Shown one piece after another: positions 1 through 64,000 of a stretch of DNA of 64,000 bases. The notes under the pieces are model-generated. The model was not told the DNA's origin. It saw nothing but the letters and a program-made list of their open reading frames with translations, and searched no databases. The translations under genes and the position numbers were made by a program. Source of the stretch: Pyropia yezoensis (taxonomy: Eukaryota; Rhodophyta; Bangiophyceae; Bangiales; Bangiaceae). The number at the start of each line of letters is the position of its first letter. Positions within the stretch are counted from its first letter, which is position 1. Location: positions 20,341,816 through 20,405,815 of the forward strand of contig CM020619.1 of assembly GCA_009829735.1 (NCBI GenBank), read 5' to 3'.

Positions 1-367
1 GGATGGATATTATCTTGGTGGGTGTGAAGTGGCAAACATGTTTGGTCTACCTGGAAGACATTATCGTCTTTCCACGCTCCCAAGAGAAGGATCTGGTCCA
101 CCTGGACAGCGTCCTTCACTTGTAGAAGGAGAATCGGGCTTCCCTGATGCCCTCAAAGTCCCACCTCTTCCAAAAGGAGCTGAAGTATCTAGGACGTGTT
201 ATTGCTCCTGGACGAGCGGCGGAAAATCATAAGAATACGAGAGCTCTAAACGAGCGTCACTACCCTCGAACCAAAACTCAGCTTAAGAGCTTTTTTGGGA
301 AGTGCGGCGCACACCGCCGTTTTGTACCCGGCTTCGCAAAGGTGGCCAAACATCTGAAAGTACTAAT
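1..367 (+). pseudogene. Gypsy D reverse transcriptase, C-terminal fragment
   Basis: The frame starting near base 1 reads the polymerase active-site region CLVYLEDIIVF, in which the usual YLDD is changed to YLED. After an in-frame stop and a frame change, bases 147-360 read the RT thumb segment (KYLGRVIAPG, then SFFGKCGAHRRFVPGFAKVAK). This is the conserved RT-RNase H junction of Ty3/gypsy pol. The reading breaks at the inserted solo LTR. The gene is broken by a stop and a catalytic change, so it is a pseudogene. The N-terminal RT lies left of the window. Confidence 0.75.
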
Positions 368-1011
368 TGTGCCGTAATGGGACCCAGATTCCCGGACCCA
401 GAAATCACAACCACACACACAGAGACCACAGTCCGAAGCCCAGGAAGGATCACGTAAGAGCCCTTGCTGATCCACTCACCCGCCACAATACGAGGCAAAG
501 GTAAAAAGGACAAAAGCCCGAGGGAGAAGGAACCCAAAGTACTGTTGATTTTACAAGATGGCCCCGGGGAGAACCCCGGAGCACCCCTCAAGAACCTCCC
601 CCCCTGGCCCCTCCAGGGGCCCTGAGCAAGGCCCCCAGAGGGCGCCCCCAGCGGGCCAAGTGCCAGCAAGGCACCGGCCGCTCACCGGGCCAACACACAA
701 AAAGCAAGCGAAATCCCCCCACACACAAATGTCAATCCCCGAAAAAAGCCCAGTGGGAAAAAGGGGAAAGACACGAAATCACGCAAGGAAAACAAATGCG
801 AAAAATCAAACAAATATCCCGGAGGTCAGTATGCCCCAACCCGGCAAGTCCACCGCTCCTGGTGACCAATCAGGGCACCCAACTTGTCGCCACTGCCCCG
901 GGCGACCGATGCAGGAATCCTCGGCCAGCGCGTGGTTCCACGAGGCGCCGCCAGCCGCGTCCGAAGTCAGTCTCCCGGGTTCCAACGGTCCCAGAGGCTC
1001 AGAACGCAACA
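368..1011 (+). repeat. Solo LTR, family E, copy 1 (644 bp)
   Basis: This segment is the reverse complement of 2277-2920, with the same length of 644 bp and by eye over 95% identity. It starts TGTGCCG and ends CGCAACA, as LTRs start TG and end CA. It interrupts the RT-RNase H linker of gypsy D. The flanking 5 bases are ctaat (363-367) and ctaac (1012-1016), a target-site duplication with one change. No internal retrotransposon sequence accompanies it, so it is a solo LTR. A 153-codon open frame inside it is low-complexity and not taken as a gene. Confidence 0.75.
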
Positions 1012-1016
1012 CTAAC

Positions 1017-1606
1017 TAGCACTCACTTGTCCGAGGACCACCGTGCTCCAACTGAGGGAGCCCAGAAGGCCTTTGACAGTCTCAGGGAACTCCACCTGGT
1101 TCTCCTGATTCTGGCGATACCGAGGGAGGGTGCCCATTACGATTCGAAGGGTAGACGCCGGCGATGATCAGCTGGAACGTGCGCTGCTGCAGCAACAGCT
1201 GGACGGGGAGTATCTCCCTGTGGGATACTTCATTAGGGGGCCAGCCCCTGCTGAGAAGAATTTCCGCGGCGTGGAAAAAGAGGCACTCGGCGAAGAGCGG
1301 GCGGAAACGCACCTCCGCTCCTTTCTGGAAGGAATTGAGTTCCTCGTGATGTGTGACCATGTGACGCTCACTTCGGTGATGACATCGGGCAGCTTCAATA
1401 ATAGGCGCACTGGATGGCGCCTCCGCTCGCTGGATTTTACAAACCAGATTAAGCTTAAGCCTTTGTAAGGACCACAAGGTGGCCGATGCACTGTCCCGCC
1501 TCCCGACGGATGGCTTGGACACTACGCCGATGGATGACCAGATCCCCATTCTGGCCGTTACGACCAGTTCGGCGCAGGCCCTGATGGAGAAGATCTCCGA
1601 GGGGTG
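1017..1606 (+). pseudogene. Gypsy D RNase H domain, broken
   Basis: The + strand reads an RT-RNase H connection (PTEGAQKAFDSLREL, about 1048-1092). The RNase H core follows (LLQQQLDGEYLPVGYF, 1183-1230; EFLVMCDHVTL, 1340-1372), and the domain ends with DHKVADALSRLPTDG near 1465-1510. Several frame changes separate these pieces. The order and motifs match the RNase H of Ty3/gypsy pol and resemble element A, which has a near-identical LLQQQLDKEYLPVGYF. It continues the polyprotein cut by the solo LTR at 368-1011. Confidence 0.7.
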
Positions 1607-1628
1607 AGGCCACATCACTCTCGAATAA

Positions 1629-2276
1629 TTGATTCATGCTCAAGCCGCCGATGACTTCCGCAAGAAGCATCTCTCGGAGAGGCGGCTGACCGCACAACTT
1701 GATTCCAACAGGCAGATGAATGTGTTCTATTGTCCCAACGAGGACGAAGTACCCTGCCGCCGGTCCCTCTTGGGAGGGAATACCCAGTTGGTGATTCCAG
1801 AGACACTCAAACAGAGTCTCCTAGAAGCGCATCATGAGTCGCATTTCGCGCGTCATCCTGGCTCGACGCGCATGCATCGTACATTGCGCCGCAGGCTCTA
1901 TTGGCCAAACATGGCGGTGAATGTGCACGCGCGCGTACACGACTACGAGAGGTGCGCCCGTCATCGGGTAGAGGCACGTCCAGCGTACGTCGGATATGAA
2001 ATTGTTCCACGCGATTGAACCTCTCCAGTCGGTGGTGATCGACCTTTTGGGTCCCCAGCCCTCCTCGTAGAATAGAGATACAACCATCAAAGGGAACTGT
2101 GACCGCTTCACGAAGCTGGTCTATATCACCCCCAGACCCATGGTCAGGTGAAAAGGTATCAAAAGACCATTATGCGGCAGCTCGGCATGCTCTCGTTGGA
2201 GCATCAGCGGGAGTGGAATAGGTATCTGTCCCTTCTGATCACGGCGTATGATACGCAAGTGCATACGGGTACGGGG
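1629..2276 (+). pseudogene. Gypsy D integrase, zinc-binding and core, internally deleted
   Basis: Bases 1629-2018 read an integrase N-terminal region (VIPETLKQSLLEAHHESH, then the RRRLYWPNMAV block and a degenerate CARH). After a stop near 2018 the core begins with IDLLGPQP near 2050, holding the first catalytic Asp. The reading then jumps from YITPRPM to GQVKRYQKTIMRQLG near 2140, so about 50 residues including the second catalytic Asp are missing. It ends in REWNRYLSLLITAYDTQ, where the second solo LTR is inserted. Deletion plus stops make it non-functional. Confidence 0.7.
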
Positions 2277-2920
2277 TGTGGCGTTCGGAGCCCCTGGGAC
2301 CGTTGAAACCCGGGAGACTTACTTGGGACGCGGCTGGCAGCGTTTCGTGGAACCACGCGCTGGCCGAGGATCCCTGCATCGGTGGCCCGGGGCAGTGGCG
2401 ACACGCCCCGTGCCCTGATTGGTCACCCGGAGCGGTGGACTTGCCGGGTTGGGGCATACTGACCTTCGGGATATTTGTTTGATTTTTCGCATTTGTTTTC
2501 CTTGCGTGATTTCGTGTCTTTCCCCTTTTTCCCACTGGGCTTTTTTCGGGGATTGACATTTGTGTGTGGGGGGATTTCGCTTGCTTTTTGTGTGTTGGCC
2601 CGGTGAGCGGCCGGTGCCTTGCTGGCACTTGGCCCGCTGGGGGCGCCCTCTGGGGGCCTTGCTCAGGGCCCCTGGAGGGGCCAGGGGGGGAGGTTCTTGA
2701 GGGGTGCTCCGGGGTTCTCCCCGTGGCCATCTTGTAAAATCAACAGTACTTTGGGTTCCTTCTCCCTCGGGCTTTTGTCCTGTTTACCTTTGCCTCGTAT
2801 TGTGGCGGGTGAGTGGATCAGCAAGGGCTCTTACGTGATCCTTCCTGGGCTTCGGACTGTGGTCTCTGTGTGTGTGGTTGTGACTTCTGGGTCCGGGAAT
2901 CTGGGTCCCATTACGCTACG
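2277..2920 (-). repeat. Solo LTR, family E, copy 2 (644 bp, inverted)
   Basis: This is the inverted partner of 368-1011 and has the same 644-bp length. It is flanked on both sides by cgggg (2272-2276 and 2921-2925), a perfect 5-bp target-site duplication, which shows an independent insertion rather than an inverted duplication of one copy. It interrupts the integrase of gypsy D between YDTQVHTGTGCG and ALSTFVSPR. The copies differ by scattered changes (for example a short block near 868-880 versus 2403-2415). Confidence 0.8.
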
Positions 2921-2925
2921 CGGGG

Positions 2926-3644
2926 GTTGCCCTCTCTACCTTCGTCAGCCCACGTCGGCTGGAGGAAGACACTTTTTAACGCCTGCCGCAGGCTCGACCA
3001 AAAGACGAACAGGAACCCTGCCCCGAACCGGTGGCTGTCCAATATGCGCAGGGTCTTCGAAAGCTAATCCTGCGGTTCGGAAGAACTTGTCCAAGGCCCT
3101 ATTGGCCTACAAAGCCGTGATTTACGCGGGTGTAAAACGGAAGAATGAGGACCTCACAGAAGGTGATTGGGTCTTCGCGAAGTCGCACGGTAAGCGTGAG
3201 ACGAAGATGTTCAGGCGGGCACGGGGCCCGCATATGGTGCGGAGGAAAGAGGGCCACCGGTTTCTTGTTGAGGCCCCAGACGCAGAGCAGATGCGAAGCA
3301 GTATTCATATCACGAAGTCTTCAAGTCCCAACGACGAGGGCCCCATCTGGCAGACAGCACGGGAGGCCCGTGACGCATTCAACGCGTGGGGTTCTGAGGA
3401 TGCCCCTAGGCAGGACGTGTTCGAGCGAGTATTCGACCATGTCTTGGTTGAGGGGGCCAAAAGCCCCGAGTTGGATTTCCAGTTGAGGTGGTTTGGCCAC
3501 GGCCCCGACGGGGACACTTCGCACCCGCAGGAGGATATCCCTAGGGAACACCTACGGCGGTATTGCCGCAGGAAGAAGCTCCCTCTTGTGGGATTGCAGC
3601 CGTTTAGCCGTCTGTTTCCGTCTGAGGCTTCGGACGAAGAGTAG
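2926..3644 (+). pseudogene. Gypsy D integrase C-terminus with chromodomain-like end
   Basis: After the solo LTR the + strand continues with an integrase C-terminal region (NLSKALLAYKAV, then LTEGDWVFAKSHGKRE and RRARGPHMVRR), the usual 'GD.V....' barrel of gypsy integrases. The last about 60 residues read VFERVFDHVLVEG, FQLRWFGHGPDGD and EHLRRYCRRKKL. This matches the chromodomain pattern of chromoviruses (V.. I..H, F.V+W.G, then a terminal helix). The stop is at 3642-3644. This stretch is open for about 240 codons, but the polyprotein upstream is broken. Confidence 0.7.
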
Positions 3645-3769
3645 AGAAGGGGCTAATCTTCTCCTCTAGCTACGCGTTCATCAATGTGAGCATCCACAAT
3701 GAGCATTCTCCCCCCAAGGGGGAGTGGGTGGCTACTTCACACATCCCAACATATATCTCTCGCTGTCTT

Positions 3770-5884
3770 CTAGGGAGACCGATACTGGCCGAAGATATAG
3801 GCTGGACCACTACCTAGAGGGTCCACAGCCGGACTACGCCAGTAAGCTGTCTCTGCCGCCTGACGGAGAGAGAGGCTTGGAACGGCCATCTGCGTATCTG
3901 CGCTCGCGCGGTGAATCTCACGCACCAGGCGCTCCCGGAGTGCCTCAACCGAAAGGAGAGGCAAAGCCACTCACGGGATCTCACGCCACTCCCGACTGGT
4001 GGACGTAACGACCGCTCACTTGTTGGCTAGGCTCGTGTAGGCCGGACATTGGGCCATCACGAGGGAGTCCCACACTGCCCCCGAAAAAGGCGGCAAGGCC
4101 CCTCAGACGCGCTCTAAGGCAACCTCCGCCGTCCCCGCAAGGGGGCGCGACATGGCCCGGGGATCGTCCCCAAATGGAAATCGGCCACAGGCTGCGGCAC
4201 CAGGGCCGTCCGATTATAAGGCATCAGGACCATCTGTCCAGGGAAGTCCCTCCCCGCTCGCGAGGGAGACGGACGAACCCGACCAGCACCACGTGCGGTC
4301 GTCTGTCGACTGGGGACGGGCCCCGAGCCGTTCAACTCCCGGCCAAAGCCAGGTAGAAGCGGACGCTCCTTTTCGAGGCGGGGCTCCATAGGAAGAACAC
4401 CCTTCCAGCGGGGACAACCCGCTCACGTAGTGGAGCTCCTCGTAGCTCGTATTCTCACGAGACTAGAGGACTCCCTCGGGGGTCAGCGTCCGGCTACAAC
4501 GCACCACCCCATTGGGGTGCTAAGCCGACCCAAGGAGAAAAGGCGTAGCCGAGCGATGGACCTGCTCGACCAGGTTGAGGGCGGCCTCCGAAAGAGCCGC
4601 CATCTCCGGATGACCCGGACACAACACCGACGGCGTCAGCCGCCGAATAACCTCTACCAGCGGCAGAGGGATAAGCCACAGGTGGCTTAGGTGCCGGACG
4701 GCCGCAGTTAACAAGAAAGCCGTAGCCACCTTCTAACAAATGTAGAAACTGTCCATTACCGCAGCTCCGACGGAGCCCTTGACCATGACGCTTTCCCGAA
4801 GGGCGGGCGCTTCGCGAACACGCACGGCCATACCGCTCGGCTCCTCAAGTACATCCCACCACTGTGGGGTGAGGGGGAAGTACTTGACACGGTCGGGGAC
4901 GAAGAAGGCCACCATCTCCTTCTGCTCCGCCGTGGTGATAGCGCCATGATGTACAAGGAAACGCCGCTCTGCCAAAGCCAGGCGTAGGAAGAAGCCAGGG
5001 TTGTCAACCCCCGGTACGGGGGGCGACCCCGAGTATTGGTCCAGGCCCGCCTCGCAGGCCATCCCCACCACCAAGGGCGGCCGATCGACGATGATCTGCA
5101 GCTCCCGACACAGGTTCTACTCCTTGGCAACACGGACGAAGGCGTAGTCGGTGGCCTTTCTCAACCGGACCTCAAAAACTTCCGAGTAGAACACGCGGAT
5201 GCTCCGCCAGACCGTGGCCATACACCGCGAGTGGAGAGACGCCAAACGCGTCGTGGCCAGACAAGGTCGCGGGTGGGGGTTGGAGAACTCCTGAGCTGTG
5301 CTATGAAAGCCTGCTGTGAGGTCTTTGCGTCCCCAGGCACGGCTCCTCTCTCTGCCGTTCGGGATTTTGTGCCCTCCGCCGTGCCTGCCCGTGAATCATG
5401 GGCGCGAAGCGGGATGGCCCATGCCCCCTTGCCTGGGCCTCGCTATGGCTACACCCCCTCACTCGGGACCTCTGTGGGCACGAGAGGGGCAGGGTTGGCC
5501 TGCCAATGCTACGTTCCCGCCGGGGGACGCTTTGAGCCTCCTTCGCCTCTGAATAAGATGTGGAAGCAAAGGGTTTCTCCCCCAAAGAGGGTCTGAGGGG
5601 GCAACCCCCCTCTCGGGGCGTCACTACGTGCCCCACCCCTTTTGGCGCGCCAGGTGGGGCGACTAGGAGAGTGGCCTGGATGGTGTCACGTCGCCCCCTG
5701 ACGGGGGGTGACCTTGCACTAGGCGGGCCTCTCTTGACGCCACACGGCGATGCGGGGTCGCGGGACGCTCCCCCCTTGAAGAGGAAGAAATATGGGGATC
5801 CAAGCGATCCCCCATCATTTGCGCTGGGGCACTGCCCGGGCGATACGGTGTCATACGGTGCCACTGATGGCACGGCCCGCACAC
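3770..5884 (-). pseudogene. Antisense accessory gene of gypsy D, decayed
   Basis: On the strand opposite to pol, downstream of the chromodomain, open segments at 5884-5663, 5074-4733, 4729-4520, 4426-4214 and 3970-3770 all lie in one reading frame, separated by in-frame stops. That is what a decayed long gene looks like. The readable core contains KYFPLTPQWWDVLEEPSG, then after about 75 residues PLVEVIRRLTPSVLC and EMAALSEAALNLVEQV. The antisense frame of family B has a comparable block (TYYPKVIPQ, stop, QEVEKMVG, then LTIDFLC and EYKELFQATIDF) at similar spacing. The function is unknown and I recognise no domain. The region upstream of 5074 is Pro/Ser-rich. Confidence 0.5.
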
Positions 5885-6442
5885 GTGGAGCCCTTACTGG
5901 GTGGCCACGCGGCTAGCCGCATGGCCCTCATCCGGTGGGTCCCGCCGGGATCCTTCGGCTCACCCAGCAAAGGGGTCACCCGAGACCGGCACCGGCATCT
6001 CCGCGGGATGCTCGATTTGGGCGGGCGCAAGCCAGATCCGATTGCATGCGCTTTGCCCGCAATAGGGGGGCTACTTGTTTTTCGAATTTCAGCATCGTTG
6101 AGGGATTTGTTGTCGTCTTTGCTTTGAGGCCATTGCCCCGCTGGCTATGATGACCCGTGGGAGGAGGGCGGAGAGACTCCTGCTGACACCGCTGGCATGG
6201 AACATGATCGGCCCGCACGTGGCCCGGGGTGTAGGGTCGCTGGGTGCGGCGTGAGGGGGGTATATGTGCGCATGGGGGTGCTCGCTGCTTGTCACCTTCG
6301 TAAAGGCAGATTTCTGTGTGCGTGAGTACTGCGGCTTTGGTGCGTGCTCGTCACGTCTTAGACAGCCAGACGGTTGGGCGCTCCGTATCTCACCGGTCTC
6401 CCTGTGTTTTTCCACCGTAAGGTTTTCTGTTTTATCTGGGTG
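5885..6442. other. Non-coding tail of gypsy D
   Basis: No convincing coding sequence was seen. The only notable feature is a purine tract (gtgaggggggta, about 6250-6262) followed by tgtgcgcatgggg, which could be the polypurine tract and the start of a 3' LTR of element D. No second copy of that LTR is in the window, so this cannot be confirmed. Confidence 0.3.
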
Positions 6443-6962
6443 CTAGACGCATACACCTTGAAACCACTACAGCCTTGCCGTCTACGGTCGGCGACAGCTT
6501 CACGGTGTAGAGGACTGCCTGCAGACCCTCCGCCCAGAGGTCAGTCGGTAGGCCAGAAGCCACGAGAATGGCACGTCGGTGCTCCATGATGGTCCGGTTG
6601 GCCCCGTCTGCCCGCATGTTCTGCTGCGGCGTGCATGGCGCCGTCATCTCTACAGTGATGCCGTTCTTGTTAAAGTACGCCGTCATTTCATTCCTTGTGA
6701 CTATCTCTTTGGCGTCGTTTATGTGGACCGGAGCCACCCTCTGTCCGACCAGCACCGCAAGCCGGTCGAATCAGTTCAGGAGCGAGGCCCCCGCGTCTCC
6801 CTTGGTCTTGAGGGCGGTGCCCACCATCAGCGCGGTGTGGCAGTCCCCGATGCCTATGAAGTGTCGCGCCCCGCCACGGTATGGAGGCAGCGGTCAGAAG
6901 AGGTCGACAAGTAGCATCTTCAAAAGGCAGGTCGTCGTCCGCTCCGTCGAGCCAAACGGCGC
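6443..6962 (-). pseudogene. Ty1/copia integrase fragment
   Basis: The - strand from 6962 down reads FYTRAPFGSTER, YRGGARHFIGIGD, TALKTKGDAGASLLN and APVHINDAKEIV. The diagnostic copia integrase block NGITVEMTAPCTPQQN follows, then LPTDLWAEGLQAVLYTVKLSP. The GI....P.TPQQN motif and the LP..LW.E. helix are specific to Ty1/copia. It has at least two in-frame stops and is truncated at about 6443. On its other side it abuts the 3' LTR of gypsy B1. It may be the distal part of the copia element whose gag-protease lies at 26,615-38,402, but the segment between protease and integrase is missing, so a second copia copy cannot be excluded. Confidence 0.75.
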
Positions 6963-7338
6963 TCTGGTATAGAACTCGATCATCTGAGACACGTGTCAAT
7001 ATCCCTCGGGGGAAAGGGACAGGTAACACAGAAAGAGAACGACGAGAGAGGTATGCCTGTTGCCTCACGTGCCTGCTTGTTGAGCGAGCTGATACGCACG
7101 GTAGTGCACACGGGGAAGAGGAAGCAAACGAGCAGTTGTCTTTTTCCTGAGGGCGCGGGCCAAGGGCGCCTTGCTGTCCTTCTGAACGTGCATCTGGGGG
7201 AGCCTCCGCACGTTGGCCAGGTAGCCCTCCCATACCTTCGAGTGGCCCCGAACCGAGTCTAACCTCGTCAGGTCGGGGGCCACTATCACTACTAATTCTG
7301 TTCCCACTCACTAATCTCACACTCAAATTCTCTAAAAT
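6963..7338 (-). repeat. LTR of gypsy B1, distal part
   Basis: This is the distal two-thirds of an about 556-bp LTR homologous to 17,888-18,461 and 26,037-26,614, in reverse orientation. Its outer end reads TCTGGTATAGAACTC, the mutated counterpart of TGTGGTATAAAACTC. The LTR is broken at 7339-7343 (caagt), the target site of element A, and resumes at 13,830. Confidence 0.8.
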
Positions 7339-7343
7339 CAAGT

Positions 7344-7831
7344 TGTGGCAAAAACCACTCGCGCACGCGCCACCCAAGTCGAAGCGGTGCGCAAGGGCTG
7401 CCTGTCGGGTCGGGGGAACCGGAAGAAGTGCAACTCGCGCACACTCTGTCCCTGTTGTGGGGCAATCCCCCCACTAACAAACAAGAAGATGGCGTGTGGG
7501 CCAACAGTTTCTTGGTCGGGACGGGGAAGCAAGGCCGAGCCGCGCAGTCCCTCCCCTTATCCCCCCAGGGTCCTCTCAGAATCTCGGCGCTCAGAATCTC
7601 CCATCCTAGCACCTGCCCACCGGGCCACACGAAAATTGAAGATGATAAATGCAGCGAACCCTCAAATCCAAGATGGATTTACCACTAAGCTAACTATCCC
7701 GAACTAAGTCAACTATCCCAAACTTAGGGAATACGGACCCAAATGCATGGGGAGGAACGGGTCATGCTAGTGGCCCGCCGCCCCTTGCATGGCACGTGTT
7801 GCCATTCTACCTGGGGGTCAATACTGCCAAA
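7344..7831 (-). repeat. 3' LTR of element A
   Basis: This is the direct-repeat partner of 13,356-13,824. It is 488 bp against 469 bp and differs by small indels and base changes. On the - strand it is preceded by a purine tract (832-845 region offset: GAGGAGAGGGGAT at about 7832-7845). Open frames inside it occur in both LTR copies and are not taken as genes. Confidence 0.85.
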
Positions 7832-8166
7832 ATCCCCTCTCCTCAGTTCCGACCGACCCGGTCAGCCCTGCTAGGGGGCGTAGAAACGCACATCGCGGCG
7901 TTGGGGGCGCGACTTGTCGTCCCCCTGGTACGTCACGTGGGCGTGGAGGCGGTCACGTTGACTGCCCCTCTCCTCAAGGTTGCCCACTTCGCAGCTTGCT
8001 CATATCGGTACACACCTCACTACCACCAACACATCCTCTTCACCTTACCCTGGGCCGGCCCACGCTGGGGAGGCCACCAATCTATCCGCGATCCGAGCCC
8101 CTCTCACCTCGAGGTGGGTCTCGTGCAACTGCAACCAGGTCGTCTCTCCCTAACTTGGGGAGAGCC

Positions 8167-8370
8167 ATGGTGACCCCGGGGGTAGAGACTGACTCCTTGG
8201 ACGAGCGTATGGAGGACACGGCCTACGATGTAGCGCCCTCCGGGACTTCCGGCGGGGGCTCCGCGATCGCTCCGGGGGATGAAACGCCCGCGTCACCCGG
8301 CTTTGGGTTGGCGGCGGGATCTTCCCCGGAGGCGGGCCGCGTTGTTTCACGACAGGCCTTGGGGCGGTAG
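8167..8370 (+). pseudogene. Possible stub of an antisense accessory gene in element A
   Basis: This is a 67-codon frame on the strand opposite to pol, between the truncated integrase and the 3' LTR. It starts MVTPGVETDSLDERMEDT and is Gly/Ser/Pro-rich. Its location and orientation match the start of the antisense genes in elements B and C, which also begin in a low-complexity Ser/Pro/Ala-rich segment just inside the 3' LTR. There is no sequence motif to prove the relation. If real, most of the gene was lost in the deletion that also removed the integrase C-terminus. Confidence 0.25.
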
Positions 8371-9327
8371 TTTCACCCCGATTGGCCTATGTATGAGGAG
8401 GGGTCGACGGTTCTCCGCTGTGGCCGACTTGGCACAGCGATGGGCATAGTTTGCCTCAACCCCCAACATATCCAGCACTCCCTGAAACAGTACGGACGCA
8501 AACTGCGGTCCATTGTCCGACAGTGTACTGTCCGGGATGCCATAGGCGGCAACCCAGTAGTCCAGGGAGGCTGACACGACCGACATGTCCGTGATCTCTG
8601 CCGGAGGGATCGCTCACGTAAGATTTTTGAAGCGGTCGCAGATGCCCAGGAGGTACTGACTACCCTCCTCGGTCACTGGCAGGGGCCCAAGGATGTCCAT
8701 TGCCAACGCGGCAAAGGACTCCTTGGCCGGGAACAGCATCATAGCCGTAGTAGGCCGCCGTTCCATCAGACGGTTCTGCGCACAATTTGTGCAGGCAGCC
8801 ACCCAACTGTAGATGTACACCACCATGGACGGCCAGTAGTACCTGGTCCTCAGGGTCTGGTACAGTTTACTAGACCCCAGGTGCCCACCTGTGGGAGCGT
8901 TATGCTCCCTCTCAAGAATAATTTCATGAAGGGATGCGGGGACGACAAGTTGTTCAGTTCCCTGGTTTACCTCCCTCCTCAAGAGGAGTCCATCGTCCCC
9001 GACAAAGAACCGCGTCTTCGCCATCGTATCAAGCGTATCCCTTGGCGACTTGCAGAATGAATCCTCGGCCTGGGCCTTCTCAACCTCGTCCAGGGACAGG
9101 GGCAAGTACTTCTTCTTCCCTGGCGCCTCGGGGTTCAACGCCTGACCCAAGCGCGTGACGACCCCCACGATGGGGATGTCCTCATCAATTGAGTTTGTGT
9201 CCAGCCCCTCGGTAGGTACACGAAAAAGGCCGTCGGCTAGCGCATGTTGCCTGCCGGGACAGTATTTCATATCAAAGCTGAAGGGGTCAGTCGCACTCTC
9301 CACCTGTTCAGGCGTGTGTTCGTGCAA
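8347..9327 (-). pseudogene. Element A integrase, truncated
   Basis: The - strand reads the RNase H end (HALADGLFRVPTEGLD), an HHCC zinc-binding region (EHNAPTGGHLG then AACTNCAQ) and the start of the DDE core (MDILGPLPVTEEG). A TGA at 8616-8614 lies in the same frame as the continuation LDYWVAAYGIPDSTLSDNG, which holds the second catalytic Asp. A Glu about 34 residues later (KSATAENRR) may be the third catalytic residue, but the conserved HPQ..GQ.E block is lost. The frame ends at 8347 without the C-terminal barrel or chromodomain. It is a nonsense-mutated and truncated pseudogene. Confidence 0.75.
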
Positions 9328-9707
9328 TCCGTTTTAAAGGTGAATTGCAACGCGCGGTGGTCACAGCGGATGAGGAGCTTCTCACCCTCTAGGTAGTGAC
9401 GAAGTGACGTCACCGCCCACACCACTGCGAATCCTTCCAACTAGGTGACTCCATAGTTCTTCCCTGCCGAGTTCAGCCCCTCGCTGAAGTATCCTACCGG
9501 CAAGTACTCCTTGTCCAGCTGCTGCTGAAGCAACACACAATCAAGTTGTTTGTAGCTCGCGTCCACATCCAGGACGTAGTGGCCTCTCAACCTGGAAAAA
9601 GCGAAGATAGGGGGCTTCACCAAAAGGTCCCAAAGAGTCTTAAAGGATTCCTGCTTCACCCGACTTGGGGGACAGGTGCTTCGGTACCGTTGAGCTAACA
9701 AGCTCAT
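9328..9707 (-). pseudogene. Element A RNase H, frameshifted
   Basis: The - strand from 9707 reads ESFKTLWDLLVKPPIFAF, RGHYVLDVDASYKQLDCVLL and EYLPVGYFSEGLNSAGKNYG. These are the RT-RNase H junction and the RNase H core with its catalytic Asp region (DVDAS). A stop occurs at 9441, and the rest (RHYLEGEKLLIRCDHRALQ) continues in another frame before the next open segment. At least two breaks therefore disrupt the domain. Confidence 0.7.
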
Positions 9708-10551
9708 TCAAAGGCTTCGCCACCTTGGCAAAGCCCTTCGTGAAACGTCGGTACATGTTACACATCCCGAGGAAGCTCCTCATCTGGGTCTGGGTCCGGG
9801 GGTACTGAGCCTTACGGATGGCCCTCAAGTTCTTCTCGTTGACACTGACGCGCCCCGGACGGACAACATGTCCCAAGTATTTCACCTCTTGAGTGAAGAG
9901 GTGGCACTTACTTGCCTTCAGTGATACACCGGCGTCAGCAAGTAGCTTGAACACCTGCCCAAGATGGCCAATGTGTTCCTCCGGACTTCGGGAGAACACA
10001 ATGATATCGTCTAGGTACACAAGACAGACCTGCCAACTTACTCCGGCCAGAATCATGTCCATGGCGCGCTGGAAAGCTGCTGGCGCGTTGCATAGTCCAA
10101 ACGGTAGTCGTTTGCAATGGTAGGTACAACTGCGACAGGTAAAGGTAGTTTTATGCCTGTCCTCTGGGGCAGTGGGAATTCGCCAATACCCCTTGTTACA
10201 GTCCAGGGCAGAGAACACGTTAGCCTCCCCCAGAGAGTCCAGACAGTCGTCCATCCTAGGGAGGGGATAACAATCCTTCACCATGCTCTCGTGGAGCTTG
10301 CGGTAGTCGATACAGAACCGTGGGGTCCCATCAACTTTGGGGACAATGACCACCGGACTCGCCCACTCGGCGTTCGGGTCGCTACTCACGCCCGCGTCGA
10401 GGGTGACCGCTACTACTGGCCCCTCATGTTGGTCGTTGTAGCCAAACTTGGCTCCCGACTTGAAGTACTTGGGCGAGGAGCTCAGTTTCATCACCTGAAT
10501 CCTCCACGGGACTCCGGCTTTGGCGTCCATCGTTCCAAGGGCAACATGCAC
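9640..10551 (-). pseudogene. Element A reverse transcriptase, catalytic motif intact
   Basis: About 300 codons read a nearly complete Ty3/gypsy RT: SDPNAEWASPVVIVPKVDG, FCIDYRKLHESMVKDCYPLP, LDCNKGYWRIP, LPFGLCNAPAAFQRAMD, then the active site CLVYLDDIIVFSRSPEEH with both Asp of YLDD, and the thumb EVKYLGHVVRPG. It lies in the same frame as the protease upstream, separated by one TAG (10,560-10,558), and is followed by a frameshift near 9650. The RT module itself looks able to fold, but the polyprotein is broken on both sides. It is the least decayed RT of the window together with element C. Confidence 0.8.
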
Positions 10552-10557
10552 TTGGTG

Positions 10558-11100
10558 CTAACGAGCAAGACGGGGGTTAGGGTGCACCAACATGTTCCCC
10601 GTATAATCAGTTACAACGTCAACGTGCGCCACCGAGTTGGGGGGCAACGTGACCTCACGGGCTAAACGCAGGGTAGCAGTGAACCGTTCTCTCACAGAGC
10701 AAACAGGCTTCGACTGTGAAACTGTCACAGGAGCCACAGATGTTCCCTTACCAACGATTGGGATAGTCTCACCATTCATCAACTTGACCCAATACTCCGG
10801 GCCACAAATCAGAGGCACTTGTGTCTCAACATAAGGGGTACCCAGAAGCAGGGGTACCGATTTACTCTCAACTAATATATAGGTCACGACGTCCTCATGG
10901 GTTCCCAACCTAGTTGATAGGGTCACGGTACCAACAATGGGAAGTACCCCACCATTTATGTCAATCATATGGTCGGCCTTAAAGCTCCAGCGTTGGAGCT
11001 TCATATCCTTGGGTAATAGCAACTTGTATATTAAACAGGCTCCTGAACCGGTATGAAGTACGATACGGGGACAACGGGCACGGCCGGGGGCTAGTTGCAC
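10558..11100 (-). pseudogene. Element A retropepsin-type protease region, catalytic Asp lost
   Basis: The frame contains IVLHTGSGACLIYK, where gypsy proteases have V.LDTGS/A: the catalytic Asp codon (GAT/C) reads CAT (His). Downstream features fit the family (a flap-like segment, then VPLLLGTPYVETQV, the usual LG..F block). The segment ends with LPPNSVAHVDVVTDYTGNM, a linker seen before RT. One TAG separates it from RT in the same frame. The active-site change means the element cannot process its own polyprotein. Confidence 0.65.
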
Positions 11101-11482
11101 CCGGCCAGCGTCCGTAAGTTCTCACCCGTTAGCACCGCGATCACCCGACGTGGGTTCACGTTCTTGGGGAGTCCTACCCGAGGTGGGCGGAATCCCTTAG
11201 GTCAGCGCAGTATCCGGCGGGGCTGGTTCGTCCTCTTTACCCACTTGGCCGAGGCCGCCGTTGTGAGCTTAGGACGGCCAGCTCCAACGGTTATTCGCTT
11301 TCCCGCCGACTACGAGTCGGAATCCGAGGGCGAAGGGACAACGACGAGTCCGAGGATGACTTGTCCGCCCCCTCCGCCGAGGGTTTGACGACCGCCACTA
11401 CCGGTCGAGGTCCACCCTCGCGGTGTGAACGTACTTCGTTCGTAGCCGTCCTTTTACTCGCATTCTAAACGAGTTATTGAAT
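11101..11482. other. Gag-protease spacer of element A
   Basis: About 380 bp lie between the gag end and the protease frame. No long frame was found on the - strand. It is probably the decayed start of pol. Confidence 0.4.
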
Positions 11483-13260
11483 TCATTTACTCAACATAGG
11501 GCAATCATATGCCCAGTGTCCATCGGAGTTGCAGTTCCAACACCGACGGTCAGTTCCCGGAGGAGTCTTCCCGACTTGGAAAGTAGATGAGTTACCCTGG
11601 GAAGCTCCCACGGCAGCTACAACTCTATTCTTGCGGAATCGGCGTGCCTCTCGTAACTCTCTGGCCTGGCGCGCCTCCTCCCGTTCCTTGGCCAACTCGG
11701 ACTGACGCTCCTGGCGTTGTTCCTCCCGCAACTTGCGGTAGGCCTCGCCTCTGCGGGAGGCGAACCTAGCCAACTCGGCCAGGGTCGCCCGGGCATTGTT
11801 ATGCTCCCGGGTCTCCATCCGGACTGACCAATGGAGCCCCTCCACAAACCGACTCTTCACCACAGCTTGTGGATGAAGAAACCCACAAAGATTGTTGAGC
11901 TTACGAGCCCGCTCCGCAAAGGACCACTCGTCCTCAGCCTCTTCCTGATGGGCTTGCGTAAGCTCCTCGACTTGAGAAGCCAACGCTGCTTCATCAACCA
12001 TGCCTCTCAACAACCAGTTGACGAGCTCCAAATATGACGTCACCTCACCAGCGCCTCCACTTCAGGGACTGGGCATGACGGACACAAGTTCTGTCCGCAG
12101 GTCGCCCTTCGTAAACTCCTGTAGCATATAGAATGCCTTGCCTTCACTTATGGCATTGTCGTCACAGGCTTTTGTGAAACGACGTAAAAACTCAAAGACA
12201 CGGAGGGGGGGAGTTCCATCCCATTCCGCTTTGTGCGCAAAAGAGTGAAGTGCATTCTTCTTGGCACGGCCGATAGCTCGGGCCTGAATGGGACCGTACG
12301 CCACCGACTTGTTGTGGAGGGCGTAGGTATCACAGTCAAAGATCCTCTGGTAAACCGGGTTCGCTACCTGGATCTTGCGCGGCGCCTCACGTTTAGGGAA
12401 AAGCCGCTGAGGCAATGGGTTCAGTTGACCCGCATTGCCTGTCGTCTGCCGCGGCGAGCTTGGTGTAGCCACCGGCGTTTCCGAGGGGAACTCCCCCGTA
12501 AAGGGCGTGCGCCCCACCGAGAATGGTGTGGCTCCCTCGTTGGGAGTCACAGGGGTCGCCCCCGGTTCGGGGCGACCCGAGACAGGCGTAGGTAGGAATT
12601 CCCCCTGCGTCTGTGTGCTCGAGAGCCCCAGTCCGGTCTGGACATTGAGACCATCTGGCAAACTCGCCACAGTCTTATTCAAAATAGTATTCGTCATCGT
12701 GACCACCAGGTCCGGCAAAGTCTGCCGCAACCCATTGGTCGCCTCCCGGCGGACAGTCACCGCGTGGAGTGGATTATCGATTCCATTTGAGTCTTGGTCC
12801 GCCTCCGGGAGTCCACCTGAGGGGTAACCACGATCCTCTGGGGTCTCAACCGGGGCATGGGCGCGAGCCTATCGGCGACCAACAGAGGTCCGCCGTCCTC
12901 CGAAAGCCTAGTTGGCCACGGCTTCAAGCCAAAGCTGGCTCCAACCCGAGTGGAACCCGCGGGGACAGTCCTCTCACCTTGGGACGTCCCCGTTGAGTGT
13001 ACCACACGGTGGCCAGACTTCGGCCCACCAACATCAGAAGTGTCACCCAAATAAACTCCCGACTGAGTCGGGATGGCCTGTTGCCCGCCCGTTCTCCCAG
13101 TCCTGCTGGATTGTGGGACCTCTAGTCCCTCTGCGACCCCATGTACACCTACCTGTGTCTCACCAGTATTCAAAGGCACTGAAGTACGTGCGTCACCCGT
13201 GTACTCCCATGACGACGGGAGATCCGAACCAGCCATGTCGGCTAACGATCCGTATGACAC
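11483..13260 (-). pseudogene. Element A gag with CCHC zinc knuckle, frameshifted
   Basis: The first segment (13,260-12,757) is a Pro/Gly/Ser-rich N-terminus. After a frameshift near 12,757 the capsid region reads VFEFLRRFTKACDDN and AFYMLQEFTKGDLRTELV. A TGA (12,064-12,062) interrupts the same frame, which then continues to 11,483. Near its end is CWNCNSDGHWAYDC, a complete CX2CX4HX4C nucleic-acid-binding knuckle preceded by a long Arg/Glu-rich charged helix. The capsid segment is similar to that of element B2 (FLRRFVKACNDND), so both belong to one Gag family. It would package element RNA if intact. Confidence 0.75.
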
Positions 13261-13335
13261 GGTCCAAGTCCACCGTTCCTCTAAGACAAAGGGCCCCCTA
13301 CACCCGGGTGCACCCGGAGGTAAAGTTTACCTCTG

Positions 13336-13353
13336 TCCCCTGCTGCTCCACCA
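13336..13353 (-). promoter_or_regulatory. Primer-binding site of element A
   Basis: Two bases after the 5' LTR the - strand reads TGGTGGAGCAGCAGGGGA. It starts with TGG, as a site for a tRNA ending in CCA must. The same 18 bases follow the 5' LTRs of B2 and C. Confidence 0.7.
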
Positions 13354-13355
13354 AA

Positions 13356-13824
13356 TGTGGCAAAAACCACTCGCACACGCGACACCCAAGTCGGGGCGAT
13401 GCGCAAGGGCTGCCTCCCGTGTCCGGGGAACCGGAAGAAGTGCAAGTCGCACACACTCTGTCCCTCTTGTGGGGCAATCCCCCCACTAACAAACAAGAAG
13501 ATGGTGTGTGGGCCAACAGTTTCTTGGTCGGGACGGGGAAGCAACGCCAAGACCCGCAGTTTCTCCCCTTATCCCCCACGGGTCCCCTCAGAATCTCGAC
13601 ACTCAGAATCTCCCACCACAGCACATGCCCACCGGGCCACACGAGAATTGAAGATGATAAATGCAGCGAACCCTCAAATCCAAGTTGGATTAATCACAAA
13701 GCCAACTATCTCAAACTTAGAAAACATGGACCCAAATGAAAGGGAAGGAATGGGTCAGGCTAGTGGCATGACGTTCCTTGCGTGGCATGTGTTGTCCCCC
13801 TACCTGGGGGTCAATACTGCCACA
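13356..13824 (-). repeat. 5' LTR of element A
   Basis: 469 bp, with termini TGTGGCA and TGCCACA in perfect inverted relation, directly followed by the duplication caagt (13,825-13,829). Confidence 0.9.
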
Positions 13825-13829
13825 CAAGT

Positions 13830-14004
13830 CCCTCACAATTATGCGAAAACCCATCAGAAATTCCTCTCTGACGTGTGGGTAGCGCAGTCCACCGCATCCC
13901 AGTGCCGGGCACGGGCCACGGCTGCCAACCATCCCCACGCGGCGGGCGTGTGCCTTTTGGTCGCCATCCCGGGTCGGCGCCAAGTCGGAGCCAGAGATGC
14001 TACA
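13830..14004 (-). repeat. LTR of gypsy B1, proximal part
   Basis: This continues the LTR broken at 7338. Its end (rc TGTAGCATCTCTGG) is the LTR start, preceded on the - strand by the purine tract ACTAGGGAAGGAGCTA. Sequence flanking both sides of element A joins without loss when the 5-bp duplication is removed. Confidence 0.85.
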
Positions 14005-14907
14005 TAGCTCCTTCCCTAGTCCTGCACGTCCTCGGGCCGTACCACGTGCCACCGTGCACAGCCTCGAACAAGTCCACACCGGTGCCGAGGTCGAGCGTCT
14101 GCAGCAGCTAAACTTCCCCCAGTTGTGCCTGTTGCACCGGTTGCATCGCCTTTGCCGTTTCCGGCGCGTGTGCGCAAGGCTGTACCTGTACCAGTGCTCC
14201 AGGCTTCTCCGGCATCATGCTTATCTGCTGCGGCTCTGAGCGATGCCATCTGGTCGCTGAAGCTTCTGACCGTTTCTCCTCGGGCGCCTTCTACGCCTGG
14301 TGGCGGCGCGGTGCCCACCCTTGAGTTGGGGACCTAGGATTCCGGCGCCGCTGCTGGTTGTCCGGGTGTGGCAACCTCGGGTCGCTTCGAGATCCCAGCG
14401 CCGACTCTGAGCCTTCTCCGCTTTCGGGTACCCGATCGGTACATGACTGAAGGTGGTCCGGCGTGCGACTAGTGCGACGTGAACATGATCGAGGACCAGC
14501 TTTGCCGTCTTCCGGTGCAGCTCGAGGGCGTTGGGTCTTCCTTGGTGCTGAGCACGTATGCTAGCGTCTTGAACCACGTGGTCGACGAGGTGTTTGCTTG
14601 CGAGGACAGCGGCCAGATGTCGGACAGCCCTGTGGTTGGTGGGCTTTTGGCGACTTTGACCCGGCATGGCTTGGCCCAGCGTTGGTCAGGAACCTTCACG
14701 AGGTTCCAGGAGAGTCGGCGGGTGTATCCGGAGGAGCGGGAGCGTCCGGCGGCTACTAGTGCTTCTCCGGTGGCGGAGTACGTGGGAGCGCTTCGGCCGC
14801 CGCACTACGTCATTCCGCCGTGCTCTGGGTCCCGTCGTGTTGCGGAGGCGGCGCTGGAGGACGCCCCCGCGGCGCAGCTGTCCAGTATTCGCAGGAGGCC
14901 GACGTAA
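14005..14907 (+). pseudogene. Antisense accessory gene of B1, deleted version
   Basis: This is on the strand opposite to B1 pol. Bases 14,479-14,907 are open for 142 codons (MNMIEDQLCRL..., then GGLLATLTRHGLAQRWSG) and are the inverted copy of 24,141-23,713. Upstream, 14,005-14,478 matches both ends of the corresponding stretch in B2 but lacks about 1.4 kb of the middle, so this copy is an internally deleted relative. The role is unknown. Its C-terminal part is compared with that of element C in the findings. Confidence 0.5.
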
Positions 14908-15457
14908 CATCCACGGCCGTGATGGTCCTTGGCGGGATCGCTAGGGTGTACTTGGAGAACCGGTCAAAAATGAAGAGCAGGTATACGTTGCCGCTGGATG
15001 TCTCAGGTAGGGGCCCCAGGATGTCCATGCTCAAGCTTGCAAATAGCTCCGCCGCAGGAAACAGGCGTAGCTTGGCTGTCTTCTTCCTCTGGGTCAGCTC
15101 ATTTCTTGCGTGGGAGACACAGGCCTCTGGATGTTTGTGGACGTCACTTGCCATGGTTTCCCAGTAGTACTCTCGCCGCATCGAGGCAATCATCCAGTTG
15201 ATTCCAGAGTGTTCGGCCTGGGGAGATGAGTGTTCCAGGCGGAGGATATCAGCTCGTAGGTTTTGGGGTACGTAGACTTCAGTTGCCCCATCGAAGGGTG
15301 ACACCCGTATCAGGAGTCCATCCGTAGACTCGGAGAAGCGACTATTCCGGTTCAGGACCATCTGGTGGAGCAGCTCTAAGCCATGAGGATCCTTGAGCTG
15401 TGCCTCGAGCATCTGGTGAATGGTTACAGGCTGGTCGGCTTCAGGTGACTTGTACAT
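14810..15457 (-). pseudogene. B1 integrase, truncated core
   Basis: The - strand frame reads a zinc-binding region (LEHSSPQAEHSGIN ... CVSHARNE, with the CC pair degenerate) and the core start SLSMDILGPLPETSSGN with the first catalytic Asp, then VYLLFIFDRFSKY. After VDVTSASCEYW the sequence leaves integrase and runs into the C-terminus of the antisense gene. The second Asp and the Glu are absent. The same truncation occurs in B2, so it predates the duplication or was copied. Confidence 0.7.
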
Positions 15458-16238
15458 GAATGATTACCGGTTGATGAGCTTCGGGTGTCTCATACAGGGG
15501 AGCATGCCAGCCACGTCCGACATGCGGGAGGATGAAACAAGCCATTTCCTCCGGGATGAGGCCTGTGTCGGCTGCAGGTGTCTCCAACCGGGACATGGTG
15601 TCGGCGCAGTGGTGCCTCCTCCCTGCTCTTGTGCACACCGTATAGTTAAATTCTGAGAGGCGTAGACGCCATCCGGCAACTCTTCCATGGCTGCTGTCCA
15701 TGCATGGCAGGCACCTTAGGCTGGCGTGGTCCGTCCAGATGAGAAACTCTTGTCCTTCCAGATAGGGGCGTAGCAAGAAGCACGCCCAGATGACCGCCAG
15801 GCCCTCGCGTTTCGTCGTGGAATAGTTCTTCTCGACTGGATTAAATATGCGACTGTAGTAGCCTACCGGGAGGAAGTGCCCATCAGGTTGTTGCTGGAGT
15901 AGAGAGCACCCCACCCGGACGCCACAGGCGTGAGTCTCTAAAACAAACTGGCCCTCCAGCTCAGGTAGCGCAAGTACTGGAGTCGTTGTCAGGCGCTTCT
16001 TGAGCTCCTCGAAGGCAGCAATCTGCTTCTCGTCGAATACCGGGAGTTGTGCGGGGAGCTTCTTGCTGGTGAGTTTGGTAAATGGCCAGGCAATCAGGGC
16101 ATAGTCCCGGACGAACCGGCGGTAGACGTTGCACATACCCAGAAAGCTGTTGAGTTCCGTCTGGGTCTTAGGTTGCCGGGCTTGTCGGAGAGCCTTGATA
16201 TTCTTTTCGTTGACCCGGAGCTCCCCCGGACTCAGCAA
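15441..16238 (-). pseudogene. B1 RT thumb and RNase H
   Basis: 265 codons read LNSFLGMCNVYRRFVRDYA (RT-RNase H link), TTTPVLALPELEG, LLQQQPDGHFLPVGYY and EFLIWTDHASLRCLP, ending HHCADTMSRLET. The RNase H start reads FVLETHACG where an active enzyme has ..TDAS, so the first catalytic Asp positions are replaced. A one-base loss separates it from the RT frame upstream. Confidence 0.7.
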
Positions 16239-16273
16239 GTGCTCAGGTACTCCACTTCCGTGTCAAACAGGTG

Positions 16274-17587
16274 TCACTTCTCGGCCTCCAGGGTAACTCC
16301 AGCCTTGGATAGGAGAGCCAAAACCTCTCGAAGGTGCTCTAGGTGTTCCGCTGGGGTCTTGGAGAAGACGATAATGTTGTCCAAGTAAACCAGATATGTC
16401 CTCCAGCTTATTCCCGACAGGATGATATCAATGGCTCTCTGGAAGCTAGCCGGAGCATTGGTGAGGCCAAAAGGAGGACGCTTGCACCGGAATAGCCCCA
16501 TATGGCACGTAAAGGTGGTTTTATCCTTCTCCTCGTCGGCCAGAGGGACCTGCCAGTAACCGGCATCACAATCCAGTGTTGAGAAGGGGGTGGCGTCACC
16601 AAGGAAGTCGATGCAATCGTCCATCCGGGGTGTTGTGTACGCATCCTTGACCGTCATCTCGTTCAGGCGCCTGTAGTCTACGCATAAACGGAGGTGACCG
16701 CCAGGTTTCGGGACGCCCACCACCGGGAAGGCCCACTCGCCATCGGAGGGCTCGATAACATCCACCTTGAGCATCTTGTTAGCCTGCTTCTCAATCTCAT
16801 CCCGGCGATGTGGTCCAGCCCGATGCGGTTGCAGGTGCACTGGCTTGGCATCCGGCTTGAGTTGAATCCGGTGTAGGGTGGCATCCATATTGCCCAGCTC
16901 TCCAGACCACAGGTGCCGATATTCCTGGAGAAGCTTCTCCAGTGCCTCCTTCAGGTCGGGCGGGACATTTTCTTGGTTGACATTCGGCATCCTGGGTGGT
17001 GCATGACCGGGTCTCGGGATAACGCTGCCGGTCTGCTCTTGTCCCGGAGGTATGTCTTGGGCGGTTACGTTCGAAGCCAGTTCTTGTTGCAGGCTCAAGA
17101 GGTTCTCCTTGCTCAGGGCAAGAACAGACCCTCGGTAAGGTTCTGCCGTTCGAACTCCAGTACCCTTTGCGAGAGTAATCGGCTGTTGGCGCACGTTGAC
17201 GATTAGCACCGAGAATGGGATGTGCCTCTCCACCTTCTTGTGATGTCCGTGGGCAAGGTATAACCGGTGTTTTGCCGGAAATTCCTTACGTCCGTAGATC
17301 AGGCATAGACCCGCAGTCCGGGTGTTCACTTGAACCTTGGTCTCCGAATGAGGAGGAAGGAGGACTGGTTTGAAGAGTGTCAAGGTAGAGGGTGGGATAC
17401 GGTCCTTCTTGCTCTTGACTACACGAACCTTGGCGTCAAGATGCTCCAGCGCCGGCGACACAGACCCATGATTGAACTGCACATTTTCTTCTCTGGGCAG
17501 GATACTCTTGACCCGCTGCTTCTGGAAGTCCCAGCCTAATGTGAGGGGGACTGAGAGGGTCTTGACTACGAGAAAGGGAAAAAGCAT
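16274..17587 (-). pseudogene. B1 protease tail and reverse transcriptase with YLDN
   Basis: 437 codons are open. Protease-end motif TLSVPLTLGWDFQK at the N-terminus; RT from about residue 250: VIEPSDGEWAFPVVGVPKPG, LCVDYRRLNEMTV, LDCDAGYWQVPLADEE, PFGLTNAPASFQRAID. The active site is LVYLDNIIVFSKTPAEH: the second Asp of YLDD is Asn, which should abolish polymerisation. A TGA follows GVTLEAEK, where intact elements continue with a Cys. Both defects are shared with B2. Confidence 0.75.
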
Positions 17588-17703
17588 TGGTTCATTTTAG
17601 ACAAAGATGGCGACAGGAAGGCGGCCAAGCGGTCGTAGGGTTTGACCTGAAGCGCCTACAATCCTGGCCTTCGTAGGGGCTCTCCAGGCTTGTCGACGCC
17701 AGC

Positions 17704-17887
17704 CATCCCCACACCGTGGGCGTGATCTATGACCTGGTGTCCCCGGGTCACCATCCCGGGTCGGCGCCAAGTCAGGGCCAGGGATACTTCACGTTCGTAC
17801 ATGGACCACGTCGCTAAAAGTGAATTCCCACCCATGCCTACCCATGAAATTGACTGCTTCCTCGCCCATGATCGGGATGGTCCACCC
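17704..17887 (-). repeat. LTR remnant of B1 and spacer to B2
   Basis: Bases 17,790-17,704 on the - strand match the first about 87 bases of the B-family LTR (CCCTGGCCCTGACTTGG, GCGCCGACCCGGGATGG). They join directly to pol at 17,703. Bases 17,791-17,887 are unrelated spacer. The two LTR starts of B1 and B2 therefore stand head to head about 100 bp apart. Confidence 0.7.
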
Positions 17888-18461
17888 TCAAAAAGCCATG
17901 GCCCTGACTTGGCGCCGACCCGGGATGGCGACCAGAGGGCACCAGGTGCCAGGACACGCCCGTCGTGTGGGGATGGTTGGCGGCCGTGGCCCGTGCCAGG
18001 CACTGAAATGCGGCGGACTACGCTACTCTCACGTGAGAGAGGGACTTCTGATGGGTTTTTGCATATTGGTGAGGGACTGGATTTGACAGAATTTGAGTGT
18101 GAGATAAGTGAGGGAGAATAGAATTAGTAGTGATAGTGGCCCCCGACCTGACGAGGATAGACTCGGGTCGGGGCCACTCGGAGGTAGGGGGGGGGGCTGC
18201 CTGGCCAACTTCCCAAGGCTCCCCCAGATGCACGTAAAGAGGGACAGCGAGGCGCCCTTGGCCCGCGCCCTCAGGGAAAAAGACATCTGCGCGTTTGCTT
18301 TCCTCTTCCCCGTGTGCACTACCGTGCGAATCTGTTGGCTTTGCGAACAGGCACGTAAGGCAAGAGGTATACCACTCTCGTAGCTCCCCTTTCTGTGTTA
18401 CCTGTCCCTTTCCCCCGAGGGATATTGACACGTGTCTGAGAGGATCGAGTTTTATACCACA
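17888..18461 (+). repeat. 5' LTR of B2
   Basis: Direct repeat of 26,037-26,614. The start is blurred (TCAAAAAGCCATGG against TGTAGCATCCCTGG); the end is TTTATACCACA. It contains a poly-G run near 18,186-18,195. Confidence 0.75.
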
Positions 18462-18465
18462 TATT

Positions 18466-18483
18466 TGGTGGAGCAGCAGGGGA
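18466..18483 (+). promoter_or_regulatory. Primer-binding site of B2
   Basis: TGGTGGAGCAGCAGGGGA begins four bases after the LTR end. It is identical to the sites of elements A (13,353-13,336) and C (37,621-37,604). Confidence 0.7.
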
Positions 18484-18670
18484 TTGGACTGTTTGAGAAT
18501 AGATATTTGGGAGCAGCGGTTGGGTTGGTCCTTTTCTGCCCTCTGCTGTGGTTTGGGAATTATTTGCACGCGCTCACGGGAATCCCATTCCTGGCTCCCC
18601 AACCCCTCTCTTGTGGCCTTGTGATCTTTGGACACGCAGGCAACTGGACTGTGGCTGTCAAGTGACCAAC

Positions 18671-20434
18671 ATGGCTACCCTCCCTGGCACAAAGGTGCCC
18701 GAAGGGGTAGACCCAGCGTCCCTTGACGCATTTCTGGTCACCGCGAGGGACGGTGCCCAACCCGGCGTTATCCCTACGGGCGAAGCAGACCCGGGCGTGA
18801 CACCCGGTAAGTGGACTGGAGTCTACAGGCGGCCACGTACTTCCTGCTCCCGTTCCTCCGGCTGTCCCTCCTGTGGGAGCCACACCGGGGTCAACGGCGT
18901 TCGAGTCCGCTCGCAGCAGACGTCTCCCTCCTGTCGGTTCTACTCCTGAGCTTCCAGGGAGAGCCCCTGGTGTGTTTACTCCTGGACCTACACATGGCAG
19001 CTGGATGTAAACACATCTTCCTGTGGGCGCTAGCAGTGCCAGAGGCACCGCCATGACTGGTTCTACGGGTCCCCCTGAGACGACGACTCCTGGGACCGGC
19101 CAAGCTTTTCCTCCCATGGCGTCCTATGGGGCGGGAAGCTCCCGGACCGGTAGCCGAAGCAGCCAGAGGCGGCGGCGTCGTCGTCGTCACTTGAGCACCA
19201 GCGAGACCATTTCCTCCAGCTCTGAGGAGGGATACCACTGGGGTGCATCCCCTGGTCCCACCCGGCGCAGTCTAGTCGAGTTTGACTCCCCTGCCCACCG
19301 AGTGGGGGATGCCACCCTCAAAAAGGTCACGTATTGGGGTAACTACCGGCTGGAGAACCAAGACCAAGGTTACACCCGGAAGATAGCCAAGAAAATGGCA
19401 TCCTGAACCGGCGCATGCAGCTGAGCTTCGGGGGACATCCTCAGTTTTCCGGGAAGAAGCCGGCGCTTATCTTTGCCTTCCTGCGCCGGTTCGTCAAGGC
19501 ATGCAACGACAACGATGTGTCCGACAGCAAGGCACTCTACCTCCTGGTTAACTTCATGACCGGAGAAGCGGAATAGCGGTTCGCACAGGTTCTCCCAGAC
19601 TCAGTCGGACATATTGTTGGACGTACCGTTGAAAGCTATCCGGAAGCGGCCAACCGGCTCCTGTCCAACTACGCTCACGCGGACTCCCTGCACAAGGCAG
19701 TGGGCAAGTTGAACCGAGCAACCATGGAACTACAAGAGACTCCAGAGGCCTTCACCCGCCGTGTCCGGGAGATGAGCGTGGCTTGTGGCAACGTCTTCCC
19801 TGAGGACAGGATCAAGATGATCTTTTCGGAAAAGCTTCCTGAACATCTTCAAGTGGACGCTGAGAACTACTACAACCAGGAACACCAGGAACATACCTTC
19901 CAGCAGCTGATGGCCTACACCCAGGGCAAGTACCGGCAAGCCAAGGCCCTCCAGGCTCCCATGGTGTCAACTCCCAAGCCGTTGTCGCGAGCTCGTCCCG
20001 GACCCGACAGACATTAGGGCGGTGATAACCCCTTACCGGTACTGGCTGTTGGCAAGACCTCACCCGTGGTTTCAGGAGACAAGTGGGGCGGCTGTGTCTC
20101 TAAGGAGCAACCGTCCTTGGGCGCCCCCAAACAAGTCAAGAACCAGCGGTTCCGGTTTTGTTCGCTGTGCCAGAAGGAGGACCTCATGTCCTACCAGTGC
20201 CCGACCATCCCCAAGGACCTCCAGGAGAAGTTCAAGCGCCAAGGACTGGTGTTTGCGAACGCAGTTAACTGGGCTGCCCGGCGAGCACCCTCCAAGACGG
20301 ACAAGGCACAGGCAAACGCAGTCCGGGTGGCAACTTTGCAGAGCATCACGGAGGCTCTAACCAGGGAAGCTTCTACGGACTTTGACCTGAAGACCGAGAC
20401 CTCCAGGGAATCCTCTGACCCGGGAAGCGAGTAG
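18671..20434 (+). pseudogene. B2 gag with altered zinc knuckle
   Basis: The first Met segment (MATLPGTKVPEGVDPASLD, 18,671) runs into a frameshift. A second segment (19,023-19,406) has an Arg-rich stretch and SSSSEEGYHWG. From 19,415 one frame runs to 20,434 through two TAG stops (19,574-19,576 and about 20,015): FLRRFVKACNDNDVSDSK, LNRATMELQETPEAFTRRV, LPEHLQVDAENYYNQEH. The knuckle near 20,158-20,199 reads CSLCQKEDLMSYQC, a CX2CX4HX4C motif in which His is replaced by Leu. Capsid homology to element A is clear. Confidence 0.7.
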
Positions 20435-20916
20435 GGCAGGCGCTCTCCCCATGTGTCTTCCCGCATCTCCGACGTCAGGGTCCTTCTACCCGTTATCCCG
20501 CTGCGTACCGGGAGAGAGGACGGCAGTTACCTGTTCAACTGGTAGCCGCCTGGACACCCTGTTTGTTCAAGGGTACCTTGCTCGTCTTGCGTACGGAGAA
20601 CCTCAAGATCAATCCTCATATGCCTCTGGGGGAGCCTCCCCCAAGCTGTTCCTCCGGTGGTCGGCACGGGTGTAGCATAATACATAATCACAGATCGGCT
20701 TACTTAAAAATGGTTGGTACTCGTTATGAGATGGGGTTAGAACCCGAAATCTGGCTCGACATGTCAGGGATTTCACCCGGTTGCCAAGTGGTTTGAGCGC
20801 GCCATTCCTCTTCCTTCTCAAGGGCCCGGGTTCAATTCCGACTCTCCAATATCTACTTTTTCGTACCACAACGGGAGCCGGACCCAGGGTCAATACTGAG
20901 AACCCGCTACCTCCGA
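20435..20916 (+). other. Decayed protease start and a tRNA-like insert in B2
   Basis: Bases 20,535-20,590 read TCSTGSRLDTLFVQG, which may be a retropepsin active site with DTGS changed to STGS. From about 20,690 the sequence is AT-richer and non-coding. It holds TTGCCAAGTGG (20,781-20,791), close to a pol III A box, and GGTTCAATTCC (20,829-20,839), a perfect match to the B-box consensus GGTTCRANYCC, then TTTTT near 20,857. The stems of a tRNA cloverleaf do not pair, so it may be a SINE or tRNA relic. Confidence 0.35.
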
Positions 20917-22346
20917 GCTGGCGTCGACAAGCCTGGAGAGCCCCTACGAAGGCCAGGATTGTAGGCGCTTCAGGTCAAACCCTACGACCGCTTGGCCGCC
21001 TTCCTGTCGCCATCTTTGTCAAAAATGAACCAATGCTTTTTCCCTTTCTCGTGGTCAAGACCCTCTCAGTCCCCCTCACATTAGGCTGGGACTTCCAGAA
21101 GCAGCGGGTCAAGAGTATCCTGCCCAGAGAAGAAAATGTGCAGTTCAATCATGGGTCTGTGTCGCCGGCGCTGGAGCATCTTGACGCCAAGGTTCGTGTA
21201 GTCAAGAGCAAGAAGGACCGTATCCCACCCTCTACCTTGACACTCTTCAAACCAGTCCTCCTTCCTCCTCATTCGGAGACCAAGGTTCAAGTGAACACCC
21301 GGACTGCGGGTCTATGCCTGATCTACGGACGTAAGGAATTTCCGGCGAAACACCGGTTATACCTTGCCCACGGACATCACAAGAAGGTGGAGAGGCACAT
21401 CCCATTCTCGGTGCTAATCGTCAACGTGCGCCAACAGCCGATTACTCTCGCAAAGGGTACTGGAGTTCGAACGGCAGAACCTTACCGAGGGTCTGTTCTT
21501 GCCCTGAGCAAGGAGAACCTCTTGAGCCTGCAACAAGAACTGGCTTCGAACGTAACCGCCCAAGACATACCTCCGGGACAAGAGCAGACCGGCAGCGTTA
21601 TCCCGAGACCCGGTCATGCACCACCCAGGATGCCGAATGTCAACCAAGAAAATGTCCCGCCCGACCTGAAGGAGGCACTGGAGAAGCTTCTCCAGGAATA
21701 TCGGCACCTGTGGTCTGGAGAGCTGGGCAATATGGATGCCACCCTACACCGGATTCAACTCAAGCCGGATGCCAAGCCAGTGCACCTGCAACCGCATCGG
21801 GCTGGACCACATCGCCGGGATGAGATTGAGAAGCAGGCTAACAAGATGCTCAAGGTGGATGTTATCGAGCCCTCCGATGGCGAGTGGGCCTTCCCGGTGG
21901 TGGGCGTCCCGAAACCTGGCGGTCACCTCCGTTTATGCGTAGACTACAGGCGCCTGAACGAGATGACGGTCAAGGATGCGTACACAACACCCCGGATGGA
22001 CGATTGCATCGACTTCCTTGGTGACGCCACCCCCTTCTCAACACTGGATTGTGATGCCGGTTACTGGCAGGTCCCTCTGGCCGACGAGGAGAAGGATAAA
22101 ACCACCTTTACGTGCCATATGGGGCTATTCCGGTGCAAGCGTCCTCCTTTTGGCCTCACCAATGCTCCGGCTAGCTTCCAGAGAGCCATTGATATCATCC
22201 TGTCGGGAATAAGCTGGAGGACATATCTGGTTTACTTGGACAACATTATCGTCTTCTCCAAGACCCCAGCGGAACACCTAGAGCACCTTCGAGAGGTTTT
22301 GGCTCTCCTATCCAAGGCTGGAGTTACCCTGGAGGCCGAGAAGTGA
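20917..22346 (+). pseudogene. B2 protease tail and reverse transcriptase with YLDN
   Basis: The open frame reads a retropepsin second half (LGRLPVAIFVKNEPMLF, TLSVPLTLGWDFQK), a long linker, and RT with WAFPVVGVPKPGG, LCVDYRRLNEMTV, DAGYWQVPLADEE and FGLTNAPASFQRAID. The active site LVYLDNIIVFS lacks the second catalytic Asp (codon AAC). TGA follows LEAEK at 22,344-22,346, then a one-base deletion near 22,374 shifts the frame. It is the same as B1 in all these defects. Confidence 0.75.
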
Positions 22347-22381
22347 CACCTGTTTGACACGGAAGTGGAGTACCTGAGCAC

Positions 22382-23179
22382 TTGCTGAGTCCGGGGGCGC
22401 TCCGGGTCAACGAAAAGAATATCAAGGCTCTCCGACAAGCCCGGCAACCTAAGACCCAGACGGAACTCAACAGCTTTCTGGGTATGTGCAACGTCTACCG
22501 CCGGTTCGTCCGGGACTATGCCCAGATTGCCTGGCCATTTACCAAACTCACCAGCAAGAAGCTCCCCGCACAACTCCCGGTATTCGACGAGAAGCAGATT
22601 GCTGCCTTCGAGGAGCTCAAGAAGCGCCTGACAACGACTCCAGTACTTGCGCTACCTGAGCTGGAGGGCCAGTTTGTTTTAGAGACTCACGCCTGTGGCG
22701 TCCGGGTGGGGTGCTCTCTACTCCAGCAACAACCTGATGGGCACTTCCTCCCGGTAGGCTACTACAGTCGCATATTTAATCCAGTCGAGAAGAACTATTC
22801 CACGACGAAACGCGAGGGCCTGGCGGTCATCTGGGCGTGCTTCTTGCTACGCCCCTATCTGGAAGGACAAGAGTTTCTCATCTGGACGGACCACGCCAGC
22901 CTAAGGTGCCTGCCATGCATGGACAGCAGCCATGGAAGAGTTGCCGGATGGCGTCTACGCCTCTCAGAATTTAACTATACGGTGTGCACAAGAGCAGGGA
23001 GGAGGCACCACTGCGCCGACACCATGTCCCGGTTGGAGACACCTGCAGCCGACACAGGCCTCATCCCGGAGGAAATGGCTTGTTTCATCCTCCCGCATGT
23101 CGGACGTGGCTGGCATGCTCCCCTGTATGAGACACCCGAAGCTCATCAACCGGTAATCATTCATGTACAAGTCACCTGA
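22382..23179 (+). pseudogene. B2 RT thumb and RNase H
   Basis: 265 codons, near-identical to 16,238-15,441 on the other arm (differences such as GAL for GEL and DYAQI for DYALI). RNase H reads FVLETHACGVRVG, HFLPVGYYSRIFNPVEKNYS, FLIWTDHASLRC and ADTMSRLET. The catalytic Asp positions of the first motif are lost. Confidence 0.7.
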
Positions 23180-23810
23180 AGCCGACCAGCCTATAACCAT
23201 TCACCAGATGCTCGAGGCACAGCTCAAGGATCCTCATGGCTTAGAGCTGCTCCACCAGATGGTCCTGAACCGGAATAGTCGCTTCTCCGAGTCTACGGAT
23301 GGACTCCTGATACGGGTGTCACCCTTCGATGGGGCAACTGAAGTCTACGTACCCCAAAACCTACGAGCTGATATCCTCCGCCTGGAACACTCATCTCCCC
23401 AGGCCGAACACTCTGGAATCAACTGGATGATTGCCTCGATGCGGCGAGAGTACTACTGGGAAACCATGGCAAGTGACGTCCACAAACATCCAGAGGCCTG
23501 TGTCTCCCACGCAAGAAACGAGCTGACCCAGAGGAAGAAGACAGCCAAGCTACGCCTGTTTCCTGCGGCGGAGCTATTTGCAAGCTTGAGCATGGACATC
23601 CTGGGGCCCCTACCTGAGACATCCAGCGGCAACGTATACCTGCTCTTCATTTTTGACCGGTTCTCCAAGTACCCCCTAGCGATCCCGCCAAGGACCATCA
23701 CGGCCGTGGATGTTACGTCGGCCTCCTGCGAATACTGGACAGCTGCGCCGCGGGGGCGTCCTCCAGCGCCGCCTCCGCAACACGACGGGACCCAGAGCAC
23801 GGCGGAATGA
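23163..23810 (+). pseudogene. B2 integrase, truncated core
   Basis: 215 codons: zinc-binding region (RLEHSSPQAEHSG, CVSHARNELTQRKK), then LSMDILGPLPETSSGN, LLFIFDRFSKYPLAIP. Integrase similarity stops at about 23,745. The final residues (PRGRPPAPPPQHDG) come from sequence antisense to the accessory gene. The second catalytic Asp, the Glu and the C-terminal domains are missing, so the element depends on another integrase. Confidence 0.7.
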
Positions 23811-25959
23811 CGTAGTGCGGCGGCCGAAGCGCTCCCACGTACTCCGCCACCGGAGAAGCACTAGTAGCCGCCGGACGCTCCCGCTCCTCCGGATACACCC
23901 GCCGACTCTCCTGGAACCTCGTGAAGGTTCCTGACCAACGCTGGGCCAAGCCATGCCGGGTCAAAGTCGCCAAAAGCCCACCAACCACAGGGCTGTCCGA
24001 CATCTGGCCGCTGTCCTCGCAAGCAAACACCTCGTCGACCACGTGGTTCAAGACGCTAGCATACGTGCTCAGCACCAAGGAAGACCCAACGCCCTCGAGC
24101 TGCACCGAAAGACGGCAAAGCTGGTCCTCGATCATGTTCACGTCGCACTAGTCGCACGCCGGACCACCTTCAGTCATGTACCGATCGGGTACCCGCGAGA
24201 GGGAATGGCGCAGAGTCGGCGCCGGAATTTCAAACCGACCCGAGGATGTTTCACCCGGAAGGCTAGCACCGACGCCGAAAACAGGAGTACCCACTTCAAT
24301 AGTGGGCACCGAGCCGCCACCAGCCGTAAGGGTCGCCCGAAGAGGAACGGCCGGAGTAGTAGGCGACCGGATATTGATGCCGGGAGCAACGCCAAGAGCC
24401 TCAGCAGGCAAACGCGGTGCCGGAGGAGCCTGGAGCACTGGTGCAGGTAGAGCCTGGCGCGCACGTGCCGGCGACGGCGAAGGCGAAGCTGCCGGTGCGA
24501 CGGAAGCAACCGGAGGATCTTGAGCAGCTGCAGACGCCCGACCAACCGCCGCAGCCCACCCCGACTCTAGTACCGGTGGCCCAGACGGCAGCACGTCCAG
24601 AGCGGCCGGCACACGAAGACCTCCCAGCTGCGGCCACGCTGGCAGCGGCGTCGCCAGCTGCACCATGGGTGGAGAATTCTGGTAGACCACCTGCACCCAA
24701 CCGGAGCCATCCCGACGCGGGCTACTCTGGTCGGCAATCACGTTCAAGAAGGTCCGGTCATGTACCGGGAGTTGAAGCCGGAAGTCGATCGTCGCCTGGA
24801 AGAGCTCCTTGTACTCCTGATCCTGACTGCACAAGAAGTCGATGGTCAGCTTGTCGACAATACAGACCATCACTAGGTCCGAGAGGAGCCATAGGCGGTT
24901 AGACACCAAGACCCCGTCAAGCCAGTGGTTGGCGGCCAAGACCATCATCTCGGAGGTGTACATCATTCACGGGATGGAATGAAAGAAGCCCTTGATTGAC
25001 GCCTGAGTCAGGGAGTCCAGGAAGAACCAGGTGAAGGCGATGCTGGATGGAGCGAACCCGACCATTTTCTCGACTTCCTGCTACTGCGGGATGACTTTGG
25101 GGTAGTACGTTGCCCGGTTGGCTTTGTACAGCTTTCAGACCTCTTGGTTGTCGCAGCTCACGATGTAGTCCCGCTGGCGCGCACGCCGCTCGCCTTGTTC
25201 CCGCGCCGGCGACAACATGGAGTACTTCCTGGTCAAGAAAGGCGGCTCCAGAGCGACCGTACTCGGACGGGGATTGCAAATCAAGCTCCCCGGCTCCTTG
25301 AGCGCCTCGTCCCAGACCTTGGGGGCCCGGCGGACGTAACCCTCCTCCTTCGGCCACCGGAGAACGGACCCAGACTCTCGGCGCTCGTTCAGGGGAAGAT
25401 CGAGCACCAGCGCAAAGGAAAGCTCCTCCCGGCGGGAAACCCAAGATGAACCAGAAACGTTCTGGGAGCGGTCTTGAGCCAGGCGCATCTGGTCCGCCGT
25501 GTAGAGACGCATCTTGTCCATCTCCGTCCAGACCCTGTGCTGGAGTTACTTGCGCCACATAGCGAAACAGTCTTGCTGGCACTGGACCGAGCTGGCGTTA
25601 CTGACCACCGTGGAGTAGCGCTGGGTCGCCAGGGGATCCGGACCAAGAACCATCTCCAGGAGATCCGCCGGGGGGGTCTCGACCGGGCGCGACGCTGGAA
25701 CCGGGGGCACTTGAGCCGTCTCCTCGCCAGTGACGACCGGCGTCCGCGCCGACACTCGAGGAACCGGAGCCAGGAGAGGGGCACGGCTGCCTAAGTTCCC
25801 CTCCGCGACACTCACCACCGAAGCCACGGGCCTAATTAAAATCTCGGAGCTGGACATACCGTCCAGAACCAAGGGGAACGGGAAGGCCAAGGTGAAGGAG
25901 GGGGGGGCAGGGCTGGGGAAGGTGATCAGGCTCGGGGTGAAGCCGCTCGACCTCGGCAC
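23713..25959 (-). pseudogene. Antisense accessory gene of B2, five in-frame stops
   Basis: Opposite to pol, between integrase and the 3' LTR, one frame runs about 749 codons from 25,959 to 23,713. It is interrupted only by TAA (25,548-25,546), TGA (25,137-25,135), TAG (about 25,085), TGA (about 24,967) and TAG (24,150-24,148), without a frame change. It begins MSSSEILIRPVASVVSVAEG and has Ala/Pro-rich segments. A middle block (ATYYPKVIPQ, stop, QEVEKMVG; DKLTIDFLC; EYKELFQATIDF) resembles the element D frame, and the C-terminus has MTEGGPACD and GLAQRWSG. No known domain was recognised. A few stops look like single transitions of Trp or Gln codons. Confidence 0.55.
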
Positions 25960-26036
25960 CGGTGTTGGTGTGCTTGAGGCAGTGCACGGTGGCAGCTGGT
26001 ACGGCCCGAGGACGTGCCGGACTAGGGAGGGAGCTA

Positions 26037-26614
26037 TGTAGCATCCCTGGCCCTAGCTTGGCGCAGACCCAGGATGGCGACCGGGGGGCACCAGGTCCCA
26101 GGACACGCCCGCCGTGTAGGGATGGTTGGCGGCCGAGGCCCGTGCCCGGCACTGAAATGCGGCGGACTGCGCTACCCTCACGTGAGAGAGGGACTTCTGA
26201 TGGGTTTTTTCATATTGGTGAGGGACTGGATTTGACAGAGTTTGAGTGTGAGATTAGTGAGGGAGAATAGAATTAGAAGTGATAGTTGCCCCCGACCTGA
26301 CGAGGTTAGACTCGGGTCGGGGCCACTCGAAGGTAGGGGGGGGGGCTGCCTGGCCAACTTCCCAAGGCTCCCCCAGATGCACGTAAAGAGGGACAGCGAG
26401 GCGCCCTTGGCCCGCGCCCTCAGGGAAAAAGACATCTGCGCGTTTGCTTTCCTCTTCCCCGTGTGCACTACCGTGCGCTGTTGGCTGTTGGCTTTGCGAG
26501 CAGGCACGTAAGGCAAGAGGTGTACCACTCTCGTAGCTCCCCTTTCTGTGTTACCTGTCCCTTTCTTCCGAAGGATCTTGACACGTGTCTGGGAGGATCG
26601 AGCCTTATACGACA
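26037..26614 (+). repeat. 3' LTR of B2
   Basis: Starts TGTAGCATCCCTGG and ends CCTTATACGACA. It is a direct repeat of 17,888-18,461, and preceded by the purine tract GACTAGGGAGGGAGCTA. Confidence 0.85.
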
Positions 26615-27264
26615 CGCCCGTCGGCCGTCGTTACTTCTCTGGTTTGGTCCGACTCGTATTCGGTGAGTGTCCTCGTGTCTTTGGTCGTGTGTCGGGTCCC
26701 CCCAGAGTCCACGACTTACTCCGTCAGGCCAGCACTCGTCGCTGGCATCTGGACCCTTGCCGGGATTGCCTGTGCGGCAAGGCCGTTCGATTGCCCAGAA
26801 TCTGGACACCCGGTAGATTTCCGGATCACATGGTCGCTCAGTGCCGCTGTTTCCATAGCGGCACCGCCGCCACCCGTTGCTGGCCCCCCACCCTTAGGTG
26901 GTGCCCCTGACCCGGCTTGACCCACCCTGGCGGTTGCACTCGTTGGAATAGTGCCCGCGCATGCCGCAGTTTCAGCAGGTGATGCGGCGGCGCCGCTCTG
27001 CCGCCAGACGCTTCCTCTCCTCGGCTGTCGCGCCAAACGCCGAAGTGGCTTCAGAGCTGAGCGACGTCGTCGCCGTCTTGGTTTTTGACAGCCTGTTCTT
27101 GATGCTTGCTTCCGCAACCTTTAGGGGGGCTACCACGTCCAGCCACGTAGGCGGGACACGCTGGTTCGTGATAAACGTCACAATGCACTCATACTCGGGC
27201 TCGGTGATACCCCCCAACATTTGAATGATCGCGTGGCGGTTACCGATCTGCTCCTCCGACACAC

Positions 27265-27627
27265 TGTAGCACAATAGGTATCCGCTGCACGTCCAATCTC
27301 AGGGAACACTTACCAGGCGGGATCGGCACCAACGTCACCGGGGGGCCAAGGTTGCTGTCCTTGGAGCGCAAGCCACGGGACCAAGATGGGAGCCCAAATG
27401 GGAGGGGTTTGTTGTTCCACCATGGCCGGCGGTGGATTCGCCGCCGGCCCCCTCGTTATCAACCCTCGGAGACACTACTAAGTACCCTCCACCCCAAGAT
27501 GCAAGTCTCTCTGGTCATACGTAACTTATAGATACCGTGACCAGTACGGACTCCCAAATTGAAAGTAAAGGGTTAGACGTAGCCCCCCTAATATTAGGAT
27601 CACAATACGGCCAACCATATTGCTACA
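27265..27627 (-). repeat. 3' LTR of element C
   Basis: 363 bp, TGTAGCA...TGCTACA, preceded on the - strand by AAGGGGGGGATA. Confidence 0.93.
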
Positions 27628-28354
27628 TATCCCCCCCTTAGATTCGGCCCGTCCTCGGGTCGAGTTGCATTCGGGTTACCGAATGTAAGTGGGTCGCGTG
27701 ACCGTCTACCAGTCTGGTGGGGCTTTGCGCCCTGTCGCGACAGACACCCCTTTTCGAGGTTGTCTGAGGGGGGTGCCCCCCATTGTGTGGTACACGCACG
27801 ATCCGTTTTCCGGACCGTTGAATTCCCGATGCGGGTTCTGTTCACGACCCCCCTTTCCGAGGGGTGGTGCAAGCGGATCCGCCACCAGGCGTCGGGTGGT
27901 AGGGGGGCCCCTGTCGCGGGACGATTGAGTGGGTGGCTGGGGCTGCCCGCGGTGCGTGGGGGCGGATGGGGGTGACCCCCCTTGGTTACACCGTGTGGAG
28001 GGGCGTGGCCCCGATCCAGGTGCCTGGGTGGAGCGCCCTCGTAGCTCGGCTGGCGCGGGTCGTCCCGCGCTGCCGTATCGCTCGTGCTGAGCTGTGTGGT
28101 TATAAGCGCGGGTGCCCGCGCTTCCCTGGCTCGTCTGCGCGAGCGTTCCTTGTACCGGGTCGAGCCGGCTGCGGCTTTTTGGCACGGGGCGCCCCTGCTT
28201 CCTCGGCTCCACCATGTAGGACCCCCAGGTACCCGGGGGCGAGGACGACCTCTTGCATGACGAGCACGAGGACGTGATGGTGGACGACGTTTTCGTCTCT
28301 GCCACCGCCGCCTAGTGCTTCTTAGAGAGCTCGTCGGAGGACAAAGGCGACCGG
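27628..28354. other. Leader between the 3' LTR and antisense gene of element C
   Basis: GC-rich sequence without a supported gene. It contains several short G/C inverted repeats (for example around 27,765-27,785 and 27,845-27,865). By position it would be the upstream region of the antisense gene. Confidence 0.35.
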
Positions 28355-30593
28355 GTGACCGTTCGTGTGGCCCCGGAAGGCGCGCCGGGCGGATTGTCGT
28401 CCGTGTGCGGCGGCACGACGGCTCCGTCGGGTGGCGGGCAACCGCGTGTAGCGGCTGCCTCTACCCCTACTCCTCCGGCGGCCCGAATGGCTCCTGTCGC
28501 CGGTGCTCGCGCGGCTCCACCTCAAGACGGCGTCGCCGGTGTGTCGGACGGTCGTGGCGGCACCCCGGCCGGGACGGCGGGTCAAGACGGCGCGCATGCC
28601 CGCCCGGTCGGTGTGTCCGTGGCGGCGGGTAACGGGTCTACCCCTGCTGCCCCCCTGGTGCCCACGTCGGGCCCGGGTGGCGGCGATGCTCTGCCCGCGG
28701 TGCCGCGGGCGCTTGGTGGTGAAGAAGTGTCTACCCCGATGGCGGTGGACTCCGGGAGCTACTCCGGGCGGCCGCCCGCCCTTCTTCTTCCTCCTCGGCC
28801 CCGTGCTTCTCCGGTGCCGGCCCATCTGCCGGTGGGGCTCCCCCCGGCGCCCCCGATTCTTCCTGGTCCTGCCCGGGTTGCCCCGTTGGGTGGCGGCGTC
28901 GCCTCGGCGGCAGGTCAACTCGCCATGTCGATTTCCGATATCGTGGCTTGGGTTCGAGGCATGACTGTGCAGGAGTCGATGGACTCCGCTGGGCGGATGC
29001 GGGTGGACTTCCAACAGCCGCATCTTCCTGGAGAGACCTTCCGACGCGTCAAGGTGGACCCGAGTTGAGAGCGGGAATTGGTGCGGCTGGTCAACCAGCC
29101 GAACGCGGTCCGGGTGGAGCATCATTGGATCCTGAGCCAGCCGGACGACCGGAATGCGCAGCTCTGGCGCACCCGGATGGGGCGGGGTGAGGTCTAACTC
29201 GACTCCGCCTGCGGGATATGCGACTTGATTGCCCCCGCATTGCCGCGGGAGGTTGACTACCCGGCTTTTGCTCGGGGGACTGCGGCGGCGGCGGAGCCGG
29301 TTGCGTTTGGGGAGACGGTGGGTGATACCGGCCGGTATCCCGGGTTCGAGTGCTTCCCGGGGGTACCCGGGGGTATCCCCGTATCTGACGTTGACGGCTC
29401 CGTACCCGCCCATGGCGGGGCTGAAGTCGGCGTTGAGCTGGCGACGCAACCATGGTGTCATGGCGGATGCGTTCCGCACCGATATAACGTGTGCGTTGCA
29501 GACCGGTAACGGTCGCGCGCCGGTGTACACTGCCGTGCACCCGCCTCTGTGGCAGGAGGGGTGGGAGCCCGCCCCTGCTTTCCGGTTTGACACCGGCTCC
29601 TGTCTCCGATACTTCGGGAGTGTGTTGGCCTCCCGGCCGGTCCACCTGTTGCAGGGTACCTTCACCCTTGAGGTTACCCTCGGGCAGGCTTCCTCCTTCT
29701 TGCTGTCCGTCCGCCGGCAGGGGCGCCTGTTTCATCTTCCGTCGGGTGTCCGTCGGCATATCGGGCAGCTGGGCGTGGACATGATAGCTGCCAAGACCGG
29801 GTTGGCCCGGGATTTCGAGGCCCTCCTGGCTGTTCACGATGCCGTGAACTGGGCGGGGGTGTTGGCCCTTCCCCTGTACCGGGACCCGCAGGCTGGGGCT
29901 TCCCCCTTGCCTCGTCACTCGTTGCGTATCCGGCGTACTCAGCCGGGTGAGCCCAATTGCCGGGGGTGGGCATCCACCGAGGCTGTTCCTGACCTGGGTA
30001 TTCCCATGGTAATCCATGACCCTCTTCAGATCCTCGCCCCGTGGTTCGGTAAACCGATACCGATGGCGGTTGGCCGTCGTCTCCGAGAGTGGGGCTCTGC
30101 GGTTGGGGAGCGTGAGGTGTCCCGTCGTCGGGCGGAGCCCCGCCGGGCTTACGGTGGAGCCCCTTCCGTGGGGTCCTACCGGGCCTTTTATCAGGCGCCA
30201 TCGGCTCCGGTCGTAGCCGTGTCGGCTCCTGTGGCTCCTCTGGCTGCGCCAGTGTCACCTTCCGCCCCTGTCATGCGTGACGGGGGTCCCCGTCTATGGT
30301 ATGAGGGCGTTGACGCCCTCATTGCCCGTGAGATGCAGGAGTGTCTCTCTGTTAGCTGGGGGGATATCCCTCCAGGTGCTGCGCTGGTTCGGTCCGCGCG
30401 TTGCTTCGGTGGCGTGCTGGACGGCCTCCAGTCCGCTCTGGCGGACGTGGAGGCTGGCCGCAGCACCCTCGTCCAGCTATGCACCGAGGTAACTCGGGTG
30501 ATTGACCGTCGTGAGATTGCCGACCGGTGGAGCATGGAGGTGTACGCGCTTACGCGCGAGTGGCCTCCCTCGGGCAGTGGGTCTACCCACTGA
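28355..30593 (+). pseudogene. Antisense accessory gene of element C
   Basis: Opposite to pol, between chromodomain and 3' LTR. The first frame (28,355-29,068) is Pro/Ala/Gly-rich and ends MSISDIVAWVRGMTVQESMD and GRMRVDFQQPHLPGETFRR. It continues in frame past TGA (29,066-29,068) and TAA (about 29,196), then shifts near 29,390 to the frame of 29,229-30,593, which is open for over 400 codons. That part has AVHPPLWQEGW, GQASSFLLSVRRQG, DFEALLAVHDAVNWAGVL and a C-terminal domain from MRDGGPRLWYEGVDALI to REIADRWSMEVYAL. Parts align loosely with the antisense frames of D and B. Function unknown; it is the least decayed copy. Confidence 0.55.
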
Positions 30594-31043
30594 GGAGTGC
30601 TGTTGTTTGTGAAGGAGAGGGACCCGGCGACCCTTCTGGTGGCCGGGTAGTAGTGAGTATAAGCTCATCCCCCGCTGGGGCGTTTGCATGATACCAATGC
30701 CTGCCATTGGTGAGTACCCCCTCTGACTTAGCCGTGGCCTGCCTCAGTTCTTTCCCGCGCCCCCCAGCCCATCCTGGTTGGTTAATACTCATGAAGGTCA
30801 ACCTTCCTTGTCCGTCACTTGCCCCATGGATGCAGGTTTACCTTGGTGTAAGCCTCAGGTTAACTTAAAAGTATTGGAGTTTGTCATCTCCTTCAAGTAA
30901 ACTTGTTAAAGTCAGTAGCTTACTTAGTTTGCCTAAGTCCGCTCCATCTTAGTGAACCTAAGCCTTGCCGAATCCATGTGACACCCTACTTAGTAGGTAT
31001 AAGCCTCACCCCCCAACAGCCGAAGTCGGCGTCGGTTGGGTTG
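30594..31043. other. Gap between the antisense gene and pol of element C
   Basis: About 450 bp, AT-richer than the surroundings and with repeated taagcct / cttagtt-like words. No coding sequence seen. The two convergent genes would end here, so transcript 3' ends may lie in it. Confidence 0.4.
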
Positions 31044-32187
31044 TTACAGTAGGCATCGTCGCCTCATGTAAGGCATGAGAAATTGGCGAGGCATATTCGC
31101 CGCCTGTTCCCAGGTGGGTGAGTCGTATCCGACCCACATCACCTTGACGTACCAAGGTCCTGGTAGGTCCGGGTCGGTGTGTCCGACCACGCTCTCTACT
31201 TGGTATGGAATCCCATCCGGTCCCACTGGGTCATCTGACCGGTGGGTTGTAAGAGCTTCATGTAGCAACCCAGCCGGTACCGGCTGAGGCTGTTCCGGCT
31301 TCGGAGCAGGTGTCACATCATTGAGGTTGATGCGTTGTATCTACGTATCGGAGTGCAGGATGACAGAGTGATCATCCCTGTGTAAGATCTGGTACGGTCC
31401 CTTGACCGGTTGCATGAGCTTGTTCCCTCGGAACTTCTGGTGCCTGATGTAGACCCAGTCACCTGTTACCAGGGTTGCGTTGCGTCCCCGTAGACGGGCG
31501 CCAAAGTTCTTCTTGTATCGAAGTTGTGTACGGTCAAGGGCGCCCTTGAGCTTAGGTATCATCCACGATAGCTTGGCCAACCAAGCTAAGTGGATCCGTT
31601 CGGCCGGTCGGCACTTCGGGTTTTTCATACCGAGTGCACCTGCCCGGTGGCAGCGTCAGGTTACCGACGCCCATCGGCATGACCCAATCCAGTGGGGCAA
31701 TGCTGGTACTCCGGTGGGGCCTGGCATTGTATGCCAGTGTCAAGACGGACAGAAGCCTGTCCCACGTCTTCGTGTGCTCCGCCACATAGCATTGGAGCAT
31801 CTTCACGATGGTGCGGTTGAACCGCTCCACCTGCCCGTTGGATTGCGGGTGGTAGTCGGATGCCCGACGGGGTTCGATACCGAACATGCCCAGGACCTTA
31901 TTGCAGAATGCTGACGTAAGGTTTGCTCTGTTCTCGGAGAGGAGTTGTTTCATTACTCCGTAAGCACTGATCCAGTTGTCAACCACTGCGTTCATGATGG
32001 TGTGGGCCGTATCGTTCGGGATTGCTACTGCCCGTGACAGCTTAGTAAAGCGGTCCGACATGACCAGGATGTACCTGTTCCCTTCTTCCGTTACCAGAAG
32101 CGGCCCGAGTATGTCGATAGCGACTTGCTCGTTGGGCCCATCCGGGGGGAACAGTTTCATAGCGGATGCCCGCCTATGAATACTCAT
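31044..32187 (-). pseudogene. Element C integrase with C-terminal chromodomain
   Basis: In frame with RT after a TGA (32,214-32,212): AIDILGPLLVTEEGN (first Asp), LLSENRANLTSAF, then YHPQSNGQVERFNRTIVK with the catalytic Glu. The usual second Asp (SDNGP) reads SEN, an Asp-to-Glu change. A frameshift near 31,640 leads to the barrel (TLVTGDWVYIRHQKFRGNK). After a further break, 31,316-31,044 reads YQVESVVGHTDPD, YVKVMWVGYDSPTWEQ and FLMPYMRR. That is a canonical chromodomain with V..I..., +W.GY...TWE, as in chromoviruses, which may direct insertion to marked chromatin. Confidence 0.8.
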
Positions 32188-32211
32188 ACGATTCCGTGCA
32201 CACGGGTGGCA

Positions 32212-33846
32212 TCACCGCACCTGGTCGATTGCGTCGACGGCCATAGCTGGCCAGTAGAAGAACTTTCGCATTGCTGCGAACATGCGCGAACCCCCCGGGT
32301 GTCCGGCTGTGGGGTTCTCGTGTTCTCGTTTCATGACGGCTTGCCGTAAGGACCCGGGAACCACGACCTGATGTCGTCCATCGGCGGGTGCCCGCCGGTA
32401 TATGAGGCCGTCCTCATTTTCGGAGAATATGCCGGCCGTGCCGGCCAGGAGGTTGGCACGATGGCGTTTACAGTCGTCGTCATTGGCCTGTGCCTCGCGG
32501 AAGTCCGCGAGGGTCAATGGGCACGCAAGGTGTGCCATGATATGGTCAGCCATACCTTGGGTAGCATTTCCCACCATGCAAACTGGTACAACCGGGATGT
32601 CCTCGTCCACCTGTCGGAAGTCCCCGCTCAGTGTCTCGAGTCGCGTCAGCGCGTCCCCCAGATGATGGGTGGAGCCGGCCTTATATATGGTCCGGTAGTC
32701 GTGCTCGGCCATGTTCAGCCTCCACCGGGCTAGCCGACCGTGGCTGTCGGAATCCTTGTTACCAAGGTTGAGAAGCCATCGTAAAGGTTCGTGGTCGGAC
32801 CTTACGATGAGCCTGGAACCTTCCAGGTATGGCCGGAGCAGTTGCACTGCCCATATGACTCCGAGGCACTCGCGCTCGGTGGCACTGTAATTACGCTCAG
32901 CCGGGTTGAGTGTCCGGCTGAAGTACCCTACCGGATGTCGGTCCGGGATAGCATTATCGGCACCGATGATGGTCTCACCCTGTAACAGGGTGCATCCCAC
33001 TTGGGTATCGCAGGCATCACCGTCGATGACGAAGGTCCCGCTTCTATGCGGCAACGCAGGCACGGGTGGGGCTAGCAGAGCTTGCTTGAGCAGCTCGAAT
33101 GCCTCTCCCTCGCTCGGCGAGGGACGTTGGAGTACTTTTCGCAAAGCGCTGCTCGTCAGAACCGTTAACGGTTTGGCTATACGAGCGAAGTCCTTGACGA
33201 ACCGTCGGTATACGTTGCACATCCCGAAAAAGCTTTTCAGCTGTGTCTGGGTGGTTGGGTATTGCGCATCCCGGAGGGCTTGGGTATTCGCTTCGAGCAC
33301 TCCCAGTTTACCTGGTGTGATCTGGTGACCCAGATACTCGACGGTCTGCTGAAAGAAGGCGCACTTCTTGAGGCGCAGGGTTACCCCGGCGTTCCGCAAG
33401 AGGGTGAGTACCTCGTCGACATGTTGCACATGGTCATCCATGTTACGCGAGAAGACGATGACGTCGTCCAAGTACACCAGGCAGTTACGCCACTTGACTC
33501 CCGACAGTATAATGTCGATGGCCCGCTGGAATGTGGCGGGGGCGTTGGACAACCCGAAGGGCATCCTTATGAACTCGTACACGCCACTGTGACAGACGAA
33601 CGCCGTCTTGGGGATATCCTCTTCCGCAACTGGGATCTGCCAGTACCCGGCATTGCAGTCGATAGTGGTAAACACTGTGGCCGCCCCCAGCGATTCGATG
33701 CACTCGTCCATCCTTGGCAAAGGGTATGACTCTTTCTTGGTAACCAAGTTGAGGCGTCCATAATCGATGCAGAATCGAGGGGTTTGATCCTTTTTCGGTA
33801 CGATAACGACTGGGGCGCCCCACTCCGACATCGAAGGTCGGATCAC
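32212..33846 (-). pseudogene. Element C reverse transcriptase, RNase H and integrase start
   Basis: 544 codons without a stop: SEWGAPVVIVPKKDQTPRF, FTTIDCNAGYWQIPVAEED, MPFGLSNAPATFQRAID, active site CLVYLDDVIVFSRNMDDH (YLDD intact), thumb VEYLGHQITPGK, RNase H GTFVIDGDACDTQVGC, HPVGYFSRTLNPAERNYS, LIVRSDHEPLRWLLN, LGDALTRLET, and the integrase zinc region EHENPTAGHPGGSRMF. It is framed by TAA (33,855-33,853) upstream and TGA (32,214-32,212) downstream in the same frame. RT and RNase H motifs look functional; only the nonsense codons break the polyprotein. Confidence 0.85.
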
Positions 33847-33852
33847 CTTAGC

Positions 33853-35136
33853 TTAGCTCATCCTCTTCACTTCTCCTTCAACGATCTTTCCTTGAATAGG
33901 TCCCGCGCGATGCGGTTGCGACCGCGCTGGTCGAGCACCTGGTACCAGGTCTATACGGTGTTGGGTTGCCCCAATGGTACCAAGCGCCCCGCCGGTCCAC
34001 ATGACGTCATGCTTTCTTAGCATCCGTCGTACCCCTTCAGCTACCGAAGGGGGAAGGTGGTCGAGGTCAGCCTCGGCCAGTGCCTTCAAGGCTTCTTGGT
34101 CCTTTGGCGGCATGTCCGCCGGAGCTGTCGATGGGCTAGGCTTCCCGTCATCGGGTTGCTGCCGCTTGGTGGCCTCGGCGACCGCCAGTACCTCAAGTGG
34201 TTCCACTTGACCTTCCTTGTCGGGGGTAAGGATATCCCCTTTGTAGAGCTCGGCAATCCCGAGGATAGTTCCCTTCGGGAGGGTGACTGCCTTACGGCGA
34301 TAGCTCGCCACCACGAGCAGTGATGACCCCCCCGCTGGGAGGTCTACGATACCGTTAGCCATGGTCAACCCATGGCGCTTGTAGGTTCGTAGGTTGGACT
34401 GAACTCTGCAGATGCCTGCGAGGTCACAGTTAACCGGGAGGACGGTCTCCGATAACGGCTCAAAGCGAGTCCGCTTGGCCAGCCGGAGTATCTTCGGTTC
34501 TACACTGGCGTATACCTCAGCCACGTTAACGTGGCTCCCGTGTAGCGTCAGGTCCCTGACGATAGCTGTCTGTCCTCTCTTCGTCCCGTCGGCCTCTTGC
34601 AGCTCCACGGTCCTCCGGCCCGGCCGGATTGCATCCACGTGAACGTTGATGAAGGTGCACCCCAGTATGCAGGGCACAGATAGAGTCTCACACACCAGGA
34701 AGTCAACTTTCGCAGTGGGCTCCCCGATGGTGACCCGCAGCGACATCGCTGCGGTCATACAAATGAGACGACCATTCGCATCCTTGATCGTGGGTCCCCG
34801 AGCAACTCTGACTCGCGGGAGCCACTTGTCCGGGAGGGTATCCTTCCGGATCAGGTTAGTTCCAGCCCCTGTATCCAGTACAGGGTAATACGATCGGGTC
34901 GACTAGGGTTCAACCCCCAGTGTGGCTGATACCTTGAAGTTCTCCAAGGTGAACAGTACGTGGCCTACACCGATATCCGGAGTAGCTCGGGCATCCTGAA
35001 CAGGGCCCTTTTCTGGTTGCATGTGACGGGGCTTCCCGTCCTCTCCTCCCAACCTTGGTGGTTGTGCATCAATCCCCTGACGCCGTGTCGTCGGGGCCGG
35101 AAGGTGTACCCGGGGGTTAATGCGGCGTCGGCTCAA
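33853..35136 (-). pseudogene. Element C pol start with protease (DTGA intact)
   Basis: One frame runs from 35,136 with a TAG at 34,905-34,903. About 10 codons later it reads the retropepsin active site VLDTGAGTNLIRKDTLP, followed by a flap region and LSVPCILGCTFINVHVDAI, the LG..F block. After this come a linker and TIGATQHRIDLVPGARPA before RT. A TAA ends it at 33,853; RT continues in the same frame 4 bases later. Catalytic Asp is present, so inactivation is by nonsense codons only. Confidence 0.75.
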
Positions 35137-35219
35137 CCGCGCTCTCCGTGGGGCCTTCCCCGCGGCAGTCCGGGGTGGCTTGCTAGGGTGACCCCAGCGA
35201 CCCCGTGTCGCCCTTCCTC

Positions 35220-37406
35220 TTACTCGTTTCCTGTGCTCGGCCTGGTACTATCTTCCGGGATGTCCGGGTGAGGAGGTGCCTCCTCGACTGCCAGCACTTT
35301 TCCTGGAGCTTGCTGCCTGCCCGGTGCCGGGCCTCTGGCGGGATACCCACCAAAGGATGCCTTGCGTTGCGCCGCTGCCCGTCGAGACTCCTCCGGGATG
35401 AGCGGGCATACGGACACCCAGTGTTGGGGGTCTCCGCTCAACATACATCCGGACGTGCCAGCCGTCCAGGGCGTCCGCGTCGGGTTGGCTCCATAGGCCA
35501 GGTTGCCTGCCTCGGGTGCCCGAGTGCCCGCCCCTTGATAGGCCTTGCGTCCCGGTGCCAGCCGAAACATGGACTCCTCCAACCGGTTGGCTCTACCAGC
35601 GATGTGCGGTGGTGCCTCCGTACGTACTGCCCATGTCGGCAGGGGCTGGTGGGGGTTGCCCGCAACCGGGGCATACCCCGTAGTCCGCACATACGGGACG
35701 CGCCGGTCCGCTCCCTCGTTAACCTGGAACTGGGTCCCAGCCGGGGCGATGTACGCTACCGTACCATGCTCATCAATCACCGGCGTCGCCGGTAGCAACA
35801 GGTGGCCCTGTTGGTCGACTAGAGGTTCATCTTTATCCGTAGGGATATCTTCGGTCGCCACCAGTACTGGTGCGACCATACGTTCCACCTTCTCTTGCCT
35901 CGGTACCGGGGTAAGACTGGGCTTGCCTCCCTCACCCTTGGGTTTCGGGGCCAAGGCGCATTCCGGGTGTAGCATCCGGTAGGCGTCCCCTAGGGACTTG
36001 CACATATGCATCAGTCGACCGAAGTTCGTCCGAGCCGTATTGGCTTCGCGTGCGGATATCCGCACATAGTTGGGTACTTCTGCGAACAGGATGGCCCGTA
36101 GTTCCCCTTCACCGAGTAACTTCCCCAGCTCGTAGTCGAGCTCTTGGATCCGGCGTCCAAACATCTCTTCATCCTCCCAGGACTGGGCGGTGGCAGTGCG
36201 AAGGGCCCGATAGTGGTCTTCGCACTTGCCCTCACTGACGTAGCTGCTAAGCAGCTCCTTCAATATCCCACGGTAATCCATGGGGGTGGCTGCGACCCTC
36301 ATTCCCGGCATCGGAGATGCCTGACGGAGGATGCCTCGGACCCGTTCGTCAACAAAGAACGGGAGGATCTCCAGCGCCTGCCCCTCGTTGACGAGTGCGT
36401 TGTCTGCGGCTGCCTTGAAGCTAGTCAAGAAGCCAATGACTGCCAACGGGCGTCCGTTAGGGCTCCCGAACATAGGGACTCCCTTCATAAGGGTCTGCAT
36501 AGAGCGGATCGCTCGGTGCGAGGTCGTGCGCATCGATTCCGATACGGTAGTGGATCGGTCCTCCAAACGATAACGTTCCGGAGTCAGTACCGACCTGAGG
36601 ACTTCGTTGACAATCTCCGTGTCCGCGTCCTGGATATCCAGTCGCTTGGGCAGTTGATGAGTAAACTCAACGGACTCCATCCGCTTCAGTAAGCTCGCAG
36701 TAACCTGCGCTGTCATCGCTTGAACCAGTGACGCTGGAATTTCCGGCGTCAGTGCCTCGGGTACCCGAGTTACTTGGCTTCCGTCGTCGAGGGGGTGCTG
36801 CAATCCGGTACCGCCTCCCCCCATCGCCGACTCTGTTCCGGCGTAAGTATCCGTCGGACCATGTCCGCAGAGCCCGCTCTGGGTGCTCCGAGCTTAGCGC
36901 TCCGTATGGCTACGTTCCAACTCAGCCGACGAGTCGGATCCATAACCCGCCGTGTCCGGGGGTTGTCCAAGAGTAGCAACATCGGGTTTGACCCTGGTGG
37001 ACTCCGAAAGTAGTCCGGCCGGTTCGAACCGTACCGGTGTGGGAGGGACCCGACGGGGTACCGTCGTATGGCGTGCTGACATCAGCACAGCCACTGCGTC
37101 CTCCGTAAGCTCTTGACGGGCGTCGAGCCCGGTGAACGGGGCCTCGATGCGAGCCAATGATGCCATCAGGGAGTCCCCTGGTGAAGGTGGCGGCGGCGTG
37201 AGGTCGGCAGAGGACAGTTGCGGCGGTCCGCCGCCCCCGGCCGTCCGTGCCGTACCAAACGTCAATCCGGCACCGGAGAGCATCGGCGTCTCAATGTTGT
37301 CGATCGGGTTACCGATCCCGGCTCCCGGGATCAGCTCCGGGGTCGGCGTCGACGCCGATCCGTCATCTTGAACGTTCCCCGTCTCTTGGGTAGACATAGT
37401 CACCAT
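35220..37406 (-). pseudogene. Element C gag, one stop and an altered knuckle
   Basis: 728 codons in one frame with a single TAA (36,896-36,894). The N-terminus is Pro/Gly/Thr-rich (MVTMSTQETGNVQDDGSAS); the middle is capsid-like (PLAVIGFLTSFKAAADNALV, LEILPFFVDERVRGIL, YRGILKELLSSYVSE). Near the C-terminus CMLSGDPQHWVSVC matches CX2CX4HX4C except that the second Cys is Ser. The first ATG at 37,406 follows the primer-binding site by about 200 bases, typical for gag. Confidence 0.75.
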
Positions 37407-37603
37407 CAGTCAACCGACGTAACAATCACCACGAATAAGAGAGCGAGGGGGTAGTTGGGGGAGGGTAGCAGTAGATCGAAGTCAAACGCAACCACTCAAC
37501 ACAATCAAACAGATCGCAGCACCACGAGTACAAGAAGCGGACTGGATCCCTATCCGTGTGCCAGGGCCGAAGACGGCGTCACCACCAGGGTGGCGAAAAC
37601 CCG

Positions 37604-37621
37604 TCCCCTGCTGCTCCACCA
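37604..37621 (-). promoter_or_regulatory. Primer-binding site of element C
   Basis: TGGTGGAGCAGCAGGGGA lies one base inside the 5' LTR, identical to those of A and B2. Confidence 0.75.
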
Positions 37622-37622
37622 A

Positions 37623-37985
37623 TGTAGCACAATAAGTATCCGCTGCACGTCCACTCTCAGGGAACACTCACCAGGCGGGATCGGCACCAACGTCACCGGG
37701 GGGCCAAGGTTGCTGTCCTTGGAGTGCAAGCCACGGGACGAAGATGGGAGCCCAAATCGGAGGGGTTTGTTGTTCTACCATGGCCGGCGGTGGATTCGCC
37801 GCCGGCCCCCTCGTTATCAACCCTCGGAGACACTACTAAGTACCCTCCACCCCAAGATGCAAGTCTCTCTGGTCATACGTAACTTATAGATACCGTGACC
37901 AGTACGGACTCCCAAATTGAAAGTAAAGGGTTAGACGTAGCCCCCCTAATATTAGGGCTACAATACGGCCAACCATATTGCTACA
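37623..37985 (-). repeat. 5' LTR of element C
   Basis: 363 bp, near-identical to 27,265-27,627. CACAC follows at 37,986-37,990. Confidence 0.93.
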
Positions 37986-38519
37986 CACACCAGCTAGTTC
38001 AACGTGGATCCCCTTGGCGCGCCCGGTGTACGCCATGATTCCCTCGTCCGGCGCCTCACGCAGCGCGGCCATCTCCCGCTGTAGCCCCACCTCACGGGCC
38101 ATGGAAGAGGCGTGAAAGGCGACCTGAAACTTTTTCCATGCCTCCTTGGCCGTGGCACAGCCGTCCAGTTTGTTGAGGTGCGCCGGAAGGATCCTCAGCT
38201 TGATGCGCCTCAGCGCCCTGCGGTCAATCCTCTTCCAGAGGGCAAAATCCGCTTCATCCTTGGGATTCGGGGGCAATGGGCCCTCAATGGTTTCCCACAG
38301 TTCGACTGTCTCCAGGTAGGCCTGGAACTGCACTGCTCACGTCGTGTAGTCCGTATCGAGCTTCCTCGGCATCAGCCCCGCGGACCCCCCCAGCTCCGCC
38401 ATCTTCCCTCAGCGACGAGGGTACTGTGGGGAAAGGGTAGGCCCGCAGAGAAAGCGAGACTACACAAATGATGCGTGGTATCGCTACCGCAGGAACTGGG
38501 CCCATTACCTGTTAAAAAT

Positions 38520-39780
38520 CGGGTGTGAAACGCGTTGCCTTCTTTTCCTCCCGCTAGTGGCGCTGCGCGCTACTGCCCCTCATAAAGCCCACGCCTGCGT
38601 ATGCTCGGGTGGCTTGTGCTCTCACCGGTCCCGGCTCCGCGCGTCCCATCAGTGTAGGCGCGCGTCAGTCCCCCTGTGGGCCCCCGTATGGGGGTCACCG
38701 CTCCTCGCCTGCCCACTCCTCTTGGGCGGCCCAGCGGCACTCTCTTGTTCGATCATTCCCCTCCTCTCTCGTGATCCATTTGGTCCCCAACCACCATGGA
38801 CTTGGCCAGCCACCGCGTCACCGCGGGGTAACTCCACCATGTATCCAGACCCTCACTCATGATCCCTGTCCAGGGGCATGTTCGCCGGTCGACACACTTT
38901 GCCAGCTGCCAGTCACCCTCAGGCACGCCGTCAAAAGACCCTCTCTGCAGCCGCCGTTTTGGCAAAGGTGGTGCTCGCCCTTACACCTGGATGACCCAGC
39001 AAAGCTCTCTCCACAGCCACACATGGGGGTCCAGCCGGTCGCACAGTCGCACTCGGGCAGCGTGGCTCCCGCCCGCACATCACGCAGCCGGCTGACGCCG
39101 CGTCGCGGGAGCCCTGCCGCTGCACTGGGCCCACGGAGGACCCATCGGCCTGGCGCCGCCACGACACAGGCACAGGAGGAGCCGCGACCCAGCCACTGGC
39201 GCGGCAGGAAAGCTGCTGGACACTCCGAGCGAGGAAGCCTCAGGGCCCCCACGACCCTTCTGTGGCACCATGCCGCTTTGGTACGTGCCAGGCCAGCGAG
39301 ACAGCCCCGAGGGGTGCATAAAAAATGCTTTCAGGAATAAATTGCGAACGTATCTGTCGTAGATACTCATGAGAGATAGTGGAGTAAGGTACTCACTCAT
39401 CGAGCCGAGTATCCAGTCAGCTTGGACGCGGGTAGCCAGATACTCATGGAAATATACTCGGGTACGACCCATGGCCCAAATACTCTTGAAGAGCCCTGCT
39501 TGGGACAGTCTTTTGTAGCATCTCCCGCACATCCGTTTTACATATGTGCACCAGGAGTGCATGCTTGCAACCATCCCAGTCCAGGTTGTCACACCCCCTG
39601 CTCAATCTTCCTCCCGAGGGGATTTGTCACACCCCCCTCTCACAAACCCTGCAGAGGGGGTTGCCACACCCCTCTCCGTCACGCATAGTTAAGCCGGCTC
39701 TTCTGGCTTTTTGCATTACATCTCGCCTTTGAAAAGTCTACTTGCAACGTGCAAAACTATCAGTGGTCGAGGGATACGAC
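38520..39780. other. Non-coding stretch, possible copia LTR then unique sequence
   Basis: From 38,511 the + strand starts TGTTAAAAATCGGG, which would be the LTR end of the copia element on the - strand, but no second copy is in the window. Open frames here are low-complexity and overlap on both strands. Bases 39,350-39,500 repeat words like atactc/gtactc, and 39,585-39,670 hold three imperfect copies of tgtcacaccccc. No gene is supported. Confidence 0.35.
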
Positions 39781-40406
39781 CAGGGCTGTTCAAGGGTAGC
39801 AGATTTCGCCATGTGTATCGTATCGGAGGAGGGTCTCACGTCACGGAGTGTGTGAAGCTGACGGTGGACCGTGGCTGAGCCAAGTGTATGAAGCGGGGAG
39901 GAAAACACCAGCGTATTGCCCAAGGGTATATGCCCTTGTGCCAGATTAGGCGTACGTATGACTAAGCACGGACCATCCGAGTGTATTGATACCCTGAAGG
40001 ACGACTGACTTCATCAAAGAAGACGGGAGTATCGTGAAAAAACCACAGTGGAACGCATCGAGCCAGCCGTTTCCGATGAGCAGTGCGCAATCTGATGCCC
40101 ACAGTCAATCAGAAGCCTTGCAACATGAGAAACAGCGGCATATCTTTGTACTCCTCTGGGTCGTAACAGTACAATGTTGGGGTAACTACGCAAGTTAATG
40201 TGGTCAGTGGGGACATTGATATTTTATTGTGTACTTTCTTAATACCCTTGGGAATCTGGGGAAGTGTATCACAGGCACTCAGGGATACCCACTTCTCACC
40301 AAAGAGTGTATATGCCCTCTGAACGGAATTCCGCAATGTGTATCGTGTATGTCCTTGATTTGATACATGCGTAGTACCCTTGGCCAGATACCCTTGAACC
40401 GCCCTG
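39781..40406. mobile_element. Non-autonomous hAT-type element (MITE, 626 bp)
   Basis: The left end CAGGGCTGTTCAAGGGTA and the right end TACCCTTGAACCGCCCTG are inverted repeats with one mismatch. The 8 bases gatacgac flank both sides (39,773-39,780 and 40,407-40,414), a perfect 8-bp duplication. CAG-type termini plus 8-bp duplications are the signature of hAT elements. It has no transposase. Internal open frames are short and unrecognised. Confidence 0.88.
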
Positions 40407-40414
40407 GATACGAC

Positions 40415-41242
40415 CGCCTCGCACAGAGACCGCGAACGACGAAATTGGGACGCGTCCCAATTTCCGTGTCCGTCCCCGATGCGAAAGCTGGCGCGTCCCA
40501 AATTCGGCCTCTATGGCCTTCTGCAGAGGGGTGAATCAGGATCGAGGACGAGTGTTGATAGGCCGGATCACGGTTTGCCCGCGCGCACGCTCCGGGATCC
40601 GTCGCGAACAGGCGGTCCTGGGCGCTGGTACAGCAGCGCTGTTGCACCGGTGCAGTCGCTGTGCCGTCTTGCTGAGGACATCTCAACATGGCGGAGGACA
40701 ATAAAGGAAGGAAGTACGTGCTTCCACACTGGCAGTTCAGGCATGGAGGGGATATGCACGGTGGAGGGGTGGTCGAACGCGGCATTAAACCACGCTGACC
40801 GCTTCCCCCTGCTCCTGGCAGCCTCGCGTAAAGCGGATGGCACTCATGGACGTAGAGGAGCACGAGGTGGAACTATCCCAGCCGTACCCTGCCGCTGGCG
40901 TCGCAGCAAGCACGTGTGACGCGCCGTGCGATGCGCGGACGAGCGCGACGCAGAGCAGCCCGCGGTCGCAGACGGTGCACAGGATGAAAGGGAGACCCCT
41001 TGATCAAAAAGTAGCCCATACTTTTGACAGGAAGTTGACACCCTCCCCCCCCCGGGGGGCTTACCAGCAGGGTTGAGCGGGTCAATGTTCGGTTCAGTAT
41101 TCGGGGGCAAAATTATGCCCAAACATTCCGAACTTCGGGAAGCTTCGGGTCGAACAGACATGGGAGTGGCAAGTCTCATTACTTAAAAGTCCAGATTGGG
41201 CCAAAGTCGTCCCAAACTACAACTACATTTGTGCATGCTGTC
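40415..41242. other. Intergenic DNA between the MITE and hAT transposase
   Basis: No supported gene; short overlapping frames only. Near 41,083 caatgttcggttcag resembles, in inverted form, a word near 43,700 (taatgttcgacccgaac), which may mark weak terminal repeats of the hAT element, but no 8-bp duplication was found. Confidence 0.3.
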
Positions 41243-43448
41243 TCAAGCACTCGGATCCTCACGCCCCGCCAACGGCCCCGCGTCCCCACCCCACTCGACC
41301 ACCACGCCATCCTCTTCACCCAACTCGACCGCAAGCATGTCAGCGACGTCGCCGACGTCCGACAGGCTGCCATCGGAGCCACCTTCTCCACCGTCCGCCT
41401 CGTCATCCAGACTCCTACCGTCACCTGCAACGCCCGTGCCGTCACCATCCAGACTGCTGTCGGGGCTGGCGTCCACGTCTGCGTCGGGGAGAGCCCGGGA
41501 GATGGAGTAGATGTAGAGAAGACGGTGCAGGCGCTCGTAGCTCAGCTTGGTCCGCAATACCGACTGGATAAAAACGACGTTGGAGAACGCGCGCTCCCCA
41601 GCTGCAAAGCTATTGGGTAGCTTGATGACCTTCACGACGATGGCCTGCAGGAGGGGAAGATGCCGTGCCCAGACTTTCCACCAGAGCAAGGCATCTGTCA
41701 CCGCCGACTTGTCCCAGACGGTCCGCAATGCAAATGACTGTCCTTGCTTGGCGCGGAACTTCATGTAGTCGGCGGTAATACCGTCGCGCGTTGGAGTTTC
41801 ATACCCTGGCTGCAGCTCGGAATCCGCGGTCTTGCCGTTCGCTCTCATTGCCAAGCGCATGTCATGGATCTCGGCCAGCTTCACCAACAGGTCCATGGCG
41901 CTCTGCATCTCCTCGTTCGTTGGGGCATTCGTGGAGTCGACGTGGCGTGGGTCCAAGAGAAAGTCGAGGATGTGTACAAGGCGCAACCAATAGATGCGGC
42001 GCCGCTGCAGCACTGCCAGGCAATGGGCCTTGAGGCGGGCGCCAGCGGCAGTGGCGTGGTACTTGAACGACTGGAAGTGCGTGTCGAGCTTCAGAAAGGA
42101 CGAGTACACCGAGCCGACACCCGGCGTGTCACCCTGGCCAGGATCCAGCGCGTTTGCCACAGGCGCCATCGGGTCCACGTACGCCTGGAGGTCGGCCCAG
42201 CTTTTGTCGTCCTTGCCAGCTGCACATTGTCCGCCGCTGCGTCGCGTGCACGCTTGTCCTTGTCCTTCAACACCACGTTTTTAAACTGGTCATCCACCAC
42301 CGCCTCCTGCATGGCGGTCTGCGTCTTCAGTAGGGAGACGGAGACCAGCAGCGCCGTCTTCCTGCGGGTGACGCCGACGCTCTGCAGCTGCCACACAGCC
42401 TTGTACTCCTGCATTTGGATGCGCTCCAGAGTGACCTTGGGTAGCGAGCGGTTTCTCCAATAGTGGGAGAGGGAAGCCGAAAACACCGTCGCAGGGGCGA
42501 TGACAGGGTGCTTGGTGATGTCCCCGAACAACAGGTCGAAACAGTGCGCCGCGCACGGCACGATCACGATGCCCTTGTAGCGCGTCTGCAGCTTCTCCAA
42601 CACTGCTTGCATTTTCGGCCCCGTGTCCGACACAAAAGCAAACACATTGTGCTTCCCCAGCTTGTCGATGTGCTCGGCGAAGAACTTGAGTGTGTTCTCG
42701 GCGGTATTGCGCACCTCCCGCCAGATCCCCGTGTGCAAGTAGAGTGGGTTCGGGGTGAAGATCAGGACGCTGACAATGCCGGTTTGCTTGCGGTCCAAGA
42801 AGCAGTCGCCGCCCACAATCACGTCCCCGGCGTCGCAGCAACGCTCCACCTCGCAGTCGACCACCACCATCTGCTTCTGTGCTCGCTCCGAAGCAAGGTG
42901 CTTGCGACACGCAAGCGCGACGGAGGCACAAAAGCAGGGTTGACGGACTTCATCATCGACTTGAATGATCGACTCTCTACCGTGCGCAAGGGCAGCCCCT
43001 CGCGGTAAGTCCAGCGCGCGCACAGCACAGACGCACGCTCGTTCTCCCCCGCACTCATCGTAGACACAAAACCGCGCAGCCCCCCGCTCCTCGCAGAGCT
43101 ACCCCCGCCCGTCGACGCCGTCCGTTGGGCATTGCTGGCTGCCCCCGACGCGAGCGCACCTCCCGCGGTCCCTTTCTCGGCTTCAGACGCCCCGTACAGC
43201 TGGTCGCTGCTGCGCTTTTCGCGGCGCTCATGCAGCGACTCTTTCGCAGCGGCCTTGTTCTGCCCCTCCACCAGCTTGGCGTGGATGATCTTCCGCAACT
43301 CAACCGGCGCGTTGCACGCCTCAGTGAGCATGTTCTCCTTGAGGTGAGTGGGGTTCTTGCCAAGCTCCGCGGCGCAGTGGCTGCAGACGTACCGCGCGGT
43401 GTTGCCCACGCGCGTCACATGCTGCCACATGACATCCCGATGCCTCAT
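41243..43448 (-). pseudogene. hAT transposase, two frameshifts
   Basis: The - strand from 43,448 reads a BED-type zinc finger (VWQHVTRV-like start, ARYVCSHCAAEL, then H/C residues LKENMLTEAC) and a linker. A segment typical of plant hAT proteins follows (LPLRTVESRSFKSMMKSVN, FVPPSRLR). A frameshift near 42,895 continues as VIVGGDCFLDRK, LYLHTGIWREVRNTAENTL and VPCAAHCFDLLFGDI (DUF659/hAT core). A second shift near 42,215 leads to KSWADLQAYVDPMAP and the C-terminal dimerisation domain (LLQAIVVKVIKLPNSFAAGERAFSNV split motif, then RLHRLLYIY). The tail is Asp/Gly-rich. Short introns instead of frameshifts are possible but no clear splice sites were seen. Confidence 0.75.
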
Positions 43449-44183
43449 GGCGAGTGGAGCTCGGCGTCCACCGGGGTGCTCTGGCGCTGGAGGTCGTCGG
43501 CACCCAAGAACGGTGACGGTGACGCCGGTGTCCGCACACAGTGTGAGGCAGCGGCTGGGACGGCAGGGGGCAGTTGCTGAAGGTTATCCCGCATTTAAGA
43601 ATCAACACATGACAAGTAGTTTATTATTTGTTCGGTCAAAGTTCGGTTCGGTACGGACCTTCCACCCTTAGTTTGGAACCCTCACAAAGTTCGGGTCGAA
43701 CATTACAGCCCAACTCACCAGAGGCGTGGCGGGAGCCACGTGGTCGTTCTGCTTGAAATATGGGCGGCAATGCTGAAGGCTTGCTGCCAAGGCTGAGAAA
43801 CTCAGATCTGACCAATGAACGGTCGTAATTTAATCGTGACAGCCAACCAGAGCCGCGTTTGTCTTGAAAAGCCAGAAGAGCCAGACGACTGGGCGTTAAC
43901 TACTGTCGTTACGCTAATCTGTGCACATTGAGTGGAGGAGAGGCATGCCCAGGTTGTGCGCTCGACTGAAACACATTCTGCACAAACATGGTGGAACCAC
44001 TGCTCGGCACAATTTTGTAGTGTAATGGGCCCCTGTCACGTATTCCATGTTGACATCAAAAAAGGAAGCTCCCTCGAATCCCTGGGAATGTATTTCGTCC
44101 GTACTTCCTCTCACGACCACAATGTTCTATATCGCATGCACCCTTCTTGCGCTGTTGTGTAATATGAATTGAAAATCTAATCA
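43449..44183. other. Intergenic DNA downstream of hAT, upstream of the Cys-rich gene
   Basis: AT-richer than average, no supported gene. Repeated ttcgg words around 43,630-43,710. It should contain the promoter of the gene starting near 44,184 or 44,555. Confidence 0.35.
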
Positions 44184-46243
44184 TTGGGGGAGACATGCCA
44201 CGGCGACGACGACCGCTACCCCAGCGGACGCACCGTCGCTCCAGCGGACGCACCGCCGTCGGCAGTGGTCGACGTGGCGCCCATCCTCGTCGCGGGCGGC
44301 AGTGTCCACCCTCTTTTGGTCACCATTGATCTACATACGGAAAGACGCCACGAGAGGCGTCAGGTGGCCACGTCCGAGCATGGCAAGCTCAGCAGCCCCG
44401 GCTACGTGCCCAGGCGCAGTGGCCCCTGGTACGGGTCCACGCGCATTCAGAGTACCCTTTTTTTCGTTTCTTTATTGTCATTTTTGATTGCGCGGGAGCG
44501 GGAGCGCGCTCGGCGCTGATATCGATAACACTGGCTAACGAACTCACCCTGTGCATGGTTGACTATTCACAATGGATGGTTTCGCTTTTTCGACCCACAG
44601 ACGCCGGCAGCTCTGTCGTTGACGACCCCACGCGCGCCCCGGAGGATATCTGTGCCCCAGAGCCCGTTTCCCCCCGGGCGGCTCCCGCGGCGGCGAAATG
44701 CGGTGCCTGTGGGTACCAAAAGACATTGGAGGCTGGCAAGACGCACTACTGGTCAATTTGCAAGCTCGTGGTGGACCGCATGCAGTGCCCTGCTGCACTG
44801 CCGGTCGGCCACAAGTTTTGTACTGGGGCCGGTTGCGGGAACGGCAATTGCCCTTGCAAAAGGCTGTACGTTATTCCGATACAATCAGCGGTGAAGGGCA
44901 TCTGGACGGCAGGGAGGCAGCTTCTCCGTGTGGGAATGCTTTGAGACGTATTCTGACACTCTCTTTGGCAAGCCCTTTCAGCTTTTCTCGTGCTTTTCTC
45001 TGGTTGTTTTTCCGGCTTTGTTCCAGGTGCAAGAAGTGCCACAAACCAGGGCACAACCCGCAAACGATCGCGCTGGACCCCCAGCTTTTTGACCGCAAAG
45101 TCACGGCTGGGGGCGTCACGTTCAACAAAAAGGCTCGCAAAACGATGTCTGGACGTTTCTACGTCTGTGACGTATCGGGCGATGCGTTTTATGAGTCAGA
45201 GGCTCGGCGGGCCCGCGACGAGTACGCGTCGATTGACGTCACTCGAGAGGTGAGGGCGGCGCGGCGCCGATCCCTGCTCGCCAATTTTGTGGCGTCGGCC
45301 ACACCGGTGGGGACTGCCATCTCCACCCTACAGGCCATTGAGTCGCCGGCGTCGGCTGTCGCTCCTGCGAATGCTGCCGCTTCTCTCGAGCAGGCGCGGT
45401 GCGCCAACAGTGGCCTCAACGCGCTGGCCAGCGCTTATGGTGGGGCACTGTCGGCAGCTCTGGGGGGACCCAGTGGGGTCGAGTCGGACTGCGCCCCGGG
45501 GGCAGCGCTGGCGGTGCTGAACGGGCGCCAGGCAGCTGCTGAAAAGCAGGCTTCCTTGCGCCTCCGCACATCCATGGAGGCGCTGGAGGCGCCTGTGGGA
45601 TCCGCTCGACTGTGCGTTGAGTTCACCCTATCGTCTAGTTTCACTCACCGAGAGGAGCCAGCATTCTGCTCTGCATTTTCTCCCTAGAACTTTCCGGAGC
45701 TATGTTTTCCACGCAACATACTGCGCCGTTGTTTTCTTTGCGACCGGGATTGCGAGTCCATATGCCGGGAGCTCTGTACTTTCCATCCGAAACTGACTTT
45801 TGTTGCATGTGCGCATCGGTTGGTTTCCCTGCAGCGGTTTCTCTTGATATGAGCATATGGCCTTTCCTTGCATTCCAAACTACAGAACAAACTGGGCCTC
45901 CCCTAGCGCTAGCCTCGCAGGAGGAGTCATCCAGATAGACAACTTGGGTTGCCCGAGTGGGAAAGTGGCCCCGACGAGGGCTCCGCTTCGGTTGTCCCCG
46001 GCCCAGGCCGCGGCGGCCCTAACAGAGTTTGTTTTTGAGGACGAGGGGGGAGAGGAGCGTGCCTTATTTTTGAGCCGTGTGGAGGGTTCTGTGCGGGAGT
46101 ACGGTGTGCGAGGGTCCACCCTGGGGGGCTCAGCGAGCATTGACACCCTGGTGGGTCAGTTGCTGTCCGGGTTTGACCCGGATGACAAGGTGCTTGCCTC
46201 TCATCAAGCCACTTGCCGTGACTGGGTTCTGTCTTTGAGATAG
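44184..46243 (+). CDS. Unrecognised Cys-rich protein, three to four exons
   Basis: Best model: exons 44,555-44,865, 45,027-45,611 and 45,886-46,243 (417 codons). Introns GTACGT...TTCCAG and GTGCGT...TACAG keep the frame exactly. A further upstream exon from 44,184 to 44,451, spliced (GTACCC...CCACAG) to 44,601, also fits in phase, which would replace the 44,555 start. The middle is Cys/His-rich: KCGACGYQKTLEAGKTHYW, ICKLVVDRMQCPAAL, GHKFCTGAGCGNGNCPC, and across the first junction CKRLCKKCHKPGHNP. It is probably a zinc-binding region. The rest is Ala-rich with charged helices and ends EGSVREYGVRG, LLSGFDPDDKV. I do not recognise the family. It could be a host gene or a transposon accessory gene, as hAT and DDE_3 genes flank it. 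Confidence 0.55.
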
Positions 46244-46801
46244 GTGGGATATGTCATTTCTGTGCGCTGGCGCTGGCGCTGATGACATGGGCTTTACGTT
46301 TTGCTGCTTCCCGCCCCACTCTTTGGAATAGAGAGACAAGCAGTGTGAGAAAAATAAGGTGCGGGACATTTAGTGACATCGGGCAGCGATGCACGGAGCT
46401 TTGTTGAAATCACAACCCTGGGCGCGACAGGCACATTCGGGCCAAGTCTGCATCACGCTCCCATCTCACCGAGCCGGACTCATGTGCGTCAGCTTCTGCT
46501 GTGCAACTTTCCCCACCGTCAGCGCGCGTCAGCGCCTCCTAATTTTGGACAGTCGACCCAGAAGACAGGTACATCTACATCCCACGGATGACTGCCATCC
46601 ACGACTCCCCTATCCACCCACTGTCGACCCCTGCTTCCTCAGCCAACAACAATGGATAAAAGAAAAGAGAAAAACAGTGCATCAACTCCACGACAGAAGA
46701 ACACCATGCCATTCGCCATGACAAATAAAGTCCCATGCCCACTCCACCTTCCGCCACACTTCTCCAAAGAACCTTCGGGCCCCCCCTCCCCCCCCCTCCC
46801 G

Positions 46802-46843
<42 letters not shown>

Positions 46844-47259
46844 CGCGCACGGTGGCGTCCAGGCCAGCGCCCTCGTCGCTGCCTTTCCAACTCCTCCTCC
46901 CCAGCAAGGACCCTGTCCAGTCGCCACAACTCCCGCATCCCCCACCCACCCACACAACCCATTTCTCCCTGGACTAGGCAAGCACAGCCACGGGGAAAGC
47001 ACAGGTGCAAGACGGAAAGAGAAGCGCCGGATATTTCAGGCTAAGCAGCTAGGCTCGTATCCATCGCCTCTCTCGGATTCTCGCCAGGCTTCTCAAACTC
47101 TACATCCCCCCCACCCACCCCCCCCCCCCCCGCCCGCGCCTCCCCTGTCGACCATACCCTCCCCCCCTCCCTCCTGCCAATTCCTCTCCTCGTCGACCCC
47201 TCCGCTATTGCGCTCTGATGAAGAAGCCGCCCTTGCACGTTTGCCGTCAGTTGTTCACT
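46244..47259. other. Intergenic DNA with a 39-base C tract
   Basis: No gene supported. 46,802-46,840 is an uninterrupted run of 39 C, preceded by shorter C runs. A second C-rich stretch lies at 47,105-47,165. Pro- or Gly-rich frames across it are artefacts of the homopolymer. Confidence 0.6.
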
Positions 47260-48348
47260 TCAGGGCGGTGCCAACTCAACCGGTAGGGCACGCAGCACAC
47301 CTTCCAGAGGGGCTCCAGGGCCGGTGAGCTCCGGTAGGTGCCGCCACATCACTCGCCGCGCTTCCCGGTAATGGCCTTGGATGGTGGCAAGGGGAATCGA
47401 AGCGAATGGTAGCACATGGAGAAGTCGGTGGGGAAGATCAGGATGATGGTACGCAATGTTGCGCGCCTCGCGTTTGTAGTCCGCAAAGGTGGGCTCCACG
47501 GCAGACAGGTTAGGGCAGTAAGGAGGCAAGCGAAGCAAAAAGACACCGTTCATAGTGAGGATCTCATCTGCAAACGCTGTGTATACAGAGGCATTATCAT
47601 ACAAAAGCACACAGTCATCTGGCTGATCGGCCCACAAAGCCCCCGGCACATACGCGTTCATACGTGTAGCCAGGCTCGTGCAAAAAAGCGCCCAGTCATC
47701 CCCACCTTGAGCAGGGGGCACCTCGTTGATCAACAGCTTCAAAATTCCCCGAGAGTGAGAGATAGCGACAATAGAAGAAAACCGCTTGGTCGCCCTCGCA
47801 TCAGGAGCCAGCGCCTCCAACGGAAAACCCACCTTGGCGCGGCCCCGAGGTCGCACCATTGCATCACCCTTAATGTGGGTTTCATCGGCAACCACAATGC
47901 ATCTGTCAGGGATGTGCCTCATCAGCCGGCAGTGGTCCACCATCCGCTCCAGGCACCGTTCGCTCGCCAGCCGCTCCACCTTCTTGACTTAATATCCGAT
48001 CTGCCGAAGCATCAGCCCCAGCGTCATCACGCTCGTCGGCCAGCTGCGGTTCCAGTCGGGAAGCTCCTCCAGTCGTTGAAAGAGAGACGATAGTTCACGC
48101 AAAAAAATCTCAGGGTGGGCAGTCACGAGGCTGTTCAGCGCTCGGAGAAAGGTTGCGTTAAAGCGAGCGGAGTCCGCGTGCTGATTCTGAATACAGTCAT
48201 CATTCCATGGCGACCCGTTCCGCTCGAAATTCTCCCACCATTGATGGGCGGCTCTGAGGCTGCACCCGGCGTGGTCCACAATCGAATCCCAGCCCAGGCC
48301 GCGCTGGCGATTGCGCACGGCCTGCCAGCGCACGGCGATAGGAAACAT
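47260..48348 (-). pseudogene. DDE_3-type transposase (IS630/Tc1-mariner superfamily), one nonsense codon
   Basis: One frame of 363 codons starting ATG 48,348 (MFPIAVRWQAVRNRQRG). The N-terminal half has helix-turn-helix features (IVDHAGCSLRAAHQWWENF). LMLRQIGY, TAA (47,991-47,989), VKKVERLASER follows; the stop sits where relatives usually have Ser in GYS.KK, so TCA to TAA is likely. Catalytic motifs are complete: VVADETHIKG, VLLYDNASVYTA, and LPPYCPNLSAVEPTFADYK. A nuclease of this type cuts at terminal repeats. No terminal repeats were found. The ORF is otherwise undamaged. Confidence 0.75.
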
Positions 48349-49993
48349 TGCCGAAAATAGACACGCCCCACGCCCCTCAGTGCGACCCTCCCCCCCCCCT
48401 CCCCTCAGGGTGCGACCAACGGAATCCGCGCGTGCCGAGGCCCCGCCCCGACCACCCGAGGCTCTGCGCGCCCCAAGCCGAAAAAGACGTCCACGTCGTC
48501 GCGGCCACCACGCGAGTGGCACATCCCCCAGATGGTGTCTCCTCGACGGTGGGGATCGGCCGCATGGACACCGTGTGTCGCGTCGGCCTTGGTGGGACTC
48601 ACCACGCCCAGTGCCCACCACCACTGTGCTCCGGCGGCCTCTGCCGGTCACTCACTGGTCGAAGAGCCATGCAAGACGCTGGTCGCGAACGATGGTTGGT
48701 TGACAATCTGTGCGCTCACACAGCGGGCGGAACACCCTCTCAGCCGCAACAGTAGAATTTTCGTCAGATACGAACGCAGCCGCGCCGCGTCGCGGCTTCC
48801 TATTGGACGGTTCCGATATTGGTGGTAAATTAGAGACAACCAGCCGAAACAGTAAGTACATTTGTGCTTGCGCGGCAGTCGTGCGACCACCAAACCACCG
48901 CACCCCTGCCAATGCTCCCCCGATTGTGGTTGCCGCCACTGCTGCCATCCGAGATGGCGGTGCCGGATTGTCTCGCGCTACCATCGCCAGCGGCCCCAAC
49001 GAATGGGCCGGGGGAGTGGCTGAGAGACACTGGACTGAGGCAGTCTGTGGTAGCGGATTCGCTGTGGGCCTCAACGAGGCGGTCGGGTGGAGGTCGGGTC
49101 ATGGGGCTCGCGGAACTCCTCGGAGGCGGCCGGCCGCAGCCGTAATGGAGGAAATCTGGGGCGACCACGACGTTGGCAGGGGATCGGGAGCGTCAGTGGC
49201 TCAGGCCTGTCCACACAAATTTGATGGCGGACGTGCGCGACGGCCGATGAAAAATCTCATGCAATCCAGTTTGGTGCAGTGAGAGTTGTGCCAGCGATGG
49301 CACGAGCGTCCCGGACGGCGTCCCGGGGGTGTGCCAACAGAATCAGATTTGCGTCGGTGGTAAATCTGCCGAAACGCTGGCAGGCCCTGAGCCGTCGGCC
49401 GTCATGAATGAGAGTCTCGACATTTGGTTGTGCATAGTTACGATTTCTTGTCACTTGAGCTCATTCCATCCGCATCGAACCGACTCGAAGCACTGCTTCC
49501 GAGCAGATTTTTTGTGTGCATGGGCCTCGAATGCAACCAAGTGGCCTGCTCTGTTGCGGGGGGGGCCATCTCAGCCGCAGATGCCACCGCGTTCGACACA
49601 GCGTCGGAAAGGGTCCCCAGTCGAGCGTGATGCAGGCGCTCCTTTGTGATCAGACCGACATTTTCTTGCCCTCAAAACGCCCGCGGCTGCGTGCCGGAAC
49701 CAGATCTGGTAAAGTCATCTCACACAGGGGCCTTCAGAATTGTGATGTAAAAACGGGTCTTGTTTCTGTGCTGCTGATAGTATCAAGAGGACCAATCAGA
49801 AGCCTGCAGACAAGCGCTGCAGCACTCATTCTGAGTTCAAATCTGCCATGCATGCGTTCCTTTTCGACGGATCCCGTTCATCTCCGGCATGTGCACACGT
49901 GCTGCGTCACCCGCACAATCCAAACATGTGCACTTTTTAGCGTAAGCACAGTATGCGTGCCGTGTTGCGCAAGGGTTAGGGGAGGGTCCGTCA
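48349..49993. other. Intergenic DNA before the Harbinger element
   Basis: About 1.6 kb without a convincing gene. Overlapping frames on both strands lack recognisable motifs. 'ggtggtaaat' words recur at about 48,823 and 49,360 in similar contexts, hinting at a short degenerate repeat. Confidence 0.35.
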
Positions 49994-50249
49994 GAGCATG
50001 TCTATCGGTGGAACCCAAAACCCATACTATTATGGGTTATAGCTCAGATCATGTCTATCGGTGCACCTATAACCCATAAAAAATAGCTCTGAGCTATCTG
50101 CGGGGCCTAATCCGGGCTCGGATAGCGCAGAGGATAGCTCAGAGCTATCCTCTGAGCTACTATAGCCAAGCCAATCAGATGGTTCCATCCCAGGAATGAG
50201 CGGCGGTGGCACAATTTCTGTTCAGAAGTAAAGAAGAAGTGGCACAAAT

Positions 50250-51437
50250 ATGGTCAGAGTGACACTCGCAACTGCAAAGCCCGCCTGTCCCTCCGTCCAA
50301 CCCATGGCACTACCCGCCGTCTTCGTTGGAGCTGCGACTCTCGAGTGGCCGCCCCCCCTTCGCATGTCAGCGAGGACCATGGCATCGTCGGCGGACAGCC
50401 CGAGTTCCCCCGCCGTGACTGATCCCATTCCTGTGCCTGCCTCTCCCCGTTCTCGTTCATCTGGTCCGCCGGATTTAACGGTGTCGCCTGCAGCGAGCGC
50501 CACCACTGCGCGAGGCCCCAACATTTCCCCCGAGGAGGACCTGGCTTTGGCGCGGTCGTGGATCAACGTGTCGGAGTATATTGTCGACATGGACAGGGAC
50601 TGCTTTTGGGAAAAAGTGGCGGACGTGTTTGTCAAGCAGCCGGAGGTCTCGGAGCAGCGGACACCCGGGAGCCTGCGGTCGCGGTTTTCGAATTTGCAGA
50701 AGCAATCCCAGAAGTACAATGCTGCGGAAGCCAAGTATCGTAGCGCCATCCCGTCCGGTGAGTCAGAGGCGGAAACGGTCAAGAACATTATGACGTACTA
50801 CCGAGTCTCCAACAAAGTTTTGAACAAGAAGAAAGAACGTGTACCCGCCCCCATGTTCAAGAGTGTCGCTGCGGCGCACCTTCTCGCCACGTGTCCCAAG
50901 TTTTCTTCCAAGGTTCTGGCGTCTTCTACCGGCGGCAGGGCGGAACCTGGAGCGCCGTCAGCGGAGCGGCGCGAGTCAGTGGCTGGACCGTCAGAGGCTG
51001 GGACGACACCTGACACCACCAGTCCGCCTCGGGTCGCACCAGGAACAGCTGAGCCACCAGCTGTGGAACCAGCCATCCCGGCTGTCAAGCCGAGCGCGGC
51101 TCGCCCTCGGGGCGTCAAACGCACGAAGGCCTCTTTGGTGGACCCCAACCCCGCTGGTGCCGCCGTCGAGCGCTTGGCTACTTCCGTGACGAGCATGAAA
51201 GAGGCAATGGTCTCTTCCAACCGGCGGAAGGCGGACTTGGCGGGGTTGGCGCTAGAGGCGAAGCTGGTGGACATGCTGGACGAGGGAGCCGAGAAGCAGA
51301 CGATGGTGAGGGATTTACTGCGTAGGACCAGGCAGGCCAGCACGGCAACTGACAGCGCAACCGCGTCCGCGCAGCAGCGCACACCGACCGAGGTCCCTCG
51401 TGAAGTGGACGACAATGATGAGGAAGAGGAGGGTTAG
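50250..51437 (+). CDS. Myb/SANT-like protein of the Harbinger element
   Basis: 395 codons. Residues about 92-185 form a Myb/SANT-like domain: ISPEEDLALARSWINVSE, CFWEKVADVFVKQPE, RTPGSLRSRFSNLQKQSQKY, then SGESEAETVKNIMTYY. This pattern (PEED..L..AW..VSE, FW..V...F, R....LRSRW..IQ..V.K) is that of the ORF1 protein of PIF/Harbinger elements. That protein helps the transposase bind ends and enter the nucleus. The N-terminus is Pro/Ser-rich, the C-terminus Ala-rich and charged, ending EVDDNDEEEEG. Later Met codons (residues 39 or 44) are plausible starts. It points towards the transposase gene. Confidence 0.85.
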   Translation: MVRVTLATAKPACPSVQPMALPAVFVGAATLEWPPPLRMSARTMASSADSPSSPAVTDPIPVPASPRSRSSGPPDLTVSPAASATTARGPNISPEEDLALARSWINVSEYIVDMDRDCFWEKVADVFVKQPEVSEQRTPGSLRSRFSNLQKQSQKYNAAEAKYRSAIPSGESEAETVKNIMTYYRVSNKVLNKKKERVPAPMFKSVAAAHLLATCPKFSSKVLASSTGGRAEPGAPSAERRESVAGPSEAGTTPDTTSPPRVAPGTAEPPAVEPAIPAVKPSAARPRGVKRTKASLVDPNPAGAAVERLATSVTSMKEAMVSSNRRKADLAGLALEAKLVDMLDEGAEKQTMVRDLLRRTRQASTATDSATASAQQRTPTEVPREVDDNDEEEEG

Positions 51438-52525
51438 CGGGAACTTGTGCTTGCCTTCGTTTGTCTCATGTCAGCGACAGTTATCTGTTGCAACGTACTT
51501 GCTTTCCAGTCGTTTTCAATAATCTCCATTTTTTGTCTTTTTGGGCCACGTGTACCACAGTCCTTCGAACTCTTCTTGTGTTTCTGGGGCTTCAAACATG
51601 GCATTGTGCGGAGAACCGTGAAGCGCACCCCGCTGTCAGACGTTCCGCGCCCCCCACCTGCCCTTCCATAATCCTCAATGAGATCCGGCCGCCTCGCTCG
51701 AACCCCCCCCCCCCCCCCGCGTGGTCCCCCCTGCCCGCCCCCCCATGCGAATGGTGGCTTTTTCGTGACCACCGCCACAGCGGCAACACGGCACAGACCC
51801 TACCTACGCGGCCGCAACTACTCGCTCGTCCAGTCTCAGCCTCCTCAGCAACGGCGCCGGCGCCGCAGACGCCACCGCACCCCCTCGCTCTACCAGCAAG
51901 CGTCCCCCTTCCGAGATTCGGCCGCCCCTCTCGAAGAACCTTCCCCCCCCCCTCCGTACCCGAATGGTGGCTTTTTGGCGGCCACCGCCGCAACGACAAC
52001 AGCGGCACAGAGCCTACCTACGCCGTCGCCTCCATTGCCTGGTCCCGTTCCGCTCATCCTGACCCGCCCTCATCAGCAATGGTGCCGACGCATCCGACGC
52101 CACCGCATCCCGTCGCTCCCCCCACCCCCCCCCTGCCAGGCATCCCCCCCTAGATACGCGCACCCCCGGGAAGTGAGCTGTTTTCTCTGCCCTGGCGACA
52201 AACGGCGACGCCGCCGCCGTCACCGCCTCGGCTGCCGCGGCCGACACGATCCCTGGTCCCGTCGACGGGGGCCGTTGTGCGCACGAGAATTACTGATATT
52301 CACAGAATTTTGGATTGTTTTGGATTTGGGCCTAATGTGCATTTTGTGGGGTACTTCCGGACCCGGAATTCATGAGAGGCTTAGACCGTGCATGGTGTGC
52401 GCGCTCGTGGCATTCAGTCAAAGCGCTCTTGCTCTTGCAAACACGAGAGATACTATGCAAAAAAAACACATAGCCATCAGTACAGTTGCGTCTCGCCACA
52501 AACAGACACCACGAGCGGACCACCA
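51438..52525. repeat. Convergent spacer of the Harbinger element with a 210-bp direct repeat
   Basis: Between the two genes. The segment around 51,720-51,900 (gaatggtggctttttcgtg, ccaccgccacagcgg) is repeated imperfectly about 210 bases later from 51,930 (gaatggtggctttttggcg). A run of about 16 C lies near 51,704-51,719. Open frames on both strands across it follow the repeat and are not taken as genes. Confidence 0.6.
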
Positions 52526-53875
52526 TCATGGCTGTTGTGTCTCCCCACGAACCGACCACAGGTGATCAATCAATGAAGCACGCAGAGCAACATGCCCACT
52601 CTCGCTCATGACCTCGTCCGAGCGCTCCACCAAGGACGCCAGCCCAACACAAGGCCCCACAGGTGAAGCAATATCCCCGGCCCCATGCATACCAGGGAGG
52701 CACTCGTAAAACTCATCCAGCACGCCAACAGACTCCCCCCCATCATCCGCCTCGCCGGCGAGCTCCCCATGCTTATCCATGGATGCAATCAAATTGTGCA
52801 AGATAATGCACACGTCCGCAACCTGCAATATCAACTCGTCACTCCACTCTTCCCTGTCTTGACGCAGTATCCGAAAGCGCCCCTGAAGACACCCGAAAAA
52901 CCTCTCAACATCCTTACGTATCGCTTCTTGGCACTTCTTGGCGTGAATCTCTTTCTCGCTTGTTGCACCAGAGCCGGGAAGAAAGAAAATCGCCCATCGC
53001 GGGTATATGCTGTCGCCGAGAAAGTAGAGTGGCCAGGAACGTCGGATTCCGTTCAGAACGTAGCCACCAGGAAGATGGATGCACCGGCGGCCGCACAATA
53101 TCTCGGAGAAGAGGGGGCTGTGGCTGGCAACAGTGATATCGTTGTTCGTACCTGGCCGACCAGCAAACCAGTCCCAGCAATACAGGTCCCCGTCCACGAG
53201 CGCCTGGCACGACAGCACCGCCAGTTTTCCGTCCTTAGGGTTGTGGTACTGTCCTTTGAAGGCTCTGGGGCAGTTCTTCCACTTGATTTTCATGCAGTCC
53301 ACTGACCTCATACAGCCTGGGAGACCACGCGCCGCAAAACTGTCCGTCAGGGCCGCGAGCTCAGCTGCAGTCGGATGCCGGTTCAAAAATTGAGGTCCAA
53401 ATCGGGACCGCACGGCACGGAGGACGGCTACAAAAGCTTGTTGTTGAGCCTCCACCGACATGCGGGAGTGGTCGTCGAGAACTCGAAAAGATCGACCAGT
53501 GCCCAGACGCCGTAGCGAGTTCAGAATCTTGACGTGGAAGGGATGGCCACGCCTGCCCGTGCAGTCGGTCCGCTGCAGCAGCGTCGGGTCCACGAGGGGC
53601 AGCTCGCGCTCCAGGATATGGTACAACGGGAGAGGAACTCGGAACACTCCGCGAAAGTGGGAGGAGGTATACCTCGGAGAGGATGACAGGTAGTCGGCAA
53701 ACCAGGAACACGCACCTCGGCTTATGTTCGAAGCCGACCCTACCTGCCGCCCGCCCCACACTGCTGGTACTGGCTCGAGCGCAGCCCCGCCGGCCGTTGC
53801 AGCAGCTAAGCATACTTCGATAACAGCCTCCTCCTCGTCATCGTCGCTCAACAGGTGCGTAAATAGGTCGTCCAT
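52526..53875 (-). CDS. PIF/Harbinger transposase (DDE_Tnp_4 / plant transposon protein type)
   Basis: 449 codons, intact. The start MDDLFTHLLSDDDEEE is acidic. The nuclease core has all three acidic residues: D193 in CMRSVDCMKIKWKNCP, D288 in YFLGDSIYPRW, and E324 in KDVERFFGCLQGRFRIL. Other family marks are FRGVFRVPLPLYHIL, AFKGQYHNPKDGK and GRPGTNNDITVASHSPLF. The length fits the family (350-450). It cuts the element at its ends and inserts it with 3-bp duplications, acting with the Myb-like protein. Poly-A/G sequence just upstream (53,879-53,905) may be part of its leader. Confidence 0.92.
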   Translation of the reverse strand: MDDLFTHLLSDDDEEEAVIEVCLAAATAGGAALEPVPAVWGGRQVGSASNISRGACSWFADYLSSSPRYTSSHFRGVFRVPLPLYHILERELPLVDPTLLQRTDCTGRRGHPFHVKILNSLRRLGTGRSFRVLDDHSRMSVEAQQQAFVAVLRAVRSRFGPQFLNRHPTAAELAALTDSFAARGLPGCMRSVDCMKIKWKNCPRAFKGQYHNPKDGKLAVLSCQALVDGDLYCWDWFAGRPGTNNDITVASHSPLFSEILCGRRCIHLPGGYVLNGIRRSWPLYFLGDSIYPRWAIFFLPGSGATSEKEIHAKKCQEAIRKDVERFFGCLQGRFRILRQDREEWSDELILQVADVCIILHNLIASMDKHGELAGEADDGGESVGVLDEFYECLPGMHGAGDIASPVGPCVGLASLVERSDEVMSESGHVALRASLIDHLWSVRGETQQP

Positions 53876-54320
53876 TGGAAAAAAAACGGGGGGGGGGCGG
53901 GGGTAGGGAAGGTCGGAGGGTGAGACGGGTCACGCAATGACAGGCAGGCAGGGATGTCGGCAGCGATTCACGAGCGTGTGCGTTGTCTCGCCACTCTTCA
54001 AACCCTTCAGACTTAGCAAATTAAATAGAATTCCACATCAAGTGGCTCTCATTTCGACATGCAAGTCTGCTGAAGACGCCAGGATGGCTCAGGACCGATA
54101 GACATGCTCGGAGCTATCGCTATAAAAAGTAGCTGAATGGGTATGGGTTTTAGCTCCACCGATAGACATGCTCTCACATGGGTGGGGCCGACGGGAGAGC
54201 GAGCGTCCCCACCACTCGCATACTCAGTACGTAAGGGTGCAGCCTCGACTGCGCGCGCATTCAGTTGGGGAGCTACCCCCCCCCTCTCCCCGCCGTCCAC
54301 ACCCGCCGTGTCCAACAATC

Positions 54321-56951
54321 TCACACACCATCCGAAAAGAGCACGCGTTCAACATCTACGCCCGCCACATCCACCAGGTGCGCCCGCACCTCATCAAGTA
54401 GCGACAGGGGCACCGAGCCGAGGAACCAGTCGGCGCTCGCCGTCACGGTCGCCCCTACGGCAGCTGTCACCTCCTCGGGCGCGGCCACCAGCAGCTGGTG
54501 CAGCCGCGCCTGGGCACTCGTGGACAGCTCAGCGGTCAGGAGCTCCAACCCAAACAGGCAGTCCGCGGGCGACACAACGGGGGCCCCTTCAGGCGCCCCC
54601 ACGCGTTCCACCACCGTCCACCGCCCCGTGAGGTTGCCGTCTTGGCCAAAGGGGGCGGCGCCAGCATCACCGCCGCCGCCAATGGCGCTGTTGCCACCAT
54701 TGTTGGCCAGGCCATCGGGCTGTGAGGAAGACAGCGAAAGGCGGCTGCCCGCCCCCGAGGCCCTCGGTTTGCCCACCGCCCGCCGCCACCGCGGGGACAG
54801 TGCCAGTGGACCACCGGTGCTCACGGTGTAGCCGCCAGGAGAGTCTCCAAGAGTAGACTTGCCAAACGCGCCCTTCCAGCTTCGCCCTGCTGTCGCCCTT
54901 CGACGGGGAGACGGAGCCGACAGCGCAGAAACAATGGCGGCTGCAGCTGCGGCAGTGCCTCCGCCAGCCACGGCATCCGCTGCGGCTTCCGCGGCTTCGG
55001 CAGCTGCCGAGGCGGCGGCGGGCGAGATCCACGCCGCCTCGCCGTTGGACTTGACATTCCCGACGCGCACAAAGTAGACCTCCCGCCCCGCTTTCATGAC
55101 CTCCACAGCCAGGGCGACCAGTTCCACCGACCCCTGCTCCGACACAACGAAGACGGCGGGCACGCCGGAGGCGGCGCGGCGGACCACGGCAGGGTTTGTC
55201 ACCGTGAATTCTCCGCGCGGCGCCGACAAGTGGATGGTCGTGCCTTCGCGGGCACCCATAATGTGCGCCGTCCCGTTGTCACGATCGCCCACAGCTCCCA
55301 CGACAAAGGTAATGCGGATGCCCTTGGGCGACCGTGGAGCACTAGTGATGGCCACCGTCCGGCGTATGCTCCCGGCCATCCCTCCATCGGTACCAGGGAG
55401 GTACACTCCGACGTACTGACCAGCCGCCCAGTCGACGCTGGGGAGCAAAGCGGCGGGGGCCGCCTGAGCAGCCACGTCACCATCCACGGCGGCCTCCATC
55501 AATGCAGGGGCAGCGACGGGCTGAAGCCACAATGACAAGGCCATCCCTGTTGACACCGTCTCTCGAACCCGGCGGTTGACCTTGAAGGGAGTATAACCGA
55601 GCCAGGTTCCACCGCCGCCCCCCTCGGCGGCCGCCGACGCCGATGCCGACCGCAGCGCCCGCTCGCGCCCAATAAGGACGACGGAGAGGAACGCATATGC
55701 GTCGGCCCACGCGCCCAGGATCTCAGGGGTGGCCGCATCACCGAGCACTTCGGCCAGAGCGGCAAGGAGCACCTGACCCACTGGTGCGTAGAGCCCGGCG
55801 GCCACCCCCCGCGACACGTGCTTGGCGGAAATGCGCGCCAGCGCGGGCGCCAGGGCGTCGAGGTGCTCCACGCTGGCCGCGAACGCCAACACCGCCCCAG
55901 CCAGCCGCCGGATCTGCGCGTCACTCTGCACCGTCCCGTCGCCCGTCGTGGTAGTATCAAAGTAGACGGCCGTGGAGGGGTGGGCGTCAAACAATATGCG
56001 GTAAAAGGTGGCCGCAATGGCCCCGCCGTGAACCTCGAGGACTGGGGCGGTAGCCTTGACAATCCGGATGGTGTCGGCCGACAGAGGGCAAGACAGATGG
56101 GGCTTTGAAGGGGCTTCGCGGCCCACAGGCGACGGCAACACCTGCGGCGGCGCCCTTATCGATCTCGTGCCGCCGCCTTCGTTGTCACCGACGAGGCTGT
56201 CTGACGGTCTCGCCCCTGTCGCTACCGCCCTGTTGGGGGTATCCCCCCGTCGCAGACGAGAACCCATGCGCCACCGCTCGCCCGATGGCGACGACGCAGC
56301 CAGTGCAGCCGCCCGCCGTGGGGACATGAGCAGCCGAAAACCACGGCCGCTGCCGCTACCGCTGCCAGTGTACCGCGGTGAGCACGCCACTTCTACCGAC
56401 TCATGAGCGGCGCCACCCGCCGTCGCCGCCTGGTCGCCACCGCCACCACCGCCCGTGGTGCCCCCCTTAACACCGCCGACAGATTGGGACCGCGGCGACC
56501 ATGTCGACCCTTGAGACCGCGGCGACCGCGGCGACCATGTCGACCCTTGAGACCGCGGCGACCGCGGCGACGAGGCTGTGGCAAGCGCCTCGGGGGATAT
56601 GGCCGGCGGCGCCCGCCGCGCGGGGCGGCGCGATGCGAGTAACGACTGCACCGCCGCAGTGGGGGAGCCCCCCCCATGAGATGACAAGGGCGGCACGACA
56701 CGCTTGCGCCCGGGAGACACCCCCACCGCCGCAGTCGAGGAGGCCACCGCCCCCCCGCCGTGGTCGGTGTGAACAGCGTCGGGTGAAAGAGGAGGGACGA
56801 CCACACGGCGGCGGCGGGGACTGGTAGCTTGTGCCGCCGCGTCTGACGCCGGTGGCGGGGACGAGGGCGGGGTGGTGACCGGCGACACTGGAAACGCCGA
56901 CGGCCCCTGCCTGGTCGACACGGAGGGGCGGGGAGAGACGCGGACGTTCAT
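54321..56951 (-). CDS. Flavohemoglobin-like protein with long disordered N-terminus
   Basis: 876 codons. Residues 1-285 are Ser/Pro/Arg-rich, with SPRSQGSTW repeated in a 36-bp tandem repeat. Residues 288-432 are a globin of the flavohemoglobin type: LSADTIRIVKATAPVLEVHG, FYRILFDAHP, and KHVSRGV with the proximal His at about 378, then EVLGDAATPEILGAWADAYA. Residues 452-585 resemble the FAD domain (PFKVNRRV, WAAGQYVGVYLPG, IRRTVAITSAP, HLSAPRGEFTV). The NAD half is atypical: a GVG.TP-like site is not visible (VVSEQGSVELVALA) and about 140 Ala/Gly-rich residues interrupt it before LLDEVRAHLVDVAGVDVERV. Family members convert nitric oxide to nitrate. With the altered reductase this activity is uncertain. 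Confidence 0.8.
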   Translation of the reverse strand: MNVRVSPRPSVSTRQGPSAFPVSPVTTPPSSPPPASDAAAQATSPRRRRVVVPPLSPDAVHTDHGGGAVASSTAAVGVSPGRKRVVPPLSSHGGGSPTAAVQSLLASRRPARRAPPAISPEALATASSPRSPRSQGSTWSPRSPRSQGSTWSPRSQSVGGVKGGTTGGGGGGDQAATAGGAAHESVEVACSPRYTGSGSGSGRGFRLLMSPRRAAALAASSPSGERWRMGSRLRRGDTPNRAVATGARPSDSLVGDNEGGGTRSIRAPPQVLPSPVGREAPSKPHLSCPLSADTIRIVKATAPVLEVHGGAIAATFYRILFDAHPSTAVYFDTTTTGDGTVQSDAQIRRLAGAVLAFAASVEHLDALAPALARISAKHVSRGVAAGLYAPVGQVLLAALAEVLGDAATPEILGAWADAYAFLSVVLIGRERALRSASASAAAEGGGGGTWLGYTPFKVNRRVRETVSTGMALSLWLQPVAAPALMEAAVDGDVAAQAAPAALLPSVDWAAGQYVGVYLPGTDGGMAGSIRRTVAITSAPRSPKGIRITFVVGAVGDRDNGTAHIMGAREGTTIHLSAPRGEFTVTNPAVVRRAASGVPAVFVVSEQGSVELVALAVEVMKAGREVYFVRVGNVKSNGEAAWISPAAASAAAEAAEAAADAVAGGGTAAAAAAIVSALSAPSPRRRATAGRSWKGAFGKSTLGDSPGGYTVSTGGPLALSPRWRRAVGKPRASGAGSRLSLSSSQPDGLANNGGNSAIGGGGDAGAAPFGQDGNLTGRWTVVERVGAPEGAPVVSPADCLFGLELLTAELSTSAQARLHQLLVAAPEEVTAAVGATVTASADWFLGSVPLSLLDEVRAHLVDVAGVDVERVLFSDGV

Positions 56952-58080
56952 TGCGCCAACGACATAGAGGTTGGGCAGGAACCACGGGAAGAAGGTGGCA
57001 GGGGCTCGAAGGGAAGGATGGGGGGGGGCAAGGGGGGCACGGTCTAGACAAACGGTGGACCGTACTTCGAAGCGTCAGCGGCCGACGCGAAACAAGTCAA
57101 GGGAAGAATAACACAAGAGCAGGCAGCGGCCTGGGCTCCTCGTCCGCGCCAACCCATGTTGACGAGGCGACTTTTGCAAGACGTAGGAAGGATGGGAGGC
57201 GGGGTTGGGCCAGCCGCGCACTCATGCACATGCTGCGCCGGCTCGCCCCCACACCGTCGCGAGCAGCGAATCAACTTTGAAAAGGGGGACAGCTGGGTCG
57301 AGCGCAGAGCCTCATTAGCTAATGCTGTGCACTTGCATACGGGGGGGCGCCCTCCTCCCCCCCCCATCCCCCACCAACCAGAAGTGGCGCAATCCTCGGC
57401 AGGCGGGGGAGGCAAAGATTTTTTCTCCGCCGGTTGGCCAGAGCCATCCTCCCCCTCTTCACGTAGTTCGCTTGACAGGGTACAGAATGGGCAGTGCCGC
57501 CGGTGCAGGTGGTGGAGGGGGGAGGAGGGGAAGGTCTGTAACGCCGCGACAGCCGACTTGCCTCGGTCCACCACGTCCGTGTCCTCCAGGCGAGTGGCCT
57601 CGTGCTCGGAGCATCTGGGCTGGACACCGCGCCAGCACGTCACGACCATGAACGCGCACCCCACGGAACGGTACGGTACAGTGTACCGCCTCGCACTGTA
57701 CTTCGTAGCTGTCGATTTCCTATTTATGGATCCGATGCGGGAAGTCACCAATGACCTTGTTCGCTCGCACAAGTATACAAACAACTACAGCGCCACGTGG
57801 TAGGCGCATGTCTAGCCCCTCCGGTTTCCGGCGAATTCAAGTTCTTACCGCGCGTTTCGTTCCCTCGCCGCGGGCAGGCCGACCAAGCGTCACGGCGGCG
57901 CGGTCTCACGTCGAAGGGGGACGGCCGTTTCATAGCGAGCCGGTCCCGAAGAGGACCGACCCCTCCCAGGACAGCACCCAACCGACCCGTCATTTCCCCT
58001 GCCCGCTCGTATGTATTGCGTTCCTCCTCTCCATGGAGCGTCCCGCAGCACGACGTGAACCGACCTGCCCTGCCTGTGTA
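56952..58080. other. Upstream region of the flavohemoglobin gene
   Basis: No gene is supported. Overlapping 100-240-codon frames on both strands lack motifs. A short palindrome gtacggtacagtgtaccg is near 57,671. Promoter sequence of the flavohemoglobin gene should be near 56,960-57,200, but no defined element was seen. Confidence 0.35.
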
Positions 58081-58199
58081 GTGCGTCCCGTAAATATATA
58101 GTGGACGTGCTCGTGTCGTGATCATGTCAAATATCGGCCACTGGACCAATCAAACCCACACTGCACGACCCGAGCACGTCCACTTTTTACGGGACGCAC
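58081..58199. mobile_element. Hairpin MITE (about 119 bp)
   Basis: The left arm GTGCGTCCCGTAAATATATA then GTGGACGTGCTCGTGTCGTG pairs with the right arm (reverse complement GTGCGTCCCGTAAAAAGTGG, ACGTGCTCGGGTCGTG) around a loop of about 45 bases. A four-base difference and one mismatch break the stem. The size and near-perfect fold are those of foldback MITEs. The flanks (..gta and aata..) give no clear duplication. Confidence 0.65.
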
Positions 58200-60573
58200 A
58201 ATATATATATACTGTACGAGAGAGCGTACATACTGTACGGGACCGCGGGTTGGTGGCGCTGCGCCCTGCCTTCTTCCCAAACACCCCCCGCCCACTTCGA
58301 CGGCCGGCCTTCCTCGGCCGCACCCCTCTACCTGGGTGCCGTGCCGACGACTCGTCGGTCTTCGGTGGTCGCAGGTGACGACCGCACCACGCTCGTGCTG
58401 CCCTGCTCACCCCTCCACCCTGAGTATTCTCTTGAGCTGTTGCTTGCCGTCACGCCGCGCCGTCGTCGCGTGCCTGTCCGCCACCCCCCTCACCACCCAC
58501 CTCCCTGGACGTTGGTGGCGCGTCTGCTTGCCCGGCCACTTGCGGCTGCCGCGCCGCCCCTAGTGTCACTCTCTCCCGCCCTCGGCCTCCCTCACCCCCC
58601 CCGGCCCCCCCCCTTCCCCTTGCCCCCTCCAAGGTGCGTATCGTCATGGCGACCGCGGCAGCGGCAGCCGGCTGGGGGGGGGGCCCCACCCCCCCGCCCA
58701 CCCCGCCTCCCTCCTCCTCCCGCCGCATTCCTGGTGCGGGTCGCCCGCCCACGTCCACGCCCCGCGCGGCCCCGCAGCGGCGGCGGCCAGCACCACGCCC
58801 ATTGCCGGCGGCGGCTGGGCAGCCGTCCCCACGGCGGTCCGTGTCGGCGCTGGCGGCGCCGCTGGGCCGTGGCGACGGGGACCGCCGCACCATCGCGGTC
58901 GTGACCGCTGGCAAGGCGACCAGCCGCGCCGCCGCGGCCGCCGCAGCCGCCGCCGCCGCGGCGCCGACGACGACGCCGACCACCACCCCCACCCCCTCCA
59001 CCCCAGCAATGCCACCGCCACGGCCTCCGCCATCGTTGGCGGCGACTGCGTCTGCGGCAGCGGTGCCGTCGGCGACCGCCCCCCCGCCGCGCGGCGGCGG
59101 GGGCACCCCCCCGCGCCCCGGCGGCCGCCCAACCCCCCGGCGGCTGCGGCTGCGTCCGGCGGCAGCCACCCCCCCGCGGCGGCTGGCCATCCGCTCCCCC
59201 GCGGGCGGGGGGGTGGGAGGTGCCGCTCCCCCCGCAACCCCCGCCGGTGGCGGGGATGCGGTGGGCGCCGCCCGCCGCCGGCGGAGCGGCGGGGCCGTCG
59301 ACGGCTGGGCGCCGCTGGCCAAGGTGCGGCGCCTCGACGGGTGGGCGTCGCCCGGCGCGCACGCGGTGGCCGGCGCGGCGGCGGCAGAGGCGGCAGCGGC
59401 GGCCGCCGCCGCCGCCACTGGCGGCTGCTGCTCCTTGGGCGCCCGGCACCCGCCCGCCGCCCGGCCACGCGTGGCGGGCGAGTGCTGCGCCGGCGGTGGC
59501 AGCGCCAGTGTCCGGCGGTCGCTTTGGGGGTGGGGTGGGGCCCGCGGCGGGGGGGGGGGGCGGGGCGGGGGGGGGGGCCCGCATGTGCCGTCTGCACGTG
59601 GTTGTGTGCGTTTGTGTGCTACGGCTGTGCCGCGGGCGGCGGCGGTGGCGGCGGCGGCGGCGGCGGGGGCGGGGGGGCAGGGTGGGGGGAGGGGCCCCTG
59701 CCGTGTCCACCACCGCCCCTGGTCGCGGCGGCGATGGCGTCCCCCCCACGGGGCGGCCACGGCGCATGGCCCCCGTCGACGACAATGGCGGCGGCGGCCG
59801 CCGCCGCCGCGGCCGCTGCGCCGTGCGGGCGGCCGGCCGCCGCGCAGGGCCTCACAGCGACACCCTCCTGGCGGCCGTCGTGGGCGCCCGCGCCTGCACG
59901 GCCGTCGTCCGCCCGCTCGCCCGTCCCGTGGGTGGATGCCTCCGCGTCGGCGGCGGCGCTGGCGGCCGACGGGCGGGGCTGTCCGCGCGGCCGGCGCAGG
60001 CCGCGGAGCGTGTGTGTGGGCACGGACGTGGCGGCGGGGGCGGAGCTGGATGAGGACCTGCAGTGGGCGCTGCCGTTGGGGTTGAGGGGGGGGGGGCCGA
60101 GTGGGGGGGGGTGACCCCCCCTTGGCCCGCCCCCCGTGGCTCCGCGTTGATAGGGTAGGTAGTGTAGGTAGGCTCGTGTCCCCATCCCGAGTGCGAAGCG
60201 CCCAGAGACGTCCGCGGACTGCACCGCCCACGCGGACCGCGGCGACCGGGCCGCGCCAAGAAAAACTCCACGTGGGTTGGTAGCGCGGGTCGAGGAGTGC
60301 GCGGCCCGCGGCGGTGGGCGGGTGCCGGGCCAGCGGCGCAAAGTGCTGGCGAGGGCCCCCGGCTGAAGGCGCTGGCGGTGTCTGGCCTCGCCGAGCTCTT
60401 CTCTGCGAGGCGCGCCGACCCGCTGTTGGGATGGGTCTCCGCCGTAGGCGATGGCAGACGACCCGGACGCGCGAGAGTGGGAGCGTCGCGTTGGAGGAAC
60501 AATGAAATCTAACCACTAGCCTAGACCTAGGTCATGTATGACTATGATTGTACCGTGGGTCAATGCCGGCCGC
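58200..60573. other. Extremely GC-rich, low-complexity stretch; gene content unresolved
   Basis: 58,450-60,120 is almost only G and C with many CCCCCC, GGGGGG and GCC runs. Frames of 688 codons (-, 60,516-58,450) and 483 codons (+, 58,634-60,085) exist, both made of Ala/Arg/Pro/Gly. Stop codons are rare at such composition, so length is no evidence. On the + strand MATAAAAAGWGGG is preceded by GTGCGTATCG, and DGWAPLAKVRRLDGWASPG and LDEDLQWALPLGLRGG are the only less simple words, so a disordered + strand protein with introns is possible. AT-rich tatatatata lies at 58,200-58,210. Confidence 0.3.
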
Positions 60574-62571
60574 TCACAAGCTGTCCCGCCCCGACGGCAG
60601 CAGTGCGGCCAGGCGGGGCCACCCCGACCGGACCCCGCCGCCCACCCCCCCCCACAGCCATCCCCCCCCCGCCGCGTAGACGGCGCGCATGGGCGCCAGC
60701 GCCGCCACCGCCACCGCCGGTGCGACGGCGGTAGTGTACGTGGAAACGGCGTAGCCGTCGACGACAATGTCCCCGCGGAGTGTCTGCGGGTTGTACAGCC
60801 CGGCCGCCACCACCGACGACACGGCCGTCACCGGGGCGGCGGCGCCCGACGCGGCCAGCACCAGCGCGTCGCCCACCGCGACAGTCCACGCAGCGACCGT
60901 GCGGCCGTCGGCCAGGTGCACATAATGACCCGGGGACGCCACCAGGGGGGGGCGCCCGTCGCCCGTAGCGAGCACCACAAACCGGCTGCGCGCGGCGCCG
61001 TCGGCGTGCGTAAAGAGGTACACCTCAGAGACGACGCCGCGCCCAACGCCGGCGGCGATCACGTCGCCGACGCGGAGCGCATCCATCCGCACGGCCCCCC
61101 GGGTCGGGGACACCACCGTGGCCGACGACGGGAAGCAGGCAGACTCGTCATCGTCGCCGTCGGCCGGGTCCGCGTCCGTGTCAGACCGCGTGAAGTCAAT
61201 GGCGCCAAGGCCGTGGACAATGTGCTTGGCCAGCGCCGTTTCCGACGGCGGCGGCCCGCCGGCGCTCCAGATCCCATTCACCGGCGTGCCGTCGAGCAGC
61301 ACGGCCGGCGCGCCCCGCGACGCGCCGAGCGGGCGGGTAAAGCCCACCACCAGCGCGCCATTCTCATTCCGTGACGCAGACAGGTTGGTGTATACGCCCG
61401 CCGCAACCGGCTGCACCCCCGCCGACCGCTGCGCGCGCAGGGCATAGACGCCCACCGACGTCTCGTTGGCGGCGGTGGTCATGCCGACAATGGCGAGGTT
61501 GGGGTTGGCTGCGTCGCCGGACAGCATCTGGTCTGCCTCTTCGGCGCCGTTCCACCCAAACGCCGCCCACCCGATCGACTGCGCCACAAACGCGGCGGTG
61601 AGGATGCCCGCCGTCTGATCCACGTCCCAGTAAAGCGACATGGGCACTTGGCCGGGGAGGGCCATGCAGCGGCTATAGTTGCGAGGCCCGCCTGGCGCTC
61701 CCGGGAGGACGCAGGTGGAAAGCCGTGCCGCCGGCGCGCTGTGGCCGTCGTGCGCACCACCCCCACCGTGGCTGTCTCCGCTGTGGTCACTGTCCGAATG
61801 GCCTTCGTCAGCGTCGCCGCCGCCGTGAGAGGAATCGTCGTGGCCATCGACACTGCCCCCATCGACAGGGCCCTCCCCGTCCGCGCCACTGTTAGAAGCA
61901 CCGCCATTCACAGCTTCGGGGGCGCCGCTGTTGTCTGCAGAGCTGTCATCCGGCACTTCTCCGTCCAATTCAATCAGCCCCCCCGCGTCATCGCCGAACA
62001 CCGCGTCATCGCCCCCTGTGCCATCATCTGGTACCTCTCCGTCGAGAGGAATTAGCCCGCCCGCGTCATCGCCGGTGGCCTCTTCGTCGCCCCCAGCGCC
62101 ATCTTCGGGTAGCTCGCCGTCCAATACGATCAGCCCGCCCTCTTCATCGCCCGCGACGTCTCCTTCCGCAGTCACTGGGCCGCCAACACTGCCTCCTGAG
62201 CCATCGCCCGGAACCTCTCCGTCCAGGACAATCAGCCCCCCCGCGTCATCGACAGTGGTGGCGTCCCCCCCAGCGGTGCCATCCGCATCTCCAGCTGCCC
62301 CTCCCTCCCCAGCGCCGCCATCTGCACCGTTGCCGGCGGGCTCTACGCCCCCACCCGCGGCGCCGGCCGGCGCACCAAGGCCATCATCGTGGGTTTTGGC
62401 CGCCACCTGGATGCCGCCAATGTCGTTGTCCCGGACGCCACCCCTCCCACCATCCGTCATGGTTGCGCCGACAAGCCCTTCCGTGGGGGTAGCCGTCGCA
62501 GCTGCGGCCACCGCCACAACGGCTAGCGCGAGGCCAGTCGCCCACGCCAACCGGCCCCTGCGGACCATCAT
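60574..62571 (-). CDS. Secreted DOMON and Hint (hedgehog-type autoprocessing) domain protein
   Basis: The start at 62,571 (MMVRRGRLAWATGLALAVV) gives a signal peptide with Ala-rich h-region and likely cleavage near TATPTEG. The upstream extension to 62,736 lacks signal character, so it is rejected. About 665 codons. After the signal come Asp/Gly-rich repeats: GGLI-x-LDGE-[VL]-P occurs four times, then a His/Asp-rich stretch. Residues about 290-460 are DOMON-like (PMSLYWDVDQTAGILTAAF, SIGWAAFGWNGAEEADQM, a haem/sugar-binding beta fold). The C-terminal about 150 residues are a Hint domain: ACFPSSATVV with the nucleophile Cys near 479, MDALRVGDVIAAG, VASPGHYVHL with His near 549, GLYNPQTLRGDIVVDGYAV. 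Hint domains cleave themselves at the Cys. Probably a cell-surface or wall protein released by self-cleavage. Confidence 0.82.
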   Translation of the reverse strand: MMVRRGRLAWATGLALAVVAVAAAATATPTEGLVGATMTDGGRGGVRDNDIGGIQVAAKTHDDGLGAPAGAAGGGVEPAGNGADGGAGEGGAAGDADGTAGGDATTVDDAGGLIVLDGEVPGDGSGGSVGGPVTAEGDVAGDEEGGLIVLDGELPEDGAGGDEEATGDDAGGLIPLDGEVPDDGTGGDDAVFGDDAGGLIELDGEVPDDSSADNSGAPEAVNGGASNSGADGEGPVDGGSVDGHDDSSHGGGDADEGHSDSDHSGDSHGGGGAHDGHSAPAARLSTCVLPGAPGGPRNYSRCMALPGQVPMSLYWDVDQTAGILTAAFVAQSIGWAAFGWNGAEEADQMLSGDAANPNLAIVGMTTAANETSVGVYALRAQRSAGVQPVAAGVYTNLSASRNENGALVVGFTRPLGASRGAPAVLLDGTPVNGIWSAGGPPPSETALAKHIVHGLGAIDFTRSDTDADPADGDDDESACFPSSATVVSPTRGAVRMDALRVGDVIAAGVGRGVVSEVYLFTHADGAARSRFVVLATGDGRPPLVASPGHYVHLADGRTVAAWTVAVGDALVLAASGAAAPVTAVSSVVAAGLYNPQTLRGDIVVDGYAVSTYTTAVAPAVAVAALAPMRAVYAAGGGWLWGGVGGGVRSGWPRLAALLPSGRDSL

Positions 62572-63939
62572 CAAGCACGCTGGTAAGCTGACCCAACTGA
62601 AAGAAGAAACGGGGATGGGATGGCAGGAGATGAAGGGCTGGTCCAAGAATGAAGCGGGATAGGAGAGGTGCGTGGGGTGAAGACGGGGAGGGAGACCAGC
62701 GAGACACCCAGCGCTGAGTGTGCCACACCAGCACACAAGGGTGTGTGGCCGACCGCCCCCAAAAGGCGTGTGGGCCCCAAGCCCACCGTGTCAAGCGCAC
62801 AGCCGCGCGCCGACACTGACTGGCAACGCGGTGGGAAAGAGGAAAGAGACGTCGGGGGCGGCGGGAGAAGAGGAGGGGGCGAGGGGAGAGTGGAGGAGTG
62901 GGAGCGGGGAGAGGAGGCTGGCGAGCACAGAAAGAAGAGACGGGAGAGCCCAACGACCGCTACCCCCACCCCATGACGAGGAACTCTGACCGCGTTGCCG
63001 CAGCCAGTGCAGGGTGGAGGACTCGCCCCGCCACCGAGCAAATCAGGAGGGGCTGATGCTCGGGAGAGGCAGGGAGGGCCGCCGCCTCCCGCGGAACGCC
63101 GCCGTGGCCAAAGGACCGGGCCATTCCCCACCAACACAGCCCGCGTGGCCAGAGGCACAGTCAGTGTGGTAGTGCTGCTGCGCCACCGCATCGGGAAGGT
63201 TAGCCGCCGGCCGCCGGCAGACGGCCGCACGTGGCCACCACCCCCACCCACTAGCATCTCTCGCGTGCCCCTGATCCATGCAGTGCATAAGATTAAATAC
63301 AATTTACTGACAGCGCGTTCGCGAAAACAGCCTGTTACTTCACTCTTTGAGCTTGCCATCGTGAGGAGCCGGCTGTGGGTCTTGCAGACTCATTCTTGAG
63401 CGCTCCGTAATGCGGCTTCACAACAGCTGGCGAATGCAGTCCCCGAATTTCCGACGTCCCATTGTGGGTCGCTTAGGGGCGTTCCGAGACACGATTCCGT
63501 TTGTGGCGACCCGTTTGTGGCGCGCAGCGGCGCGATTTTATTGGCTCTTGGTGCCACGTACATCTGCCAATGCCGCCACAATCGCAGTGCCGCCTCCCGA
63601 GTGGCTTTGGGCAAAAGCCACACGCCGCCACAATGTGGCGCCGGTCGCCACCATATTTACACGGAAATGATGGACAGGGATGAAAGTAACTACCCCAGCA
63701 TCTGCCTGTCGCTGCTGTCAGAGAATTTCAAACTGCTCTCTTCTCGGTGGTGCGTCCCCACAACACACCACCCCGACGTGACCCCGGAGACCCGGGGACC
63801 GGGCGCAGCACGACGCTGCAGCTATGCTGCTTTGAGCTGTCCTTGAAACTCCCGCCACGATCCTTGCGTCCGACGACCACGAGGCTACTGCGCGAGGTGG
63901 CAGCCGGCCAGTGTCTACTGGTACGGCAGGGGGTGGCGT

Positions 63940-63971
<32 letters not shown>

Positions 63972-64000
63972 GGGGGGGGGGGGGGGGGCGCGGGTGGTGG
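62572..64000. other. Upstream region of the DOMON-Hint gene and window end
   Basis: No gene supported. 62,820-62,950 is G/A-rich (poly-purine strand). 63,440-63,660 contains repeated gtggcg / cgccac words that could fold back, perhaps a degenerate MITE. 63,940-63,965 is a run of 26 G and 63,970-63,988 a run of 19 G. The expression signals of the DOMON-Hint gene would lie in the first few hundred bases. Confidence 0.4.

Follow-up and report, generated by a model that had tools for sequence, protein, structure and literature searches.

An antisense gene under selection between pol and the 3' LTR in several gypsy families of the red alga Pyropia yezoensis

Three gypsy families of Pyropia yezoensis, here called C, B and D, carry a protein-coding gene that runs antisense to pol in the interval separating pol from the 3' LTR. 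The elements were analysed in a window of 64,000 nucleotides (the whole stretch of DNA under study, contig CM020619.1, positions 20,341,816 to 20,405,815) and through their copies elsewhere in the genome, and the first-pass annotation, which had proposed a conserved antisense gene at this same place in several families, is borne out for all three. Judged by sequence, the products are a novel protein family of a known kind, comparable to the antisense open reading frames of Grande, RIRE2 and Retand, and the literature searched reports no such antisense gene in a red alga.

In element C the antisense gene lies on the plus strand at 28214..30593, as defined by alignment with 20 genomic copies and by a substitution test. 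The frame first read at 28355-30593 had the correct end, but the aligned ATG is at 28214. The window copy is broken, with a stop as its second codon and with long open pieces (28316-29068 and 29229-30593) in different frames. The ATG is present in 21 of 21 copies, and the search for intact frames that the first-pass annotation called for found seven that stay open from a single ATG through to a single stop, usually over 789 codons in the alignment to intact copies; the remaining 14 are broken. The product of about 789 residues has an N-terminal part rich in Pro, Ala and Gly, followed by a core of about 270 residues that is conserved, a linker rich in Pro and Ala, and a block at the C-terminus. 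Pol of element C (31552..34902, minus strand) is preserved as several open pieces comprising a protease-like part, RT, RNase H and integrase, with Pfam matches to RVT_1, RT_RNaseH and Integrase_H2C2 and with rve under its cut-off. Two upstream open pieces (35220..37409, minus) are taken as gag from their position, and a Pfam search of the piece at 35220-36893 gave no match. Self-comparison located parts of the 3' LTR (27248..27627, minus) and the 5' LTR (37608..37985, minus), which share 96.3% identity.

The antisense copies of the window elements are all broken. That of element B2, on the minus strand as originally described, begins at an ATG at 25857 (MSSSEIL start) and runs in pieces to about 23713; 23713..25857 is supported by this start, by the open pieces, by relatives (L059-L064 and P0005) and by the substitution test. 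Pol of B2 (20730..23810, plus), recognized from open pieces and a Pfam RNase H match, has an abruptly ending integrase part, which overlaps the antisense gene at the 3' end of the latter, and the LTR parts of B2 (17896..18461 for the 5' LTR and 26045..26614 for the 3' LTR, both plus) are 93.5% identical in self-comparison. Element B1 retains only a C-terminal remainder (14248..14907, plus), identified through its inverted repeat with B2 and containing an open piece at 14473-14907. The inverted matches cover B2 20917-24372 and then 25938-26091, and no counterpart of the stretch with the B2 antisense start was found in B1, so that the frame proposed at 14005-14907 stands as a C-terminal part but not as a complete gene. 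The antisense gene of element D (3770..5294, minus) is decayed and was recognized by a P0010 match at 4466-5062; it had been drawn from 5884 to 3770, but alignment with L032 places its start near 5294, and the open piece at 5301-5912 aligns with sequence 5' of the start in better copies. The adjoining open piece at 2607..3644 (plus) is taken as the 3' end of D pol. It had no match of its own in a Pfam search, and the corresponding plus frame of L033 is integrase-like and has 143 of 143 scored matches among the genomic matches listed.

The same arrangement recurs across the genome. Pairing of antisense genes with integrases drew on 67, 150, 143 and 150 listed matches, and among these the antisense gene lies tail-to-tail with the integrase of its own family, on the opposite strand, in all 53 same-family pairings (18 of 18 and 35 of 35). 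For C, all 18 of the pairs among the matches listed have gene and integrase 1031-1079 bp apart, and on this fixed spacing a nested foreign insertion is rejected. One cross-family pairing, of P0010 with C integrase (opposite strand, gap 5056), falls outside the 53, and there was no other among the matches listed. Within the matches listed, internal stops are absent from 45 of the 67 P0003 places that were scored and from 114 of the 150 such places for P0010. A TATA-like sequence, TTATAAG (28100..28106, plus), stands 114 nt 5' of the ATG of C, where it may serve as a promoter element; its TATAA is present in 18 of 21 copies. The B and D copies that were read showed no such sequence at the corresponding site, and no TATA box shared between the families was found.

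The openness of the frames alone was insufficient to decide whether they are genes, and the substitutions between copies were split into shared and private and counted by position (1/2/3) in the antisense codon. In C the shared substitutions number 49/47/120 (N/S 0.35) against 252/181/263 private ones (N/S 0.82; p 1.2e-5 for the difference); the corresponding counts in B are 54/39/126 (N/S 0.37) against 155/172/207 (N/S 0.81; p 3.8e-6), while D shows 10/3/23 shared substitutions (N/S 0.23). The third-position bias of shared substitutions exceeds chance in all three families, which agrees with the earlier judgement that these frames are more than accidents, and shared N/S ratios of 0.23-0.37 are not near 1, the value that had been named as evidence against a gene. 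With C's own pol as control, the constraint on the C antisense gene matches that on pol (shared N/S 0.35 vs 0.43). The antisense gene has been under purifying selection during multiplication of the elements, and in C this selection is about as strong as that on pol.

Whether the three genes are related was assessed with hhalign profile scores compared with those of column-shuffled profiles (193 or 200 shuffles). The C-D score was equalled by none of 193 shuffles (hhalign probability 30-40%), the B-D score by one of 193 (1.5%) and that of B against C and D combined by none of 193 (41%), whereas B-C alone was reached by 20 of 200 and is not significant (1.5%). Taken as such, these hhalign probabilities, none above 41%, are low. 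The similarity between families that was looked for is present except in the direct B-C comparison, and this profile similarity indicates that the C, B and D antisense genes probably form one homologous family. The blocks of B and D that had been matched by eye are those paired by the B-D profile alignment. The C-terminal likeness of B and C noted earlier, in the RWS region, is reached by 2 of 200 shuffles; the C-terminal comparisons of B-D (16 of 200) and C-D (21 of 200) are not significant, and the three families were not confirmed to share a C-terminal domain. Derivation from an inverted fragment of gag, RT or integrase was rejected in 15 comparisons, in each of which 6 or more of 40 shuffles scored as high as the observed pair, although single sequences were compared, with limited sensitivity. 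Pfam searches of eight proteins found no known domain, the one weak match being to DUF6214 in P0001 (E 0.014, under the cut-off), and among PDB sequences two profiles had one match apiece, both at chance level (E 0.87 and 0.62). Searches in which the 8000 best candidates were scored identified two annotated relatives in Pyropia vietnamensis, 50% and 43% over 99% of the searched region. At least two P. vietnamensis relatives are annotated as hypothetical proteins, and these are probably genes of transposons that were entered as belonging to the host.

Gypsy elements of plants and of some fungi are known to carry antisense accessory genes. HBZ of HTLV-1 is a bZIP protein far smaller than the algal antisense product, and the Pfam search gave no bZIP match in the antisense proteins; HBZ resembles them as an antisense accessory protein of an LTR element (PMC11963269). 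The closest likeness in position, as had been suggested for Grande, is to the aORF-3R of plant gypsy elements, comprising maize Grande gene23, rice RIRE2 and Silene Retand, which according to PMC7264820 are likewise antisense, located from pol to the 3' LTR, present in many copies and constrained like pol. The window anatomy and the pairings among the matches listed (18/18 and 35/35) place the algal genes in the same antisense position, but their host is a red alga and no sequence relation was found (no Pfam match). Retand TRP28 (Pfam PF04195) has the same place and orientation in a long region between pol and the 3' LTR, and its Transposase_28 domain is described as confined to flowering plants (PMC11963269); identity with TRP28 is rejected by the lack of any PF04195 match in the eight proteins at E up to 10. 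Outside plants, Boty of Botrytis cinerea carries an antisense ORF in the interval from pol to the 3' LTR (PMC7264820), and the likeness drawn here is one of position. The gene23 product of Grande has been shown to be nuclear, and a regulator role has been proposed for the gene23 and TRP28 proteins.

The explanation that we consider probable as a whole is a selected, coding antisense gene that would have an mRNA of its own and whose product may regulate the element. The gene would be translated from an mRNA opposite to the genomic RNA and starting near the 3' LTR border. That the protein is a trans-acting accessory regulator, affecting how its own element is expressed or silenced, is, taken by itself, a tentative reading by analogy, somewhat short of an even chance. 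A basic cluster in C provides no conserved nuclear signal to back this role because it is without counterpart in P0003, P0005 and the D piece. The sharpest form of the regulator reading, in which the protein would be an anti-silencing factor of the element acting in the manner of VANC, the anti-silencing factor of VANDAL transposons, is unlikely: within a single genome the gene diverges by degrees (92% to 24% among the matches listed), with many copies open, which fits it, but the Pfam search revealed no known domain. Capture of a host gene by an ancestor of these elements, which concerns origin and is compatible with a regulator role, is about equally doubtful; third-position GC of the antisense gene (0.72-0.76) lies between that of pol (0.61-0.69) and that of two host-like window genes (0.75 and 0.78), yet mutation bias alone could produce the difference, and searches, some with the 8000 best candidates scored, found no relative, host or other.

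A structural or movement protein replacing envelope would occupy the place that env has in retroviruses, but the gene is on the opposite strand and has no conserved membrane segment (the most hydrophobic 19-residue stretches average 1.29-1.67 in hydropathy and fall at unrelated places), so that an envelope-like sense ORF is rejected and an envelope substitute is improbable. It is very improbable that the antisense strand acts as RNA only, pairing with genomic RNA and feeding small-RNA control: such a role is raised for plant elements (PMC7264820) and convergent genes would give double-stranded RNA, but the codon-position constraint and the 43-50% protein relatives in another species would be left unexplained, and RNA and protein roles may exist side by side. 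Hardly credible is an antisense frame that mirrors by accident a real third gene on the sense strand through GC-rich codon bias: GC here is 0.68, and 4 of the 21 C copies have a sense strand that is open in register over 545 codons, but shared N/S in that frame is 1.64, 1.50 and 1.27 for C, B and D, the sense -2 frame scores low (0.47, 0.40 and 0.36) because its third positions are common with the antisense frame and holds stops (C, 5 in 315 and 10 in 507 codons; B, 11 in 536), and the codon-position constraint in the antisense frame rejects both a chance open frame and a mirror of a sense gene.

Clear selection on a family without detectable relatives, in a red alga, suggests that the arrangement is useful to the element, and the presence of intact copies and graded divergence in one compact genome makes the question of its function testable. 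We would speculate further, with less confidence than in the regulator role itself, that a single ancient antisense family has accompanied many gypsy lineages of the Bangiales, and that its diverging product acts in trans to protect its own element against host silencing or to tune it. If true, red algae would have their own independent counterpart to the antisense accessory genes known from plant elements and deltaretroviruses, and this would provide one reason why LTR elements fill the genomes of the Bangiales.

The gypsy families C, B and D were proposed in the first-pass annotation to share a conserved gene on the strand opposite to pol, between pol and the 3' LTR, and this was followed through the 107.5 Mb assembly of Pyropia yezoensis; the published genome is described as three chromosomes, with scaffolds of 43.6, 34.3 and 29.4 Mbp, and as 48% repeats, chiefly LTR retrotransposons (PMC7423979). 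The LTR parts of element C (27248-27627 and 37608-37985) are 96.3% identical to each other, its pol lies on the minus strand, and Pfam recognizes RT, RNase H and integrase zinc-binding domains at 32212-33852. Those of element B2 (17896-18461 and 26045-26614) are 93.5% identical to each other, with pol on the plus strand and RNase H placed by Pfam at 22358-23179. B1 is an inverted copy of family B that is 98% like B2 across 3456 nt, the inverted arms at 14248-17703 and 20917-24372 being 98% complementary; in both, the integrase frame extends into the antisense gene at its 3' end, and the two look like an internally deleted, non-autonomous sublineage. In element D, a plus-strand frame (2607-3644), read as the 3' end of its pol, adjoins the antisense stretch. 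The window also has a 640 nt inverted repeat, 97% complementary with a spacing of 1263 nt, at 373-1012 and 2276-2915.

The antisense frame of C was matched at all 40 genomic places scored (the best 40 of 1116 candidates), these being the window and 39 others of 91-95% identity. Intact frames do exist among genomic copies: in a set of 21, comprising the window and 20 of the 39 other places, seven are open from a common ATG to the normal end (six of 789 codons, one of 808). One further copy meets a stop about 10 codons early and the others are broken at varied places, the window copy at codon 2. The ATG is retained in all 21 copies, with TATAA 114 nt upstream in 18. Openness by itself is weak proof, since the sense strand is also open, for 545 codons, in four of the 21.

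Selection was gauged by separating private variants, found in one copy and mostly post-insertion, from shared variants, found in at least two copies and mostly from the multiplying lineage, with N/S corrected for mutation types. By antisense codon position, private variants of C number 252/181/263 and shared variants 49/47/120 (p 1.2e-5), giving N/S of 0.82 and 0.35, respectively; C's own pol, treated identically as a control, gives 1.05 and 0.43. Both halves of the C gene are constrained (shared N/S 0.46 and 0.29), and the in-register sense frame has a shared N/S of 1.64. The eight copies of B, B1 being partial, give 155/172/207 private (N/S 0.81) and 54/39/126 shared variants (N/S 0.37; private versus shared p 3.8e-6). 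For D, one 849-nt piece in five old copies gives 10/3/23 shared (N/S 0.23) and 100/102/143 private variants (N/S 0.69), the private class including older changes too because the copies are few and divergent. Shared ratios in the antisense frame lie well below 1 in each family, as the proposed gene would have it. The sense -2 frame also scores low (shared N/S 0.47, 0.40 and 0.36 for C, B and D) because it has third positions in common with the antisense frame; it is, however, interrupted in C by 5 stops across 315 codons and 10 across 507, and in B by 11 across 536.

Relatives were found in proteins and across the genome. Residues 330-825 of the C protein drew four protein matches among the best 8000 candidates scored, two of which, MMPV_009242 (50%) and MMPV_008948 (43%), are annotated in Pyropia vietnamensis as hypothetical proteins and span 99% of the region searched; these relatives (P0003, P0004) are probably transposon genes that the annotation treats as belonging to the host. 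The B protein drew two matches and D seven, all nameless proteins. Searched against the genome, the C-type relative P0003 matched all 67 places scored (best 67 of 2176 candidates), 45 without an internal stop, in frames of 662-1086 codons. The D-type P0010 matched all 150 places scored (best 150 of 1331), at identities from 92% down to 24%, 114 without a stop, and the B-type P0006 gave at least 249 matches (best 124 of 673 candidates scored), the great majority of those listed without a stop. Four successive P0003 matches at CM020619.1:9880067-9892399, on one strand in exact 3489-base steps, form a tandem array containing the antisense gene.

Among the matches listed, a same-family integrase match lies within 6 kb of 18 of the 67 C places and 35 of the 150 D-type places. 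Every pairing is on opposite strands and tail-to-tail, with gaps of 1031-1079 bp for C and 630-2009 bp for D, the latter at identities of 25-73%. The other 49 C and 115 D-type places, with none of the listed integrase matches nearby, are uninformative, as few integrase candidates were scored (best 150 of 4609 for C, best 143 of 4344 for D).

Sequence profiles give good evidence that the C and D genes are homologous (score 35.3 against a highest column-shuffled score of 23.6; 0/193 shuffles). The B-D score of 23.0 was reached by 1/193 shuffles, and this alignment paired the B and D blocks that the first-pass annotation had picked out by eye. The expected similarity between families did not extend to B and C alone (18.1, reached by 20/200, not significant), and B against a merged C+D profile scored 36.1 (highest shuffle 19.2; 0/193), fair evidence that B joins the family through C+D. 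Probabilities from hhalign are low because the profiles are shallow (C-D 30-40%, B-D and B-C about 1.5%, B-(C+D) 41%). C-terminal blocks were equalled by 2/200 (B-C), 16/200 (B-D) and 21/200 (C-D) shuffles, the last two not being significant; this is weak evidence for a C-terminal domain common to all three. Comparison with gag, RT and integrase pieces found no link to the antisense gene.

The window also holds hAT-like transposase remains at 41243-43098 (minus; DUF659, with Dimer_Tnp_hAT slightly below cut-off), a DDE_3 transposase fragment at 47260-47988 (minus), and, at 50232-51437 (plus) and 52526-53929 (minus), a Plant_tran/DDE_Tnp_4 transposase adjoining an opposite-strand frame that weakly resembles NAM-associated; the two may be a Harbinger-type pair. 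A long GC-rich frame with a Globin domain (54321-56951, minus) is perhaps a flavohaemoglobin-like host gene, and a long secreted-looking frame (60574-62736, minus) ends in a Hint module.

Seven antisense pieces from the window had no match in a Pfam scan, and searches of Pfam, NCBIfam and PDB sequences revealed no relative of the antisense protein. No hydrophobic stretch conserved across the antisense proteins was found, and a basic cluster occurs in C only. At third codon positions, GC stands at 0.72-0.76 for the antisense genes, compared with 0.61-0.69 for pol and with 0.75 and 0.78 for two genes that look host-like. A search of open-access literature turned up no red-algal example of such a gene; most subscription papers fell outside this search, which leaves absence unproven. 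A survey of Ectocarpus mentions a DNA transposon with a gene on its opposite strand (PMC12477816). The kind of gene is already known, and the protein family and host group appear to be new. The protein, if made, would have to derive from an opposite-strand RNA. Its likeliest role, tentatively, is that of a trans-acting regulator, by analogy with gene23 of Grande, described as having a promoter of its own and a product that lies in the nucleus (PMC7264820), and with the TRP28 proteins of Retand, for which a regulatory role is proposed (PMC11963269); in its sharpest version, this regulator would act in anti-silencing.
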